This document shows, piece after piece, positions 1 through 64,000 of a stretch of 64,000 bases of DNA. The stretch covers positions 47,108-111,107 of the forward strand of contig JAENRP010000132.1 in the NCBI GenBank assembly GCA_024741835.1, written 5' to 3'. Under the pieces are notes generated by a model, which was not told where the DNA came from, did no database searches, and saw nothing but the letters and a program-made list of their open reading frames with translations. Position 1 is the stretch's first letter. Each line of letters starts with the position of its first letter. The translations under genes were made by a program, and so were the position numbers. This stretch comes from Diplocarpon mali. Lineage: Eukaryota; Ascomycota; Leotiomycetes; Helotiales; Drepanopezizaceae.

Positions 1-1721
1 GCTTCTATTATTAATAGGTTGGATTTACATATCCTTAAAGAGACAAAGAATTGATTATTAAAGTAGATTAGAAAAAGATTAATATCTTTTACTATATAAA
101 GAAGTTTAAGGTATTTAATGATTTTATTAATATTAAATCCTTTATAATTAAGACTATAGTAAATTGAAAGAGAGCAAATATAAAGGTTGCAAAGTCTTCT
201 TCCTTTGATTCCTACACTAGGAAGATACTATCGAAAGCAAGTTTTTATTACAAAGGATATTTAAATATTATATTATTCTTTAAGTTCAAGGTTGAGAATA
301 ACCGATTAAGGCATATTACTATAATTACAAATATTCTAATTAATAGATTCCTCTTTACGTTCTCTTTTTTATAAGATAAAATAATCCCGCTTGGCATTTA
401 AGAGACTAGGTTCTTAACTTTTATAATTATTAAAGAATTGAATAATATCTATAAGGGCAAACTTATCTAAAATAAGCTATTAAATCTATCTAATAGCTCT
501 TCTAATTGTCTTTAGAATAGGAGGAATAGGGTCTTCCCTTATATTATCATTTTTAAATTGGTTGTATATAAATATAAAGAAGTTAAGAACTAGCTCCTTT
601 AAGTTATTAAAGAAAGAGTCTAAATAAGTGCGCAATCCTTTGGTTTTAAATTGCAAATTAGCTAAGGTAGCTATTAAACGATCTATCCTTTTTAAAGGTT
701 AAGTTAAAATTGGTCGTTTAGCTAGAGGAAAGTCCTTTAAAGATTCTGAAAATTCTAAAGAGGCTATATTAAGCGTTTGAGCAGTCTGTTTAGTAGCGGT
801 TTTTAGAATTATTTTAATAAGAGGTAGGTTAAGTCCAGTTTTAAAATTCTCGTTTTTAATTCCTAGTCTAGGACCGCGAGTCAAATTATATAGTTTAGCG
901 CTTATTATATCTTTAGGCTAAGAGGCGAATTTCAAGGTAGGCTTAACTATAAATAACCAATTCTCTTCTTTATTATTAAAGAAATCTTATTTAAACTCTA
1001 GCATAAGAGTCCAGTTTTCTTTTAAAATAAGTAAACTATAAGTAAAAGCGCAGAGCCTTAGCATATTAATAATAGTACTATTAGGTAAGGTAATATCTAT
1101 AGCTTAATTTGATCTTTTTATAGCTTTATCAGCTGCTATAAGTACTATATTAGATAGGCCTATAAATCTGCGATTGCAAATTCGATTGCCTTAGAATTTT
1201 ACTACTCCTTTTTAAATAATAAAGAAATTGAGAATTTGAATAGCTTTAGCTATAGGAGTATTTTCCTTAAGAATTTTTAATAATACTCGCCTTCTATTAT
1301 TAGAATTAATATTTATTAGGAAATGTAAACGAAATAGGAGTCCTCTCTTATTAGTGGCTAAATTATCTAATTGTCGAATAGATTCTTCCCTTTTGTCTTA
1401 GTCTATTTTAAAAGTATCGGCCAAGGTTATATATTAATCTGCATCGGCTAAGAATTCCTCTTTAGAGATTCTCTTTAGTTTTAATTCTTCGATTAAGAAG
1501 TTGTCAAATTAGAGAATTCCAAGGGCCACCTAGGTTAAAAGGTTGCTAATAGCATTTGCGTAAGCTAAAAGGAGTTTTTATTACTTTATATTTCCTAAGG
1601 CTGCATAGGTCGATTTGAAGTTCTCTAATGATGCAATAGCTCTACTATCCTAAGAGAAGTTTATAACTAGTGCTTATTTATCTTTTATTGCAATAGATAA
1701 AACCATTTATAAGTTCTTTAA
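1..1721 (-). pseudogene. extra ORF downstream of pol in E1 (unknown function, partial)
   Basis: Mirror copy of the E2 extra ORF beginning at 23519. The start would be near 1721 on the minus strand, about 300 bp after the end of pol, and the frame runs off the window at base 1. An uninterrupted stretch of 61 codons survives at 699-884 and includes the residues Thr-Arg-Gly-Pro-Arg-Leu from palindrome 859-881. I do not recognise a domain. Its presence in both E copies at the same place argues that it belongs to the element or to a unit duplicated with it. Confidence 0.6.
859..881. repeat. 23-bp palindrome, copy 1 (E1 extra ORF)
   Basis: Arms ATTCCTAGTCT and GGACCGCGAGT around A. Same site as 24359 in E2. 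Confidence 0.85.
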
Positions 1722-3556
1722 AGGCATATTACTTATAAAAGATAGAGAGTATAAATAAGAGAATTTAATAGGGTATAAGAATTAAAAGGGCATATAAGCT
1801 GCAATAGGTTTGCTATATATATATTAAGGAAATTGGACTTTTTATTTATTATTTAAGGAAAGTAATAGGAATATTATAATTAAAGGCTAATATTAAGAAT
1901 GTAAAATAAGTTAAAGTAGGCAAGAATTTAAGGTGATCCTAAAAGATCTATATCTTAAATAATAAAGGAGGCGACTTTGCTAAAAATATAAAAATAAGGA
2001 TTAGAGGAAGGTAAGATAATTAATAGGCTAGGAAATCGTTCGGTATTCCCGCTTGCGTTCTTCGGATATTTTAAGAATAATAACTTAAGGTTGCGATTAA
2101 TTAGGTATTTTAATATTCTTTACTTATAAGACTAGCTTATAGGTCAAATTGGAAAAATCTTAGTCTTTATCTAAGGGTTTAAAATTGCTTATATTACTAT
2201 CAGTTCTTATAAAAGATTCGGAGGTTATATCAATTTCTAATTCGTCTTCTAAGGGGAATAAGGTCTAGTCGCATTAATAAAAGCGCTTCAGTCGGTTAGC
2301 TGCAAAGGTTCCTTTGATATCAATTCTATTAAGTTCCTAAAGAGAATAGTATTCCTTTTCTTCCTACTCAAACTTAACCTTAAATAGACCAAGCTATTAA
2401 TAGTCAAGTTTAATATTTATAGATATATTAATACTTTTTATAATATTATAAACTAGGATAAGATTATCTTTTTAAATAGGGTATATTTTAAGTACTTTAG
2501 AAGTAGCCTATACTTCCTTAGCTTTTTCCTAATATTATTTCTTTTATAGAATAATTTCCTCTATATCTATATCTTAGAGCTTAAGTTATTAGCATCTTAT
2601 TATAAGTAAATTAGAACGGTTCCGAATTTGACTATAATCAAACAATCTTTAAATAGGCTATTAGGATTTAAAAGGGAGCTATACCTCTCTGCTATAGATA
2701 AGGAAGAATAGTATAACTCCAATCAGTTTATAGATTATCGTTTAATAAGTAAAGAGTATTTTATAAAAGCGTTTTATCTAATCCTTAAATCCTTTATAAG
2801 TAACTTTGGATAGACTATTAAGAATATTATAGTATCCTTATTCTACTACTCTATTAGCTTTCGAGTTATATACTAAGATTTGAACCCATTTGATGCTATA
2901 TTTTCATAAGAAAGCTTTAACTATTCCTTTGTTTTTAAGGCCTCTATTAATAGTTAATCTATTAAAAAGTCTATAGCGATAGATTACGTCTTTTTAAAGG
3001 AACTTTATAATAGATTTAAAGTTAGTAGATCTTAAAGGTTGTCCTTTAAGTTATCCTAATAGGTCTTCCTTTACTAAAATAAAATATATTATCCTATTCT
3101 TAATAGTTAGTACTTATATAATATTAAAGCTGACTTTATAGAAAAGGCCTAATAGCTAAGTTAAGAATAAGGGATTTTCCTTATAACTAGGTTTTCATTT
3201 CTAATAAGAGATACAACTCTTTATAAAAGCTTTATAGTCTTTAAAAGAGCCTTTCTAAAAGAATTTTCTTAAGAGTTAGTAGTAAGTGGACTTAGCTTCT
3301 TAGTAGCCAGTTTCCTTATAAATATCCTAAATAGCCTTAGCCCTTAGTTTTTCGTCGTCTAAGTAGAGTTATATAGGGAATAAGTTATCGCTCCTTTTAA
3401 ACAATCGTCTTCCTTATATTAGATAAATTAAAGCTTTAGCTTTGAATTTCTAAAAATCCTTAAGAGCAACTATCTTTAGTTATTTAAATATAATTAAAAA
3501 CTTTGCGATTTCTTTAAAGTTACTTAAGTAGTTAGGTAATAAAATTCTCTTATTTA

Positions 3557-3579
3557 ACTCGCGGGCTAAGCTTACGAGT
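3557..3579. repeat. 23-bp palindrome, copy 2 (E1 pol)
   Basis: Arms ACTCGCGGGCT and AGCTTACGAGT around A. Same site as 21661 in E2; read in the Leu-Ala-x-Leu-Ala-Arg-Glu frame. Confidence 0.85.
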
Positions 3580-5523
3580 TAAGTCCCTTTAAGGCGATAT
3601 ATTAATAAATAACCAACTTTGTTTTCTACCCACTTATTAATATCTATTTTATCTGCTTTAATCAAATTAAAGGGGTAGGGCCGAGTTCTTTTTAAAAGGC
3701 CGTTAGTAGTAGTATTTTTTATTCCTAGAATATATTTGACTTTAAAGTCTATCAGTCTTATCTAAGCAATCCATTTTATTAGCAAGGCTTTTAATAGGTC
3801 GCTTGCAGCTCTATTTAATTATTCTACTAGCACTTTAGCATTAGTTTTAAAAATGAAGTAAGTGCTATAGAGGTCGCTTCTTATCTTTTTTATTGCCTTT
3901 AGAGCGCCTTTGCATTCTTATTTAATAGTATTATACTTTATCTCTACTAGATTCTAAAGACTACTTTTAAAGTGAGCTAGATGTCTTTTCTATTAGCTAT
4001 TAGCTTATTAAAAGATAGCACCCCATTTGATTAAGCTTATATTAACTATTAGTATAATTGGCCTAGCGTCAGCTCTATAGTCTATTTTAATTAAATAAGG
4101 CGCCTTAAGCAACGCTTGCTTTAGTTGTTTTATAGCCTCTATTTAAGGTTTCTCCTATTGAAACTTAGCCCCTTTCTAAAATAAGGAGTAAATAGGTGCT
4201 GCCTTTTTAATAAAATCCTTAATCTAAATGCAATAGTATACTATAATACTAATAAACGCGCGAGCTTCTACTATATCGTCATACTTCTTCCATTTGTCGA
4301 TTTTAAGTACTTTAGCCCTTTAAGGACTTCGGCTATTAGAATTAGTAATAAAACTAACAATTTCTATTAATAGAAGATAGTATTATAACTTTGGACCAAC
4401 TGTTGCTCTTGCCCTTTCGAATTATATAAGCACCTAATCTAAGTTCTAAATATGTTCTATTATAAATCGCTATATATTAAAAAGAACTTCTTTATAGTTA
4501 TAAAATGATTTTGATCCTTTTACTCTTATATCATCTATATAAAGGAGTACAATATTAGGTATATAATCTACTAATATTTTATAGATTACTTAGACAAATT
4601 GAGCGATCGAATTTATAGCCTCTTAAGGTAATCTTATTATCTAAAGTAGCTTAAAAGGGGTTTGAATTACTATTATATCTTTCGATTTAATATTAAGAAT
4701 AAATTGGTTATATTTAAAGAAGAAGTTAATAAGAGAGCTATAGGTTAATCCTGCGAATTCATTTAAGAGCTTATCTATATTTGAAGGAACGTTGGCGTCC
4801 CTAACTATTACTCGGTTCATCTTTACTACTACTATTATTAGTTTGTAAGTTCCCTTTTCTTTTTTAGCAACTAAGAACCATTTATTCTTATAAGGGCTAT
4901 TATAGAACTTAAGAACACTTTGCTTTAGCCTATCCTTTAATATTTCGATTACCTTTTCTTAAAGAGCTTTAAGAACCTTGAATATTTTCTCTTATTAGGC
5001 TTTATAAGGTATTATCTTAATTTTAATATAAGGCGTGACCTCTTTTTAAATCTGGCTAAGTTCCGTCTAGTTAAAAGCTAAGGCGTCCTCTTGATTTATT
5101 AAGGTTTTATAAAGTAGTTCGCATTCTTATTCTATTAAATTATCTCCAATTTTTAGTATATTAAAATATTCTTTTATTAGCTAATATCTAATGGATTTAT
5201 TAGAAAATCTACTTATAATAAACTTGTCGAATTTGCCACCCGGCTTCGAAGGTCGAAGCTTCTTATCTTATTTAAACTAATCATTTAATCCTTTAGGCTT
5301 TAAGCTATTAGAGATTCCCTAATCTACTAGTTGTACTTTGTCAGCCTTGCTTTTATATATAGTTCGAATATTAGCTAGTACTATGCTTCTCTACTTCTTT
5401 CCTTTTTTATCAAATCCTATAAAACGGTCCGAATTTTCCTTTTTAAAAATAAATAAAAGATTTTCTAAATTATTAATTTGAAGTGCGTAAATGGAAATGT
5501 TATTAGTAATTTTATTGTTTTTC

Positions 5524-5546
5524 ACTTGCGGGTCTAGCCTATAAGT
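5524..5546. repeat. 23-bp palindrome, copy 3 (E1 pol)
   Basis: Arms ACTTGCGGGTC and AGCCTATAAGT around T. Same site as 19694 in E2. Confidence 0.82.
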
Positions 5547-5685
5547 GGTTTTTAAGTTTTTTAAAATAATTAGTAAATTGTTGAAATTTGTAAAATAAAC
5601 TCTCTTCTCTACCTTATTTTTCTTTTTTCTTAATTGTTAAGCCGATAAAACGCTAATTATACTATTTTTTAAAATTCTAGATTTA

Positions 5686-5708
5686 ACTCCTAGTTTAAGA
5701 CTGCGAGT
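5686..5708. repeat. 23-bp palindrome, copy 4 (E1 pol)
   Basis: Arms ACTCCTAGTTT and AGACTGCGAGT around A. Same site as 19532 in E2. Confidence 0.8.
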
Positions 5709-7601
5709 CAAATTACTATTATTTAAAATCGGCAAACTTACCTTTCTTTTGCTATAACTCCTCGCTAAGTGCCTTCCTTTACTAGTATTAAGCTTAGCCC
5801 TTATGCTAACTAATCATTTCCTAAAACCTTATTCTAGAATTCGGCTATATCTTTTGCAATAATCATTTATCCTTTTAAAGATCGATCTGTATTTTAAAGA
5901 CTAGCTTTTATAAGACTATCTTTAGGATAGTTAAATATTAGCTAAGATTTTAAAATAAAGGGCATTTTTAAAAGAATATCATTTGAAGAATTCTCTATTA
6001 TTAGAAAGTTAATATAATTAACAATTCCTCTGACTTTAACCTTTATATTTTTTACCTATCTATTAAAATTGTATTTTAATCTAGAGATAGTCAAATAAAT
6101 AAGGAGTCGATTGCTAATAATTATCAATTGAGCTATTTCTACTACTTTTCTAATTATTATATTAACTTCTAAACTATAATCGATCAAAGCCTTTACTTTA
6201 ACTGATTCTTCTATTAAATAAATAATAATAGGGCTTTTTATTACAATTGCTAAATAATTTCGATTGATATTCTAAGATATTAAAGCTATTGCTATAATAT
6301 TATAATACCTTTAAGTTCTTTCGTTTTCTATAATCTAAAGACATTTAATTAAGGCTAAGTGCTTTTTAAAGTTCTTTTATATTACAATTTCCATTTCCTT
6401 ATTATTATTCAAATCTTTAAAGGTAATTAAGATATGCTTTCTTAGCACTTTATCAAAGCGTTTAATTAAACTAAATAGGTCTTTAAACGTAAGGTTAATT
6501 TGCTAAGCTATAATATTCTCTATAGCTTTCTCTATTGCGGTTAAACTAGCGTATTTATTAATGAATTTTTCCTATTTTAATATCTATCTCTTTCGCTTAA
6601 GGTTAAGGGTCTATGCAATAACTTTAACTTCTTAATCTTTAAGCTTAGAGCTATCTTTATCTATTATATCTCTGATCAATTTGTCTACTATATTGGCTTT
6701 ATCCTTATCTATTGTAGTTCTAGATTATTAGGTATCTTTTAGCATTTGGACTCTATATTAAGATTCCTAAGTTGCATATATTGATTTTTAGACTTTGGCT
6801 AGTTTTATTAGTATTAAGGGAGTGGTAGATCTAAAAGGACGCTAAGTATTTTAAGGGTTTTTAAATATAGAAGTAGTATTAATATTAGCAGATACGTTAT
6901 TATTAACCTATCTTAAGATAGAGATGCCTTTAACTTCTATAGCTATTTGATTAGAAGCTAGGTCCTTAAGAACTCCCTTAAGTAGGTTGCTAGTTGGACT
7001 AGTATATATATAAGTTGGAATTTTAGCGTTTATATCTATAATACGCTATCGTTCGACTAAATTCTCATCCTATTTTATACTATATATCATTATTCAAATA
7101 GTCTATAACTATAAGCGATTCTAGTGCTTTTTAATAGGGATAGCTTTTAGCCTAGGATCTTTAATATAAAGCATCTTATACTTATTAATATATATGACCC
7201 TAGTATTAATAAAACAATGGAAAAGAGGGCAATTGTTACAATACTTATATAAAGTGTAATTGGGTTCTTTATTATTGCAAAAGTTGTAGGTTAGTCGTCT
7301 TCTATTGCTATTCCCTTAGTACTTTATAGCATTAATATTGGTAGAGTGCTAGTTGGGATTAATTTCTCTTTCTTTAATTAACTATTGAGTTCTTATATTA
7401 GCTAGTTGTTCCGAATAATAAGAAGCAAGAGTCTGGTAATAGGAACTACTGTATTAGCTTATAGTAGCTGAGTTTTGCCTATTATTAAATTAGAGAATAT
7501 GCTATTTTTCTTATAAGAGATTATTAATCCTAATTTCTAAGCTTTAGATTTAGAATTCTATAAATTAGGTCTTAAGTTCCTTAATTCTAGGGTTGGATCT
7601 T

Positions 7602-7624
7602 ACTCTTAGGTTAGGACCGCAAGT
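7602..7624. repeat. 23-bp palindrome, copy 5 (E1 gag)
   Basis: Arms ACTCTTAGGTT and GGACCGCAAGT around A. Same site as 17616 (E2), 36341 (C') and 40958 (C). Confidence 0.85.
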
Positions 7625-8610
7625 AAAGGGTATAACTACTAGGTTCTTCTTTGCCTCCTCTATGACTTTTAAAGCCTTTGAGTATTCTTAGACTAGGCTT
7701 TTGAGGTCTTTAGTATAGGAGGGAGTGGGGGCTTTTTCCTACTCTATAGTATTAATAGTTCTCTTACTAAGATCTGATTTTAAAGCAAAGGCTGCGAATT
7801 CTTCAAATAAGGCAAAGGTTATAAGGTCTTGCTTATTGATCTTAAAATGCTTGATGATCTTATTTTAAAGGCTAATAGGTAATTTAAGTAAGAAAAGGCG
7901 GCCTCTTTCAACTTCGCTAAGTATTTTCTAGCTGATTAAGGTATTTAATATATAAGTAAAAGTCCGATAATAGTTCTTAAGTTCCTTAGGAGTATAAGTG
8001 ATTAAAATAAATTCCTTTAAGAAAGCTAAGGTATCGCAAATCTGCTATCTATTAAATTTGCGAAATTCAGATTTAAGGACCTTAATAAGGAGTTCCTATA
8101 AATTATAAGTTTTCTATTTAGGAAGGGACTTAATAATATCCTTGCTTATATAATTATAGTAGTAAGGAAGTTAAGAAATTATATCCTTTTATATAATATT
8201 AAAATTGTAATAAGTTTCTTTATATTACTTAAGGAAATTAGTAATATTGGCGCCTATAAAGTAAGGAGCGCTAAGGGAACTAAGGAGGGGAAAGTGACTA
8301 GTAATAGCCTTAAATGCGGCTATTATCATTTTATACTAACTATCTAAGTTGATAGAATCTATAAGGGGTAAAGGAGAAGCTTTGATATTACGAGATTGAT
8401 TGCTAAGAGGAGTACTTTAAAATTCAAAAGGGCTTAAAGAATATTTAGAATTTGAGTTAATCTTAAAGTGATTAAGACGAGTTTAAAAAGATTTAAACAA
8501 AGGGTTAGTGAAAAGTTTAAAATTATTATTATTTTTAATATTTTCTAATATTAATATTAAAAAAGTAGGTAGTAGTCTTAAGTTGTTTAAGGACGTCTTT
8601 TTATCCTCTT

Positions 8611-8633
8611 ACTTATAAGCTAAGCCTAAGAGT
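8611..8633. repeat. 23-bp palindrome, copy 6 (E1, 5' part of gag)
   Basis: Arms ACTTATAAGCT and AGCCTAAGAGT around A. Same site as 16607 (E2), 37332 (C') and 39982 (C). Confidence 0.8.
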
Positions 8634-9304
8634 AGAATTCCGGATTCTACTAAAAGTTTAATTTAAGTTTGCTAAAAGATTTTAAGTAAGTATTAAATAG
8701 CTAATAAGAGCGTTGCAACTAATTGCAATAAGATAAGGTTTACTTAATTAAGGACTAATTTCTAAAATAAGGTTTATATTTAAGATTCTTCTTAGCCTTT
8801 AGGCCAATTCCTATTAGTCCTTAGAATAAAGGGGTCTCTAAAGACGATTCTAAGGCAATTCTTAAAGTTCTATTTAGCTAAGGCGGCTGAATTATCAGAT
8901 TCGGATTTCTAAAGATTCTAAAGAGGCACTTTTAGTTAGAGTTTGCGCTTGGTATTACTTAAGTACTTAAAACCACTACTATTTGAGATTGCTATTATAA
9001 GGTTTATTAAACTTTTCATATTAAGAAGCTGAAAATTCCGAAAATCTCAAAGTTAAGAAAGAAAATAAGGGTTTTTAAAGCAAAGCTAAAAAGGGAAAAT
9101 CTAAAGTTATTAATAGTTGCTAAACGAAAATCGATAGTTCTAAGTAACTAAGCGATTAAGGATAAGGTTTTAAAGTTAATTAAAATGCTATAAGTGTTTC
9201 GAAGACGTATTTCAAAGGCCGGTCTCTTATTTATAAACCAAGAGATCGATAAGGTCGTATAAGGACGGAAATCTTAAGAAATTAGTCCTTACGTAGGTTA
9301 TTAA

Positions 9305-9549
9305 TATAAATCTAAAGGGAGATAATATAAGAATAGGCCTAAGGGAAGACTTAAAAACAAGAGGAGGAAGCACTATAAGCAGGCTCTCTTAGATAAGATA
9401 TTAGGAATAAGTCCTAAGTATAAAGTATATTTAATACTATAGCAATATATGCTATTTCTATATATAGAAGATGGCCCTTTTATCCTCTTACTATCCTACG
9501 TCGATTATGTGATATATGTCATAAGACCTATCTATCTTAGGTCTCCATA
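9305..9549 (-). repeat. 5' LTR of E1
   Basis: This 245-bp LTR matches the E2 LTR at 15686-15930 in inverted orientation, with the same length. Its outer edge reads as a RIP-altered TGTAGAGACC (seen as GGTCTCCATA on the plus strand). The inner part from the AGAGAGCC(T/C)GCTTATAGTGC segment onward is shared with the LTRs of C and C', whereas the outer U3-like part is different. The sequence following it in element sense resembles TTAGTAACC, a worn TTGGTGACC-like primer-binding site. Confidence 0.85.
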
Positions 9550-9737
9550 TTATATAATATTATATAAACAGGCAAAGAGCTTAGAGCTGCTTATATATAT
9601 AAGGGAAAAGGGCTCTCCTATAAGGAGGGCTCTTTAACTTCTTCGTTTCTTTCGTATTAGACCTATAGAATACGCCTTTTATACTACTTCTTACTACTAT
9701 ACTTAATCTTGCACTTTAGTAGTTTTGTATTATTATA
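9550..9737 (+). promoter_or_regulatory. 5' LTR remnant of F with TATA-like box
   Basis: The stretch ATATATATAAGGG around 9592-9605 looks like a TATA box. About 30-40 bp downstream, near 9636, starts the segment complementary to the putative primer-binding site, as expected for the start of R. The LTR end is placed at 9737, where TATA (worn TACA) precedes the primer-binding site. The U3 left border is not defined. Confidence 0.5.
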
Positions 9738-9752
9738 TTAAACGAAGAAGTT
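9636..9752 (+). promoter_or_regulatory. Self-priming inverted repeat of F (R start and primer-binding site)
   Basis: AACTTCTTCGTTT at 9636-9648 is the exact reverse complement of AAACGAAGAAGTT at 9740-9752, a perfect 13-bp match. The second copy lies just after the inferred LTR end. In Tf1, sushi and related chromoviruses the transcript 5' end folds back on such a site to prime reverse transcription, so this is read as a self-priming signal. Confidence 0.6.
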
Positions 9753-10179
9753 CTTCTTTACTAGGGATAGCTTTTAATAATATCCTACCCCTTTTGAAAA
9801 TCGATTTGCGATTGTTTCGACTTTCGATAGATTCAGGATCCTAAAGATCTCTTAGATAAACTAAAAGCTTAAGTGTAGCTTATTAACTAATATAATCGAG
9901 GAACGCTTTTACTAATCGGATTTTCTCAACTACTCCTTTTATAAAAGTGCTATAGGTAGAAGTTAGGAGAGTACTATACTACTAGAACCCTTTTTCTATA
10001 GAACCCCTTTTTTTAACCGAATTACTACCGAAACTAAAATCGGTAAAATGAATTCCCTACTAGCCGGAAGTTAGTAAACCTAGAACGTACCTGGTTTATT
10101 TAAGGAACTAGCTTCTATAAGGAGTACCCCTACCCTAGCTCCTAGGGCCGGACCTTCCTCTGCCGCCAAGGGCAAGAGG

Positions 10180-11900
10180 CAATAATGCTATAGCCGAGCC
10201 AATTGAGATAAATGAGACTTTTCGAACCCGAACGTCTTATAAGGAATAGTCTTAGGTTTAAAGGAATCCTTATAACGCTAAGATCAATCTAATCGATAAT
10301 TATAAAGCGAGATTAGTAGGATTGCTTAAGCTATCTCTAGCCTAGAGACCCTAGCTTATTAAAGCTAAGAGACGGCTTAGCGCATATATTAGACTACTAA
10401 GCGAGAATCTACCTACCCTTAGGAGACCTAGCCTCCTCTAGAAGTTGATATAGATACGAAATAGCTAAAAATTCAGCTAATTGAAAAGATCACCCCCTTT
10501 GATAATAAGACCTTTTTAATATATAAGCAGTAGTTAGCTTTAGTCTAAGACCGATTATAAGTCAATGCCGACTTATATCCGAATGAGCGAGCTCGCCGAG
10601 CCCTTATTTAAGGATCTACTATAGGATAAGCCTAAATGTACCTCGAACCCTAATACCTTTCGAAGACTAACCCCTTTCGAAACTATTAAAAAATAGTAGA
10701 ACTGCTAAGCAATTACTTTTTAACTAGCTAGAAGGTAGACCTATTTCGATCTACTTTCTATTACCTTTATATAAGAGAAGCCGATTATTTTAAAGAAACT
10801 TTTCCTTAGTTTCAGGCCTAATTCCAATTAGCTATAATCTAAGGAGAGGTCTTAAGATCTGAGTGGTTCTTCTTTATATAGAATAAGATTACCCCCTAGC
10901 TTAGAGCTACTTGCGCCTTAGCTAAGGCCTCTTAAAGGAAGGACTATACTATTATAGTTAACTATTATACAGAAAATAGGCTAAATATGCTAGTACGCGC
11001 CCTAAGGTATGGATTCACATTTTGGCCAAGCGGTATTATATATAACAGTTATAAGCCCTATAAGCGTAGCGATAATTCTTTCGCATTCCTCTTGCGCAAG
11101 GTTTAGCCGACGTTTCTCTTACTTTGAAGTTCTACCGGTCGCCGATTTTCCAAATTCTCGGCAATGATTATACTCGGTTTCGATAGCTATATCGATAGAA
11201 GTTTCGATAGATTTAAGTAAAAAGACGTCCGATAGCCGTCCGATGTATAGCTAAAGGAAACTGCGGTCTTCCGGCCCTTCCGACCACCTATTTTCTACTA
11301 GCTTAGCAGTCTATGCGCTATATCTACGCTACTATAGACTGGGCTAATACTTAGGCCATTGGAAAAACTGTTCTTCCGGCGACCTAGGAGGTATATTATA
11401 CAGAAAATAGGCTAAATATGCTAGTACGCGCCTTAAGGTATGGATTCACATTTTGGCCGAGCGGTATTATGCACGATATTAACTAATTAAACGCCCTTAA
11501 TGCCGAATGCTAAAGCAATCAACTTCTTAACCCTTCGACTAAAAGTAAAGCGACCCTGGTATTATACTAAAAGATATCTAGTTTACTCCTTAATAAGACT
11601 ACTTATAGTCCGAGCGCTAGAAGTACCACTTGAGTTTCTAGGTCACTAGCCCTAAAGCCTATTACCCCTTTTCGCTAAGATACGCCAGCTAAGGCTAATT
11701 CTCTTGCTTTGCCCCTTAAGTAAGCTACCTGCTAGACCTATAGCAAAACTAATTACTATAAGACTAAGTGCCCTTTTATAAGTAAGATTAATACTTTAAA
11801 AGATATAAAAGAAGCTAATCCGACTCTAGACTTAATTAAGAATAGGATTAAAATAGAAGATAATTAGAAAAACAAAGAGGCTTAAGAAAAGACTCCTACT
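10180..11900 (+). pseudogene. gag remnant of F
   Basis: A broken capsid-like reading frame with a recognisable retrotransposon gag stretch from about 10480 to 10970. It is followed by a zinc knuckle at 11733-11776 with C-x2-Y-x4-Y-x4-C spacing, a CCHC box in which one Cys and the His became Tyr by C-to-T change. The frame is interrupted by an odd 431-bp segment (10963-11393) flanked by 77-bp direct repeats. The start codon cannot be fixed. Confidence 0.7.
10963..11470 (+). repeat. 77-bp direct repeat flanking a 354-bp insert within gag of F
   Basis: Bases 10963-11039 and 11394-11470 match over 77 bp with two differences, both transitions. Both start TATTATACAG and contain GGTATGGATTCACATTTTGG. 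The 354 bp between them is richer in GC and keeps more CA, TG and CG than the surrounding gag. The repeat itself encodes gag residues (reading Arg-Leu-Asn-Met-Leu-Val-Arg-Ala-Leu), so the downstream copy restores the gag frame. Confidence 0.8.
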
Positions 11901-11929
11901 TAAGCCTGCGAAAGTACGACTTATTAAAG

Positions 11930-14900
11930 CTAGATCTTAACTCTTTAATAAGAGGGAAGCAATTCCTAACCTCTTATACTATTAGTATAAATAGACTTAA
12001 AGTATTATTATTAGCTTTAGTAGATACTAAAGCCCTTAGTTACCTGTTTTTAAATCGTTCCCTTTTTATATATCTTTTAAAAGCGACTAGCTTTAAAATT
12101 CTTCCTCTTCTTACTCTTATTCCTATCTATAGATTTTAAAATACCATTTGCGCGCAAGCTATATACTATATACGCTTTTACTTAACATTTGATAAAAGGC
12201 GTATTTATAACTGCCCTTAGGTTATTCTCAACCTAGGCTAGCGCGATACTATTATTAGAATTAAATAGATGCGCCGATTCTAATTCAAACTTGATCCGAA
12301 GGAAAACCGATTTATATAGCCTTTATATTACCTCCTATTTCCCCAATTCGCAAAGGAAATCGTTATTCGTCTTCCCCCTTTTAAAGGACTTTAGATCCAA
12401 TCTAATCATTAAGCTAATATTAACTATAAAGAACGGGAAATGGCTATAGATAAAGCTTAATAGATTAATAGAAGATAGTCTTGTATTAATTTGATAGCCC
12501 TAACTAGGCGCAAGATCCCTATTGCTATTACTAAGCTAGCGCCCTTACCTATAACTAAGCTAGATCTAAGAAAACAGTCTAATACAAATCGACTATAATC
12601 TAACCTTATTTGCAAATGCTTAAAAGCTGTAGTTCCTATTTGCGAAATTAGTACTAACGCCTTTTATTATAATATAAAGTATAAAGAGATTGAGTTCTTT
12701 TAAACTAATATTTATAAAGTGGATAGGATTCTAAAGGAAAGATATAAGCTTAAGAATCCTAATATTAAAAAGCTAATTAACGATCGACTTTTGAAATAGT
12801 ACTAATCTCTAAGATAAGCCTTCTTAAAAAGGGATGTAGATACCCTCCCTTCCTATTAGTATTATAATTATAAGATATAGCTAAAAGGGCCTTTGCCTAA
12901 CGCCTATTCGCCCTTTTATTATTAATCTACTAAGGAGCTTAAGGTTATAAAGGAGTACTTATTTAAGAATTTAGACAAAGGCTTTATTAAGATAAGTACT
13001 AGCTCCTTTGCTTTGCTAGTACTATTTGTAAAGAAGGCCAACGGTAGCCTTTGATTTTATATAGACTACCGGAAGCTAAATGCACTAACTCAAAAGGACG
13101 CTTACCCGATTCTAAGGATAGACGAGCTTTTAAGGCAAGTATTTAAAGCCAAGATTTTTATAAAATTGGATATTTGAGCCGCTTTCAATTGGATATAAAT
13201 AGACCCTAAATTAAAGGAATATACTACCTTTCGAATAAGGTACGGATCCTATAAATGCAAGGTTCTCCTATTTAGCCTTTATAATAGACCTAGTACTTAT
13301 TAGTAATATATAAATAATATTCTTTTAAATTACTTAAATAATTTTTATATAGTATATTTAAATAATATTTTAATTTACTTTAAGAATGTTAAAGAGCACT
13401 AAGGTTATATTGAAAAGGTATTAAAACGACTCTTAAAGGCTGGCCTTTAAATAGATATTAAGAAGTGCGAGTTTTATATTACTTAAACTTAATATTTTAA
13501 ATATATTTTAATAATAACTAGGATTGAACTAGACCTTGAAAAGGTCGAACTACTGCGCAATTAAAAATACTTAAAAACTATTACTAAAGTAAAGTCTTAC
13601 TTAGGATTTTGCAAGTTCTATTAATAATTTATTTGCAACTTTAGGCTAATTGCTAAACCTTTCTCTATTTTAACTCAACTGATAGTACTTTAGAATTAAA
13701 TAGAAGAGTGCCGAATCGCTTTTAAAGAGCTTTGCAAGCAGTTGCTTTTAATTTAGCAGATTTACTATTTTGACCTTAACTTATTTATAAAGCTGGAAAC
13801 TAATGCTTTCGATAGTATTGTCGCTAGAGTACTTTCTTAATAATACTCTAATAAGTAATAGTACCTAATTGGCTTCTATTTATATATACTCTTTAGCTAC
13901 GAACCTAATTAGGAAATATATAATAAGGAACTCTTTACTATTATTAAATCTTATTATAAATAGAGACTTAAGCTTATATCACTTAAGGAGCGAGTTAATA
14001 TTTACTTAGATTACCGCTCCTTTAAGTACTTTATAACTATTAAGGTTCTGACTGTGAAATAGTGCCGATAGATGGAATTTTTATCTAACTTTAATTTTCG
14101 AATTATATATACTTTTAATAAAGATAACTAAAAGGCTGATATTATTAGCTGCTAAGAGTAGGATATGCTAGTTTATAAATAAGCAAAGCTAGATAGCTAA
14201 TCCTAAGTTCTGATTTCCCTAGCTTAGTTAGACCCTCGAATTAATACCGAATTAGCCGAAAAATTTCTCGCCGAATCTGCCAAAGGCACCTTAGCCTTAA
14301 TATCCACTGATACTCTTAATTCGACCCTAAATCAACTTAAGGATTCCTTTAATTTAATCGAAAAGCTTTATTAAGATAATTGTAAATCCTTTTAAAAGAT
14401 TTGTACTAACCTTCTTAAGAACTACTTCTTAAAAGACGGATTGCTTTACTTTAAGGAGCGTCTTTACGTATATTATAACACTCCCTTATACACTTATCTA
14501 ATTTAAGAAGCTTATAACTAACCTTTAAGCGCGCACCCTAGTAGCTTAAAGACCTATTAGCTTCTTGCTTTTAAGTACTATTAAGTCAGGATAGGTTCGG
14601 ATTATAAAAGATTTATTGCAAACTGCAGACCTTATTAATTCTTATATTCGAAGATAATTAAATAATAAGGCCTTTTTTAGCCCCTTCCTATTCCTAACTA
14701 TCTTATATAGTATTTATATATAGATTTTAAGGATTTTCCTCTTAATAAGTATAGTTTTGATCGAATCCTGATTTTTATAAACCGACTTAGTAAGAGCGCT
14801 ATTATAATCCCTTATTAAAAAGATATCGACGCTTAAGGAACTGCCTAATTATTCATTTAATAGATATATTAATTCGGCTATACCTTAAAGATAATTACCT

Positions 14901-15685
14901 TAGACCGAGGCCCCTAATTCATCTCCTTATTTTAAAGAGAGTTCTATTATATTATCAGTATTAAGATCAAACTCTTTATAGCATATTATAAGGAGACTAA
15001 CGGCTAAACGGAGATTATAAATAAGTATATTAATTTAAGGTTACGGCCTTTTATTAATTACTATTAAGATAATTAGAATGAATTGATTCTATTAATAGAT
15101 TATGTATAATCGATTCTCTTTTATACTTCGATTAGTATAACCTTATATTAGCTTAAGTATAGAGTTGCGCCTTAGATAAGTTAGGACTGGATCTTTTTAA
15201 AACTGTCCAGCTTATAGGAAAGATTAAACTAAGCAAAGGCTAGGCTAGTAGTAGAAAGGATGCACTTAGCTTAGGAGGTAGCGAAAGGCAATATGGAATG
15301 CGCTTAGGAGAAAATGCGGAAGTCTATAAATCAATACTAAAGGGAGATTGATTAGAAACCTAAAGATATAGTCTACTTTTTAATAAAAAATCTTAAGAAC
15401 TACCGCTTTAATAGGAAACTGGCCAATTAATAGGATAGCCCTTTTAAGGTTCTTAAGAAGGTAGGCAATTTATATTAAATCAAGCTGCCTATAGGTTTTA
15501 TAATATATAATATCTTTATACTAAAGCTACTATTTAAAGATCCGCAGAACCCTTTGCTAAGTTAGGAATAACCCTGGCCTATTATAAAAAAGATCGCTAA
15601 GTAAGAAGAGTATAAAGTGTTTAAGATACTAAGTATACGCCTATCTTAAGGGAACTTAGAGTACTAGGTCAAATGGATTAGTTAT
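11930..15685 (+). pseudogene. pol remnant of F (protease, RT, RNase H, integrase, partial chromodomain)
   Basis: Protease shows Leu-Val-Asp-Thr-Lys near 12010, a worn D-T-G. Reverse transcriptase begins near 12900, with Ile-Asp-Tyr-Arg-Lys-Leu-Asn at about 13060 and the worn Y-L-D-D box (Tyr-Leu-Asn-Asn-Ile-Leu-Ile) near 13345-13385. RNase H spans roughly 13780-14170 and integrase 14440-15200. A chromodomain begins near 15610 (Glu-Tyr-Lys-Val, Leu-Glu-Tyr, Val-Lys-Trp) and is cut at 15685 by E2. Stops fall mostly at Trp and Gln positions. This order defines a fungal chromovirus. Confidence 0.87.
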
Positions 15686-15930
15686 TATAAAGACCTGAGA
15701 TGGATAGGTCTTGTGATATATATCATATGATCGGCGTAAGATAGTAGGAGGATAAAAGGGCCATCTTCTATATATAGAGATAGCGCGTGTTGCTATAGTA
15801 CTAAATATACCTTATACTTAGGACTTGTTCCTAATATCTTATCTAAGAGAGCCCGCTTATGGTGCTTCCTCCTCTTGTTTTTAGGTCTTCCCTTAGGCCT
15901 ATTCTTATATTATTCCTACTCTATCTTATA
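15686..15930 (+). repeat. 5' LTR of E2
   Basis: A 245-bp LTR, same length as the E1 copy at 9305-9549. It starts TATAAAGACCTG, a RIP-altered TGTAGAGACCTG as in C, and ends CTTATA (worn CTTACA). It is followed by TTAGTAACC, where C has TTAGTGACC, a candidate worn tRNA-type primer-binding site. Confidence 0.87.
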
Positions 15931-16606
15931 TTAGTAACCTATACAAGGACGATTTCTTAAGATTTCCGTCCTTATACGACCTTATTAATCTCTTAGTTTA
16001 TAGACAAGAGATCGGCCTTTCGAAAAATACATCTTCGAAGCACTTATAGCATTTTAATCAACTTTAAAAATCTTATCTTTAAATCGCTTAATTACTTAAA
16101 ACTATCGATTTTCGTTTAATAACTATTAACAACCTTAGATTTTCCCTTTTCGGCTTTACTTTAAAAAACCCTTATTTTCTTCTTTAACTTTAAGATTTTC
16201 GGAATTTTCGGCTTCTTAGTATGAAAAGTTTAGCAAACCCTATAATAGCAATCTCAAATAGCAGTAGTTTCAAGTACTTAAGTAATACTAAGCGTAAACT
16301 CTAATTGGAAGTGCCTCTTTAGAATCTTTAGAAATCCAAATCTAATAATTTAGCCGCCTTAGCTTAATAGAACTTTAAAAATTGCCTTAGAATCGTCTTT
16401 AAAGACCCCTTTATTCTAAGGACTAATAGGAATTAGCTTAAAGGCTAAGAAGAATCTTAGATATAAACCTTATCTTAGAAATTAGTCTTTAATTAAGTAA
16501 ACCTTATCTTATTACAATTAGTTGCAACGCTCTTATTAGCTATTTAATACTTACTTAAAATCTTTTAACAAACTTAGATTAAACTTTTAATAGAATCTGG
16601 AATTCT

Positions 16607-16629
16607 ACTCCTAATCCCGGCCTATAAGT
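16607..16629. repeat. 23-bp palindrome, copy 7 (E2, 5' part of gag)
   Basis: Arms ACTCCTAATCC and GGCCTATAAGT around C. Confidence 0.82.
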
Positions 16630-17615
16630 AAAAGGATAAAAAGACGTTTTTAAATAACTTAAGACTACTACCTACTTTTTTAATATTAATATTAGAAAAT
16701 ACTAAAAATAATAATAATTTTAAACTTTTCACTAACCCTTTATTTAAATCTTTTCAAACTCGTCCTAGTCACTTTAAGATTGACTTAGATTTTAAATATT
16801 CTTTAAGCCCTTTTAAATTTCGAAGTACTCCTTTTAATAATCAATCTTATAATATCAAAGCTTCCCCTTTACCCTTTATAGATTCTATTAACCTAAACGG
16901 TTAATATAAAACGATAATAGCCGCATTTAAGGCTATTACTAATCACTTTCTCCTCCTTAATTCCCTTAGCGCTCCTTACTTTATAAGCGCTAATATTACT
17001 GATTTCTTTAAGCAATATAAGGAAACTTATTATAATTTTAGTATTATATAAGAGGATATGATTTCTTAACTTCCTTACTATTAAAATTATATAAGTAAAG
17101 ATATTATCAAATCCCTCTTTAAATAGAAAACGCATAATTTATAGGAACTCCTTATTAAAGCTCTTAAGTCTGAATTCTAAAAATTTGATAGATAGTAGAT
17201 TCGCAATACTTTGGCTTTCTTAAAGGAATTTATTTTAATTACTTATACTTCTAAGGAACTTAAGAACTACTATCGGACTTTTACTTATATATTAAATATC
17301 TTAATTAACTAGAAAATACTTAGCAAAGTTAAAAGAGGCCGCCTTTTCTTACTTAGATTACCTATTAGCCTTCGAAATAAGATTATTAAGTATTTTAAAA
17401 TTAATAAGTAAGACCTTATAAACTTTGCCTTATTTGAGGAATTCTCAGCCTTTGCTTTAAAATCAGATCTTAGTAAAAGAACTATTAATGCTATAGAGTA
17501 GGAAAAAGCCCTTACTCCCTCTTATACTAAAGACCTTAAGAGCCTGGTCTAAGAATACTCGAAAGCTCTGGAAGTTATAAAGGAGGCAAAGAAGAACTTA
17601 ATAGTTATACCTTTC

Positions 17616-17638
17616 ACTCGCAAGCCTAACCTAAGAGT
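17616..17638. repeat. 23-bp palindrome, copy 8 (E2 gag)
   Basis: Arms ACTCGCAAGCC and AACCTAAGAGT around T. In the gag frame it reads Thr-Arg-Lys-Pro-Asn-Leu-Arg-Val. Confidence 0.85.
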
Positions 17639-19531
17639 AAGATCTAACCTTAGAATTAAGGAACTTAAGACCTAATTTGCAAAACTCTAAATCTAAAGCT
17701 TAAAAACTAGGATTAATAATCTCTTATAGGAAAAATAGCATATTCCCTAATTTAGTAATAAGCAAAACTCAGCTATTATAAGCTAATATAGTAGTTCCTA
17801 TTATTAGACTCCTACTTCTTATTATTCGGAATAACCAGCTAATATAAGAACTTAACAGTTGATTAAAGAAGGAGAAATTAATCCTAACTAGCATTCTACT
17901 AATATTAATACTATAAGGTACTAAGGGAATAGCAATAGAAGAAGACTAACTTATAACTTTTGCAATAATAAGGAACTTAATTGCCCTTTATATAAGTATT
18001 GTAACGATTATCCTCTTTTCTATCGTTTTATTAATACTAGGGTTATATATATTAATAAGTATAAGATGCTTTATATTAAAGATCCTAGGCTAAACGCTAT
18101 CCCTATTAAAAAATACTAGAATCGTTTATAGCTATAGACTATTCGAATAATAATATATAGTATAAAGTAAGATAAGGATTTAGCTAAGCGGAAGTGTATT
18201 ATTAAAATCAACTTTAAGGTCTTAACTTATATATATATAAGTCTAGCCAGCAATCTACCTAAGGAAGTGCTTACTAACTAAACTTCGAACTAGACTGCTA
18301 CTAAAGTCAAAGGTATCTTTATTTTAAGGTAAGTTAATAATAACGTATCTGCTAATATTAATACTACTTCTATATTTAAAAACCCTTAGAATACTTAGCG
18401 TCCTTTTAGATCTACTACTCCTTTAATACTAATAAAACCAGATAAAGTCTTAAAATTAATATATGCAACTTAGGAATCTTAATATAAAGTCCAAATGCTA
18501 AAAGACATTTAATAATCTAGAACTGTAATAGATAAAGATAAAGCCGATATAGTAGACGAATTAATCAGAGATATAATAGATAAAGATAGCTCTAAGCTTA
18601 AAGATTAAGAAGTTAAAGTTATTATATAGACCCTTGACCTTAAGCGAAAGAGATAGATATTAAAATAGGAAAAATTTATTAATAAATATACTAGTTCAAC
18701 TATAATAAAGAAAGCTATAGATAATATTATAGCCTAGCAAATTAACCTTATATTTAAAGACCTATTTAGTTTAATTAAATGCTTTAATAAAGTGCTAAGA
18801 AAGCATATCCTAATTGCTTTTAAAGATTTGAATAATAATAAGGAAATGGAAATTATAATGCGAAAAAACTCCGAAAAGCACTTAGCCTTAATTAAATATC
18901 TTTAGATTATAAAAGACGAAGGAATTTAAAGGTATTATAATATTATAGTAATAGCTTTAACATTTTAGAATATTAATTGAAATTATTTAGCAATTGCAAT
19001 AAAAAGCCCTATTATTATTTGTTTTATAAAAGAATTAGTTAAAGCAAAGGCTCTAATCGATTATAGTTTAAAAGTTAATATAATAATTAGAAAAGTAGTA
19101 GAAATGGCTCAATTGATAATTATTAGCAATCGATTCCTTATTTATTCGACTATCTTTAGATCGAAATACAATTTTAATAGATAGGTGAAAAACGTAAAGG
19201 TTAGAGTTAAAGGAATCGTTAATTATATTAACTTTCTAATAATAGAAAATTCTTTAAATGATATTCTTTTAAGAATACCCTTTATTTTAAAATCTTAGCT
19301 AATATTTAACTATCTTAAAGATAGTCTTATAAAAGCTAGTCTTTAAAATATAGATCGATCTTTAAAAGGATAAATAGTTATTATAAGAGATATAGCCGAA
19401 TTTTAAAATAAGGTTTTAAGAAACGATTAGCTAATATAAGGGCTAGGCTTAATACTAATAAAGGATAGCACTTAGTAAGGAGTTATAGTAAAAGAAAGGT
19501 AAGTTTACCGATTTTAAATAATAGAGATTTG

Positions 19532-19554
19532 ACTCGCGGTCTTAGATTAAGAGT
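19532..19554. repeat. 23-bp palindrome, copy 9 (E2 pol)
   Basis: Arms ACTCGCGGTCT and AGATTAAGAGT around T. Reads Thr-Arg-Gly-Leu-Arg-Leu-Arg-Val. Confidence 0.82.
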
Positions 19555-19693
19555 CAAATCTGGAATTTTGAAAAATAGTATAATTAGCGTTTTATTAGAT
19601 TAATAATTAAGAAAAAAGAAAAATAAGGCAAAGAAGAGGGTTTGTTTTATAAATTTCAATAATTTACTAATTATCTTAAAAAACCTAAAAACC

Positions 19694-19716
19694 ACTTATA
19701 AGCTAGACCCGCAAGT
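19694..19716. repeat. 23-bp palindrome, copy 10 (E2 pol)
   Basis: Arms ACTTATAAGCT and GACCCGCAAGT around A. Reads Thr-Tyr-Lys-Leu-Asp-Pro-Gln-Val, in phase with copy 9. Confidence 0.82.
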
Positions 19717-21660
19717 AAAAAATAATAAAATTACTAATAATATTTCTATTTACGCACTTTAAATTAATAACTTAGAAAATCTTTTATTTATTTTTAAAAA
19801 GGAAAATTCAGATTATTTTATAGGATTTAATAAAAAAGGAAAGAAGTAGAGAAGTATAGTACTAGCTAATATTCGAACTATATATAAAAGTAAGGCTGAT
19901 AAAGTACGACCGATAGATTAGGGAATCTCTAATAGCTTAAAGCCTAAAGGACTAGATGATTAGTTTAAATAAGATAAGAAGCTTCGACTTCTAAACCTAA
20001 GTGGCAAATTCGATAAGTTTATTATAAGCAGATTTTCTAATAAACCTATCGGATATCGGCTAATAAAAGAACATTTTAATATATTGAAAATTAAAGAAGA
20101 CTTAATAAAGTAAAAATGCAAACTATTTTATAAAACCTTAATAAATTGAAAGGACGCTTTAGCTTTTGATTAAACGGAACTTAGCCAGATTCGAGAAGAG
20201 GTCATACCTTATATTAAGATTAAGATAATACCTTATAAAGCCTAATAAGAGAAAACATTCAAGGTCCTTAAAGCTCTTTAAAAAAAGGTAATCGAAATAT
20301 TAAAGGATAGGCTGAAGTAAGGTGTTTTCAAATTCTATAATAGCCTTTATAAGAATAAATGGTTCTTAATTACTAAGAAAGAGAAGGGAACTTATAGATT
20401 AATAATAGTAGTAGTAAAAATAAACTAAGTAACTATTAAAGATGCTAACGTTCCTTCGAATATAAATAAGTTCTTAAATAAATTTATAAGATTAACCTGC
20501 AGCTCTCTTATTAACTTCTTCTTAAAATATAACCAATTTATTCTTAATATTAAATCGAGAGATATAATAGCAATTTAAACCCCTTTTAAGCTACTTCAAA
20601 TAATAAGATTACTTTAAAGGGCTATAAATTCGATTGCTCAATTTATCTAAGTAATTTATAAGATACTAGTAGATTATATACCTAATATTATACTCCCTTA
20701 TATAAATAATATAAGAGTAAAAGGATTAAGATCATTCTATAACTATAAAGAAGTTCTCTTTAATATATAATGATTTATAATAGAATACATTTAGAACCTA
20801 GATTAGGTACTTATATAATTCGAAAGGGTAGAAGCAATAGTTAGTCCGAAGTTATAATACTATCTTCCATTAATAGAAATTATTAGTTTTATTACTAATT
20901 CTAATAGCCGAAGTCCTTAGAGGGCTAAAGTACTTAAAATCGATAAATAGAAGAGGTATAATAATATGGCAGAAGCTCGCGCGTTTATTAGCGTTATAGT
21001 ATACTATCGCATTTAAATTAAGGATTTTATTAAAAAGGCAGTACCTATTTATCCCTTATTTTAAAAAGGGGCTGAGTTTTAATAAGAGGAACCTTAAATA
21101 AAGGCTATAAACCAATTGAAGCAAGCGTTGCTTAAAGCGCTATATCTGATTAAAATAGACTATAGAGCTAACGCTAAGCCAATTATACTAATAGTTAATA
21201 TAAGTTTAATCAAATAGGATACTATCTTTTAATAAGCTAATAGCTAATAGAAAAGATATTTAGCTTACTTTAAAAGTAGTCTTTAGAATCCTGTAAAGAT
21301 AAAGTATAATACTATTAAATAGGAATGCAAAGGCGCTTTAAAGGTAATGAAAAAGATAAGAAGCGACCTCTATAGTACCTACTTCATTTTTGAAACTAAT
21401 ATTAAAGTGCTAATAGAATAATTGAATAAAGCTATAAGCGACCTATTAAGAGCTTTGCTAATGAAATAGATTACTTAAATAAGACTAATAGACTTTAAAG
21501 TCAAATATATTCTAAGAATGAAAAACACTACCGCTAATAGCCTTTTAAAAAGAACTTATCCCTACCCCTTTGATTTAATTAAAGAAGATAAAATAAATAT
21601 TAATAAGTAGATAGAAAATAAAGTTAATTATTTATTAATATATCGCCTTAAAGGGACTTA

Positions 21661-21683
21661 ACTTGCAGTCCTAGCCCGCGAGT
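21661..21683. repeat. 23-bp palindrome, copy 11 (E2 pol)
   Basis: Arms ACTTGCAGTCC and AGCCCGCGAGT around T. The pol frame reads Leu-Ala-Val-Leu-Ala-Arg-Glu. Confidence 0.87.
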
Positions 21684-24358
21684 TAAATAAGAGAATTCTA
21701 TTACCTAATTACTTAAGTGACTTTAAAGAAATTGCGAAATTTTTAATTATACTTAAATAACTAAAGATAATTGCTCTTAAGGATTTTTAGAAATTTAAAG
21801 CTAAAGCTCTAATTTATCTAATATAAGGAAAACGATTATTTAAAAGAAGTAATAACTTATTCCTTATATAACTCTGCTTAGATAATGAAAAACTAAGGGC
21901 TAAGGCTATTTAGGATATTTATAAGGAAATTGGCTACTAAGGAGATAAGTCTACCTACTACCGACTCTTAAGGAAATTCTTTTAAAAGGGTTCTTTTAAG
22001 GATTGTAAAGCTTTTATAAAAAGTTGCGTCCCTTATTAAAAATAAAAACCTAGTTATAAAGAGAATCCTCTATTTCTATCTTAGCTATTAAGCCTTTTCT
22101 ATAAAGTCAGTCTTAATATTATATAAGTACTAATAACTAAAAATAGGATTATATATTTTATTTTAATAAAGGAAGACCTATTAAGATAGCTTAAAGGACG
22201 ACCTTTAAGATCTGCTAACTTTGAATCTATTATAAAGTTCCTTTAAAAAGACGTAGTCTATTGCTATAGACTTTTTAATAGACTAACTATTAATAGAGGC
22301 CTTGAAAATAAAGGAGTAGTTAAAGCTTTTTTATAAAAATATAGTATTAAACAGGTTCAAATCTTAGTATATAACTCGAAAGCTAATAGAGTAGTAAAGC
22401 AAGGATATTGCGACATTCTTAATAGGCTATCTAAAGTTACTTATAAAGGATTTAAGAATTAGATAAAACACTTTTATAAAATACTCTTTACTTATCGAAC
22501 GATAATTTATAAACCGACTAGAGTTATACCATTTTTCCTTATCTATAGTAAAAAGGCATAGCTCCCTCTTAAATCCTAATAGCCTATTTAAAGATTATTC
22601 GACTATAGTCAAATTCAGAACTATTCTAATTTGCTTATAATAAGATATTAACAACTTAAGCTTTAAGATATAGATATAAAGGAAATCATTCTATAAAAGA
22701 AATAATATTAGGAAAAAGCTAAGGAAGCTTAAGCTACTTCTAAAGTACTTAAAATATACCCTATTTAAAAAGATGATCTTATCCTAATTTACAATATTAT
22801 AAGAAGTATTAATATATTAGTAAATACTAAACTTGACTATCGATAGCTTAGTCTATTTAAGATTAAGTCTAAGTAAAAAGAAAAGGGATACTATTCTCTT
22901 TAAGAACTTAATAGAGTCGATATTAAAGGAACCTTTGCAGCTAACTGATTAAAGTGATTTTATCAATATAACTAAACCTTATTTCCCTTAAAAGACGAAT
23001 TGGAAACTGATATAACCTTTGAATCTTCTATAGGAACTAATCGCAATATAAGCAATTTTGAACCTTTAAATAAAGACTAAGATTTTTCTAACTTAACCTA
23101 TAAGCCGGTCCTATAAGTAAAGAATATTAAAATACCTAACTAATCGCAACCTTAAGTTATTATTTCTAAAATATCCGAAGAACGCAAGTAAGAATACTAA
23201 GCGATTTCCTAGCCTATCAATTGTCCTACCTTCTTATAATCCTTATTTTTACATTTTCGGTAAGGTCGCCTCCTTTATTATTTAAGATATAGATCTTTTA
23301 AGATTACTTTAAATTCTTATTTACTTTAACTTATTTTATATTCTTAATATTAGCCTTTAATTATAGTATTCCTATTACTTTCTTTAAATAATAAATAAAA
23401 AGTCCAATTTCCTTAATATATATATAGTAAACCTATTGTAGCTTATATATCCTTTTAATTCTTATATCCTATTAAACTCTCTTATTTATACTACCTATCT
23501 TTTATAAGCAATATGCCTTTAAAGAACTTATAAATGGTTTTGTCTACTGCGATAGGGGATAAATAAATACTAGTTATAAACTTCTCTTAAGATAGTAGAG
23601 CTATTGCATTATTAGAGAGCTTCAAATCGACTTACGCAGCCTTAGGAGATATAGAGTAATAAAAACTCCTTTTAGCTTACGCGAATGCTATTAATAACCT
23701 TTCAACTCGAGTGGCCCTTGGAATTCTCCAATTTGACAACTTCTTAACTAAAGAATTAAGATTAAAGGGAATCTTTAAAAAGGAATTCTTAACTGATGCA
23801 GATTAATATATAACCTTAGCTAATACTTTTAGAATAGACTAAGATAAAAGGGAAGAATTTATTCGATAATTAGATAATTTAGCCACTAATAAGAAAGGAC
23901 TTCTATTTTATTTATATTTTCTAATAAATATTGATTCTAATAATAAAAGGCGAGTGTTATTAAAAATTCTTAAGGAAAACACTCCTATAGCTAAAGCTAT
24001 TTAGATTCTCAATTTCTTTATTATTTAAAAAGGAGTAGTAAAATTCTAAGGCAATCGAATTCGCGATTGCAGATTTGTAGGCCTATTTAATATAGTACTT
24101 ATAATAGCTAATAGAGCTATAAAAAGATCAAATTAGGCTATAGATATTACCTTACCTAATAGCACTATTATTAATATGCTAAGGCTCTGCGCTTCTACTT
24201 ATAATTTGCTTATTTTAAAAGAAAACTGGACTCTTATACTAGGGTTTAGATGAGATTTCTTTAATAATAAAGAAGAGAATTAGTTATTTATAATCAAGCT
24301 TGCTTTGAAATTCGCCTCTTAGCCTAAAGATATAATAAGTGCTAAGCTATATGATTTA

Positions 24359-24381
24359 ACTCGCAATCTTAGACTAAGAGT
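24359..24381. repeat. 23-bp palindrome, copy 12 (E2 extra ORF)
   Basis: Arms ACTCGCAATCT and AGACTAAGAGT around T. Reads Thr-Arg-Asn-Leu-Arg-Leu-Arg-Val. Confidence 0.82.
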
Positions 24382-25598
24382 TAAAAATAAGAATTTTAAA
24401 ACTGGACCTAATCTGCCTCTTATTAAAATGATTTTAAAAACCGCTGCTAAATAAATTGCCTAAACGCTTAGCACAGCCTCTTTAGAATTTTCAGAATTTT
24501 TAAAGGACTTTCCTTTAGCTAAACGACCTATTTTAGCTTAACCTTTAAAAAGGATGGATTATTTAATAGCTACCTTAGCTAATTTGCAATTTAAAACTAA
24601 AGGATTGTGCGCTTAATTAGACTCCTTCCTTAATAACTTAAAGGAGCTAGTTCTTAACTTCTTTATATCTATATGCAATTATTTTAGAAATAATAATATA
24701 AGGGAAGACCCTATTCCTATTACTTTAAAGATAATTAGGAGAGCTATTAAATAGATTCAATAGCTTATCTTAAATAAGTTTACTCCTATAGATATTATTT
24801 AATTCTTTAATAATTATAGAAGTTAAGAACTTAGTCTCTTAGATGCTAAGCGAGACTATTTTATCTTATAAGAAAGAGAATGTAAAGAGGAATCTATTAA
24901 TTAGGATATTTATAATTATAGCAATATGCCTTAATCGGTTATTCTCAACTTGAAGCTTAGAGAACGATATAATATTTAAGTGTCCTCTGCTATAAAAACT
25001 CGCTTTTAATAGTATCTTCCTAATATAGGAATCGAAGGGAGAAGACTTTGCGACCTTTATATTCGCTCTCTTTCGATTTACTATAGTCTTAATTATAAAG
25101 GATTTAATATTAATGAAACTATTAAATACCTTAAACTTCTTTACGCAATAGAAGATATTGATCTTTTTCTAATCTATTTTGATAATTAGTTCTTTATCTC
25201 TTTAAGGATATATAAATCCAACCTATTAATAATAGAGGCATCTTTAAGTGCTATAAAATTTAAGGCTAATCCTAAAGCCTTAAAAGCGTTAGAGCCAATT
25301 GAATAGAACAATTCCTTCTTATCGATATTATTAAGTAATAAATAGTAGGAGGAAATAGAGGAAGAAGGGTCAATTGTGATACCTGAACCCTTTAGATACT
25401 GCTTCCTAACTGACAATTTTACTACTAATAATAGTGCTTTTATAAGTATATTCCTCTCTATTATAAGATAAGAAGTAGAGATATATCTTTATCACTTTTG
25501 CCTTATAAATAGCGCGACCTTTATACCTTCTTATTTTCTTTATAATATAATATTTAATCTTACTTAATAAGTTCTTCAAATGCACTATAGACTCTACC

Positions 25599-25892
25599 TA
25601 TGACGGCGGAAGCAAGGCACAAGTCGATAAAGTCACTGAAATCAAGGCTGCCAAATCGTATAGAATTCAAAGCTAAGGAGTATATATAAAGTAGGAAGCC
25701 TTCCTCCTAATATACTCTCCTTAGCCTACGACTCTTAGAAGTCGATTTCTACTAATAAGTCATATTCTATCTACTAAAGGAAAGGTATAGTAAAGGTGCA
25801 GCGTATCTATTGCATTAGTCTGTTTCGCTTCTGTTTTTACTCGGACAGTTCTTATGCTTTTATTGCAACTATAGTATAACCGTGCTATAATA
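25599..25892 (-). repeat. 3' LTR of G
   Basis: 294 bp, aligned end to end with 33373-33666. It begins TATGACGGCGGAAGC on the plus strand and ends CTATAATA. It is more RIP-worn near its inner end than the other copy, which keeps CGCGACTATGG and GTGCCGTGATA. Confidence 0.93.
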
Positions 25893-25915
25893 TCACCCCC
25901 CTCCTCTTAAGAAGT
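25893..25915 (-). promoter_or_regulatory. Polypurine tract of G
   Basis: On the minus strand AAGAGGAGGGGGGTGA abuts the 3' LTR, the expected plus-strand primer site. The extra ORF of G reads through it and stops at TGA (25893-25895), right at the LTR edge. Confidence 0.75.
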
Positions 25916-27190
25916 GAGGTGCCCTTATCTCGACCTATTCTTAGATAAAGTCGTATATAATCCTATTTTTAGCCTTATTAATAAAGCCCTTTATCTTTTC
26001 GTTTATCGGATCACCTTTAGTATAGATAGTCTTAATAGCGGTCTCGACCAGTTCGTTTAGGTTATCGAACGCGCTAATAAGCTTTCTATCGCATAGATCC
26101 TTAAGATCGCATTATTATTATTAGTTTTTATATATCTATTTTAGCTAATCCATCTGGTTTAACTTCTATCGTTTGGCAAAGGTGCTAGTAGTAGTAGTAA
26201 AGGTGGCCTTCCTCTTCTATATAATAGCATAAGTGGCGACTTGCTATTATAGCTTATCGTTCTTATCTTATAATATCTTAAGCTTTAATACGTCCTCCTT
26301 TGCTTTAGCTCGCAGGGTTTTTAATTCGCAAGATTATTCGTTAAGGTTATTATAAAGGCGATTGAACTCGACTGCTTTAAATAGTATAATAAAGACTATA
26401 TGGCCACCTTATATAAAAGTTCTTCCTTTGGCCTTGATCTTTGCAACTACTTTATCAATATTAGTAGGTAGGCGTTCCTCACTTTATATAGCTTTTATAA
26501 CTATCTTTTAAATGCGCTATTTAAAGGCTTTGAATCTAATAGGCCTTAGGTTAACCTATATCTTACTTTAATTAGAGATATTTTAATATAGCTATCTCTA
26601 AAGGTTATTCCTTAAGAGTCTTAATTTGCTAAGTTATAACTCTTTAATTATTATGCCGTCTTTCCTCTTTATTAGTATACTATCCCTCTTTATCTTAATA
26701 GGCATAGGTCGGTCATTTTCGTTATTCTTATTCTTTGACTTATTGCAAAGCCAGTCAAAAGGGACCTTCTTACTAAGGGTAGCGCTATTTCTAAATAGGA
26801 AGGAGGTTAGGGTCGGCGTCGGTAAGGCGGCAGGTTCATTATCTTCATCTATAAATAAGAAGGGCATTAGTAATGGCAAGGCTATAGGTTCGTTATCTTC
26901 GTTGCTTTTGGATTCGCTATTTATATCACTTATAGCTAAGAGGGAAGAGGTGTTTCTAACTAGCCTAATTAGCGTTATAAGTTAGTCGTCTATTAGCCGT
27001 TAGGTAAAGGCAGCCTATATAGGGTCTTCTTCTATTAAAAAGGCTATAGCATTATTAATACCAATTATAAAATCGTCTTATACGTTAAGGGAGTCAGTAG
27101 GTGCGATAGCAGGCGTAGTAGTCTTATTATTAAAGGGAAGGGGGTTATTCGTTAGTTCGCTTATAGTAATAGTTAGCTAAGTAGTTCAGT
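25893..27190 (-). pseudogene. extra ORF downstream of pol in G (unknown, coiled-coil-like)
   Basis: A broken frame of about 430 codons on the minus strand, after the chromodomain. It keeps an 81-codon stop-free stretch at 26634-26879 (Met-Pro-Leu-Leu-Met-Pro) in phase with the terminal stretch ending Val-Glu-Ile-Arg-Ala-Pro-His, whose stop lies at 25893-25895. The middle part is acidic and proline-containing. The C-terminal half is rich in Leu, Lys, Glu and Asn with heptad-like spacing (Leu-Lys-Thr-Leu-Arg-Ala-Lys), suggesting a coiled coil. The plus-strand frame at 26626-26985 is its antisense. I do not recognise the protein. It could be a second structural ORF of the element. Confidence 0.55.
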
Positions 27191-27619
27191 TCGATAATAT
27201 AATATATGGCAATAGGGCAGTAGGTCAAAAGAGCGAGTTGATTAATTTATAAAAGCAAAGCAAAGGTGGTAGGAAGGAGAAGTATTTATAAGGAAATAGA
27301 TCTAGGCAAAAGTACTAGCATAGAATTAAGAATAAAGGAATAGAATAGTAAAGAATAGCAAGTAGTAAAGCGGTAAATTATAAGAATAGTTCAAAGGGAG
27401 GGTGGTCTTTATTATATATTTCAAATAGGTACATTAGCATCTAATACTTTATTCCTAGTCTCTATTAAGGTTGAATTATTATAAGGGTATCTACTATTAT
27501 TACTAGCGCATTTGATAATGACCTTTATTCTTAAGGGCATTATCTAATAGGTAATCTAAGTTAAGTTCGTCTTTAAAGGCGGCTTCTAACTAAGTCTGCA
27601 ATCTCGCTAAGGGCCTAGG

Positions 27620-30600
27620 GGCATTAGGGTAATTGGAGTAGAACTTCTTAAGTAGTATAGCCGCGTTCTTAAAGTTGCTAGTAAGGTACTATTAATCATT
27701 AGGATCCTATCCTACTTAGCTAACTTTATAATAGAGTTGCTTTTACTATATATTAAATGCTAAGATTTAATCGACTTCCTATTCTAAATAGGTATCGATA
27801 ATAATAGGTTCTACCGGTAGGTTGATCTACTTAAGTAAAGGGTTATTAGCGGCTTTCCTTAGTCTATTAGTATAAAAGATATTATATATTCGATAGGATA
27901 GGGGTAAGTCTACCTTATAAGAGTAGTAGACTAAACTAATGATTTTAAAGGGGCTTATAATAAGGAAGTCGAGCTTATTAAAGGGTCGGTCTGTTTTCTA
28001 AGCTCTCTTTATAATATATACTAAGTCTCTTAGGCCGAAGTCGGATTAGCATCGCTTTTTATTTACTTATTTAGATTATCTCTCTTAAGCTATTAGTATA
28101 GATTCTTAGGCAAATTAGACTGCTTTATCGATTCTTCTAGCCTATGCTTGCGCTTCTTTCCTATTTAGCTTCTCCTAAGGGTTCGAGTACTTAGTGGTAT
28201 AGGCGGTCTAGTCAAAATCCAAGCGGGGTTTATAATTATAATCGATTATAAAGGAAGAGAGGCCAGTTGACTTATTTAAGCAAGCGGCGCCGGCAGCATT
28301 TATAGTAAGGAGTAAGTCGGCCTAATTATCTTAAAAGTAGTTAATAAAGGGGTATAATCGTATATTAATTATCTAATTAATAATCTTAGTCTATCCGTCT
28401 ATTTAAGCGTATTTAAAGGTCGATAGCTAGAGCTTGACTTATGCTAGCATTAATAGCTTATTTATAAAGTCGGAGATAAACTAAGGTCCTTAGTCACTAG
28501 TAATAGTAAAAGGGCTTCCTTTAAACCTTTAAATGTATTAGTAAAATAAGAAGGCGGCGGTCTGCGTAATAGCCTTCTTTATTATTAGTAGGTAGATATA
28601 CTACTTAAAGAGTTGGTCAACTATAATAAATATAGTATCGCAGCTATTGCTAATTGATTTAAAAGTATAAAAGTCTATAGATAGGTCGTCTTATATATAT
28701 AAAAGGATAGGCAGTAGTTTAAAGAGTCCTAGCGTCTTATCTTAAGGTTTATATAAACGTCGGCAGTTGTAATAGTTAGCGATATACCTCTTTATATCGC
28801 AGCAGTATATAGGCTATTAATAGTAATATTAAAGGAACTATATAGTCTTGGTTCTACTAGGGTAAGCTATTAATATACTATTATAGATTTAGTAGAGTAG
28901 GCAGGTGCAGAGATTGTCTGGTTCTTTAAGAACTACTAGCCTTCTATTATATAAGAGTAGTCCGTCCTTTAATAGGGTCTAAGGAGTCTCTTTTCTAATA
29001 GCTTTCTCTTACTTTAGTTGCAGCAACTTATAAGTTTAATTAGCGTTAAGGACTTCTTCTATTATTTGGAAATTATTAATAGAAGAGCGTTCTTTAAGTA
29101 TTATAAGGTCGATTAGAGCTATTATAAGACAATCCTAAATAATACTAATTAGATTAAGAAGCTAATAGGTTCTTTTAGCTTCTTTTACAGCTTTTTAAGT
29201 AGGCGTAAGTTTATCTTTTTATAATAGTATATTAGCTATTATATTCTCCTTTCTAAAGTAATAAGTGATTTAGTAATTATATTTTAAAAGTATATCTATC
29301 TATCGGATTTATCGTTTATTAAGGAGTTTTTTAATTCCAAAGTACTTTAAAGCCTTATAATTAGTAATTATTAAAAAGCTTAATATACTTCGCAACTTTG
29401 CATCTTATTCTTTTAAAGCTAGTATAACTGCTAGCATCTCTTTATTATAGATTTTATAATATAATTCTGCATTTTATAATCCTTTAAAGAAGAAGGCAAT
29501 AGGGTACTATTATTTATCATCCTTATCTTTTTAGCTAAGTACTTCGGCTACTGCTAGGTTTAAGCAGTCGGTCTTAATCCTTATTAGTCGGTGGTTTTTA
29601 AAGTATAATAAGGTAGGCGCGTTTAGCAGCCGCTTTTTCAATTATTTAAACGCGTCTTATTATTCCTTAGTTAAGACGAATATTAGGCTAGTCTCCTTTA
29701 TTATTAGCTAATTAAAAGGGCGCGCAATTCGACTATAAGCTTTAATAAATCTCTAATAGAAGTTGCAAAATCCTAAGAATAACTGTACTTATTTCTTTAT
29801 TAATAGGAGGGTCTATTCTTTAATAACCTTAACCTTAGTAAGGTCGACCTGCACTCCTTAGTTAATAATAATAAACCCTAGGAATCTAATACTAGTAACT
29901 TCGAATTTATACTTCTTAATATCAACCTATAAGCCAACCTTATATAGTCTTTTTAAGACCTATCTAATATATTATTAGTGCTCTTTCTTAGTTTTTAAAA
30001 AGATTAAGATATTATTAATATATATAAAGCAGAAGTCGTTTAAGTATTCTATTAGAATAGTATTAATATACTATTAAAAGGTAGCTAGGCTATTGCATAA
30101 TTTAAAGGGGAGTACTACCGGTTCAAAGGAGCTATACCTTATCTTAAAGGCTACTTATATTATAGAGTTAAGGTCTATTAAGATGCGGTAGAACGCGTAG
30201 CAGATATTAAGCTTTATAAAGAGCGTCGCATTCCTAAGTCGATCGAGAGTTTCTATAATTAAAAGGAAGGGGTACCAGTCTTTTTTAATAAGTCTATTCA
30301 ACTCTTAATAGTTAATATAAAACTATAGGCCGCCTTTAGATTTCTTTATAAATAGGATAGGTAATAAGAAGGCAGTATTAAATAGTTATATAAATCCCTT
30401 CTTTAAATTATTTATAAGGTATTCCCTTATCTTTTTAAGTTTAGGCTTACTTATTTTATATAAGTAGGCGGTTTTTATTATTAATAGTAGTCCTTCGAAT
30501 TCGATCTTATAATTGATTAGCTATAATAAAGGTAGCATATTCGCAGCGCTTTTAGAAAAGTATATAGCTAGGTTATAAAGGAAGGGTAGTAACTTAGCGC

Positions 30601-31560
30601 GTAACTCATAGGCCTCTTAAGGTCCTAAAACATTATGCTTACCAAGCGCGTCAGGTTCTTCCTCTTCTATTGTATAAATTAAGGTTTAGTTTATTCCTAA
30701 GTCTAATAGGCGAATAATAGCTTTGCGTCGAGTTTAAATATAAAGGGTTCTCCTATCTCTTTTTTCAAGGAGGTGATCTAGTTCTATAAGCGTAATTAAC
30801 CTAATCTTAATATTAGTTTAATAGAAGCTAACTTTAAAGGCTAGTCTTAAGATTGTTAATATATTTATACTTATCGGTTAAAGGGTATTAATATTAAGTT
30901 CCTCTCTTTATTATTTATAGTTAACTAGGCAGGTATCAAAGTCTTATATTAGCATATCCTTAGACTTAGTTAAAGGGTCTTTAAGAGCTTTCGGCGGTCT
31001 AAGGATACTAGTCTTATTAAGCTATCGCTAGTCTCTTTAATCAGCGTCCTATTAATCTAATTGATAAACGTCAGACTAATATAGCTTTTTCCTTTTATAA
31101 TCAACAATTATATCTTATTCGGCTAGCCACTTACAACCTAAGATCATATTATATAAGCCTAAGTCAGCGGCTAAGAAGAACTATCTTTTAAAGTTATATT
31201 TATCAATTATAATATCTATTTATATAACTTATCAAACAGCCTTACTAGGTTATCTATCAAATCCTTATAAGGGGATTGGTCTTTTAAGGTAGTAAGTTAG
31301 TAGCTTTAGCTATATAGTTAAAGAAGAGAGTATCTTACAATTGATAATTCCTAAGGCGTTGGCCCTATAGTCTATTAGGGCTATTAGGTTAATATAGCGC
31401 CCTTTTTAATAGAGTCGGTACTAGGTTATAAATTGCTAGCTTCTAATTAGCCTAAATAGGTCGACCGATTCTTAATATCGGTTGCGCTTTAAAAGTGATA
31501 CTTAAAATCCTAAAGTGATTTATTTCCTAATTCCTTTATATTATCTATTATCTTAGCATT
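27620..31560 (-). pseudogene. pol remnant of G (protease to chromodomain)
   Basis: In coding order on the minus strand: retropepsin near 31085-31420 (Met-Ile-Leu-Gly-Cys-Lys-Trp-Leu is readable), then reverse transcriptase near 29850-30550 with the box Tyr-Ile-Asn-Asn-Ile-Leu-Ile at about 30010. RNase H follows near 29200-29760 and integrase near 28000-29100. A chromodomain lies at about 27620-27800 (Glu-Val-Asp, then Leu-Tyr-Tyr-Lys-Val-Ser, later Asn-Phe-Lys-Asn-Ala). Stops occur at Trp and Gln positions. The chromodomain marks a chromovirus. Confidence 0.87.
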
Positions 31561-33300
31561 ATTTTTTAATTTATTGCGGCCTTTCTCTATTAGCATAATC
31601 TTATATTATTTAAGGCAGTCTCGGCTATAGTACCCTTTTTATCTATACTTATAGCAAGTATTATCGGTCTTTAGGGTTCAGTTATAAAGGGTGCATTTAT
31701 TATCTCTAAGTCCTAAAGGTCTAAGGGTAGTATTTAATTCCTTTTAAGGATAGCTTAAGGCTCGTTTATAGTGTATAGGTCCTATTTATTAAAAGGTAAA
31801 GGAAGGCTAATTGGAAGTTTTAGCCTAATACTCATTTTAGTTAAAGCGTTATAGTAAAAGGCGGAGTTATCGGTTCTTTTTATTTATAAATCATTCGGCC
31901 AAGTCTCTAAGGTAGTCGAACTTCCAATTAAAGAGTTGCTTTAATAAAGACACTTTTACCTTATCTTAAAGCGCCTTATATTAATCGTTAATCGACTTCC
32001 CTAGTTTAAAAGCTAGTCTGCAGAAGTCGGCTTAAAAGGCTATAAAAGAGGTATTTCCCTATTTAAGCTTTATCTAATCGTCTTTAGCTATCTATCACTT
32101 AGTTTCTTTACTAACTCTATAGGCCCTTTGTAAGATTCAAAACAGCTATGCAGCCGTCTCGATTTATTTAATAGATCCTTTTATAAGCCGATCTTAGATT
32201 AAGCTTTAAGCGTTCCCTATTATTAAACTAGTAGTATATACTAAAGTAACCGATTCGTTAAAGAACTCTATATAATTAACCTTTATCTTCTACTATATAT
32301 TAAAGATCTAGTCCTTAACCTTTATATCCCCTTTGCTTAAAAAGGGGTTCGGATCCTTAATCTTTACTAAGCGGACCTGGCGATTAGGTTCAAAGGTTCG
32401 ACTCTGTCTTCTGAAGTCAGGGGTATTAGAGTAGGGTTCCCTTTCGATAGGCTATCTAAGCTAGGTAGTAAGAGGATCTTTATAAGGATTTTCGAAAAGA
32501 GGTCGGCTTTATAAAGTAGAGGTAGCCGGCTAGCTAACTAAGTTCGTATATTATTACTCTTCTGCTAAGTTCTTTTAATATACACTAGTCTCTTAAGTTA
32601 TTCTAAGCTCTTCTTATAACTGCGCAGTTATAAGTGCAATTGCTTCCTTTATCTTTTAAATATAATTATAAAAACTTTAAACTATTAAATCTTATTATTT
32701 AATATATTAATAATAGTATTCTATTAGGCGTTCCTTTACTATTAGTCGATCCTTATATATAGTAGATCTCTTACCTACTTTGGTTTAAAACCTTAGTAAT
32801 ATAAAGAAGTCGTCTCTCTTAGCCTTTATATTAGTATAAGAGATAGGTCAGATTAAGGCTTTTTATTTAAAGGAAGTTAATATATCTTCTATATTATATA
32901 AGGTTCGTTTTAAAAAAGGGGCTAGTCGAGGCTTGCTAGCAAAGTCGGCCAATATAAGGGATTCGTCTTCCGCAGGGTTTTAAAGGGTATCCTCTCTAAT
33001 TAAGAGGTTGCTTAACTCAAGAGGTACTAGCGTTATTATCTTAGGGTTGATTCTCTTAAAGTAAAAGGTCCTTATATAACGTTTTTATCCTATTAAAGGC
33101 TATAGTTAGGAAATGCCTTAACTTATAGATTTTATAATTTCTTTTAAAGTTAGCTAAAAGCTACTGATTATTAATAGTTATTCTAACTAAGTCTACTAGC
33201 TCTTCTTTCGATTCTTAAGTTTAAGAAGGGACCGAATATTAAGGCTATTCTTCAGATTGCTTTTGCGTATTATAAGAGTCGGTCGGAAGAAGGGTCTCCA
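31561..33300 (-). pseudogene. gag remnant of G
   Basis: Minus-strand capsid-like frame, heavily broken. A CCHC zinc knuckle is readable at about 31615-31660 (Cys-Tyr-Lys-Tyr ... Gly-Tyr-Tyr-Ser-Arg-Asp-Cys) with the correct 3-5-5 spacing; the second Cys and the His are now Tyr, as expected from RIP. No start codon can be fixed. Confidence 0.7.
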
Positions 33301-33360
33301 AAGGGGTACTAGTCCTCTGCTAAGTATATTATATCGCCTTATAAGGCCGGAGGAGGTATA

Positions 33361-33448
33361 AGCTTTAAATTATATAATAGCAGAAGCAAGGCATAAGTCG
33401 ATAAAGTCATTAAGATTAAGGCTGCCAAATCGTATAGAATTCAAAGCT
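33361..33448 (-). promoter_or_regulatory. Self-priming inverted repeat of G
   Basis: AGCTTTAAATT at 33361-33371 adjoins the inner LTR edge and would be the primer-binding site. Its reverse complement matches AATTCAAAGCT at 33438-33448 in the LTR at 10 of 11 positions; the mismatch is a C/T transition. A TATA-like TTTATACA lies a short way upstream in element sense. Confidence 0.5.
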
Positions 33449-33666
33449 AAGGAGTATGTATAAAGTAAGAAGCCTTCCTCCTAATATACTCTCCTTAGCC
33501 TACGACTCCTAGAAGTCGATTTCTACTAATAAGTCATATTCTGTCTACTAAAGGAAAGGTATAGTAAAGGTGCGGCGTATCTATTGTATCAGTCTGTTTC
33601 GCCTCTGTTTCTGCTCGGACAGTTCTTATGCTTTTGTCGCGACTATGGTACAACCGTGCCGTGATA
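33373..33666 (-). repeat. 5' LTR of G
   Basis: 294 bp. On the plus strand it starts TATAATAGCAGAAGC and ends GTGCCGTGATA. Bases 33438-33448 (AATTCAAAGCT) are complementary, with one RIP-type mismatch, to the sequence AGCTTTAAATT just inside the element at 33361-33371. That is the geometry of chromovirus self-priming. Confidence 0.93.
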
Positions 33667-33817
33667 CTACCTCTTAGCTATAATAGTAAAAAGTGAAGGA
33701 ACCTATTAGCTTATAGCCTACCTTAAACCTCTTTAATTGATTGGCCTTAGTCTTTACAATTAAGTTGTTTTAATAAAGAGAGATATAAGTACTACTAATA
33801 AAGAAATTCCAATTATC

Positions 33818-33840
33818 ACTCGCGGTCCTGGCCCGCGAGT
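33818..33840. repeat. 23-bp palindrome, copy 13 (E2 extra ORF, best preserved)
   Basis: Arms ACTCGCGGTCC and GGCCCGCGAGT around T; only one arm mismatch. Reads Thr-Arg-Gly-Pro-Gly-Pro-Arg-Val. Confidence 0.93.
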
Positions 33841-34702
33841 CAATTTTATTAGAAAGTAAGTCTTAGATTATCAAATCCTATCAATCGGATAAGGACCTGC
33901 TTTCAGAAGCCTTAATAGGTAGATCGGCTCTTAATCGAATATAAAACTCACTCTATCTGTAAAGAAGACAAGTCGATAGACTTCCTAAGCACTCGGTTTA
34001 AAATCTCAACTAGCTTAAATAATTGTAAAATTGAAGCGAAAGGAGATCTTACGACCTATTACTAATAATAGCAATCTAATTATAGTAATAACGAAATAAG
34101 GATACCTTCTTAAAATGCTTTCGGACAATTCTTATAGGACTGGTAGTTTTATAGCCTTTTATAATAACTATATAGCTATTTACAATAAGAATACCTTAGA
34201 AAATATGATTCGAATCTCTAATCTTATCTTTTTAGTCTTTACTCTAAAGTAACCCCTAGTACTTTAATAGATTAACGCAAGTAGAACTACTACACCTTTT
34301 AAAGTAGCTTTTTATCTTAAGAACTACAGCAGCCTCTTTAAAGCTATTATTAGTCGACGCTCTTAGACAGATCTATCGGTTATAATCGAAGTACAGGAGT
34401 TGTTTCTTCTTAATAAAGACAAATTGAAAATCCACTTTGCAAAATATAATCAGAAGCTCTTTAATACCCTTATTAAGGCCTAGACAAACGTTATAAATAC
34501 TAAGTCGCTTCTTTATAAACTTAAGTCTTAAGGATAACGCAATAAAGTAAATGCTATCTAAGAGCCTAATATACTAATTAATAAAGGTATTATTATAAGA
34601 AAATTCGGAAAAGAGACAAACTGAGACGCTAGTATAGCATTAAACCCTAATTTAGGAACCAATCTCCTATTTTTACCCTTAAGCTTAGAAACGCCAAGAC
34701 TG

Positions 34703-34725
34703 ACTCGCGAGCCTAGCCTGCGAGT
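34703..34725. repeat. 23-bp palindrome, copy 14 (E2 extra ORF)
   Basis: Arms ACTCGCGAGCC and AGCCTGCGAGT around T. Reads Thr-Arg-Glu-Pro-Ser-Leu-Arg-Val. Confidence 0.88.
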
Positions 34726-34985
34726 AAGGCTGGACTCAGCTGGCTTAAGCCTATAAAATAGTCCGGATGAACCTTGGTTACTAAATCTAGGGGTACTAAT
34801 AGAAGATCCTTTAAAAGAGGTCCCTAAAGCTGAAAAATCGCCGAAAAATGAGAACTAATATAAGAGAAGAAGACTCTAAAGTGACAACAGAACTAACAAT
34901 TAAGTCGACTTAATCTAAAGAATTATAATCTACCCCCTTCTCCTTAAAAACCATTTAGAGAAATTGCGAATTAGATATTGAATTT

Positions 34986-35354
34986 TTTAGGATTATCTAC
35001 TTTCTATATACTTGCACCTTTTTATTCTTAACCTATTATTCTATTCTATATATATTCTTTATTTACTTTACTCTTTATATAATTTATTCTTTAATTATTC
35101 CCTTTATATGCAACTTTCTAACGCTTACCTTTAAAATATCGTCCTTACCTTTAATAATTGTCATTTACCAATTATAGGTCCTTATATGCGTTATACCCTA
35201 CTTTTGTTCCTACTTCCAGCCTCTTTATACCTACTTTTCCTTTATGCACTAGCGCGATTCCTATCTTTATAAATAAACCTCTCCCTGCACTACGATCATA
35301 CTTTTTTTTTACCTTTTCTATAACCCTATCAAATACTAGTACTAGCAGCACTAC
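34986..35354. other. Unassigned AT-rich stretch between E2 and C'
   Basis: No LTR, primer site or conserved domain is visible. Two short overlapping open frames on opposite strands (35158-35454 plus, 35172-35378 minus) cross into the C' LTR, and neither resembles a known protein. The minus frame joins in phase with Copia B RNase H at 38322 if C' is excised, but it does not look like a Copia C-terminus. This is where E2 and B meet, so a deletion or recombination joint may lie here. Confidence 0.4.
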
Positions 35355-35600
35355 TATAAGAGGGAGGAGACAACACAAGAGAATAGGCCTATGTGAAGAC
35401 CAAAGACAAAAGGGAGGAAGTACTATAAGCAGGCTCTCCGAAGATAAGAACTAAGACAATTCACTAGTTAAGGGTAGAATAGGTAGTTAGCATTGCGCGC
35501 TATCTCTAAGTATAATAGTAGTCCTATATATACCCCTTTCTTAGTCCTTATCTAACTATATAACTTATATTATAAGATCCTTTACTTCTAGGTCTTTATA
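35355..35600 (-). repeat. 3' LTR of C'
   Basis: 246 bp, matching 38073-38321 and, inverted, 39020-39267. On the plus strand it begins TATAAGAGGGAGGAG and ends CTAGGTCTTTATA, a worn CCAGGTCTCTACA. Confidence 0.9.
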
Positions 35601-35753
35601 TATGCCTTAATTAACTTAAGTAGCGGCCCTTGCTACTATTAGCAAAGAATATAAGACTTTTATAAGTTGAGAATACCAATCCCTATTTGTAAAAATAATA
35701 AGTGCAAGTAAGGTTAGTACTTAAAGTCGTAAAGGTAGGGAGAAGAGAGAGGG

Positions 35754-35862
35754 TTTTTTTTTTTTTTTTTTTNNNNNNNNNNNNNNNNNNNNNNNNNNNN
35801 NNNNNNNNNNNNNNNNNNNNNNNNNNNNNNNNNNNNNNNGGGGGAAGGGGAAGGGGGGAGGT
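35754..35862. other. Assembly gap in low-complexity DNA
   Basis: A poly-T run ends at 35772, then 67 undetermined bases (35773-35839), then a G-rich run. In C the matching place (41460-41580, inverted) holds a C-rich run, palindrome 41506-41528 and an A-rich run, so the gap probably hides a copy of that palindrome. Confidence 0.85.
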
Positions 35863-35917
35863 GCAGTAGTAAACGAATAAAAATGATAAAAACTCCTTTT
35901 CCTCCTTTAGTAATACG

Positions 35918-35940
35918 ACTCCTAGTCTAAGACCGCAAGT
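35918..35940. repeat. 23-bp palindrome, copy 15 (C' tail)
   Basis: Arms ACTCCTAGTCT and AGACCGCAAGT around A. Same site as 41389 in C. Confidence 0.82.
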
Positions 35941-36340
35941 CAAAAGCTTAAAGTTATTAAAGCTATTAAATCGCAATTTTAAAGAAAATTCGATAACAAT
36001 TTCAAGTAATCCTATGCCCTAACTAACTTAAGAGGCGTCTTTGCTAAAGAAAATCTAAGCTTTATATAAAATTAGATTAATAATTTAGGAATTTCTTTAA
36101 TATAGCTATATACGATTATTAAGCCTTTCTAAGGTAGTAACTCGCTTATTTAACCTAAGGGATACTAGATTTAAGTATTTAGAGTTCGCGTGCTAGTTTT
36201 TGCCTTTTAAAGCCTATTGATTATTAAACTAAAGGGCGCGATAAGTTTCCTAAAAGAGGCCTTCGATTAAGGTTTCCAAATGTTAAATGTAGAGTTTAGA
36301 AAACTGGGCTTTGAGTTCCTTAATTTTTAAAGCAGATTTT

Positions 36341-36363
36341 ACTCTTAGGCTAGGACCGCAAGT
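36341..36363. repeat. 23-bp palindrome, copy 16 (C' gag)
   Basis: Arms ACTCTTAGGCT and GGACCGCAAGT around A. Confidence 0.85.
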
Positions 36364-37331
36364 AAAAGGAATTACTACTAGATTTCTCTTTACCTCCTTT
36401 ATAACTTCTAAAGCCTTTGAGTATTCTTAAACCAGGCTCTTAAGGTCTTTAGTATAAGAGGGCGTAGGGGCTTTTTCTTATTCTAAGGCATTAATAGTTC
36501 TCTTACTAAGATCTGATTTTAAAGCAAAGGCCGAGAACTCCTTAAATAAGGCAAAGGTTATAGGATCTTGCTTATTAATCCTAAAATTCTTAATGATCTT
36601 ATTATAAAGGCTAGTAGGTAATTTAAGTAAGAAAAGGCGGCCTCTTTTAACTTTGCTAAGTATTTTCTAGCTAATTAAGGCATTTGATATATAAGTAAAG
36701 GTCTGATAGTAGTTTTTAAGTTCCTTAGGAGTGCAAGTAATAAGAATAAACTCCTTTAAAAAGGCTAGAGTATTGCAAATCTGCTATCTATTAAATTCCT
36801 GAAATTCAGCTTTAAGAGCCTTGATAAGTAGTTCCTAAGACTTGCAAAGCTTTTACTTAAGTAGAGATTTGATAATATCTTTACTAGTTTAGTTATAGTA
36901 GTAGGGAAGTCGATTGATTATCTTATTATATTTAATGTTAAAATTATAATAAGTCTCCTTATATTATTTAAAGAAATTAGTAATATTAGCTCTAATGAAA
37001 TAAGGAGCGCTAAGAGAACTAAAGAGGGGAAAATGATTAATGATAGCTTTAAAGGCGGCTATTATCGCTTTATTCGTTTCGATAGGAGGGGAGTTAGGTC
37101 GAATATAAGGCCTAAGGTGTTCTAAGGAGTTTTCAAAATCTAAGTCAATCTTAAAGTGATTAAGGCGAGCTTGAAAAGATTTAAGCAAAGGGTTAGAAGG
37201 AGGTTTGAAATTGATATTTTTAGTATTTTCAAGTGTTAATATTGAAAAAGCAAGTATAGTTATCGAAAGGGAAGGTGTCGAAGGGGAAGGTAAAGAACTC
37301 GAGTTATATAAAATTGCATTTTTATATTCCC

Positions 37332-37354
37332 ACTCGCGGGCCTGGCCTAAGAGT
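37332..37354. repeat. 23-bp palindrome, copy 17 (C' gag, 5' part)
   Basis: Arms ACTCGCGGGCC and GGCCTAAGAGT around T. In the minus-strand gag frame it reads Leu-Leu-Gly-Gln-Ala-Arg-Glu. Confidence 0.9.
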
Positions 37355-38072
37355 GAAAATCCGGCTTTTATAGAAAGTTTATTTATACTTTGCTAAGACT
37401 TCTTTAGTAGGTATAAAGTAATAAATAAAGGTACTGTAATTATTAGCAATAAGAAAAGGTTTATTAAGTCAAAGACTAATTTTTATAATAAAGTTTCTAA
37501 GAAAGATTCATCTTGGCTTTTAAGACAATTCCTATTGGTTCTTAAAATAAAGGGGTCTCTAGAGATGATTCTAAGGCAGTTTTCAAAGTCCTATCGAGTA
37601 GGGGTGGTTAAAGTATCCATTTTAGCCTTTTAAGAAAACTGAGGGGATACTCCCGATTAGAGCTTTCGTTTAATATTGTATAAATACTCGAAACTGCTGC
37701 TATTTGAAGTAGCTATCGTAGCTAATCAAACTTCTTTATATTAGAAAGGTTGGAAATCCGATAATTGTACCGATAAGCTGATAATTCAAGCTTTTTTTTT
37801 AGATCAGAGGTAAGAGAGGCGGAATCGGGGCCGAAATGGGAAAATCTGAGGTTATTGATAGTAGAGAGTAGCAATCGATAGTTCCAAATAACTGAGTAAT
37901 TGCAAGGTCGATAATAGAAGAATGACAACTGATAGTCATAAATAACTGAATGATTATAGATTTAAGAGGGGTTTTCGAAGGGTTGATCTCTTATTTGCAA
38001 ACTAAGAGAATTAAAAGGAGAAGTTGTATAAAGACGAAATCTTAAAGGAATCGTCCCTGCGTAGGTCACCAA

Positions 38073-38321
38073 TATAAGAGGGAGTAGGAATAATATAAGA
38101 ATAGGCCTATGTGAAGACCAAAGACAAAGAGAGGGAGGAAGCACTATAAGCGGGCTCTCCGAAGACAAGAACTAGGACAATTCACTAGTTAAGGGTAGAA
38201 TAGGTAGTTGGCATTACGCGCTATTTCTAAGTATAATAGTAGTCCTATTTATACCCCTTTCTTGATCCTTATCCAACCATATGACCTATATCACAAGATC
38301 CTCCACTTCCAGGTCTCTACA
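38073..38321 (-). repeat. 5' LTR of C'
   Basis: 249 bp, less RIP-worn than its partner. It ends CTTCCAGGTCTCTACA on the plus strand, giving the family LTR start TGTAGAGACCTGGAAG. Just inside lies TCACCAA, the plus-strand view of a TTGGTGACC-type primer-binding site. Confidence 0.9.
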
Positions 38322-39019
38322 CCACTTAAAAGCTCCCCTTCTAATGCTCCTATTATAGCTATATATTATATATATTAATATATCGGAACTTTATAAAAAT
38401 CCTTTGAGAGTCTCTTATAATAAGCTGTATTATCTATTAATTATTATAAAATATGGACTATAGAGCTTCTACCTTAAGCTCTATGTCCTTAAAGAACCTC
38501 CTTAAAGCCATTATCTCCTTTGCTATATGCGCTACTCCTAGGAGCTCAGCCTCTATAGTAGAAGTAGTAACTATCGGTTGCTTCGAGGCCTTTCAAACGA
38601 TTGCTCCTTTAAATAGGAATATAATAAAACCGTAGGAGGAGCGCCTTATCTTTGGATCATTTGCGAAAGAAGCATCTGATAATACTACTAGGTTATTTAA
38701 TCTGCTAAATCGACTATAAGTGATTCCTAAGAAGCGTATATTAAAAAGGTAGCGAATTGTCCAATTAATAGCTTTAAGGTATTAGGAGCTTGGATTTATA
38801 TAGAAATGAGATAGCTAGGCGATCGCAAATGCTATATTAGGGCGTAGTATAATAGCTGTGTATAAGGCAGAGCCTACTTTTTCCTAGAACTCCTTAATTC
38901 TCGAGTAGGGAGCTGTTTCGTGGTTCTTTTTAAGTTCGAAGTAGGGGAGCGGCGTACTAGGGAAACGCCCTATATTAAGGCTGAACCTCTTCGCCATCTT
39001 CTCGATATAAGCGTCATAG
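38322..39019 (-). pseudogene. Copia B RNase H remnant
   Basis: Minus-strand frame with typical Copia RNase H residues. Ser-Thr-Ile-Glu-Ala-Glu-Leu lies near 38560 and Ala-Lys-Glu-Ile-Met-Ala-Leu-Arg-Arg-Phe near 38510. Further on comes a worn D-N-Q-Q motif, then Ser-Gln-Arg-Ile. It starts at the C insertion (Asp-Ala-Tyr-Ile-Glu-Lys-Met) and ends abruptly at 38322, where the expected Copia tail (L-P-T-x-x-M-x-A-D-x-L-T-K type) is absent. The plus-strand frame 38453-38635 is antisense to it. Confidence 0.85.
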
Positions 39020-39267
39020 TATAGAGACCTGGAAGTGGAGGATCTTATGACATAAGTCATATAGTCGGATAAGGACTAAGAAAGAGGGTATAAATAGGAC
39101 TACTATTATACTTAAAGATAGCGCGCAATACCAACTACCTATTCTACCCCTAACTAGTAAATTGTCCTAGTTCTTATCTTTAGAGAGCCCGCTTATAGTG
39201 CTTTCTCCCTCTTTATCTTTAGTCTTCCCTTAAGCCTATTCTTATATTATTCCTACTCCCTCTTATA
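39020..39267 (+). repeat. 5' LTR of C
   Basis: 248 bp starting TATAGAGACCTGGAAG (worn TGTAGAG) and ending CTCTTATA. It is followed by TTAGTGACCTACGC, a candidate tRNA-type primer-binding site. It is inverted relative to the 5' LTR of C' at 38073-38321, so the two short elements lie head to head 698 bp apart. Confidence 0.92.
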
Positions 39268-39981
39268 TTAGTGACCTACGCAGGGACGATTCCTTTAAGA
39301 TTTCGTCTTTATATAACTTCTCCTTTTAATTCTCTTAGTTTGCAAATAAGAGATCAACCCTTTGAAAACCCCTTTTAAAATAATAATCATTTAATTATTT
39401 ATAACTATTAGTTATTATTCCTCTATTATCGACCTTGCAATCACTTAGTTATTTAGAACTATTAATTGCCACTCTCTACTATTAAAAACCTTAGATTTTC
39501 CTATTTCGGCCTTTATTCTGCCTCTCCTACCTCTGATTTAAAAAGCTTAAATTATTAGCTTATTAATACGATTATTAGGTTTTTAGCCTTTCTAATATAA
39601 AAAAGTTTGATTAGCTATTATAGCTACTTTAAATAATAGTAGTTTTAAGTATTTATATAATACTAAACAAAAGCTCTAATCGGGAGTATCTCCTTAGTTT
39701 TCTTAAAAAGCTAAATCGGATACTTCAGCTGCCTCTACTTAATAGAATCCTATTCCTTACTTTAGAAATAACCCTTAAGATATACTAATTTTAAGAACTA
39801 ATAGGAATTGTCCTAAAAGCTAAGATGAATCTTTTTTAAAAACTTTATTTTAAAAATTGGTCTTTGATTTAATAAACCTTTTTTTACTATTAGTAATTGC
39901 AATACCTTTATTTACTACTTTATACCTATTAAAGAAGTCTTAGCAAAGTATAAATAAACTTTTTACAAAAGCCGGATTTTC

Positions 39982-40004
39982 ACTCTTAGGCTAGGCCTAC
40001 GAAT
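39982..40004. repeat. 23-bp palindrome, copy 18 (C gag, 5' part)
   Basis: Arms ACTCTTAGGCT and GGCCTACGAAT around A. Confidence 0.8.
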
Positions 40005-40089
40005 AGGAATATAAAAATGCAATTTTATATAACTTAAGTTCTTTACCTTCCCTTTTGATAACTGCACTTGCTTTTTTAATATTAATATT

Positions 40090-41040
40090 AGAAAATATTA
40101 AAAATATTAATTTTAAATATCCTATTAACCTTTAATTTAAATCTTTTTAAGCTTATCCTAATCACTTTAAGATTGACTCGAATTTTAAAAACTCTTTAGA
40201 ATACCTTAAGCCTTATATTCAACCTAGCTCCCTTTCTATTAAAATAAATAAAGTGATAATAGCTGTCTATAAAGCTATTACTAATCATTTTCCCCTTTCT
40301 AATTCCTTTAGCGCTCTTTATTTTACTAAAGCTAATATTACTAATTTCCTTAAATAATATAAGGAGACTTATTATAATTTCGGCATTAGATTAAATAAGA
40401 TAATCAATTAACTTCCTTACTATTATAACTAATCTAATAAAGATATTATTAAATCTCTACTTAAGTAGAAGCTTTGCGAGTCTTAGGAACTACTTATTAA
40501 AGCTCTTAAGTCTAAATTCTAAGAATTTGATAGATAGTAGACTTATAATACTTTAGCCTTTCTAAAGGAGTTTATTCTTATTACTCGCACTCTTAAGGAA
40601 TTTAAAAACTACTATTAGACCTTTACTTAAGTGTCAAATACCTTAATCGATTAAAAGATTCTTAATAAAGTTGAAAGAGGATGCCTATTCTTATTTAAAT
40701 TACCTATTAGCCTTTAAAATAAGATTATTAAGTATTTTAAAATTAATAAGTATAATCTTATAATATATGCTTAATTTGAAGACTTCTCGGCCTTTACCTT
40801 AAAATCAGACCTTAGCGAAAGGACTATTAAGGCAATAGAAAAGGAAAAAGAGCCTACCTCCTCTTTTATTAAAGATCTTAAAAGCCTAGTGCAAGAATAT
40901 TCGAAAGCTTTAAAGGTTACTATAGAGGTAAAGAGAAATCTAATAGTAATTCCCTTTATTCGTAATCCTAGCTTAAGAGTAAAATCTACTTTAAAAATCA
41001 AGGAACTTAAAGCCTAGTTTTCTAAACTCTGCATCTAACG
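40090..41040 (+). pseudogene. gag remnant of C
   Basis: Plus-strand gag homologous to E and C'. It reads Asn-His-Phe-Lys-Ile-Asp near 40160, Leu-Ile-Lys-Ala-Leu-Lys-Ser near 40500 and Phe-Ala/Ser-Ala-Phe-Thr-Leu-Lys-Ser-Asp-Leu near 40790. After it a short worn tail runs to about 41350, with no protease or RT. Palindromes 39982 and 40958 lie at the same gag positions as in E and C'. The minus-strand frame 40771-41001 is antisense. Confidence 0.78.
40958..40980. repeat. 23-bp palindrome, copy 19 (C gag)
   Basis: Arms ATTCGTAATCC and AGCTTAAGAGT around T. Reads Ile-Arg-Asn-Pro-Ser-Leu-Arg-Val. Confidence 0.8.
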
Positions 41041-41388
41041 TTTAAAAACCTTAATTAAGGGCCTTCTTTAGGAAAATTATCACGCCCTTTAGTTTAGTAA
41101 TCGATAGGCTCTAAAGGGTAAAAATTAGCATACGAACCTTAAATACCTAAATCCAGCTTCCCTTAAGTTAAATTAGCAAGTTATTACTTTAAAAGAATAT
41201 AATAATTGTATACAATTATATTAAAGAAATTGCTAGATTATTAGTCGAATTTTATATAAAGACTGGATTTTCTTTAATAAAGACGCCTCTTAAGTTAGTT
41301 AAGGCATATATGCTTAAGATTACTTAAAATTGTCTTCGAATTTTCTTTGAAATTGCGATTTAATAGCTTTAATAATTTCCAGCTTTTA

Positions 41389-41411
41389 ACTCGCGGGCCT
41401 AGCTTAAGAGT
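41389..41411. repeat. 23-bp palindrome, copy 20 (C tail)
   Basis: Arms ACTCGCGGGCC and AGCTTAAGAGT around T. Confidence 0.88.
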
Positions 41412-41459
41412 CGCGTTACCAAAGGAGGAAAAGGAGTTTTTTATTATTTTTATTCGTTT

Positions 41460-41595
41460 ACCACCGCCCCTTCCCCCTCTCCTTTTATATATTTCTTTAA
41501 AATCCACTCGCGGGCCCGACCTGCGAGTTAAAAAAAATAAAAAAAAAAATAAAAAAAAATAAAAATAAAAAAAAAACCCTCTCTCCTCTCCTTAC
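41460..41595 (+). repeat. Simple-sequence block in C
   Basis: A C-rich run (41461-41480), palindrome 41506-41528, then A-rich DNA with scattered T (41530-41577) and a pyrimidine run. The same block is broken by the assembly gap in C'. Confidence 0.85.
41506..41528. repeat. 23-bp palindrome, copy 21 (C tail)
   Basis: Arms ACTCGCGGGCC and GACCTGCGAGT around C; 95 bp after copy 20's end. The C' counterpart falls in the assembly gap. Confidence 0.9.
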
Positions 41596-41750
41596 CTTTA
41601 TAACTTTAGGTACTAACCTTACTTGCACTTATTATTTTTACAAATAGGGATTAGTATTCTCGACTTGCAAGAGTCTTATATTCTTTACTAATAGTAGCAA
41701 GGGCTACTACTTAAGTTAATTAGGGTATATATAAAGATTTAGAAGTAGAG

Positions 41751-42006
41751 TGTTACGACTCGCTCTCGAGCGTACAGAAGGGCGAGAATCGAATAATCGC
41801 TGACTATATTACCTCAAGAGGTACGCTATATAATAGAGAAGAAAAGATGAAGAAGAGAGAGTCTCTAATAGAGCTCCTCCAGAATAAGTACAGGTGCTTT
41901 ACTAGCGTGCACGTGATCCAGCCACCTTGCTACCTTAGCGTGCACCTGACTTCGCGCACTTGACTTCGATACGTAATAATACCGTGCACGTGATGCGGCC
42001 GTAATA
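41751..42006 (-). repeat. 3' LTR of D
   Basis: 256 bp, starting TGTTACGACTCGC and ending GCGGCCGTAATA on the plus strand. A polypurine tract follows immediately. One of its three CACGTGAT boxes is mutated to TACGTAAT (41970-41977). Confidence 0.95.
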
Positions 42007-42024
42007 CTACCCCCCCCCTTTGAA
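42007..42024 (-). promoter_or_regulatory. Polypurine tract of D
   Basis: On the minus strand AAAGGGGGGGGGTAG abuts the 3' LTR, as expected for the second-strand primer. Confidence 0.8.
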
Positions 42025-43662
42025 AAACTGCGCCTGCGCAGTTATATCTATAGGCGTATTATCCTCTAGGTCCTTATAATCGTTAACTCTATTATTATAT
42101 AACCTAAGCCAGTTTGATAGTACCTTTAGTAGCCTCTTAGCTTAAGGGTTTTTTAAATAGAAATCTCGAATAGCATGCAGCACTATTATAGTATTAAAGT
42201 ATAAGTACTATTCAAGGTCTTTATCAGCTCCTTTCCACTTAATCTAATATTTGAGCTTTTTAACTTAAATACGAGATCCAATTACTTCTTCTATCTCCTA
42301 CTCCTCCTATTCTAGTAGTACTTTAATTAAGGTAGGAGGTTCCTAAGCTTAGCTTAGCAAAGGGTTAGGAACGTATTTCCGCAGTAAGTGGGAGTAGAAT
42401 ATAAGGTAGATCGAATAGAGCGAATCAGGCAATTGTAGCTTCCAGCTTTCTCCTAGCTTTTCTAGTACTTTTACTAGGCCGTACTACTTATCGGAGAGCT
42501 TTCGGCTCGGCTGGTCCAGTTTCTAATTTTTAATACTAATTAGCACGTCATCTCCTATAGTTTAATCAACTAGCTAGTAGTAGAGATCTGCAAGCTGTTT
42601 TATTTTAGCTTATTATACTTATAGAGATAATTAAGCGAATTGGACTACTTTTTAAGCTCTAGTAGCTATATAGAGCGCCGTTTTATAATTTACTCTCTCA
42701 ATTGCTATCTATAGAGGCTTTAGGTTAATTAAATTCCAAAAGGAGCGAGCTTCATAGCTATTTAGCACTTAAAAAGGGGAAATTTGCCTTAGCGATTTAT
42801 AAAGTAAGGTTAATTAAGTAATATCTATTAAAGGCAAGAGACGACTCCAATTATCTTAATAGTATAAGTAGAATAGTCTAAGGCATTGTTTTAAGTACTA
42901 ATTCATAATCTTAATTTGACTATCGACATTAGGGTTATAAGCTATAGTTAGCTTAACCTTTATACCTAATATTTGATAGAGCTCTTTTTAAAAGGAAGAG
43001 ACAAATTAGGCGCCTCTATTTAATAGAATCGAGTCGGGCATGCTAAAATAGCGTATCTAATAAATTAAAAACAATTCTGCAAGGCCTTTTGCGTCGATCG
43101 AATTATGGTATAGAACCGAAACTGCCTTCTTTAATAACCTATTGATAATTATAAAGGTAAAATTATAACTGAGTTCGTTAAGCGGAAGCTTTATAAAATC
43201 TATTATCAAATGTTAATAAGCTTGTTTAGGAATTGGCAAGGGTTATAGGAAACCGGGGGTCTTATTATAATAAGCTTTCATTCTTAAATAACGATAGTTT
43301 TAGATATAAGTGCCGACGTTGCTGCTAAGGCTTTTCTAGTAGTATTTTCTTCTTACTAAAAGTCTAGTCTTTCCAATTCCCGCGTATACGACATAGGGTT
43401 GCTTATGCATATGACGAATTAGGGCTATCTGTAGTTTAGGAGGTTAGGATGATATAATAAGTCTACTTTAAAAGAAGAGTTTGCCTTAGCTGAGTTTATA
43501 GTCGAGGCTATAGCTCTGCGCCTTGTCTCAGAACTTCTATAGCTTAAGGGAGGTCTTATTAGCTTGAATGACCTTATTGATAATATAGTAGTTTGCTATA
43601 TTATACTCGACCTTGGATATTAAGTTGGCAGGTGCTTCTATTAGTGCGATAGGTATAATCGT

Positions 43663-43685
43663 TACTTATAGGCCGGGCCTAGGAG
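43663..43685. repeat. 23-bp palindrome, copy 22 (D pol)
   Basis: Arms ACTTATAGGCC and GGCCTAGGAGT around G. The minus-strand frame reads Thr-Pro-Arg-Pro-Gly-Leu-stop-Val. Confidence 0.88.
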
Positions 43686-43707
43686 TGGAATTGATCTGCG
43701 CTAAAGT

Positions 43708-43730
43708 CACTTATAGGCCGGGCCTAGGAG
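43708..43730. repeat. 23-bp palindrome, copy 23 (D pol)
   Basis: Identical to copy 22, starting 45 bp downstream, and in the same frame. Confidence 0.88.
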
Positions 43731-45595
43731 TGGAATCGCCTCTAGTGGCAAGTACTTCTATAGAGAGCTTATCGTTAGGTAAGAGCTGCTAGTAGTATAA
43801 AGCTCGTTTCCTAGCCTTAAGAGGGGTTAGCTCTTAGTCTTAATATAAGAGTATATTAGCTAGCATATTTGTTATGCCTATTTAATATATAATAAGGAAG
43901 TTGAAGTTAGTAAAGAACTCCGCTTAGCGAGCCTGCTAGGCTATTAAGTCCTTAGTTATTATAAAGTACTTAAGGGCTTTATAATCTATATATATATATA
44001 CTATTTTCTAGGCCCTAAGTAGCTTTGCCTTATACTAGTAGAACGATTTAAAAATCGCTAGGAGCTCTTTATTATAAATAGGGTAATTCAGCTTAGCGTT
44101 ATTTATAGTCTTCGAGAAGTATCCAATTAGGTAGTAGTTCTCGTCTTCTTAAAGTTAGGAGAGTATGCCGGCGACTACGCTGTCGGAGGCGTCGGTCTTA
44201 AGCCTTATCTACTTCTAAAGGTAATAGTAGTATAAAATCAGGGTTATTTAAAGCCTTGCGCAAAGAGCTTCTTAAGCTTCCTTATAAGCGTTATTAAAGT
44301 TAAAAGGAACGTTTTATATAAGAGCTATTAAAGGTTAGCAGATATAACTATAGCTTTGAATAAACCTTTAATAGAAGTTATAAAACCTTAAGAAGCTCTA
44401 TATACTATATATATTCTTAGCGTATTTCTATTCCTAAATGACTAAGACCTTATTAAGGTCTACCTTAATTCCGTAAACTCTAATAATAAACCTTAGGAAC
44501 CTAATCTTAGTAACCTTAAACTCGCTTTTCTTAATATCTACTTAAAGGCTATAGTATTAGAGAATTCTTAAGATCTTCTTAATATAAATCTTATAGTTAA
44601 GGGAGTTTTCTAAGTAGATTAGAATATCATTTAAGTAGGTAGAGTAGAAATCGTTAAGGTAGTTAAAGAGAATATTATTAATAAACCTTTAAAAGGTAGC
44701 AGGCCTATTTATTAGCCCGAATGGCAAAACCTTATATTTGTAGGTCCTATAACGCATGCGAAAGGTAGTTAGGTCCTTAGCGTTAGCTAATATGCGAATA
44801 TAGTAGAAGGCTTATTATATATCGATTTTTATAAAAATACAAGCTTTTAATATATATGCTATTATCTTATCGATAAGTAGAATCGGGTAGGGGTCTTTCT
44901 TTATTAAGGCGTTCAGTTTCTAGTAATCGACGCATAGCCGTAAGGAGCCATTAGCTTTTTTCATAAAGAGGATTAGGGCTGCCTAAAGGGAACTCGAAGC
45001 TTCGATAAATCCTTTATACAAGTTCTTAAGAATATAGCTCTTAACCTCTAAAAGCTATTTATTAGTAAGGCGGCAAAGGGGTTCGATTATTAAGTTATTC
45101 TCGCCTATTAGCTTGATTTTATAATCTACCCTTAGTCTAGGTTCCGACAGCTGATCAAAGGCTTAGTAACTAAAGACGTTCTTGAATTTAGTATATTAAG
45201 GTAGGAGCTTCTAATCTATTAGCTTATTATTACTCTTATACTTAGCTTATAGCGCCGAACTAAGGCTAAGGGAGCTAATTTCAGCTTGCCTAACCGATTC
45301 TTAGCAATTGATTTCTTAATCTAAATTGTAAATAGAGCTTACAAATATAAACTCTTTAAGCGCTAGTTTTTAAGTTTATATAGCTTGCTTTACCTTAATT
45401 ATAAAGCAGTAGTAAAGGGCGCTAATTGCTAAGGCTAAGATTAGGCTAATCTAATAAGCTATCTTTAAAGGAGCGTTTCTCTTTATTAGGAAAGGGAGCA
45501 GGAAGTCTAATACTTTTAGCAAGGCCTTCTTTATATAGTTCAAATCTCTTTTTAAGTCTTTAAAGAAACTGCTATCCCTAGGTTTGCAAAAGGCT

Positions 45596-45618
45596 ACTCG
45601 CAGGCTAAGCTTAGGAGT
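45596..45618. repeat. 23-bp palindrome, copy 24 (D pol)
   Basis: Arms ACTCGCAGGCT and AGCTTAGGAGT around A. The minus frame reads Thr-Pro-Lys-Leu-Ser-Leu-Arg-Val in an open stretch. Confidence 0.87.
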
Positions 45619-45640
45619 AGAATTCGAGTTTGCAGTTTTT

Positions 45641-45663
45641 ACTTGTAGGCTAGGACTAGAAGT
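45641..45663. repeat. 23-bp palindrome, copy 25 (D pol)
   Basis: Arms ACTTGTAGGCT and GGACTAGAAGT around A. The minus frame reads Thr-Ser-Ser-Pro-Ser-Leu-Gln-Val; again 45 bp from its neighbour. Confidence 0.83.
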
Positions 45664-46330
45664 AGGATTCGAATTCGCATTACTTGCTAGCACTAAGAGC
45701 TAGGCTTAGGCCATTCTTAAGTCTTTATCCTTAGCGTCTATTATAGCTGCTTAACAATCGACGTCTTACTATATTATTAAGGGTTTTATTAGCTATAAGA
45801 GATCGATTAGTATGCGTCGATTAAAGTAGGAGACAATAGGCATATCCTTAGGCTAAGAGATACTGTTTTTCCCCCTTTTATAAGACTATTTAAAGTTATA
45901 GTACTTTAAGAACTTCCTATTAATTAAAACGTCAATTGCTTTTAAGCTTATGATTAAAAAAGGGAAGTTTATTTATCGCCTATTAATTATAAAGGTAAGT
46001 AAGATAGCAAATCGAATGGTTTCTCCCTTAAGGCTATTATAGCTAATAGGGGTAATCGGTTTAAATAGTTTAATAAACTTTACCCTAAGTCTTTAAGAAA
46101 GCTAATATACTAAAGACGTCTTAATAATACTGAAAATATTAACTTTATTATTAATATAAGTAACTATTTTAATAAATAATCTATTTTAAGCTAGTTTTAT
46201 AAGAACTAAGAACTAGCAGCCGCCTATTAATAAGCAGGGATTAAAATCTAAGTCTTTTTATAAATTATAACTTATACTATAGTAGGAGTCTTTACTATAG
46301 CTTAGCAGTTTCCTAATAGTAGGTCGTTTT

Positions 46331-47618
46331 CTATCTTAACTTTAGCTATTATAAACTCGCCTTGCTTCTTTAGCTTAAGGTAATCTATTATATAATAACT
46401 AAGGGCTTTGCAATTATAGCAAAGACCAGATAATAGCTTTAAGCTGGCAGACCTTTCTTAATAAGTTACTAGTAAAGAGGAATAAGTGTAAGGAGCTAAA
46501 GAGGTAGCTATGGCTATAGGTCTTTATAACTCCCTTTTTAGTATGCCAGGGACGCGGTCCTTTAAAAGGGAGAACGCGATAGCAAGGGCGACTTATTAAG
46601 CGTTATAGGCTTCTTCTTACTTAATATTATAGGCCTTATAGTCCGCAATAGCTAAGAACTCATTTAAAGTAGTATAATTATTATTTATTTTATACTTCTT
46701 TACTTAAAGGTTATTCTTTAAAGCTAAGGAGACCTTTTTATAAATATTATCGAACTAGCGAGACTGATCGATCTTACCAGCTATAGCAAGGGTGATAAAC
46801 TTAGATCGGAACTTATTATATAATATTAAACTTATAATTAGCCTACTATATTTAAGCTTAGCGGACTAAATATAGTTATAATTAAAGAACCTTTAATCTA
46901 AGACCCTAAGGATATTAGTAGCATATATAAACTTATTAATAAAGATAGGATTTATATATTATAAGATTAAGTTTTAAGCTTTACCTATTATATACTTAAA
47001 GTAAGTAGTAATCTAATCCTCTTTTAAAATGAAGTTACTTAAGTACTTTTAAATAAATATCTTTATAGCTATCTTTTAAGTATTATAAGTAATTTTGCCT
47101 TAGTAGTTGCTAAAATAGGTTTAAAGGTACTTAATCCAATAGGGGTTAATAATAAGGACTAAAGGTCGGATGATCGGAAGGTAGTAGTCTAAGGGAGGCA
47201 GCAAGTCGGCGGTAAAGGACTGAGTATTCTAAGGGCTAGCACTTAAGAAAGAAGGGGCGATAGCATTATTTTAAAGAGCAGCAGCTATAGTAGCACTAAT
47301 AAGGTTCGCAATTTCGGCCTATTAGATAGCTGAAAAGAGAGGGGCTAATATAATAAGAGTAGATATTATTAAAGAGAGCGTATCTTTTTCCTTAACTTTA
47401 ATCGATAGTAATAGGGTATTTCGAAAATCCACTTATAAACTAGGACTAGGAGTAAAATCTATACTAAAGGAGGTTTCTTCTTAAGTAGGCTTAAGAGAGG
47501 GAAGATCTCTAGGACTAGGGTTGGTAGTAAGGCCTAGAGAACTAGTAGTAGTAAGGCCTGGTAGTAGAAGTGCAGTTAACCTTTTACTTCTCCTAAGTGG
47601 TATAAGATTAAAGGTCAT
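46331..47618 (-). pseudogene. gag remnant of D
   Basis: A start ATG lies at 47616-47618 (Met-Thr-Phe-Asn-Leu-Ile-Pro-Leu). The N-terminus holds palindrome 47431, read as Thr-Pro-Ser-Pro-Ser-Leu. A zinc knuckle near 46386-46430 reads Cys-Tyr-Asn-Cys ... Tyr ... Tyr, with the His and last Cys changed to Tyr as RIP predicts. Confidence 0.78.
47431..47453. repeat. 23-bp palindrome, copy 26 (D gag)
   Basis: Arms ACTTATAAACT and GGACTAGGAGT around A. The minus frame reads Thr-Pro-Ser-Pro-Ser-Leu-stop-Val. Confidence 0.8.
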
Positions 47619-48036
47619 AAGTACTAACTCTCTTTATATTATCTGATTTAGTCTAAAGGGACCTAATGCTAAATAGTAACCTATTTAAAAGGGGGAAGAT
47701 TAGTATAAGCAGAGCTATATACATTCTTAAAGCCTTCTAATAGAGTATATATTAAAGTATTATAAATTTATAGATCTTAAGAAAGAAGGTTTTACTTTAG
47801 AATCACGTCTCTTTACCAATTAGGAGTTATAATAAGGTTGCCTAAGGGTATAGTGCAAATCTAGGGAAGTAGGGTCTAAGGATCTAAAGCTTATTACTCT
47901 ACCAAAGTTGACCTAGTCTCTAATAGTATAGTATAACCTACTAAGGCTAACTAAGTCTCTATATGTATATATAGGTATAGGTCTCCCAGTTTCGTACTTA
48001 AGTATTGTAAAGGAAGGAGTAAGGACCTTTAAAGAG

Positions 48037-48220
48037 GTAAGGAGCTTCGAAGAGTATAAGGAAAGTTATTAATAAATATAGGTCGATAGGGAGTATAAAG
48101 AAGGTCGATGACTTATTCGCAAGGAGGGTTCTTTAAAGAGTCGGGTTATATTTAAGGGTTTCGAAGGAGTAAGGAGCTTCAAAGAGTAAAAGGAGAATTA
48201 TTAATAAGTATAGGTCGATA
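48037..48220 (-). repeat. 52-bp direct repeat in the leader of D
   Basis: 48037-48088 and 48169-48220 match at an offset of 132 bp; both begin GTAAGGAGCTTC and end AGGTCGATA. They lie in the roughly 990-bp AG-rich (plus-strand view) leader between the 5' LTR and gag. Role unknown. Confidence 0.75.
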
Positions 48221-48594
48221 TAATATAGAGTATTTATAAAGGAAGGAGAGAGTTAAAAAGAGAAAAGTTATTATACTGCTTTAGGCAGCAGCCTATGCTA
48301 GCGAAGCAAAGGTATAGTGAATAATTTTTTTTTTTTAAATTGAAATTAAAGGTGAATTTCCATTTGCAAAATAGAGTACGTAAGGGGTCGAAAAAACGAG
48401 CTGATCTTATATTCGAAGGTTGTTATTCAGCTTTCTCTAAAAACTAGATTAGTAAGATCTAAGCGTTACGTACAAGTTGCTTAAGGTAGTTTATAGTAGA
48501 AGTATTAAGATCGAGAGATCGAATTGCTTAAGGCAGTTCGAAGTGACGATTCTAAAGGGGGTAGATATTAAGCTTCTTAGCAGAGGTTGAGTTG

Positions 48595-48703
48595 ATCTTT
48601 TCTTATATTATAACTCGCTCTTAAGTATATAAAAGGGCGAGAATCGAATAATCGCTAACTATATTACCTTAAGAGGTATGCTATATAATAAAGAAGAAAA
48701 GAT
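48595..48703 (-). promoter_or_regulatory. Self-priming inverted repeat of D
   Basis: ATCTTTTCTT at 48595-48604, next to the inner LTR edge, is the exact reverse complement of AAGAAAAGAT at 48694-48703 in the LTR. Geometry and spacing match those of F and G. Confidence 0.5.
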
Positions 48704-48861
48704 AAAGAAGAGAGAGTCTCTAGTAGAGCTCCTTTAGAATAAGTACAGGTGCTTTACTAGCGTGCACGTGATCCAGCCACCTTGCTACCTTAGCGTGCAC
48801 CTGACTTCGCGCACTTGACTTCGACACGTGATAATACCGTGCACGTGATGCGGCCGTAACA
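48606..48861 (-). repeat. 5' LTR of D
   Basis: 256 bp, starting TATTATAACTCGC and ending GCGGCCGTAACA on the plus strand. The first half (plus-strand view) is RIP-worn, whereas 48741-48861 keeps CA and TG freely. Confidence 0.95.
48741..48861 (-). promoter_or_regulatory. E-box-like CACGTGAT cluster in U3 of D
   Basis: CACGTGAT occurs at 48765-48772, 48825-48832 and 48842-48849, with the related GTGCACCTGAC and GCGCACTTGAC between. The matching copies in the 3' LTR are at 41910-41917, 41970-41977 (mutated) and 41987-41994. This is U3, so a bHLH-type activator site array is a reasonable inference. Confidence 0.55.
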
Positions 48862-49093
48862 TAGAGGATCTTATAATATAAGTTATATAATCGGATAAGG
48901 ACTGAGAAAGGGGGTATAAATAGGATTACTATTATACTTAAAGATAGCGCGTAATGCTAATTACCTATTCTACCTCTAATTAGTGAATTGTCCTAGTTCT
49001 TATCTTCGGAGAGCCTGCTTATAGTGCTTCCTCCCTCTTTGTCTTTGGTCTTCCCTTAGGCCTATTCTTGTGTTGTTCCTGCTCCCTCTTATA

Positions 49094-51672
49094 ATAGAGT
49101 AGAGTAATCGTGCCTTGCTTCCTATCTTAAGAGACTCTTACCCTTAAGAACTACTCAATATCTCTTATAGCTATTAATTCGTATGCTTCGCGCAGTCCTT
49201 CTATAGTCTTCTAAGCTTCTTTTGCATAAGAGGAGTAGTATATTACTTATATATTGTCAATATAGAAGGCTATAAATACAGTCCTATCCTTATTAACGAA
49301 TATATAAGGCTCCTTACTAAGAGGGGTAAGCTTCAGAGACTTTAAAGTACTAGTGAAATCCCTGTACTAAAGCGCTAGGGAGTCTCGAAGGCTATATAAG
49401 GCGCGATCGAGCTCTACTACCTTGTCTTTCTGCTTCTAACTATCTAATAAGAAGCAAATAACTGGCGCGCTCTAAGGGTCTCTTTTAGCATTTATAAAGG
49501 CGTTGATAATATTGAACTATTAAAGCTCTATATCGAATTTAGCGGCTATTGCTATTATAACCTTAAAAGATCTTAATGCGAGCGTCGCAGTATAGGTAGA
49601 GAAAATAGAAGCTTCCTTTTAAAGATCTCCCTTTACTATTATTCTTGACCTAAAGCAGCTAATCTCCTTAGAGGAGCTTAGCTTATAGTTAAAGACCCAC
49701 TTTAGTAGTATAGGCCTTATAATAGCCTCGCTTTTATCGATCACTCTTTAGTGATTGCGCGCTTTTAAGTTCCTAATCTCAGTTCTAGCTCCCTCTTTAA
49801 ATTGCTCTTTAAAAGGGTGATTTGCAAGCTCCTTCCAGTAAGTTAGCACTTTAAGAAGCTTATCTTAAAGTGGAATTAGAAGGGTAGAGTTTCCTCTAAA
49901 GCTTTTAGATTAAGTCGCTATAGTAATAACGCAGTATACTACTTTATACTCTTCTTTATCAATTCTCATAAGTTCTTAACTTAACTAGTAAGTCGATATA
50001 AAGCTATTTACCTACTCTAACTAATATGTTTTAAGTTCTTTAAAGGCTAGTAGGAGATCCTTAATATACGTTGTATATATGGCATTCCCGCTTCCTCTTC
50101 TCCTTTTCGACTTGCGGAGCGGTATAAGTACCATTTCCTAATCCTTATTAGGCTTCTTGCGTTTTCGAAAGGCCTTTATATCGAGTACTTTAGGCTAAGC
50201 TTCTATTAGTTTTAAAGAACTCCCTCCTTCGGTATTATCCTTAAGAGCTTTTATATCCTAGTATAGCTTTCAATCGACTAGTACTTTTAGTAAGAGCTAG
50301 CGTGCTTCTTCACCAGTTGCCTATAGTAAAGCTTCTAGTAATTAAGGGGCCTGCTCCTACCCTTGCGATTACTTAATCCGTATAGCAATTAGAGGCCTGG
50401 TATTGCGCTCCTCAGCGGAACTGGCATTTATAATATCGCTTTCGACGCTCCTCCTAACTATTGACAGTTATCTTAAAGCGTTTAACCCTTTGCTATTAAG
50501 CAGCTGCTCTTAAGTAGCTAAAGTAGAAACGCTATAAGTAGCCTTATAAGGGACGATAGCCTTTAATAGATCTGAGCTTAGAGCTTCTATTAGTATAAGA
50601 TTAATAGGCTTACCCCTTATTAGGTTATCTATAGGCTGCTTATCTAAAGCTTCCTTTATATTCTTAATAATTAACTTAGCGTTTTAAGCTTCCTCTTCCT
50701 CCTCTTCGATCATTTGCATAATCTCTTTAATAATTAGGAATAGGTGGCCAGCTACCTTTTCGTACTCCTTAGAGTAGAATTTAGACTTATCGAACTCGAT
50801 ATTTTAAGAGATTATAACCTTTTGAAGCTTAAGCACTTAAATCCTATATATATTAGTAGTATAGTAACTAATTAAGTATCTAATATACCCTTATAGCATA
50901 GTTTTAAAAGCTCTCTTATTCTTTAGAGCTTCCCTCTCCTTTGCTAATAGGTATGCGTGCGCTTTATACGCTTTTATACCCCCCTATTCTAGTCTTAAAT
51001 TGGTAGTAAGCTTTATAGTGATCTGCGGATTATACTACTTAAAGTATTATTTAAACTAGAGCTAAAGTACCTCATTTAGACTCTTCTATCCCTTGCGCTT
51101 TAATAGGCCGATATTATAAAAGTATATTGCGGCTAGTACGGCTTTAGGCTATAGGTGCTTTAAGAGGTTAGTAGAGATTAGTATAATAAGTGCCTTTTTA
51201 ATAATCTCTGCTCCTGCTCTCTTAAAAGCTCTATTTGATTTATAAGTATAGGATAAAGTGACTTCTACCTCTATGCCTTTAGCTTTGTACCACTTTTTAT
51301 ATTTCGATGCTCCCTATAAAAGGAATACTAAAGTATTATTATCGCTCCTTAGAATATATAGGAAGAGGTAGTAATAGCGCTTCACCTATACTTTAAAAGA
51401 TTAAAAAGCTCTTAAAACTAGCATTAGGGACTTATAAAGCAAAGTAAATCTAAATAACTTCCTATTAAATTCATCTTTAATTAGAAGAAGCTAGCTTTCT
51501 AAGGAGAGGCTTAACATACTATAGTCAAATAGGTCTTAGGAGCACTTAAAGAACGGTCTTAGAGCCTTAAAATCTGACTCTCTTTTAAAAGGCTTTTGCT
51601 TAGCTTTTACTTAAGCGCAAGCTTTATAATTGATTTATAGCTTCCCTTTGATCTTTATCCCTTTTGCGTTTA
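49094..51672 (-). pseudogene. Copia B reverse transcriptase and integrase remnant
   Basis: Minus-strand continuation. RT lies near 49100-50000 with the catalytic box Ala-Phe-Tyr-Ile-Asp-Asn-Ile (worn Y-V-D-D-I) at about 49245. The C-terminal RT stretch Asp-Arg-Lys-Gln-Gly-Thr-Ile-Thr-Leu runs into the C insertion site and resumes at 39019. Integrase and linker occupy the remainder up to the A insertion at 51672. Confidence 0.82.
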
Positions 51673-51870
51673 TGTTGTGCAGAATGGGCGGAGTCTCTAC
51701 TTATTCTGGAGACCCTTTACGTGACTCCTACTAAGTCATAGACTCTCCCTTTTCTTTCCGAAGTCTCCTTACTATATATATACTAGAGAATAATATAATT
51801 AATTATCTTTATCTATATTAGCAAGCCTCTTAAGCGACCTAATGAAGGCCCTCTAGCCGACCGCACTATA
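51673..51870 (+). repeat. 5' LTR of A
   Basis: 198 bp, starting TGTTGTGCAGAATGGGCGG and ending CCGCACTATA. GTTATAAGCC follows, comparable to the GTTATCAGC after the LTR of B. Confidence 0.95.
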
Positions 51871-51911
51871 GTTATAAGCCTTATAAGCACTTTAATATGC
51901 TTTCTCTTTAT

Positions 51912-54900
51912 ATGCAATTGGCTAAAGGGCCCTTTAAGCTCCTAACCGACTTTTCGAGTATTTATAACAACTTAAAGGACCTTCATTTTCAATTAATAAA
52001 TCTCTATCTTTCGATCGAACCTTATTTGCAAACTTTATTTATATACCTAACCTTTTCACTAGACTTTATTTAATATATCTAACTCTTCAGGCATCTTTAA
52101 GCCTTGCTTTAATACTTCTACCTCTTAAGTAAAGTGGTTTAGTAAATATATATTCTTTACTAAGCTTTATAATATTACTACTTTTGCCGATCTAAGACTC
52201 CTATTTAAATCAATTATAGAGACTGAGCCTTAAGCTCCCTTTATATAAGAGCTTAAGGAATTGGAAACGGCTAACCTTTATATAGTATACGCAAGGTTGT
52301 ATAAAGAGTATATAGCAACTCTATCCGAATAGATTTACGCCTGCTTTCCCTTGGGAGATCCGTCAAAAGCTCCTCTTTTATAAGCCTTTTATAAGGATAT
52401 TAAGGATGAATATAAAATCCTAATAAAGGAGTACTATATATATAAGGAGACTTAGAAGACCTAACGCAAATACTACAAACTACTCTTAGAATAGGTCTTT
52501 AAAACTATCAATAGAATGCTTTTAGCTTCCGCGATAGCTTAAGTATAAATCCAAGCTAAGAAGCTCTCCTCCTTAATACCTGATAGAGATACTCCTATAA
52601 GTGGAACTATTACTAACGACCTATATGCTAATTTGGTGAACTAGCAACTCTTACTCTAAGGCCTAGTATCTATTTTAAAGTGTGATATTACGCCTTTTAA
52701 TAAGGCTATTTAGTCTCAAACGAGGCTCTAGTACTACGATATACTATGCTAAAGTAAAACTAGAAGAACCAATACTTAGCAGTAGATCTAGGAGTAGTAG
52801 AAGGCGTACCGCCTAGTAGAATAATACAATCTCCTTAAGATTAAAGGGAGACTAAGAGTTACTGACTTTTTAAACTTAGTTATAATAAAGATCAATCTAA
52901 GTTAGGCGATTCGCTTAAAAGAGGAAATTATTACTAATAAGCAGATAGGAACCCTATATAAGTACGACCTAATATAGCTAAGCCGCGCCTTAGCAAGTAT
53001 TAAATCCAATAGAGCAATTAATAATAAAAGGCTAGCAGTTTTTACTATTTGAAAGTCTCTCTTAGATGCCGAAACCCTTTTGCAGGCTCTAGCGAGCAGC
53101 TCCCGAAATCGCTCTATAAGCTTTAGAAGGGAGATTAGGCCTAAGTGCCCTTATAAAGGCTCTAAAAATCACTATTAGAAGCCCTAGGACTATCGGAAAC
53201 TATTATATACTATAAACAGGCGCAAGGAAAATATAAAGGTTCTCCCCTTGCGAAAGGAGGTCTTATAAATATAAAAGGCGTTAAACGCAAGAGACTAGTT
53301 CAAAGGTCTTTAAATATAACTTAAGGAGAATGATATTGCAGTAATAGCGATTAATAAATTTAAAAGAAAGGCTTTAGCCTTTAGAAAGGATGGTTTAGGT
53401 AAAAGGGAGAACTTACTAGTCTTTATAGTAATAGATCCCTCTACTTTTAACGCTTTTAAAGAATTATTCAATATCTACTACCTCTCTAAGCTAGAATACT
53501 ACTTGCTCTCCTTAAGTACGCTCCTTAATAATTGCGCAGCTACTTATATTATTAATTCGAAGGATTTACTTATTATAGGCACCTTTAAGCCTTCTGGCGA
53601 CTTGCAGCAATATATTAAAGCAGGTACTTTAAGACTTCTAATTATTAAAAGAGGTAATAGATATATAGCAGACTCTCTTTTATAGTATAATAGCTCTCCT
53701 ATAAGGATAACGCTTTATAATATTGCTATTATAAAGGAGTTTACTACTAATATTATCTTAAAGAGGCTCTTTATAAATAAGGGTTTTTAATACTCTAGGG
53801 TAGACCTTACTTTGCGCTTTAAGAGTATTAAAGATTTTATAAAGTAAGCTTAATTAAAGCATTACTATAATCTCGTTTTCTTTAAATATAAGCCTATTAA
53901 CTATTTAGATCTTTTAAATATACTTTAATATAACTTCTTTACTTTAATAGCGTTCTCTATAGCTAAGATAACGCTTTATAATAGGTTTTAGTCTAGCTAT
54001 ATACCTATTAGGGTGCGGGATGATAATGCGTATACTTGGCACCTTTGCGCTAGCCACTTAAGCGCAAAGGCTCTTTAAATGCTAGTTAAGTGCGCTAAAG
54101 GAGTGAAGATTAAGGGAATACAGAGGCTAAAGTGCCTTGCATATATAGTAGCGTCTGCTAAGTAAGTTATTTCTTATGCTACCTTTAAGAACCGATCTTT
54201 AAGGCCCTTTTTTAGGATCTCTTAGGATCTCTTTGACTTTTTAAATAACTTATATAATAGTTGCTTATAAGTTCTTTTAATTAAGGATAAGTATAGCAGT
54301 ATACTTTAGACATTCCTATTAAGATCTAAGGGTAGAGATATAGTTATAAAGGTCCTCTAGGCCTTTAAAGTATAGGTAAAACGCTAATATAGGCTTTTAA
54401 TTTATAAGATTAGGCAAGATAATAATACTTTAATAATCTCCTTAAGGGAAGACTCTCTTATAAAGTATTAAAAATAGGTAAAAGAGGAGGGAATCAATTT
54501 AAAGCTTACTCCTACTTATATATACTAACCTAATAAAGGCGTAGAGCGAGTAAGAAGGGAGTTGATTAAACGCTTTATTAAAATAAGGATTTACGCTAGG
54601 CTTTTAGCAAGCCTTTGGCCAAAGGTTATAAAGGCTACTATATACCTTTATAATATCTCCTTACTTATTAAGAAGAAGATGATCTTATTAAGTAAGGCTC
54701 TTTATAATTAGTTTAAGTAGTATTTTCAATTCTATAAGCCGCTACTTATTAAGCAAATAATAGTAAGCTTAAAGCCTGACTAGAGTTGCATTTATATATA
54801 TAGCGCTTGCGTATACCCTTTAATTAAGGAGAGGGAGGCAGGAAGGGACTGCCGAACCTTTAAAATTAAATTATAAAGGCACTTAGGTTATTTAATTAAA

Positions 54901-57640
54901 TATATTACCTTTAATATTTATAAAATCTAAGTTCTTATACTTTAGCAAATAATAATAACTTATAATATTGAATTTAATAAGTCTCTCTTCTATAGTCTAA
55001 AAGCTAAGCGCGTAAACCCTATATTGCGCTAAGAACTTAAGACGACCCTCCAATTGATTAAAGAGGGAGAGGGAGCTTAGGACGCTAAGTTTAAAGGTAT
55101 TTTCGAAGAATCGGAGCTTATCGCAAAGCCGAATGCAATCGCTATAGAAGAAGCTACTATATAAGAAGAGCTTATATTATAGACTAATGCTACTCTATAG
55201 CCTTTAACTAATAATATAAAAGGCCTTAACTTAAATCCAAATTCTTTAAAAGACTTACTTAAAAACTTAAAGGTAGAAGCAAGTAAATTAAAAGCTACTT
55301 TGCTAGTCTTTAAAAAGGCAAATGGCGACTAAAGCTTAAGGGTAATGATTCCTTATAAAGGCCCTATTAAAGAAGGAACTATAGACGACTCTAAGGGAAT
55401 CTCTAAAGATGAATTCTATAAGGCGATTGGCAAATCTCTAGCTACTATTCTATATAAGAATAAAAATAGCTTAAGGGCTTTAAGATAAAGTCTTTAGTTA
55501 TAAAGGCAGGCCTTAGTAAACTCTAGTAAAAGGCTAAAGGCACTACTACTAAGATCTAGGAAGAGCTTTAATAGTCTTATAAAAAGCGACTTAATAAAAG
55601 GAATAGGCCTTAATAATATAATACCTTAAGTTATAATACTAGCTTAAAGACTATAGGCTTAAGAGATAGAGCTACCTAGACTTTTAAAAGAACCTTTAAT
55701 AATAATAAAAATAAAGGAGGAGACTTATAAAGAAAAGCGTAAGGAGGAACTCCCTCTTCTTAAGCAAAAGAGGATAAAACACTTAAGCGTTAAGCAATAA
55801 GAGACTTTAAAAGTATATACTACTACTTTAGAGTATATACTCTCTTAAAGCAATATTGATTTACCCTACTCCTTATATACGTAAGAGTTTATATCGACCT
55901 TTTAAGCAAACGAATAGATAAAAGAGGATAAGAAGGACTATTTAATAGTTTATACAATTATTAAAGCTATAATTAATAGTTAGGTAAAGGATAAAGCGCA
56001 GTCTCTTAACCGCCTATAGTACTAAGGCTCTCTACTAAAGCCTTTAAAAGGATAGCTAGACTTAGAGAAGTACCCTTTTAGCAAACGATTTAAGAAAGGA
56101 GGGCGCTAGGAGATTAGGAATTTAAAATCTTAAAGTTGCTAGAGAATTGTATAAAAGGACTACTCAAAGCCTCTGCTAATACTATTGAAATAGGTTTTTA
56201 CTTATAAGGTTAATAGCTTTAGCAAGCTTCTAAAGTGCCGATTATAGCTAGTTATACAAAAGGATCTTTAAAATAAAGCTTTAATTTTCTTAACCTACAT
56301 AGCTACGCTTATAGCAAGGTCTTTTAAAGTACTAATAGCGCTTACTACGTACTTTAATATAAAAGTAAAGCAGTTCGATATTATTAACGCGTTTATTAAT
56401 ACTCCTAAAGACCTAAGGAATGCTCTAATCATATACTTCTTATTAGATGGCTTTAAGTGCCTTAGTATAGTAGTAGAACTGGACCGCGCGCTCTATAGGT
56501 TAAAAGACTCTTTAGCGCTATAGTATAGGAACTTCGCAAGAACACTTAAGGGCCTTTAACTTAAGCTACTAAGCGAAGAGCCTTATATTTTTATAATAAA
56601 GGATTATATAGTCTTTATAGCATTTTATATTAATAATATTTAAGTATTATATAAGGCCTTTAACTTAGATCAGGCGACTTATTTAATTAAAAACCTAAAG
56701 AGGGTATATAAGCTTATTATTATAGGAAATATCTCTTAATTCCTTAAAGTAAGGATTATTTAAGATAAGAAAGTAAAGAGGATCTTTTTAATTTATAATA
56801 CCTATATTAAAAAGATCACTTAAAAGTTTGAAGCAAATATAGGAAAAGTGCTTAATACTCTATTACTAAAGAAGGAGTTTATTAAGAACTTAAGGTAAGC
56901 TTTCTTAGAAAAGGTAAAGGAGTACTAAGAGAAAATAGGCTCTATTCTTTATATAGTAATTATAATACACTTAAATATTATATTTATAACCTCTTAATTA
57001 TCTTTCTTCCTAACTAATCCAAGCTTTAAGCACCTCTTAGCTATAGATTAAACGCTTTAATACCTATATAGCACGCGCTTCTTAAGAATTGCCTATAGCT
57101 TTAAAGCTAGGGAATACCAATTGGTCGCATCTTTAAATACTTCTTTTAAAGATAACTAAGAGACTTACAAATCCTCTTAAAAATATGTCTTCTTCCTATT
57201 TAAAGGACTGATTATTTAAAAAGCGAATCGCTAAGCAACTATTACGCTCTCTTCTACTAAAGTAGAACTCTATAGTATGATTTCTATTGCAAAGGAGATA
57301 ATAGCTATAAAATGCCTCTTTAAGGAGATTCGCATAGACTCCCTCTTTAAATAGAATATATATTATAATAACTAATAGACGATTCGGCTAATAGTTATAG
57401 AGAATAAGAAGATTAAGACAAGCCTCTAATATATCGAAATTAATAATATATAGATCTGCTAAAAGTACTAAAGAAAAAGCTTTTAGATAATCTACCTCTC
57501 TATTAAGGAAATATATACAAATAGGCTTACTAAAAACCTAAACCGCTAGAAGTTTAAAAGCTTCGTTCATTTATTAAACCTCTAGAGCTTTTAAATAATT
57601 GTTTAGCAACTTATACTTACTAGCGAGTAATTACTTATTA
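51912..57640 (+). pseudogene. gag-pol remnant of Copia A
   Basis: An ATG at 51912-51914 opens about 50 stop-free codons (Met-Gln-Leu-Ala-Lys-Gly-Pro-Phe). A Cys/His motif lies near 53126-53200 (Lys-Cys-Pro-Tyr-Lys-Gly-Ser-Lys-Asn-His). Protease lies within 53460-53700, including a 60-codon open piece at 53503-53685 with Leu-Leu-Asn-Asn-Cys-Ala-Ala-Thr. GAG-pre-integrase is near 54040 (Thr-Trp-His-Leu), and integrase runs to about 54950. RT covers about 56180-56960, with Leu-Tyr-Arg-Leu-Lys near 56500 and the worn Phe-Tyr-Ile-Asn-Asn-Ile box near 56620. RNase H covers 57160-57600. Stops are frequent. Confidence 0.88.
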
Positions 57641-57779
57641 TTAAGAGACTTATACTTATAAGCTCCTATTCTCTTATAATTATATTTATTTGTTTTCTTT
57701 TATAAAGCGTACTATAAAAGCCTTTCCTTTTTTAAAAATATAAGAATAGGTAATATTCCTAAGCTGCTATTATAAGGCG

Positions 57780-58700
57780 CGACCCTTCCTTAGATCCTCT
57801 TAGCTAAGGCTAGGAGCCGCGAAGCCATAGCTATAAGCTTCGCACGGATCTCCTTTCGAAAGAGGCCCAGAGGCACTCCCTCGGCCAGAGGCCTACTAGC
57901 GAATATACTAGCAATAGCAGGAGCAAAGGCGGGAGGTGCGGCAGAGGCGGCGGCGAAGGCGGGAGCGGCGATAGTAAGGGCTAGGAAGATAAAGGGAGAT
58001 ATAAAAGGGTCAGCGGTAGTAGCAGCAGCAGGGATAGGAGTAGCGGTAGCGGCAAGCAAAGGAAACAGAGCGGCGGAGGATAGGCCGGCGGCGAACGCAA
58101 ATAAAATACTAAGAGTAAAGGAGGCAGCAGTACTACTATTCGCAGGAATAGCAGGCCTTTCTAGCACTAGGGTCTAATTGCTCCTATCTTTTAAAATCAG
58201 CTTAAAACTTAATAAGACTTAATAAATATACTACAGAAGCTTTAAAGCGCACCCTTTACTACATTAAGCAGTAGTACTACTTCCTCCTTAGAGGCGCCGC
58301 AGGCGCAAGCCGATATAATAGCCTCTTAAGAGGCAAGGAGAGGTCTGCTAGCCTACTAGCAGCTATTACTTAGTATAGTACAATAGATGCAATATGCACT
58401 AAAGGTGCTATTAAAGCATTAACAATCGAGATTGCTAATACTCTTGCGTATAATATAGCGCATATACGCGTTATTACATTCTATCGTAGGCTCTAGTATA
58501 CGGCGCGCAGTAAGGGCAGGGCTCTCTAGTAGCGGCGGCGGTAGTAGCAGCAGCAGGGGCGGCAGCGATAGCAGCGGCGGCTTATTGCCTAGCAGGCGCT
58601 AAGAGGACTACGCCAAGGTGGCAGCTCCTATAGGAGCACTAGCAACTTAGCGCAAAGTTAGTATAACGCAAGGTATAAGGACTCTAAGGGTCTTACTTTA
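57780..58700. other. GC-rich, alanine-codon-rich block in the 3' tail of Copia A
   Basis: The composition is unlike the rest of the window, with many GCG/GGC and AGC triplets and little RIP. The segment CGGTAGTAGCAGCAGCAGGG recurs at 58013-58032 and 58539-58558. On the minus strand 57790-58167 is open for 125 codons, starts Met-Leu-Glu-Arg-Pro-Ala and is about one-third alanine. I do not recognise it, and the open frame may simply reflect GC-rich triplet repeats that lack stops. It lies between RNase H and the 3' LTR, so it could be captured sequence or a low-complexity element tail. Confidence 0.5.
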
Positions 58701-59045
58701 CAAGGGCGGCCAAGGCTATAATAAGCGAAAGTTCCTTTTATATTTAAAAATTATTAATATAAAGATAATATTTTTAAATAATAAAAGAGGGTTATTTTTA
58801 AAAGAAGGGAAAGAGAACCTTTATAATAGAAATACTCTATAAGAAGCCTAATAGAGTACTAGCGTAGAATTGCAAAGATTCTTAAGCGCGCTTATTACCT
58901 ATAGCGACCCTTTTTATTCTAAAAGGAACGACCTTTAAAAGGGCAGTATATAAGATAAAGCCTCTTTTCCTTACAACTGCTATTCTTTCTTTTATTTTAT
59001 TTATATAGCTAAGCGATTTTAAAAGCATCGCCTAACTAAAAGGTA

Positions 59046-59243
59046 TATTATATAAAATAGGCGAAGTCTTTACTTATTCTAAAGACCCTCTATATAACTC
59101 CTATTAAGTTATAAACTCTCCCTTTTCTTTCCGAAGTCTCCTTACTATATATATACTAAAGAATAATATAATCAATTATCTTTATCTATATTAGCAAGCC
59201 TCTTAAGCGACCTAATAAAGGCCCTCCAGCCGACCGCACCACA
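59046..59243 (+). repeat. 3' LTR of A
   Basis: 198 bp, starting TATTATATAAAATAGG (the fully worn form of the 5' LTR start) and ending CCGCACCACA. Confidence 0.95.
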
Positions 59244-61905
59244 GTTTAGTATAAGCTTCTCGAGCGCCTCTGCTCTTAGATGGCCTAATCGAAGGTGCTA
59301 AATATCTGCCGAATCGTTCTTAGCTCTTAAGAATACGCTGCTCCTTAAGGGTTTATATTAGCTTTGCAAACGCTGTTATAAAGTAGGGAAGACTAAGTAG
59401 GTTGGTTAAGTATAGTATAGCGAGTTAGGAGCGTTATAAAAGTTGATAGGCTTATATTTAAATACTATAATATTCGACCTATACTCTAGCTACTTTATAA
59501 TTATATTATTATCTACTATACCCTTTCGAAGCGTCGCATCTAGGCCTATATACTATACCTTAGCCTTCTTTAAAAGAGGCTTTAAGATAATATTAATATT
59601 AAACCTATCTATAAGCGCTATATTCCTAAGCTCTAAATCTCCTCTATCGGCGAGAACCCCTTTTATTAAACGTATACCCCTTTCCTTTATTGGCAGACTT
59701 AAGCTCCTTACCTTTATATAGTCCTAGGGATATGCGATTTTCAATAATCCAGGAACTAGAAGCTCCTCTCGATTAATAAGGTGCGTTATAGCGCAGTTAT
59801 CGAATAGGGTTATATTTAAGAGAGCGTAAGGAGCTTTAAAGGTGGAGTATATTCCTAGGGTAAAGTCTTTAAAGAGAGTTGGATCTAGTAAGGCGGCTAT
59901 AATCTTGGATTTGCCGCTTTTTAAAGCTTTAGCAGATGTTTTTTCCTTAAATTAGTCTATAGGAGCGTGTTTAATATAGGAGAGCCTAGCTCAAAGCTCT
60001 CTCTATTTTAAGGAAGCAAGGTTTTCGCGCATTCTTTTAACCTTATTAAAGCTGGGGAGGTTTCGAAGCGTACCTTCCTTAGCGCTAGTTAAGGCGTATT
60101 TTAGCCTATTATACTCCTTTAGGTTCTAGAAGTGATTTTTAACCTAAGGGCAAGGGCACTTTTTAACGCTTCCCTTAAGAGTCTTTTTCGCCTTGCCTTT
60201 ACTTAGTGCTCTTAGATTAGTATAATCGCCTACTCCTCTAAGCGAGGCGTATACTCTAAGGGTTGCCCTTAATAAAGAGCTTGCAAGGCTTCGCTTTAAT
60301 ATTGATATTAAACCCATTTATAAGCGCTACATTCCTAAGCTCTAAGTCTCCTCTATTAGCGAGAACCCCTTTTATTAAACGTATACCCCTCTCCTTTATT
60401 GGCAGACTCGAGCTCCTTGCCTTTATACAGTCCTAAGGATATGCGATTTTCAATAATCTAAGAACTAGAAGCTCCTCTCGATTAATAAGGTGCGTCGCAG
60501 CGCAGTTATCAAGTAGGGTTATATTCGAGAGAGCGTAAAGAGCTCTAAGGGTAGAGTATATTCCTAAGGTAAAGTCTTTAAAAAGAGTTGGATTTAAAAG
60601 GGCGGCTATAATCTTGGATTTGCCGCTCCTTAAAGCTTCAGTAGATATTCTTTCCTTAAATTGATCTATAGGAGCGTGTTTAATATAGGAGAGCCTAGCT
60701 TAAAGCTCTTTCTATTCTAAGGAAGCAAGGTTTTCGCGCGTTCTTTTAACCTTATCAAAGCTAGGGAGGTTTCGAAGCGTACCTTCCTTAGCGCTAGTTA
60801 AGGCGTATTTCAGCCTATTACACTCCTTTAGGTTCTAGAAGTGATTTTTGACCTAAGGGCAAAGGCACTTTTTAACGCTCCCCTTAAGAGTCTTTTTCGC
60901 CTTGCCTTTACTTAATGCTCTTAGATTAGTATAATCGCCTACTCCTTTAAGCGAGGCATATACTTTAAAGGTTGCCTTTAATAAGAAGCTTGTAAAGCTT
61001 CGCTCTATTAAGCTTAAGAACTAATTAATATAGTAGACTATATCTTTTCTATACTTTAAACCTAGCTTATTATCTCTAATAAGCTTTACCTAGGTCTACT
61101 AGGACTAAGTAGAAGCCTAGCGGTAAACCGACTATAGAAACTTCATAATCGCAAGGGAGCTTTAAACCTCTAGGATTCTATACGTTCGAGCTTCTCAGTA
61201 GATCTTCCTAAAGCTAGTAAGCTAAGTCTTTAGGTCCACTTTGCTACTCCTTATTTTAAAGAGCTTATTATTATAGTCTTTTTAAATTGACTCTATTATA
61301 CTAACCTTAGAGGGGGCTAGTTCCCTGCGCAAGTGCTTTATAATCTATTAAATTGATAGTTTCCCCGCTTCCTTACAATTATATAATACTACTCAAAGCA
61401 GCGTAGGATATACTATCTTAGTAATCCAATAGTATAACTAAGTATAAGAGCTCCTATTCCTTTTCCACGCTTCTACTATAAGATTGTATTGCATTACTGC
61501 CATTTTATACTCTAGCTTTACGTCTTTAGCTATTGTTTTTATAGGTAGTGCTAGAGCTAGCGTTTATTAATCAATAGCTTCCTACTATTAGTATAACTTA
61601 TAATAGCTTTGCAATATTCTCTAGTCCCGTCCTTCTACTATTTTTTCAAACTGCAGCGGTTCTATTTCTAGATCCAGTAGGTATAGTACTTCATTTTCGT
61701 AAAGCAGAGCTTAATTTCCTATCTCTATAGTATATAATTTAGGGTTATTAACCTATCTTAGCTTCTTTATATGCTTCTAAAGCCGTAGAAATTCGGCCTG
61801 AAACTCTAGCTTAGCGTACCAAATGCGCTATGACTTCCTATCCTAAAGTATAACTCTACTAGAGCTAAGCTCCTAAGCGTCTCCCTTTTACTAGTATTCG
61901 CTCAT
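59244..61905 (-). pseudogene. Copia B gag, protease and integrase start
   Basis: Gag starts at the ATG at 61903-61905 (Met-Ser-Glu-Tyr, then Ser-Ser-Arg-Val-Ile-Leu), with the typical Copia gag residues Trp-Tyr-Ala-Lys-Leu-Glu-Phe soon after. A Cys/His motif (Lys-Lys-Cys-Pro-Cys-Pro, then Lys-Asn-His) and a retropepsin (Leu-Phe-Asp-Asn-Cys-Ala-Ile-Thr-His) lie in each unit of the tandem duplication. GAG-pre-integrase follows near 59270-59320 with His-Leu-Arg-Leu-Gly-His-Leu. The plus-strand frame 59443-59721 is antisense. Confidence 0.83.
59588..61004 (-). repeat. 709-bp tandem duplication in Copia B (nucleocapsid and protease)
   Basis: Units 59588-60296 and 60297-61004 match at a constant offset of 709 bp, with scattered transitions only. 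The joint reads CTTCGCT then TTAATATTGAT. Each unit encodes the Cys/His motif and the protease, so B would have carried two copies of that region. Confidence 0.9.
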
Positions 61906-62095
61906 CTTAACTAGGATTATAAGGAGTATAGGTTCTATTAGTTGGCTGGGAGCGTTAGAACGTCGAATCAGGTCGTATAATGCGTATAAGCGAGGGAGAA
62001 TAGATGAAAATAGTAGTGAAACCTCTTTAAGAAGCCTTTAAACATAGTGGATTTTTAATCGTTTGCTCCTAAAAGTCGCGAATAGTGCTGATAAC

Positions 62096-62267
62096 TATTG
62101 TACTATATTTAAAGGTGGATTTCTAATAGTGGCAGAAGCTTGTAAAATTCTACTCTAACTGTATATCTGAGCTCCCTTTATAGAAGTGCTCCGTGGCCAC
62201 TTCAGGGGTATATTACATAAGCCAGTCCTCAGAGGCCTCAGCGCCTGAGGCTCCTTATGGCGTAATA
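62096..62267 (-). repeat. Probable 5' LTR of Copia B
   Basis: Upstream of the gag start, on the minus strand, a segment starts TATTACGCCATAAGG (worn TGTTACG) and ends ACAATA before GTTATCAGC. The latter resembles a Copia primer-binding site and the GTTATAAGCC that follows the 5' LTR of A. It contains a TATA-like CTATAAAGG and a short GC palindrome (AGCCTCAGGCGCTGAGGC). No second LTR copy is available to confirm the borders. Confidence 0.5.
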
Positions 62268-62531
62268 ATAGGAAATTAAAAAGCTAGGTTTCTTTAAAAG
62301 TTATAGCTATCCTAAGATCTATAGCTCTTACTCTCCTTTTCACTTTATATAATATAGATTAAGTAAAGTCTATATTTATATCTATATCCTTATTATCTTT
62401 ATCTTTTCTATATTAAAATAAAGTAATCTATTATAATAGATATTAAGTATTAAAGGCAGTTATTTAAAAGTATTTTACCTTTAAAGTATCCTATCTTTTC
62501 TTTATATTATTATAAATTATTAAGCTTAAGT

Positions 62532-62590
62532 AAGTCGGCGCAGTAGGTAGAAGAGGCTTCTAAAGGTCGATGGTTGATATATTAGTAAGA
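62532..62590 (+). repeat. Possible tRNA-derived (SINE-like) head
   Basis: GGCGCAGTAGGTAG fits a tRNA D-arm/A-box. CTTCTAA could be an anticodon loop with TCT (Arg), and GGTTGATAT resembles a damaged B-box. Spacing is shorter than in a normal tRNA and no acceptor stem pairs well, so this is at most a worn tRNA-derived repeat and not a functional tRNA. Confidence 0.3.
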
Positions 62591-62592
62591 GT

Positions 62593-62623
62593 TAGGGAAG
62601 GAAGGTTACCCCTTTCTTCCCTA
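62593..62623. other. Strong hairpin
   Basis: TAGGGAAGGAAGG pairs with CCTTTCTTCCCTA around the loop TTACC, 13 bp with one G-T pair. It lies just after the tRNA-like segment. Role unknown. Confidence 0.6.
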
Positions 62624-62853
62624 TAGCTATATACGTATTAATATCCTACTAATTGGGTAGTAGGGTTATATAATAATATATTAAAGTAATAGCTATATTA
62701 CCTATCTTAATACCTTTACTTAGACCTTACTCTAATTGACTTATAATTAGGAAAAAATAATAACTATCCTTTTACGCTAATCTAATTCTTAAGTATCTTT
62801 TAAAATTAAAAATAATCAATTAATAGTAACTTTTATTAAAATTACTAAACTCT

Positions 62854-62876
62854 ACTTATAAGGCGGGATTAAAAGT
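62854..62876. repeat. 23-bp palindrome, copy 27 (right tail)
   Basis: Arms ACTTATAAGGC and GGATTAAAAGT around G. Confidence 0.72.
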
Positions 62877-62918
62877 TAATTTTCCTAAAAGCGTTCCTTT
62901 TTAAGACTATATGATTTA

Positions 62919-62941
62919 ACTTACGGTCTAGGCCTAAGAGT
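62919..62941. repeat. 23-bp palindrome, copy 28 (right tail)
   Basis: Arms ACTTACGGTCT and GGCCTAAGAGT around A. Confidence 0.83.
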
Positions 62942-62979
62942 CGATTTAAAAACTTTCTTTTAAAAGATTATATAACCTA

Positions 62980-63002
62980 ACTCGTAAGGCAGGCTTAGGA
63001 GT
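62980..63002. repeat. 23-bp palindrome, copy 29 (right tail)
   Basis: Arms ACTCGTAAGGC and GGCTTAGGAGT around A. Copies 27-29 start 65 and 61 bp apart. Confidence 0.82.
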
Positions 63003-63179
63003 TGTCTTTAAGCCTACTAAGCCCTTACTACCTTTTATAACTTTAATATATCTTTAAAGGTTTTAAACTTTGCAACTATCTTTAATAGCTTTATAAATCC
63101 GTTTACTATTATTTAATTAATTAAAATATAGGTAATTAATAACTTATTCTTTATAATAAGGTTATAGATAAAGTAGTAT

Positions 63180-63660
63180 GTAATATTAATATATTTCGAT
63201 CGCTTATATAAGTATAGATTCTTAATCTTATCTTTGCATTATTATAAACTTAAATAAAATCTCAATCTTTATCTCCTAAACCTCTATTAATCTTAAGCTT
63301 GCATTTGGCTAAGGCTAGCTTATACTCCTTCTCCTTTTCTATATTTAAAATCTGCCTTTAAGAACCTTAGTTATTATCTATTAAAGCTTTTAGGCTAAGC
63401 TTATTTAATATATTCAAAAGGTCTTTAGCAATTGTATTAGCTATTAAAGTAGAAGTAGATGAATTAGTAAAGGGAGTATAGGAGGCTATTCTTACGTATT
63501 TAATAAGTGTCTTTTAAATCGCTATTTCGATGCCTTTGCTCTTAAAGTAAAGCTTTAAATTATTAAGCTATTATTGCTAGTTCTTTTAAAAGAGTTAAAG
63601 GTCCTTAAGCTTAGTATTTTAATTAGAATTAGAAGCTATTGCCGTTTTTTAAAGAGTATT
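63180..63660 (-). pseudogene. Decayed unidentified ORF
   Basis: The minus strand shows a broken frame with a roughly 60-codon readable run (Leu-Lys-Leu-Tyr-Phe-Lys-Ser-Lys-Gly, then Ala-Lys-Asp-Leu-Leu-Asn-Ile). Stops again look like lost Gln or Trp codons. It has Lys-rich, helical character, like a gag N-terminus, but I recognise no family. Confidence 0.35.
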
Positions 63661-63894
63661 ATATTAAAATCAAATAAATCAAATAGTTAAAGGCACTTCC
63701 TCTATCGAAAAGTTAAAATGATTAAATAGTAGTATTATAAAAGTATTAAATAGGGAGGAAGTCCTCTTATCGAAAAGGATTTTTAAGTTATAATATAAAG
63801 AATTATACCTCTTATAAAATATAGTAAAGTAAGGAATCATACCTCTTATAATACTAAGGTTATAAAGTATTATAGGTATACCTATTATATATTT

Positions 63895-63944
63895 GTCATA
63901 TAATCTATTATATAATATATTATATATATAATATATTATATGAC
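63895..63944. repeat. 50-bp AT inverted repeat
   Basis: GTCATATAAT at 63895-63904 is the reverse complement of ATTATATGAC at 63935-63944, and the interior is nearly pure AT and partly self-complementary. Low complexity limits its significance. Confidence 0.6.
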
Positions 63945-64000
63945 TTGCTATATGACTTAGCGCCTTTGCTAAGAAGGCCGCTTACCTTAAATAGCTCTTA

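What the first reader, a model, noticed from the sequence alone, without database searches (positions are those of the whole stretch)
859..63002. Dispersed short palindrome of constant length (23 bp) in several unrelated retroelements
I find 29 copies with arms ACTCGCGGGCC and GGCCCGCGAGT (or variant arm ACTCCTAGGCC) around a single base. Each is exactly 23 bp although all are scarred by C-to-T and G-to-A changes. They occur at many non-homologous sites in E, C/C', D and the right tail, but not in A, B, F or G. Constant length, palindromy and unrelated hosts suggest a very small mobile or templated unit rather than shared descent of each site. Many copies pair one arm of each type, which gives the unit an orientation. 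I do not recognise it as a named fungal repeat.
Basis: seen in the sequence. Interest (0 to 1): 0.88.

Follow-up and report, generated by a model that had tools for sequence, protein, structure and literature searches.

The report
Tiny palindrome shared by unrelated retrotransposons
A 23-base near-palindrome occurs thousands of times, little changed, in one apparently fungal genome, inside a few unrelated families of jumping genes and often within their protein-coding linkers, which suggests that a shared DNA-recognition site, or a very small parasite, has been copied between them.

Summary
The window has 29 copies of a 23-bp near-palindrome. The genome-wide RIP-tolerant pattern gives 2654 forward matches against 6 for the reversed pattern; 0 or 2 centre bases give 5 and 4. 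Unmutated copies read ACTCSYGGKCCNGGMCCRSGAGT; 108 of 118 have one arm of each type.

High copy number is ordinary duplication: 40 of 40 extra loci fall in four LTR families. But those families plus C hold about 27 separate sites, in Ty3/gypsy (D, E) and Ty1/copia (H, I); other LTR families beside them have none.

New here: 17 of 18 clearly coding sites share one reading phase (T-x-x-P-G-P-x-V), several in inter-domain linkers; both arms tolerate the same few changes with little sign of covariation; the base two outside each arm is a pyrimidine in 54 of 54 half-sites; tandem units vary in number. A faint 4-bp direct repeat surrounds a 27-bp unit in 5 of 27 sites.

Best reading, narrowly: a DNA site for a dimeric protein, copied in short tracts between retroelements. 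A self-spreading mini-palindrome is a close rival. No binding protein or empty site was shown.

The parts
859..881 (.). palindrome, E site 8688 (left E copy)
   Evidence: in the long low-stop frame of E
3557..3579 (.). palindrome, E site 5991, between RNase H and integrase H2C2 domains
5524..5546 (.). palindrome, E site 4024
5686..5708 (.). palindrome, E site 3862
7602..7624 (.). palindrome, E site 1946, shared with C
8611..8633 (.). palindrome, E site 937, shared with C
16607..16629 (.). palindrome, E site 937 (right E copy)
17616..17638 (.). palindrome, E site 1946 (right E copy)
19532..19554 (.). palindrome, E site 3862 (right E copy)
19694..19716 (.). palindrome, E site 4024 (right E copy)
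21661..21683 (.). palindrome, E site 5991 (right E copy)
24359..24381 (.). palindrome, E site 8688 (right E copy)
33818..33840 (.). palindrome, E site 10074 (unmutated form present here)
34703..34725 (.). palindrome, E site 10959
35918..35940 (.). palindrome, C-specific site
36341..36363 (.). palindrome in C, homologous to E site 1946
37332..37354 (.). palindrome in C, homologous to E site 937
39982..40004 (.). palindrome in C', homologous to E site 937
40958..40980 (.). palindrome in C', homologous to E site 1946
41389..41411 (.). palindrome in C', same site as 35918
41506..41528 (.). palindrome beside C'
43664..43686 (-). palindrome, D RNase H-integrase linker array, unit 1
   Evidence: family; domains
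43709..43731 (-). palindrome, D RNase H-integrase linker array, unit 2 (45-bp spacing)
45596..45618 (-). palindrome, D protease-RT linker array, unit 1
   Evidence: domains by eye
45641..45663 (-). palindrome, D protease-RT linker array, unit 2
   Evidence: domains by eye
47431..47453 (-). palindrome, D gag-region site
   Evidence: region by eye
62854..62876 (-). palindrome, H 3' site a (one mismatch)
62919..62941 (-). palindrome, H 3' site b
62980..63002 (-). palindrome, H 3' site c (one mismatch)
1..9558 (-). left copy of E, Ty3/gypsy LTR element (family is 15.7 kb long with 248-bp LTRs)
15677..25599 (+). right copy of E; continues at 33667-35357 after the nested element B
25606..33659 (-). 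B, nested LTR element related to D by protein, no exact palindrome
35349..41750 (.). C and C', inverted relatives of the 5' part of E, with a fragment of the palindrome-free copia family N72 between them
41758..48859 (-). D, 7.1-kb Ty3/gypsy element with 247-bp terminal repeats
62500..63226 (-). fragment of H, Ty1/copia element

Best explanation
The 23-bp unit is the core of a two-fold symmetric DNA recognition site of about 27-35 bp (half-site RAWTYN-ACTC-S-YGG-K-CC around one free base) for a sequence-specific protein that binds as a dimer and helps LTR retrotransposons of this genome, for example by activating them or protecting them from silencing. New sites arose when short tracts were copied between retroelements, then expanded or shrank as in-frame tandem repeats, and were carried to thousands of places by ordinary transposition before RIP scarred them. 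They persist where the sequence is free: untranslated stretches and linkers between polyprotein domains. In one reading phase the site gives a Pro/Gly-rich peptide (T-P-G-P-G-P-R-V) that is presumably harmless. Shown: motif, spacing, families, phase, arrays. Inferred: the copying step, the protein and its benefit.
For: Fixed geometry: gap of 1 base 2654, gap 0 5, gap 2 4. With each position freed in turn, nearly all changes are C/T or G/A, except at 5/19, 9/15 and 12, which mirror each other in the two arms (the other 22 positions had to fit the template). A pyrimidine at -2 in 54 of 54 half-sites. Left and right flanks show no significant covariation at 12 positions, and 5/19 is complementary in only 7 of 27, so half-sites seem to be read separately. 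Tandem units: 7 of 345 palindrome comparisons against 28 of 330 spacer comparisons are transversions (6 unit sets from 5 loci, more were held; pairs not independent). Confinement to some LTR families: 40 of 40 further loci. Tandem 39-, 45-, 48- and 54-bp units with variable copy number, as reported for VANC target motifs (PMC5735166, passages read).
Against: No binding protein was found; Pfam shows only reverse transcriptase, RNase H, integrase, gag and SH3-like parts in the frames scanned. The E-C comparison is not decisive: 1 fixed transversion in 46 palindrome columns against 35 of 489 in flanks, but 1037 of 1729 other 23-column windows also have 0 or 1, and other differences are commoner in the palindromes (21 of 46 against 162 of 489). 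In the D arrays tested neither palindromes nor spacers differ by transversions. E site 12789 has a non-RIP change (C to G at position 2) in three of five copies. Position 9/15 is complementary in 22 of 27. Most sites are coding, unlike VANC targets, and DNA binding alone predicts no reading phase. B, N72 and N76 do without the site. The 4-bp direct repeats favour insertion.
Confidence: 0.38

Rival explanations
1. A selfish mini-palindrome: a unit of about 27 bp that copies itself (by template switching in reverse transcription, or by a nuclease and repair) into retroelements, tolerated only in linkers and untranslated parts, like mitochondrial GC clusters or Rickettsia coding palindromes but in a nucleus.
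For: About 27 sites in gypsy and copia elements in both orientations. Around a 27-bp unit (core plus 2 bases each side, where the invariant bases end) a 4-bp direct repeat in 5 of 27 sites against 0.66 expected; the best of 52 tested edge/length cells is as good in 2 of 1000 shuffles, or 14 of 1000 with the outer flanks of arrays. In-frame placement in linkers. The palindrome of D falls in a gap when aligned with its palindrome-free relative B.
Against: Two of the five repeats are homopolymers (aaaa, tttt), and the shuffle does not control for local composition; 27 + 4 bp would break the frame, yet four of the five sites read as coding. No direct repeat at the edges of the 23-bp core. No listed place in long stretches nor in neighbouring LTR families. 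No filled/empty pair within a family was seen.
Confidence: 0.34
2. A peptide is what is kept: T-P-G-P-G-P-R-V at domain boundaries of the polyproteins is a spacer or a protease processing site, and the palindrome is a by-product of its codons.
For: 17 of 18 clearly coding sites in one phase; several lie at domain boundaries; positions 6, 9, 12, 15 and 18 are third codon positions in that phase; the arm combination that would encode no arginine is rare, 2 of 118.
Against: Third positions are not free: position 3 only T or C, 21 only A or G, 9 never C, 15 never G or T in the hits examined. One coding site (E 5991) uses another phase. Seven of 25 sites lie where no frame is clearly open, three of them in H 61-66 bp apart. 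Arrays of up to about eight units make little sense as cleavage sites.
Confidence: 0.15
3. An RNA hairpin or dimerisation signal used in packaging retroelement RNA.
For: Three of five copies tested fold well as RNA, z -3.7, -3.5 and -3.2; position 9/15 is complementary in 22 of 27.
Against: The other two fold weakly (z -1.8 and -0.5); positions 5/19 are mispaired in 108 of 118 unmutated copies and flanks do not covary.
Confidence: 0.08
4. Chance, or plain common descent of every site from one ancestral element.
For: Within a family the copies do descend from one ancestor; E and C share two sites.
Against: 0 in 30 shuffles, and 6 in the reversed control against 2654; gypsy and copia hosts, non-homologous positions, both orientations.
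Confidence: 0.03

Closest known systems
VANC target motifs of VANDAL transposons (Arabidopsis; PMC5735166, passages read)
   Same: A short DNA motif dispersed through one group of transposons, often in tandem repeats whose number varies between copies.
   Different: There a 9-bp motif, in mainly non-coding parts of VANDAL elements, with a known binding protein. Here 23-35 bp, palindromic, mostly coding, in LTR retrotransposons of two superfamilies, with no protein known.
Rickettsia palindromic elements and other protein-coding palindromes (details recalled; mentioned in passages of PMC2996958)
   Same: Palindromic DNA in frame inside unrelated coding sequences.
   Different: Bacterial and much longer (about 100-150 bp, recalled); here 23-35 bp and in retroelements.
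PARCELs (PMC2996958, abstract and passages read)
   Same: Tandem, palindromic, protein-coding repeats of variable number, in some taxa linked to mobile elements.
   Different: 25-residue amphipathic domain, often in membrane proteins; here an 8-residue Pro/Gly peptide in retroelement linkers, and a far stricter DNA sequence.
Mitochondrial GC clusters of yeasts (PMC4478555, abstract and introduction seen)
   Same: Short GC-rich palindromes dispersed in the genome.
   Different: Mitochondrial; copy-number variation between strains and putative target duplication are reported there. Here nuclear, with only a faint sign of target duplication.
REP repeats of bacteria (PMC3733652, search listing only)
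   Same: 20-40-bp palindromic repeats in high copy number.
   Different: Extragenic and prokaryotic; here mostly inside reading frames of retroelements.

Membership tests
Mobile mini-palindrome (mitochondrial GC-cluster type) | short palindromic unit of constant length in many unrelated sites | tested here: met
Mobile mini-palindrome (mitochondrial GC-cluster type) | target-site duplication | tested here: inconclusive
   none at the 23-bp edges (25 sites); 4-bp repeats around a 27-bp unit in 5 of 27, 0.66 expected
Mobile mini-palindrome (mitochondrial GC-cluster type) | filled and empty alleles | tested here: inconclusive
   copies compared within a family share their sites; relative B lacks the unit but is distant
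Protein-coding palindromic element (Rickettsia RPE type) | in-frame presence inside unrelated reading frames | tested here: met
   17 of 18 clearly coding sites in one phase, in gypsy and copia frames
Protein-coding palindromic element (Rickettsia RPE type) | unit of about 100-150 bp in bacteria (recalled) | tested here: not met
   23-35 bp; unmutated pattern has 0 matches among prokaryote contigs
PARCEL | 25-residue amphipathic repeat | tested here: not met
   8-residue TPGPGPRV core, units of 13-18 codons
VANC-type transposon target motif | motif concentrated in one set of transposons, in tandem arrays of variable number | tested here: met
VANC-type transposon target motif | lies mainly in non-coding parts | tested here: not met
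   18 of 25 sites clearly coding
VANC-type transposon target motif | bound by an element-encoded protein that removes silencing | not testable with these tools
   no candidate domain in the Pfam scans of E
MITE | terminal inverted repeats with target duplication | tested here: inconclusive
   as above
MITE | related transposase elsewhere in the genome | not tested
   no search made

The most novel reading that the evidence does not exclude
Unrelated LTR retrotransposons of one RIP-bearing genome share a DNA 'passport': a roughly 35-bp palindromic site copied horizontally between Ty1/copia and Ty3/gypsy elements, embedded in frame in polyprotein linkers so that one sequence serves both as a recognition site and as a neutral peptide linker, and recognised by one dedicated, possibly element-encoded, protein that activates or protects them.
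Probability: 0.26. Interest if true: 0.9.

Novelty: new variant of a known kind. Interest (0 to 1): 0.7.

Why it matters
It would show that a tract of a few dozen bases can pass between unrelated retroelements of one nucleus and be kept as DNA site, as peptide, or as a parasite of parasites. It also offers a handle on whether retroelements share trans-acting factors against genome defence. The unit is fully defined, so binding, reporter and comparative tests are direct.

Tried and rejected
Hairpin or RNA structure: arm pairing and folding give mixed, mostly negative results. Peptide alone as the conserved object: disfavoured because third codon positions are restricted and non-coding copies and one other-phase copy exist. 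A link between palindromes and sites where other elements inserted: only glanced at, nothing clear. Presence outside this genome: 0 matches in viral contigs and genome contigs; neither is a collection of fungal genomes, so this says little. The host species was not identified; 'fungal' rests on RIP-like change and the element types. Prior description: paper searches answered listed no paper whose title or abstract start describes such a unit in fungal retroelements; searches failed. So novelty rests on eight searches of one open-access library.

Rows set aside: window hit 45311 (one mismatch) treated as chance; E site near 7430 left out of the site tables; and one search used 27 site representatives, 25 of them (two C sites left out); array units after the first were not counted as sites. 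The 40 extra loci were not drawn at random: they come from the first places that searches list in contig order, 34 of them from the unmutated list. The two places with two C-type arms were not fetched.


Full report
What was checked. The strict pattern of the finding gives 12 matches in the window and none in 30 dinucleotide-preserving shuffles. A template that also allows T at position 9 and A at 15 gives 27 exact copies (reversed template 0) and 3 with one mismatch (reversed template 5). In the whole assembly (49.4 Mb, 676 contigs) the pattern has 2654 forward matches against 6 for the reversed pattern. With 0 or 2 centre bases it has 5 and 4, against controls of 7 and 4. In the sequence held at that point two facing arms meet at a gap of 1 in 186 cases; the other gaps seen between -11 and 59 (40, 46, 49, 55) fit neighbouring tandem units.

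The unmutated form. 118 places carry the form without RIP changes, control 0. Of these, 108 have one arm ACTCCYGGKCC and one ACTCGYGGKCC; 8 have two arms of the second kind and 2 two of the first. When each position is freed in turn in 184-195 local hits (not independent copies, and the other positions had to fit), nearly all changes are C/T or G/A, the RIP type. Real variation sits at 5/19 (C or G), 9/15 (G or T; C or A) and the centre. Over 27 site representatives the base two outside each arm is a pyrimidine in 54 of 54, with weaker T, T/A, A and A/G further out, so the site may be 27-35 bp long.

Where it lies. Self-comparison of 264 kb (the window plus three stretches) resolves nested LTR elements. 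With palindromes: E (15.7 kb, 248-bp LTRs; RNase H and integrase H2C2, Ty3/gypsy), C (related to the 5' part of E), D (7.2 kb; RNase H and H2C2), H (6.1 kb) and I (5.6 kb), the last two Ty1/copia by RVT_2. Without exact palindromes: B, which resembles D by protein, N72 (copia) and two N76 elements. Forty further loci, taken from the search listings in contig order, all fall in D, E, H or I. The listing, cut off inside C7, has no place in C2 or C5, nor between C1:66 and C1:394936; that such stretches are gene-rich is inference. So high copy number is ordinary transposition of a few families; the acquisition of about 27 sites is what needs explaining.

Reading frames. In the least mutated copies I counted stops in three frames around 25 sites. 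Eighteen have a clearly more open frame, and in 17 of these the palindrome is read with ACT as a codon, giving T-P/R-x-P-G-P-R/G-V or close variants in either orientation; the exception is E 5991. For E 14841 the call is weak (3 stops against 5). In E a low-stop frame of about 7 kb follows pol, and its seven sites from 8688 to 14841 all have ACT in that frame, though around 10074 the frame is not clearly open; Pfam finds no domain there. Domain positions place D sites between protease and RT (by eye) and between RNase H and integrase, an I array between an SH3-like match just under its cut-off and RT, and E 5991 between RNase H and H2C2. Against B, the D palindrome falls in a gap. Seven of 25 sites, among them one near the 3' end of I and three in H, have no clearly open frame. 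Sites of one reading frame are not fully independent, and frames in RIP-mutated DNA are inferred from stop density.

Tests between explanations. Hairpin: position 5/19 is complementary in 7 of 27 but 9/15 in 22 of 27; flanks show no significant covariation at 12 positions; three of five RNA folds are strong and two weak. Insertion: no direct repeats of 2 bp or more at the 23-bp edges (0 of 25; 1.2 expected for 2 bp, near 0 for longer). Around a 27-bp unit, 4-bp repeats occur in 5 of 27 sites against 0.66 expected, and the best of 52 cells is matched in 2 of 1000 shuffles (14 of 1000 with outer array flanks); two of the five are homopolymers, and 27 + 4 bp does not keep frame. Constraint: 1 of 46 palindrome columns against 35 of 489 flank columns carry a fixed transversion between E and C, but 1037 of 1729 other windows are as low, and other differences are commoner in the palindromes. 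In tandem units 7 of 345 against 28 of 330 comparisons, mainly from one H array, with the D arrays showing none in either part. E site 12789 carries a non-RIP change in three of five copies. These results lean only weakly towards selection on the DNA. Arrays: D has 2-4 units between protease and RT and 1-4 between RNase H and integrase; spacings of 39, 45, 48 and 54 bp in coding arrays are multiples of 3.

Conclusion. The unit behaves like a two-fold symmetric DNA site kept in a set of retroelements and spread between them by copying of short tracts. I rate this at 0.38, a selfish mini-palindrome at 0.34 and peptide function at 0.15. It resembles VANC target motifs in distribution and arrays (PMC5735166, passages read) and coding palindromes such as PARCELs (PMC2996958, abstract and passages read) in being read in frame. 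It is filed under neither, since defining features were tested and not met.

Noticed in passing
L085+L086 (C12:234000-243500), E family; window 15677-25599 and 33667-35357: E is a very long Ty3/gypsy element (15.7 kb) with a low-stop frame of about 7 kb after pol that has no Pfam match; its product is unknown.
   Followed up: partly
window 1-9558 and 15677-25239: Two E copies in inverted orientation, 89% identical, enclosing about 6 kb without exact palindromes.
   Followed up: no
window 1-64000: No reading frame of 150 codons or more, GC 0.31: the window looks strongly RIP-mutated.
   Followed up: no
L042 391-402: The D protease-RT array ends beside ACTCCCGTGGCC, a partial half-site that may be the worn edge of a former unit.
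   Followed up: no
C7:21516-28710 and C7:45260-52451 (L007, L009-L010): A 7.2-kb copia family (N72) inserted inside palindrome-bearing regions is itself free of exact palindromes; its terminal repeats are 96.5% alike in the one copy tested.
   Followed up: no
window 35773-35839; C7 near 36900; C12 near 243180: Runs of N in the assembly; those in C7 and C12 lie just beyond the last E palindrome.
   Followed up: no
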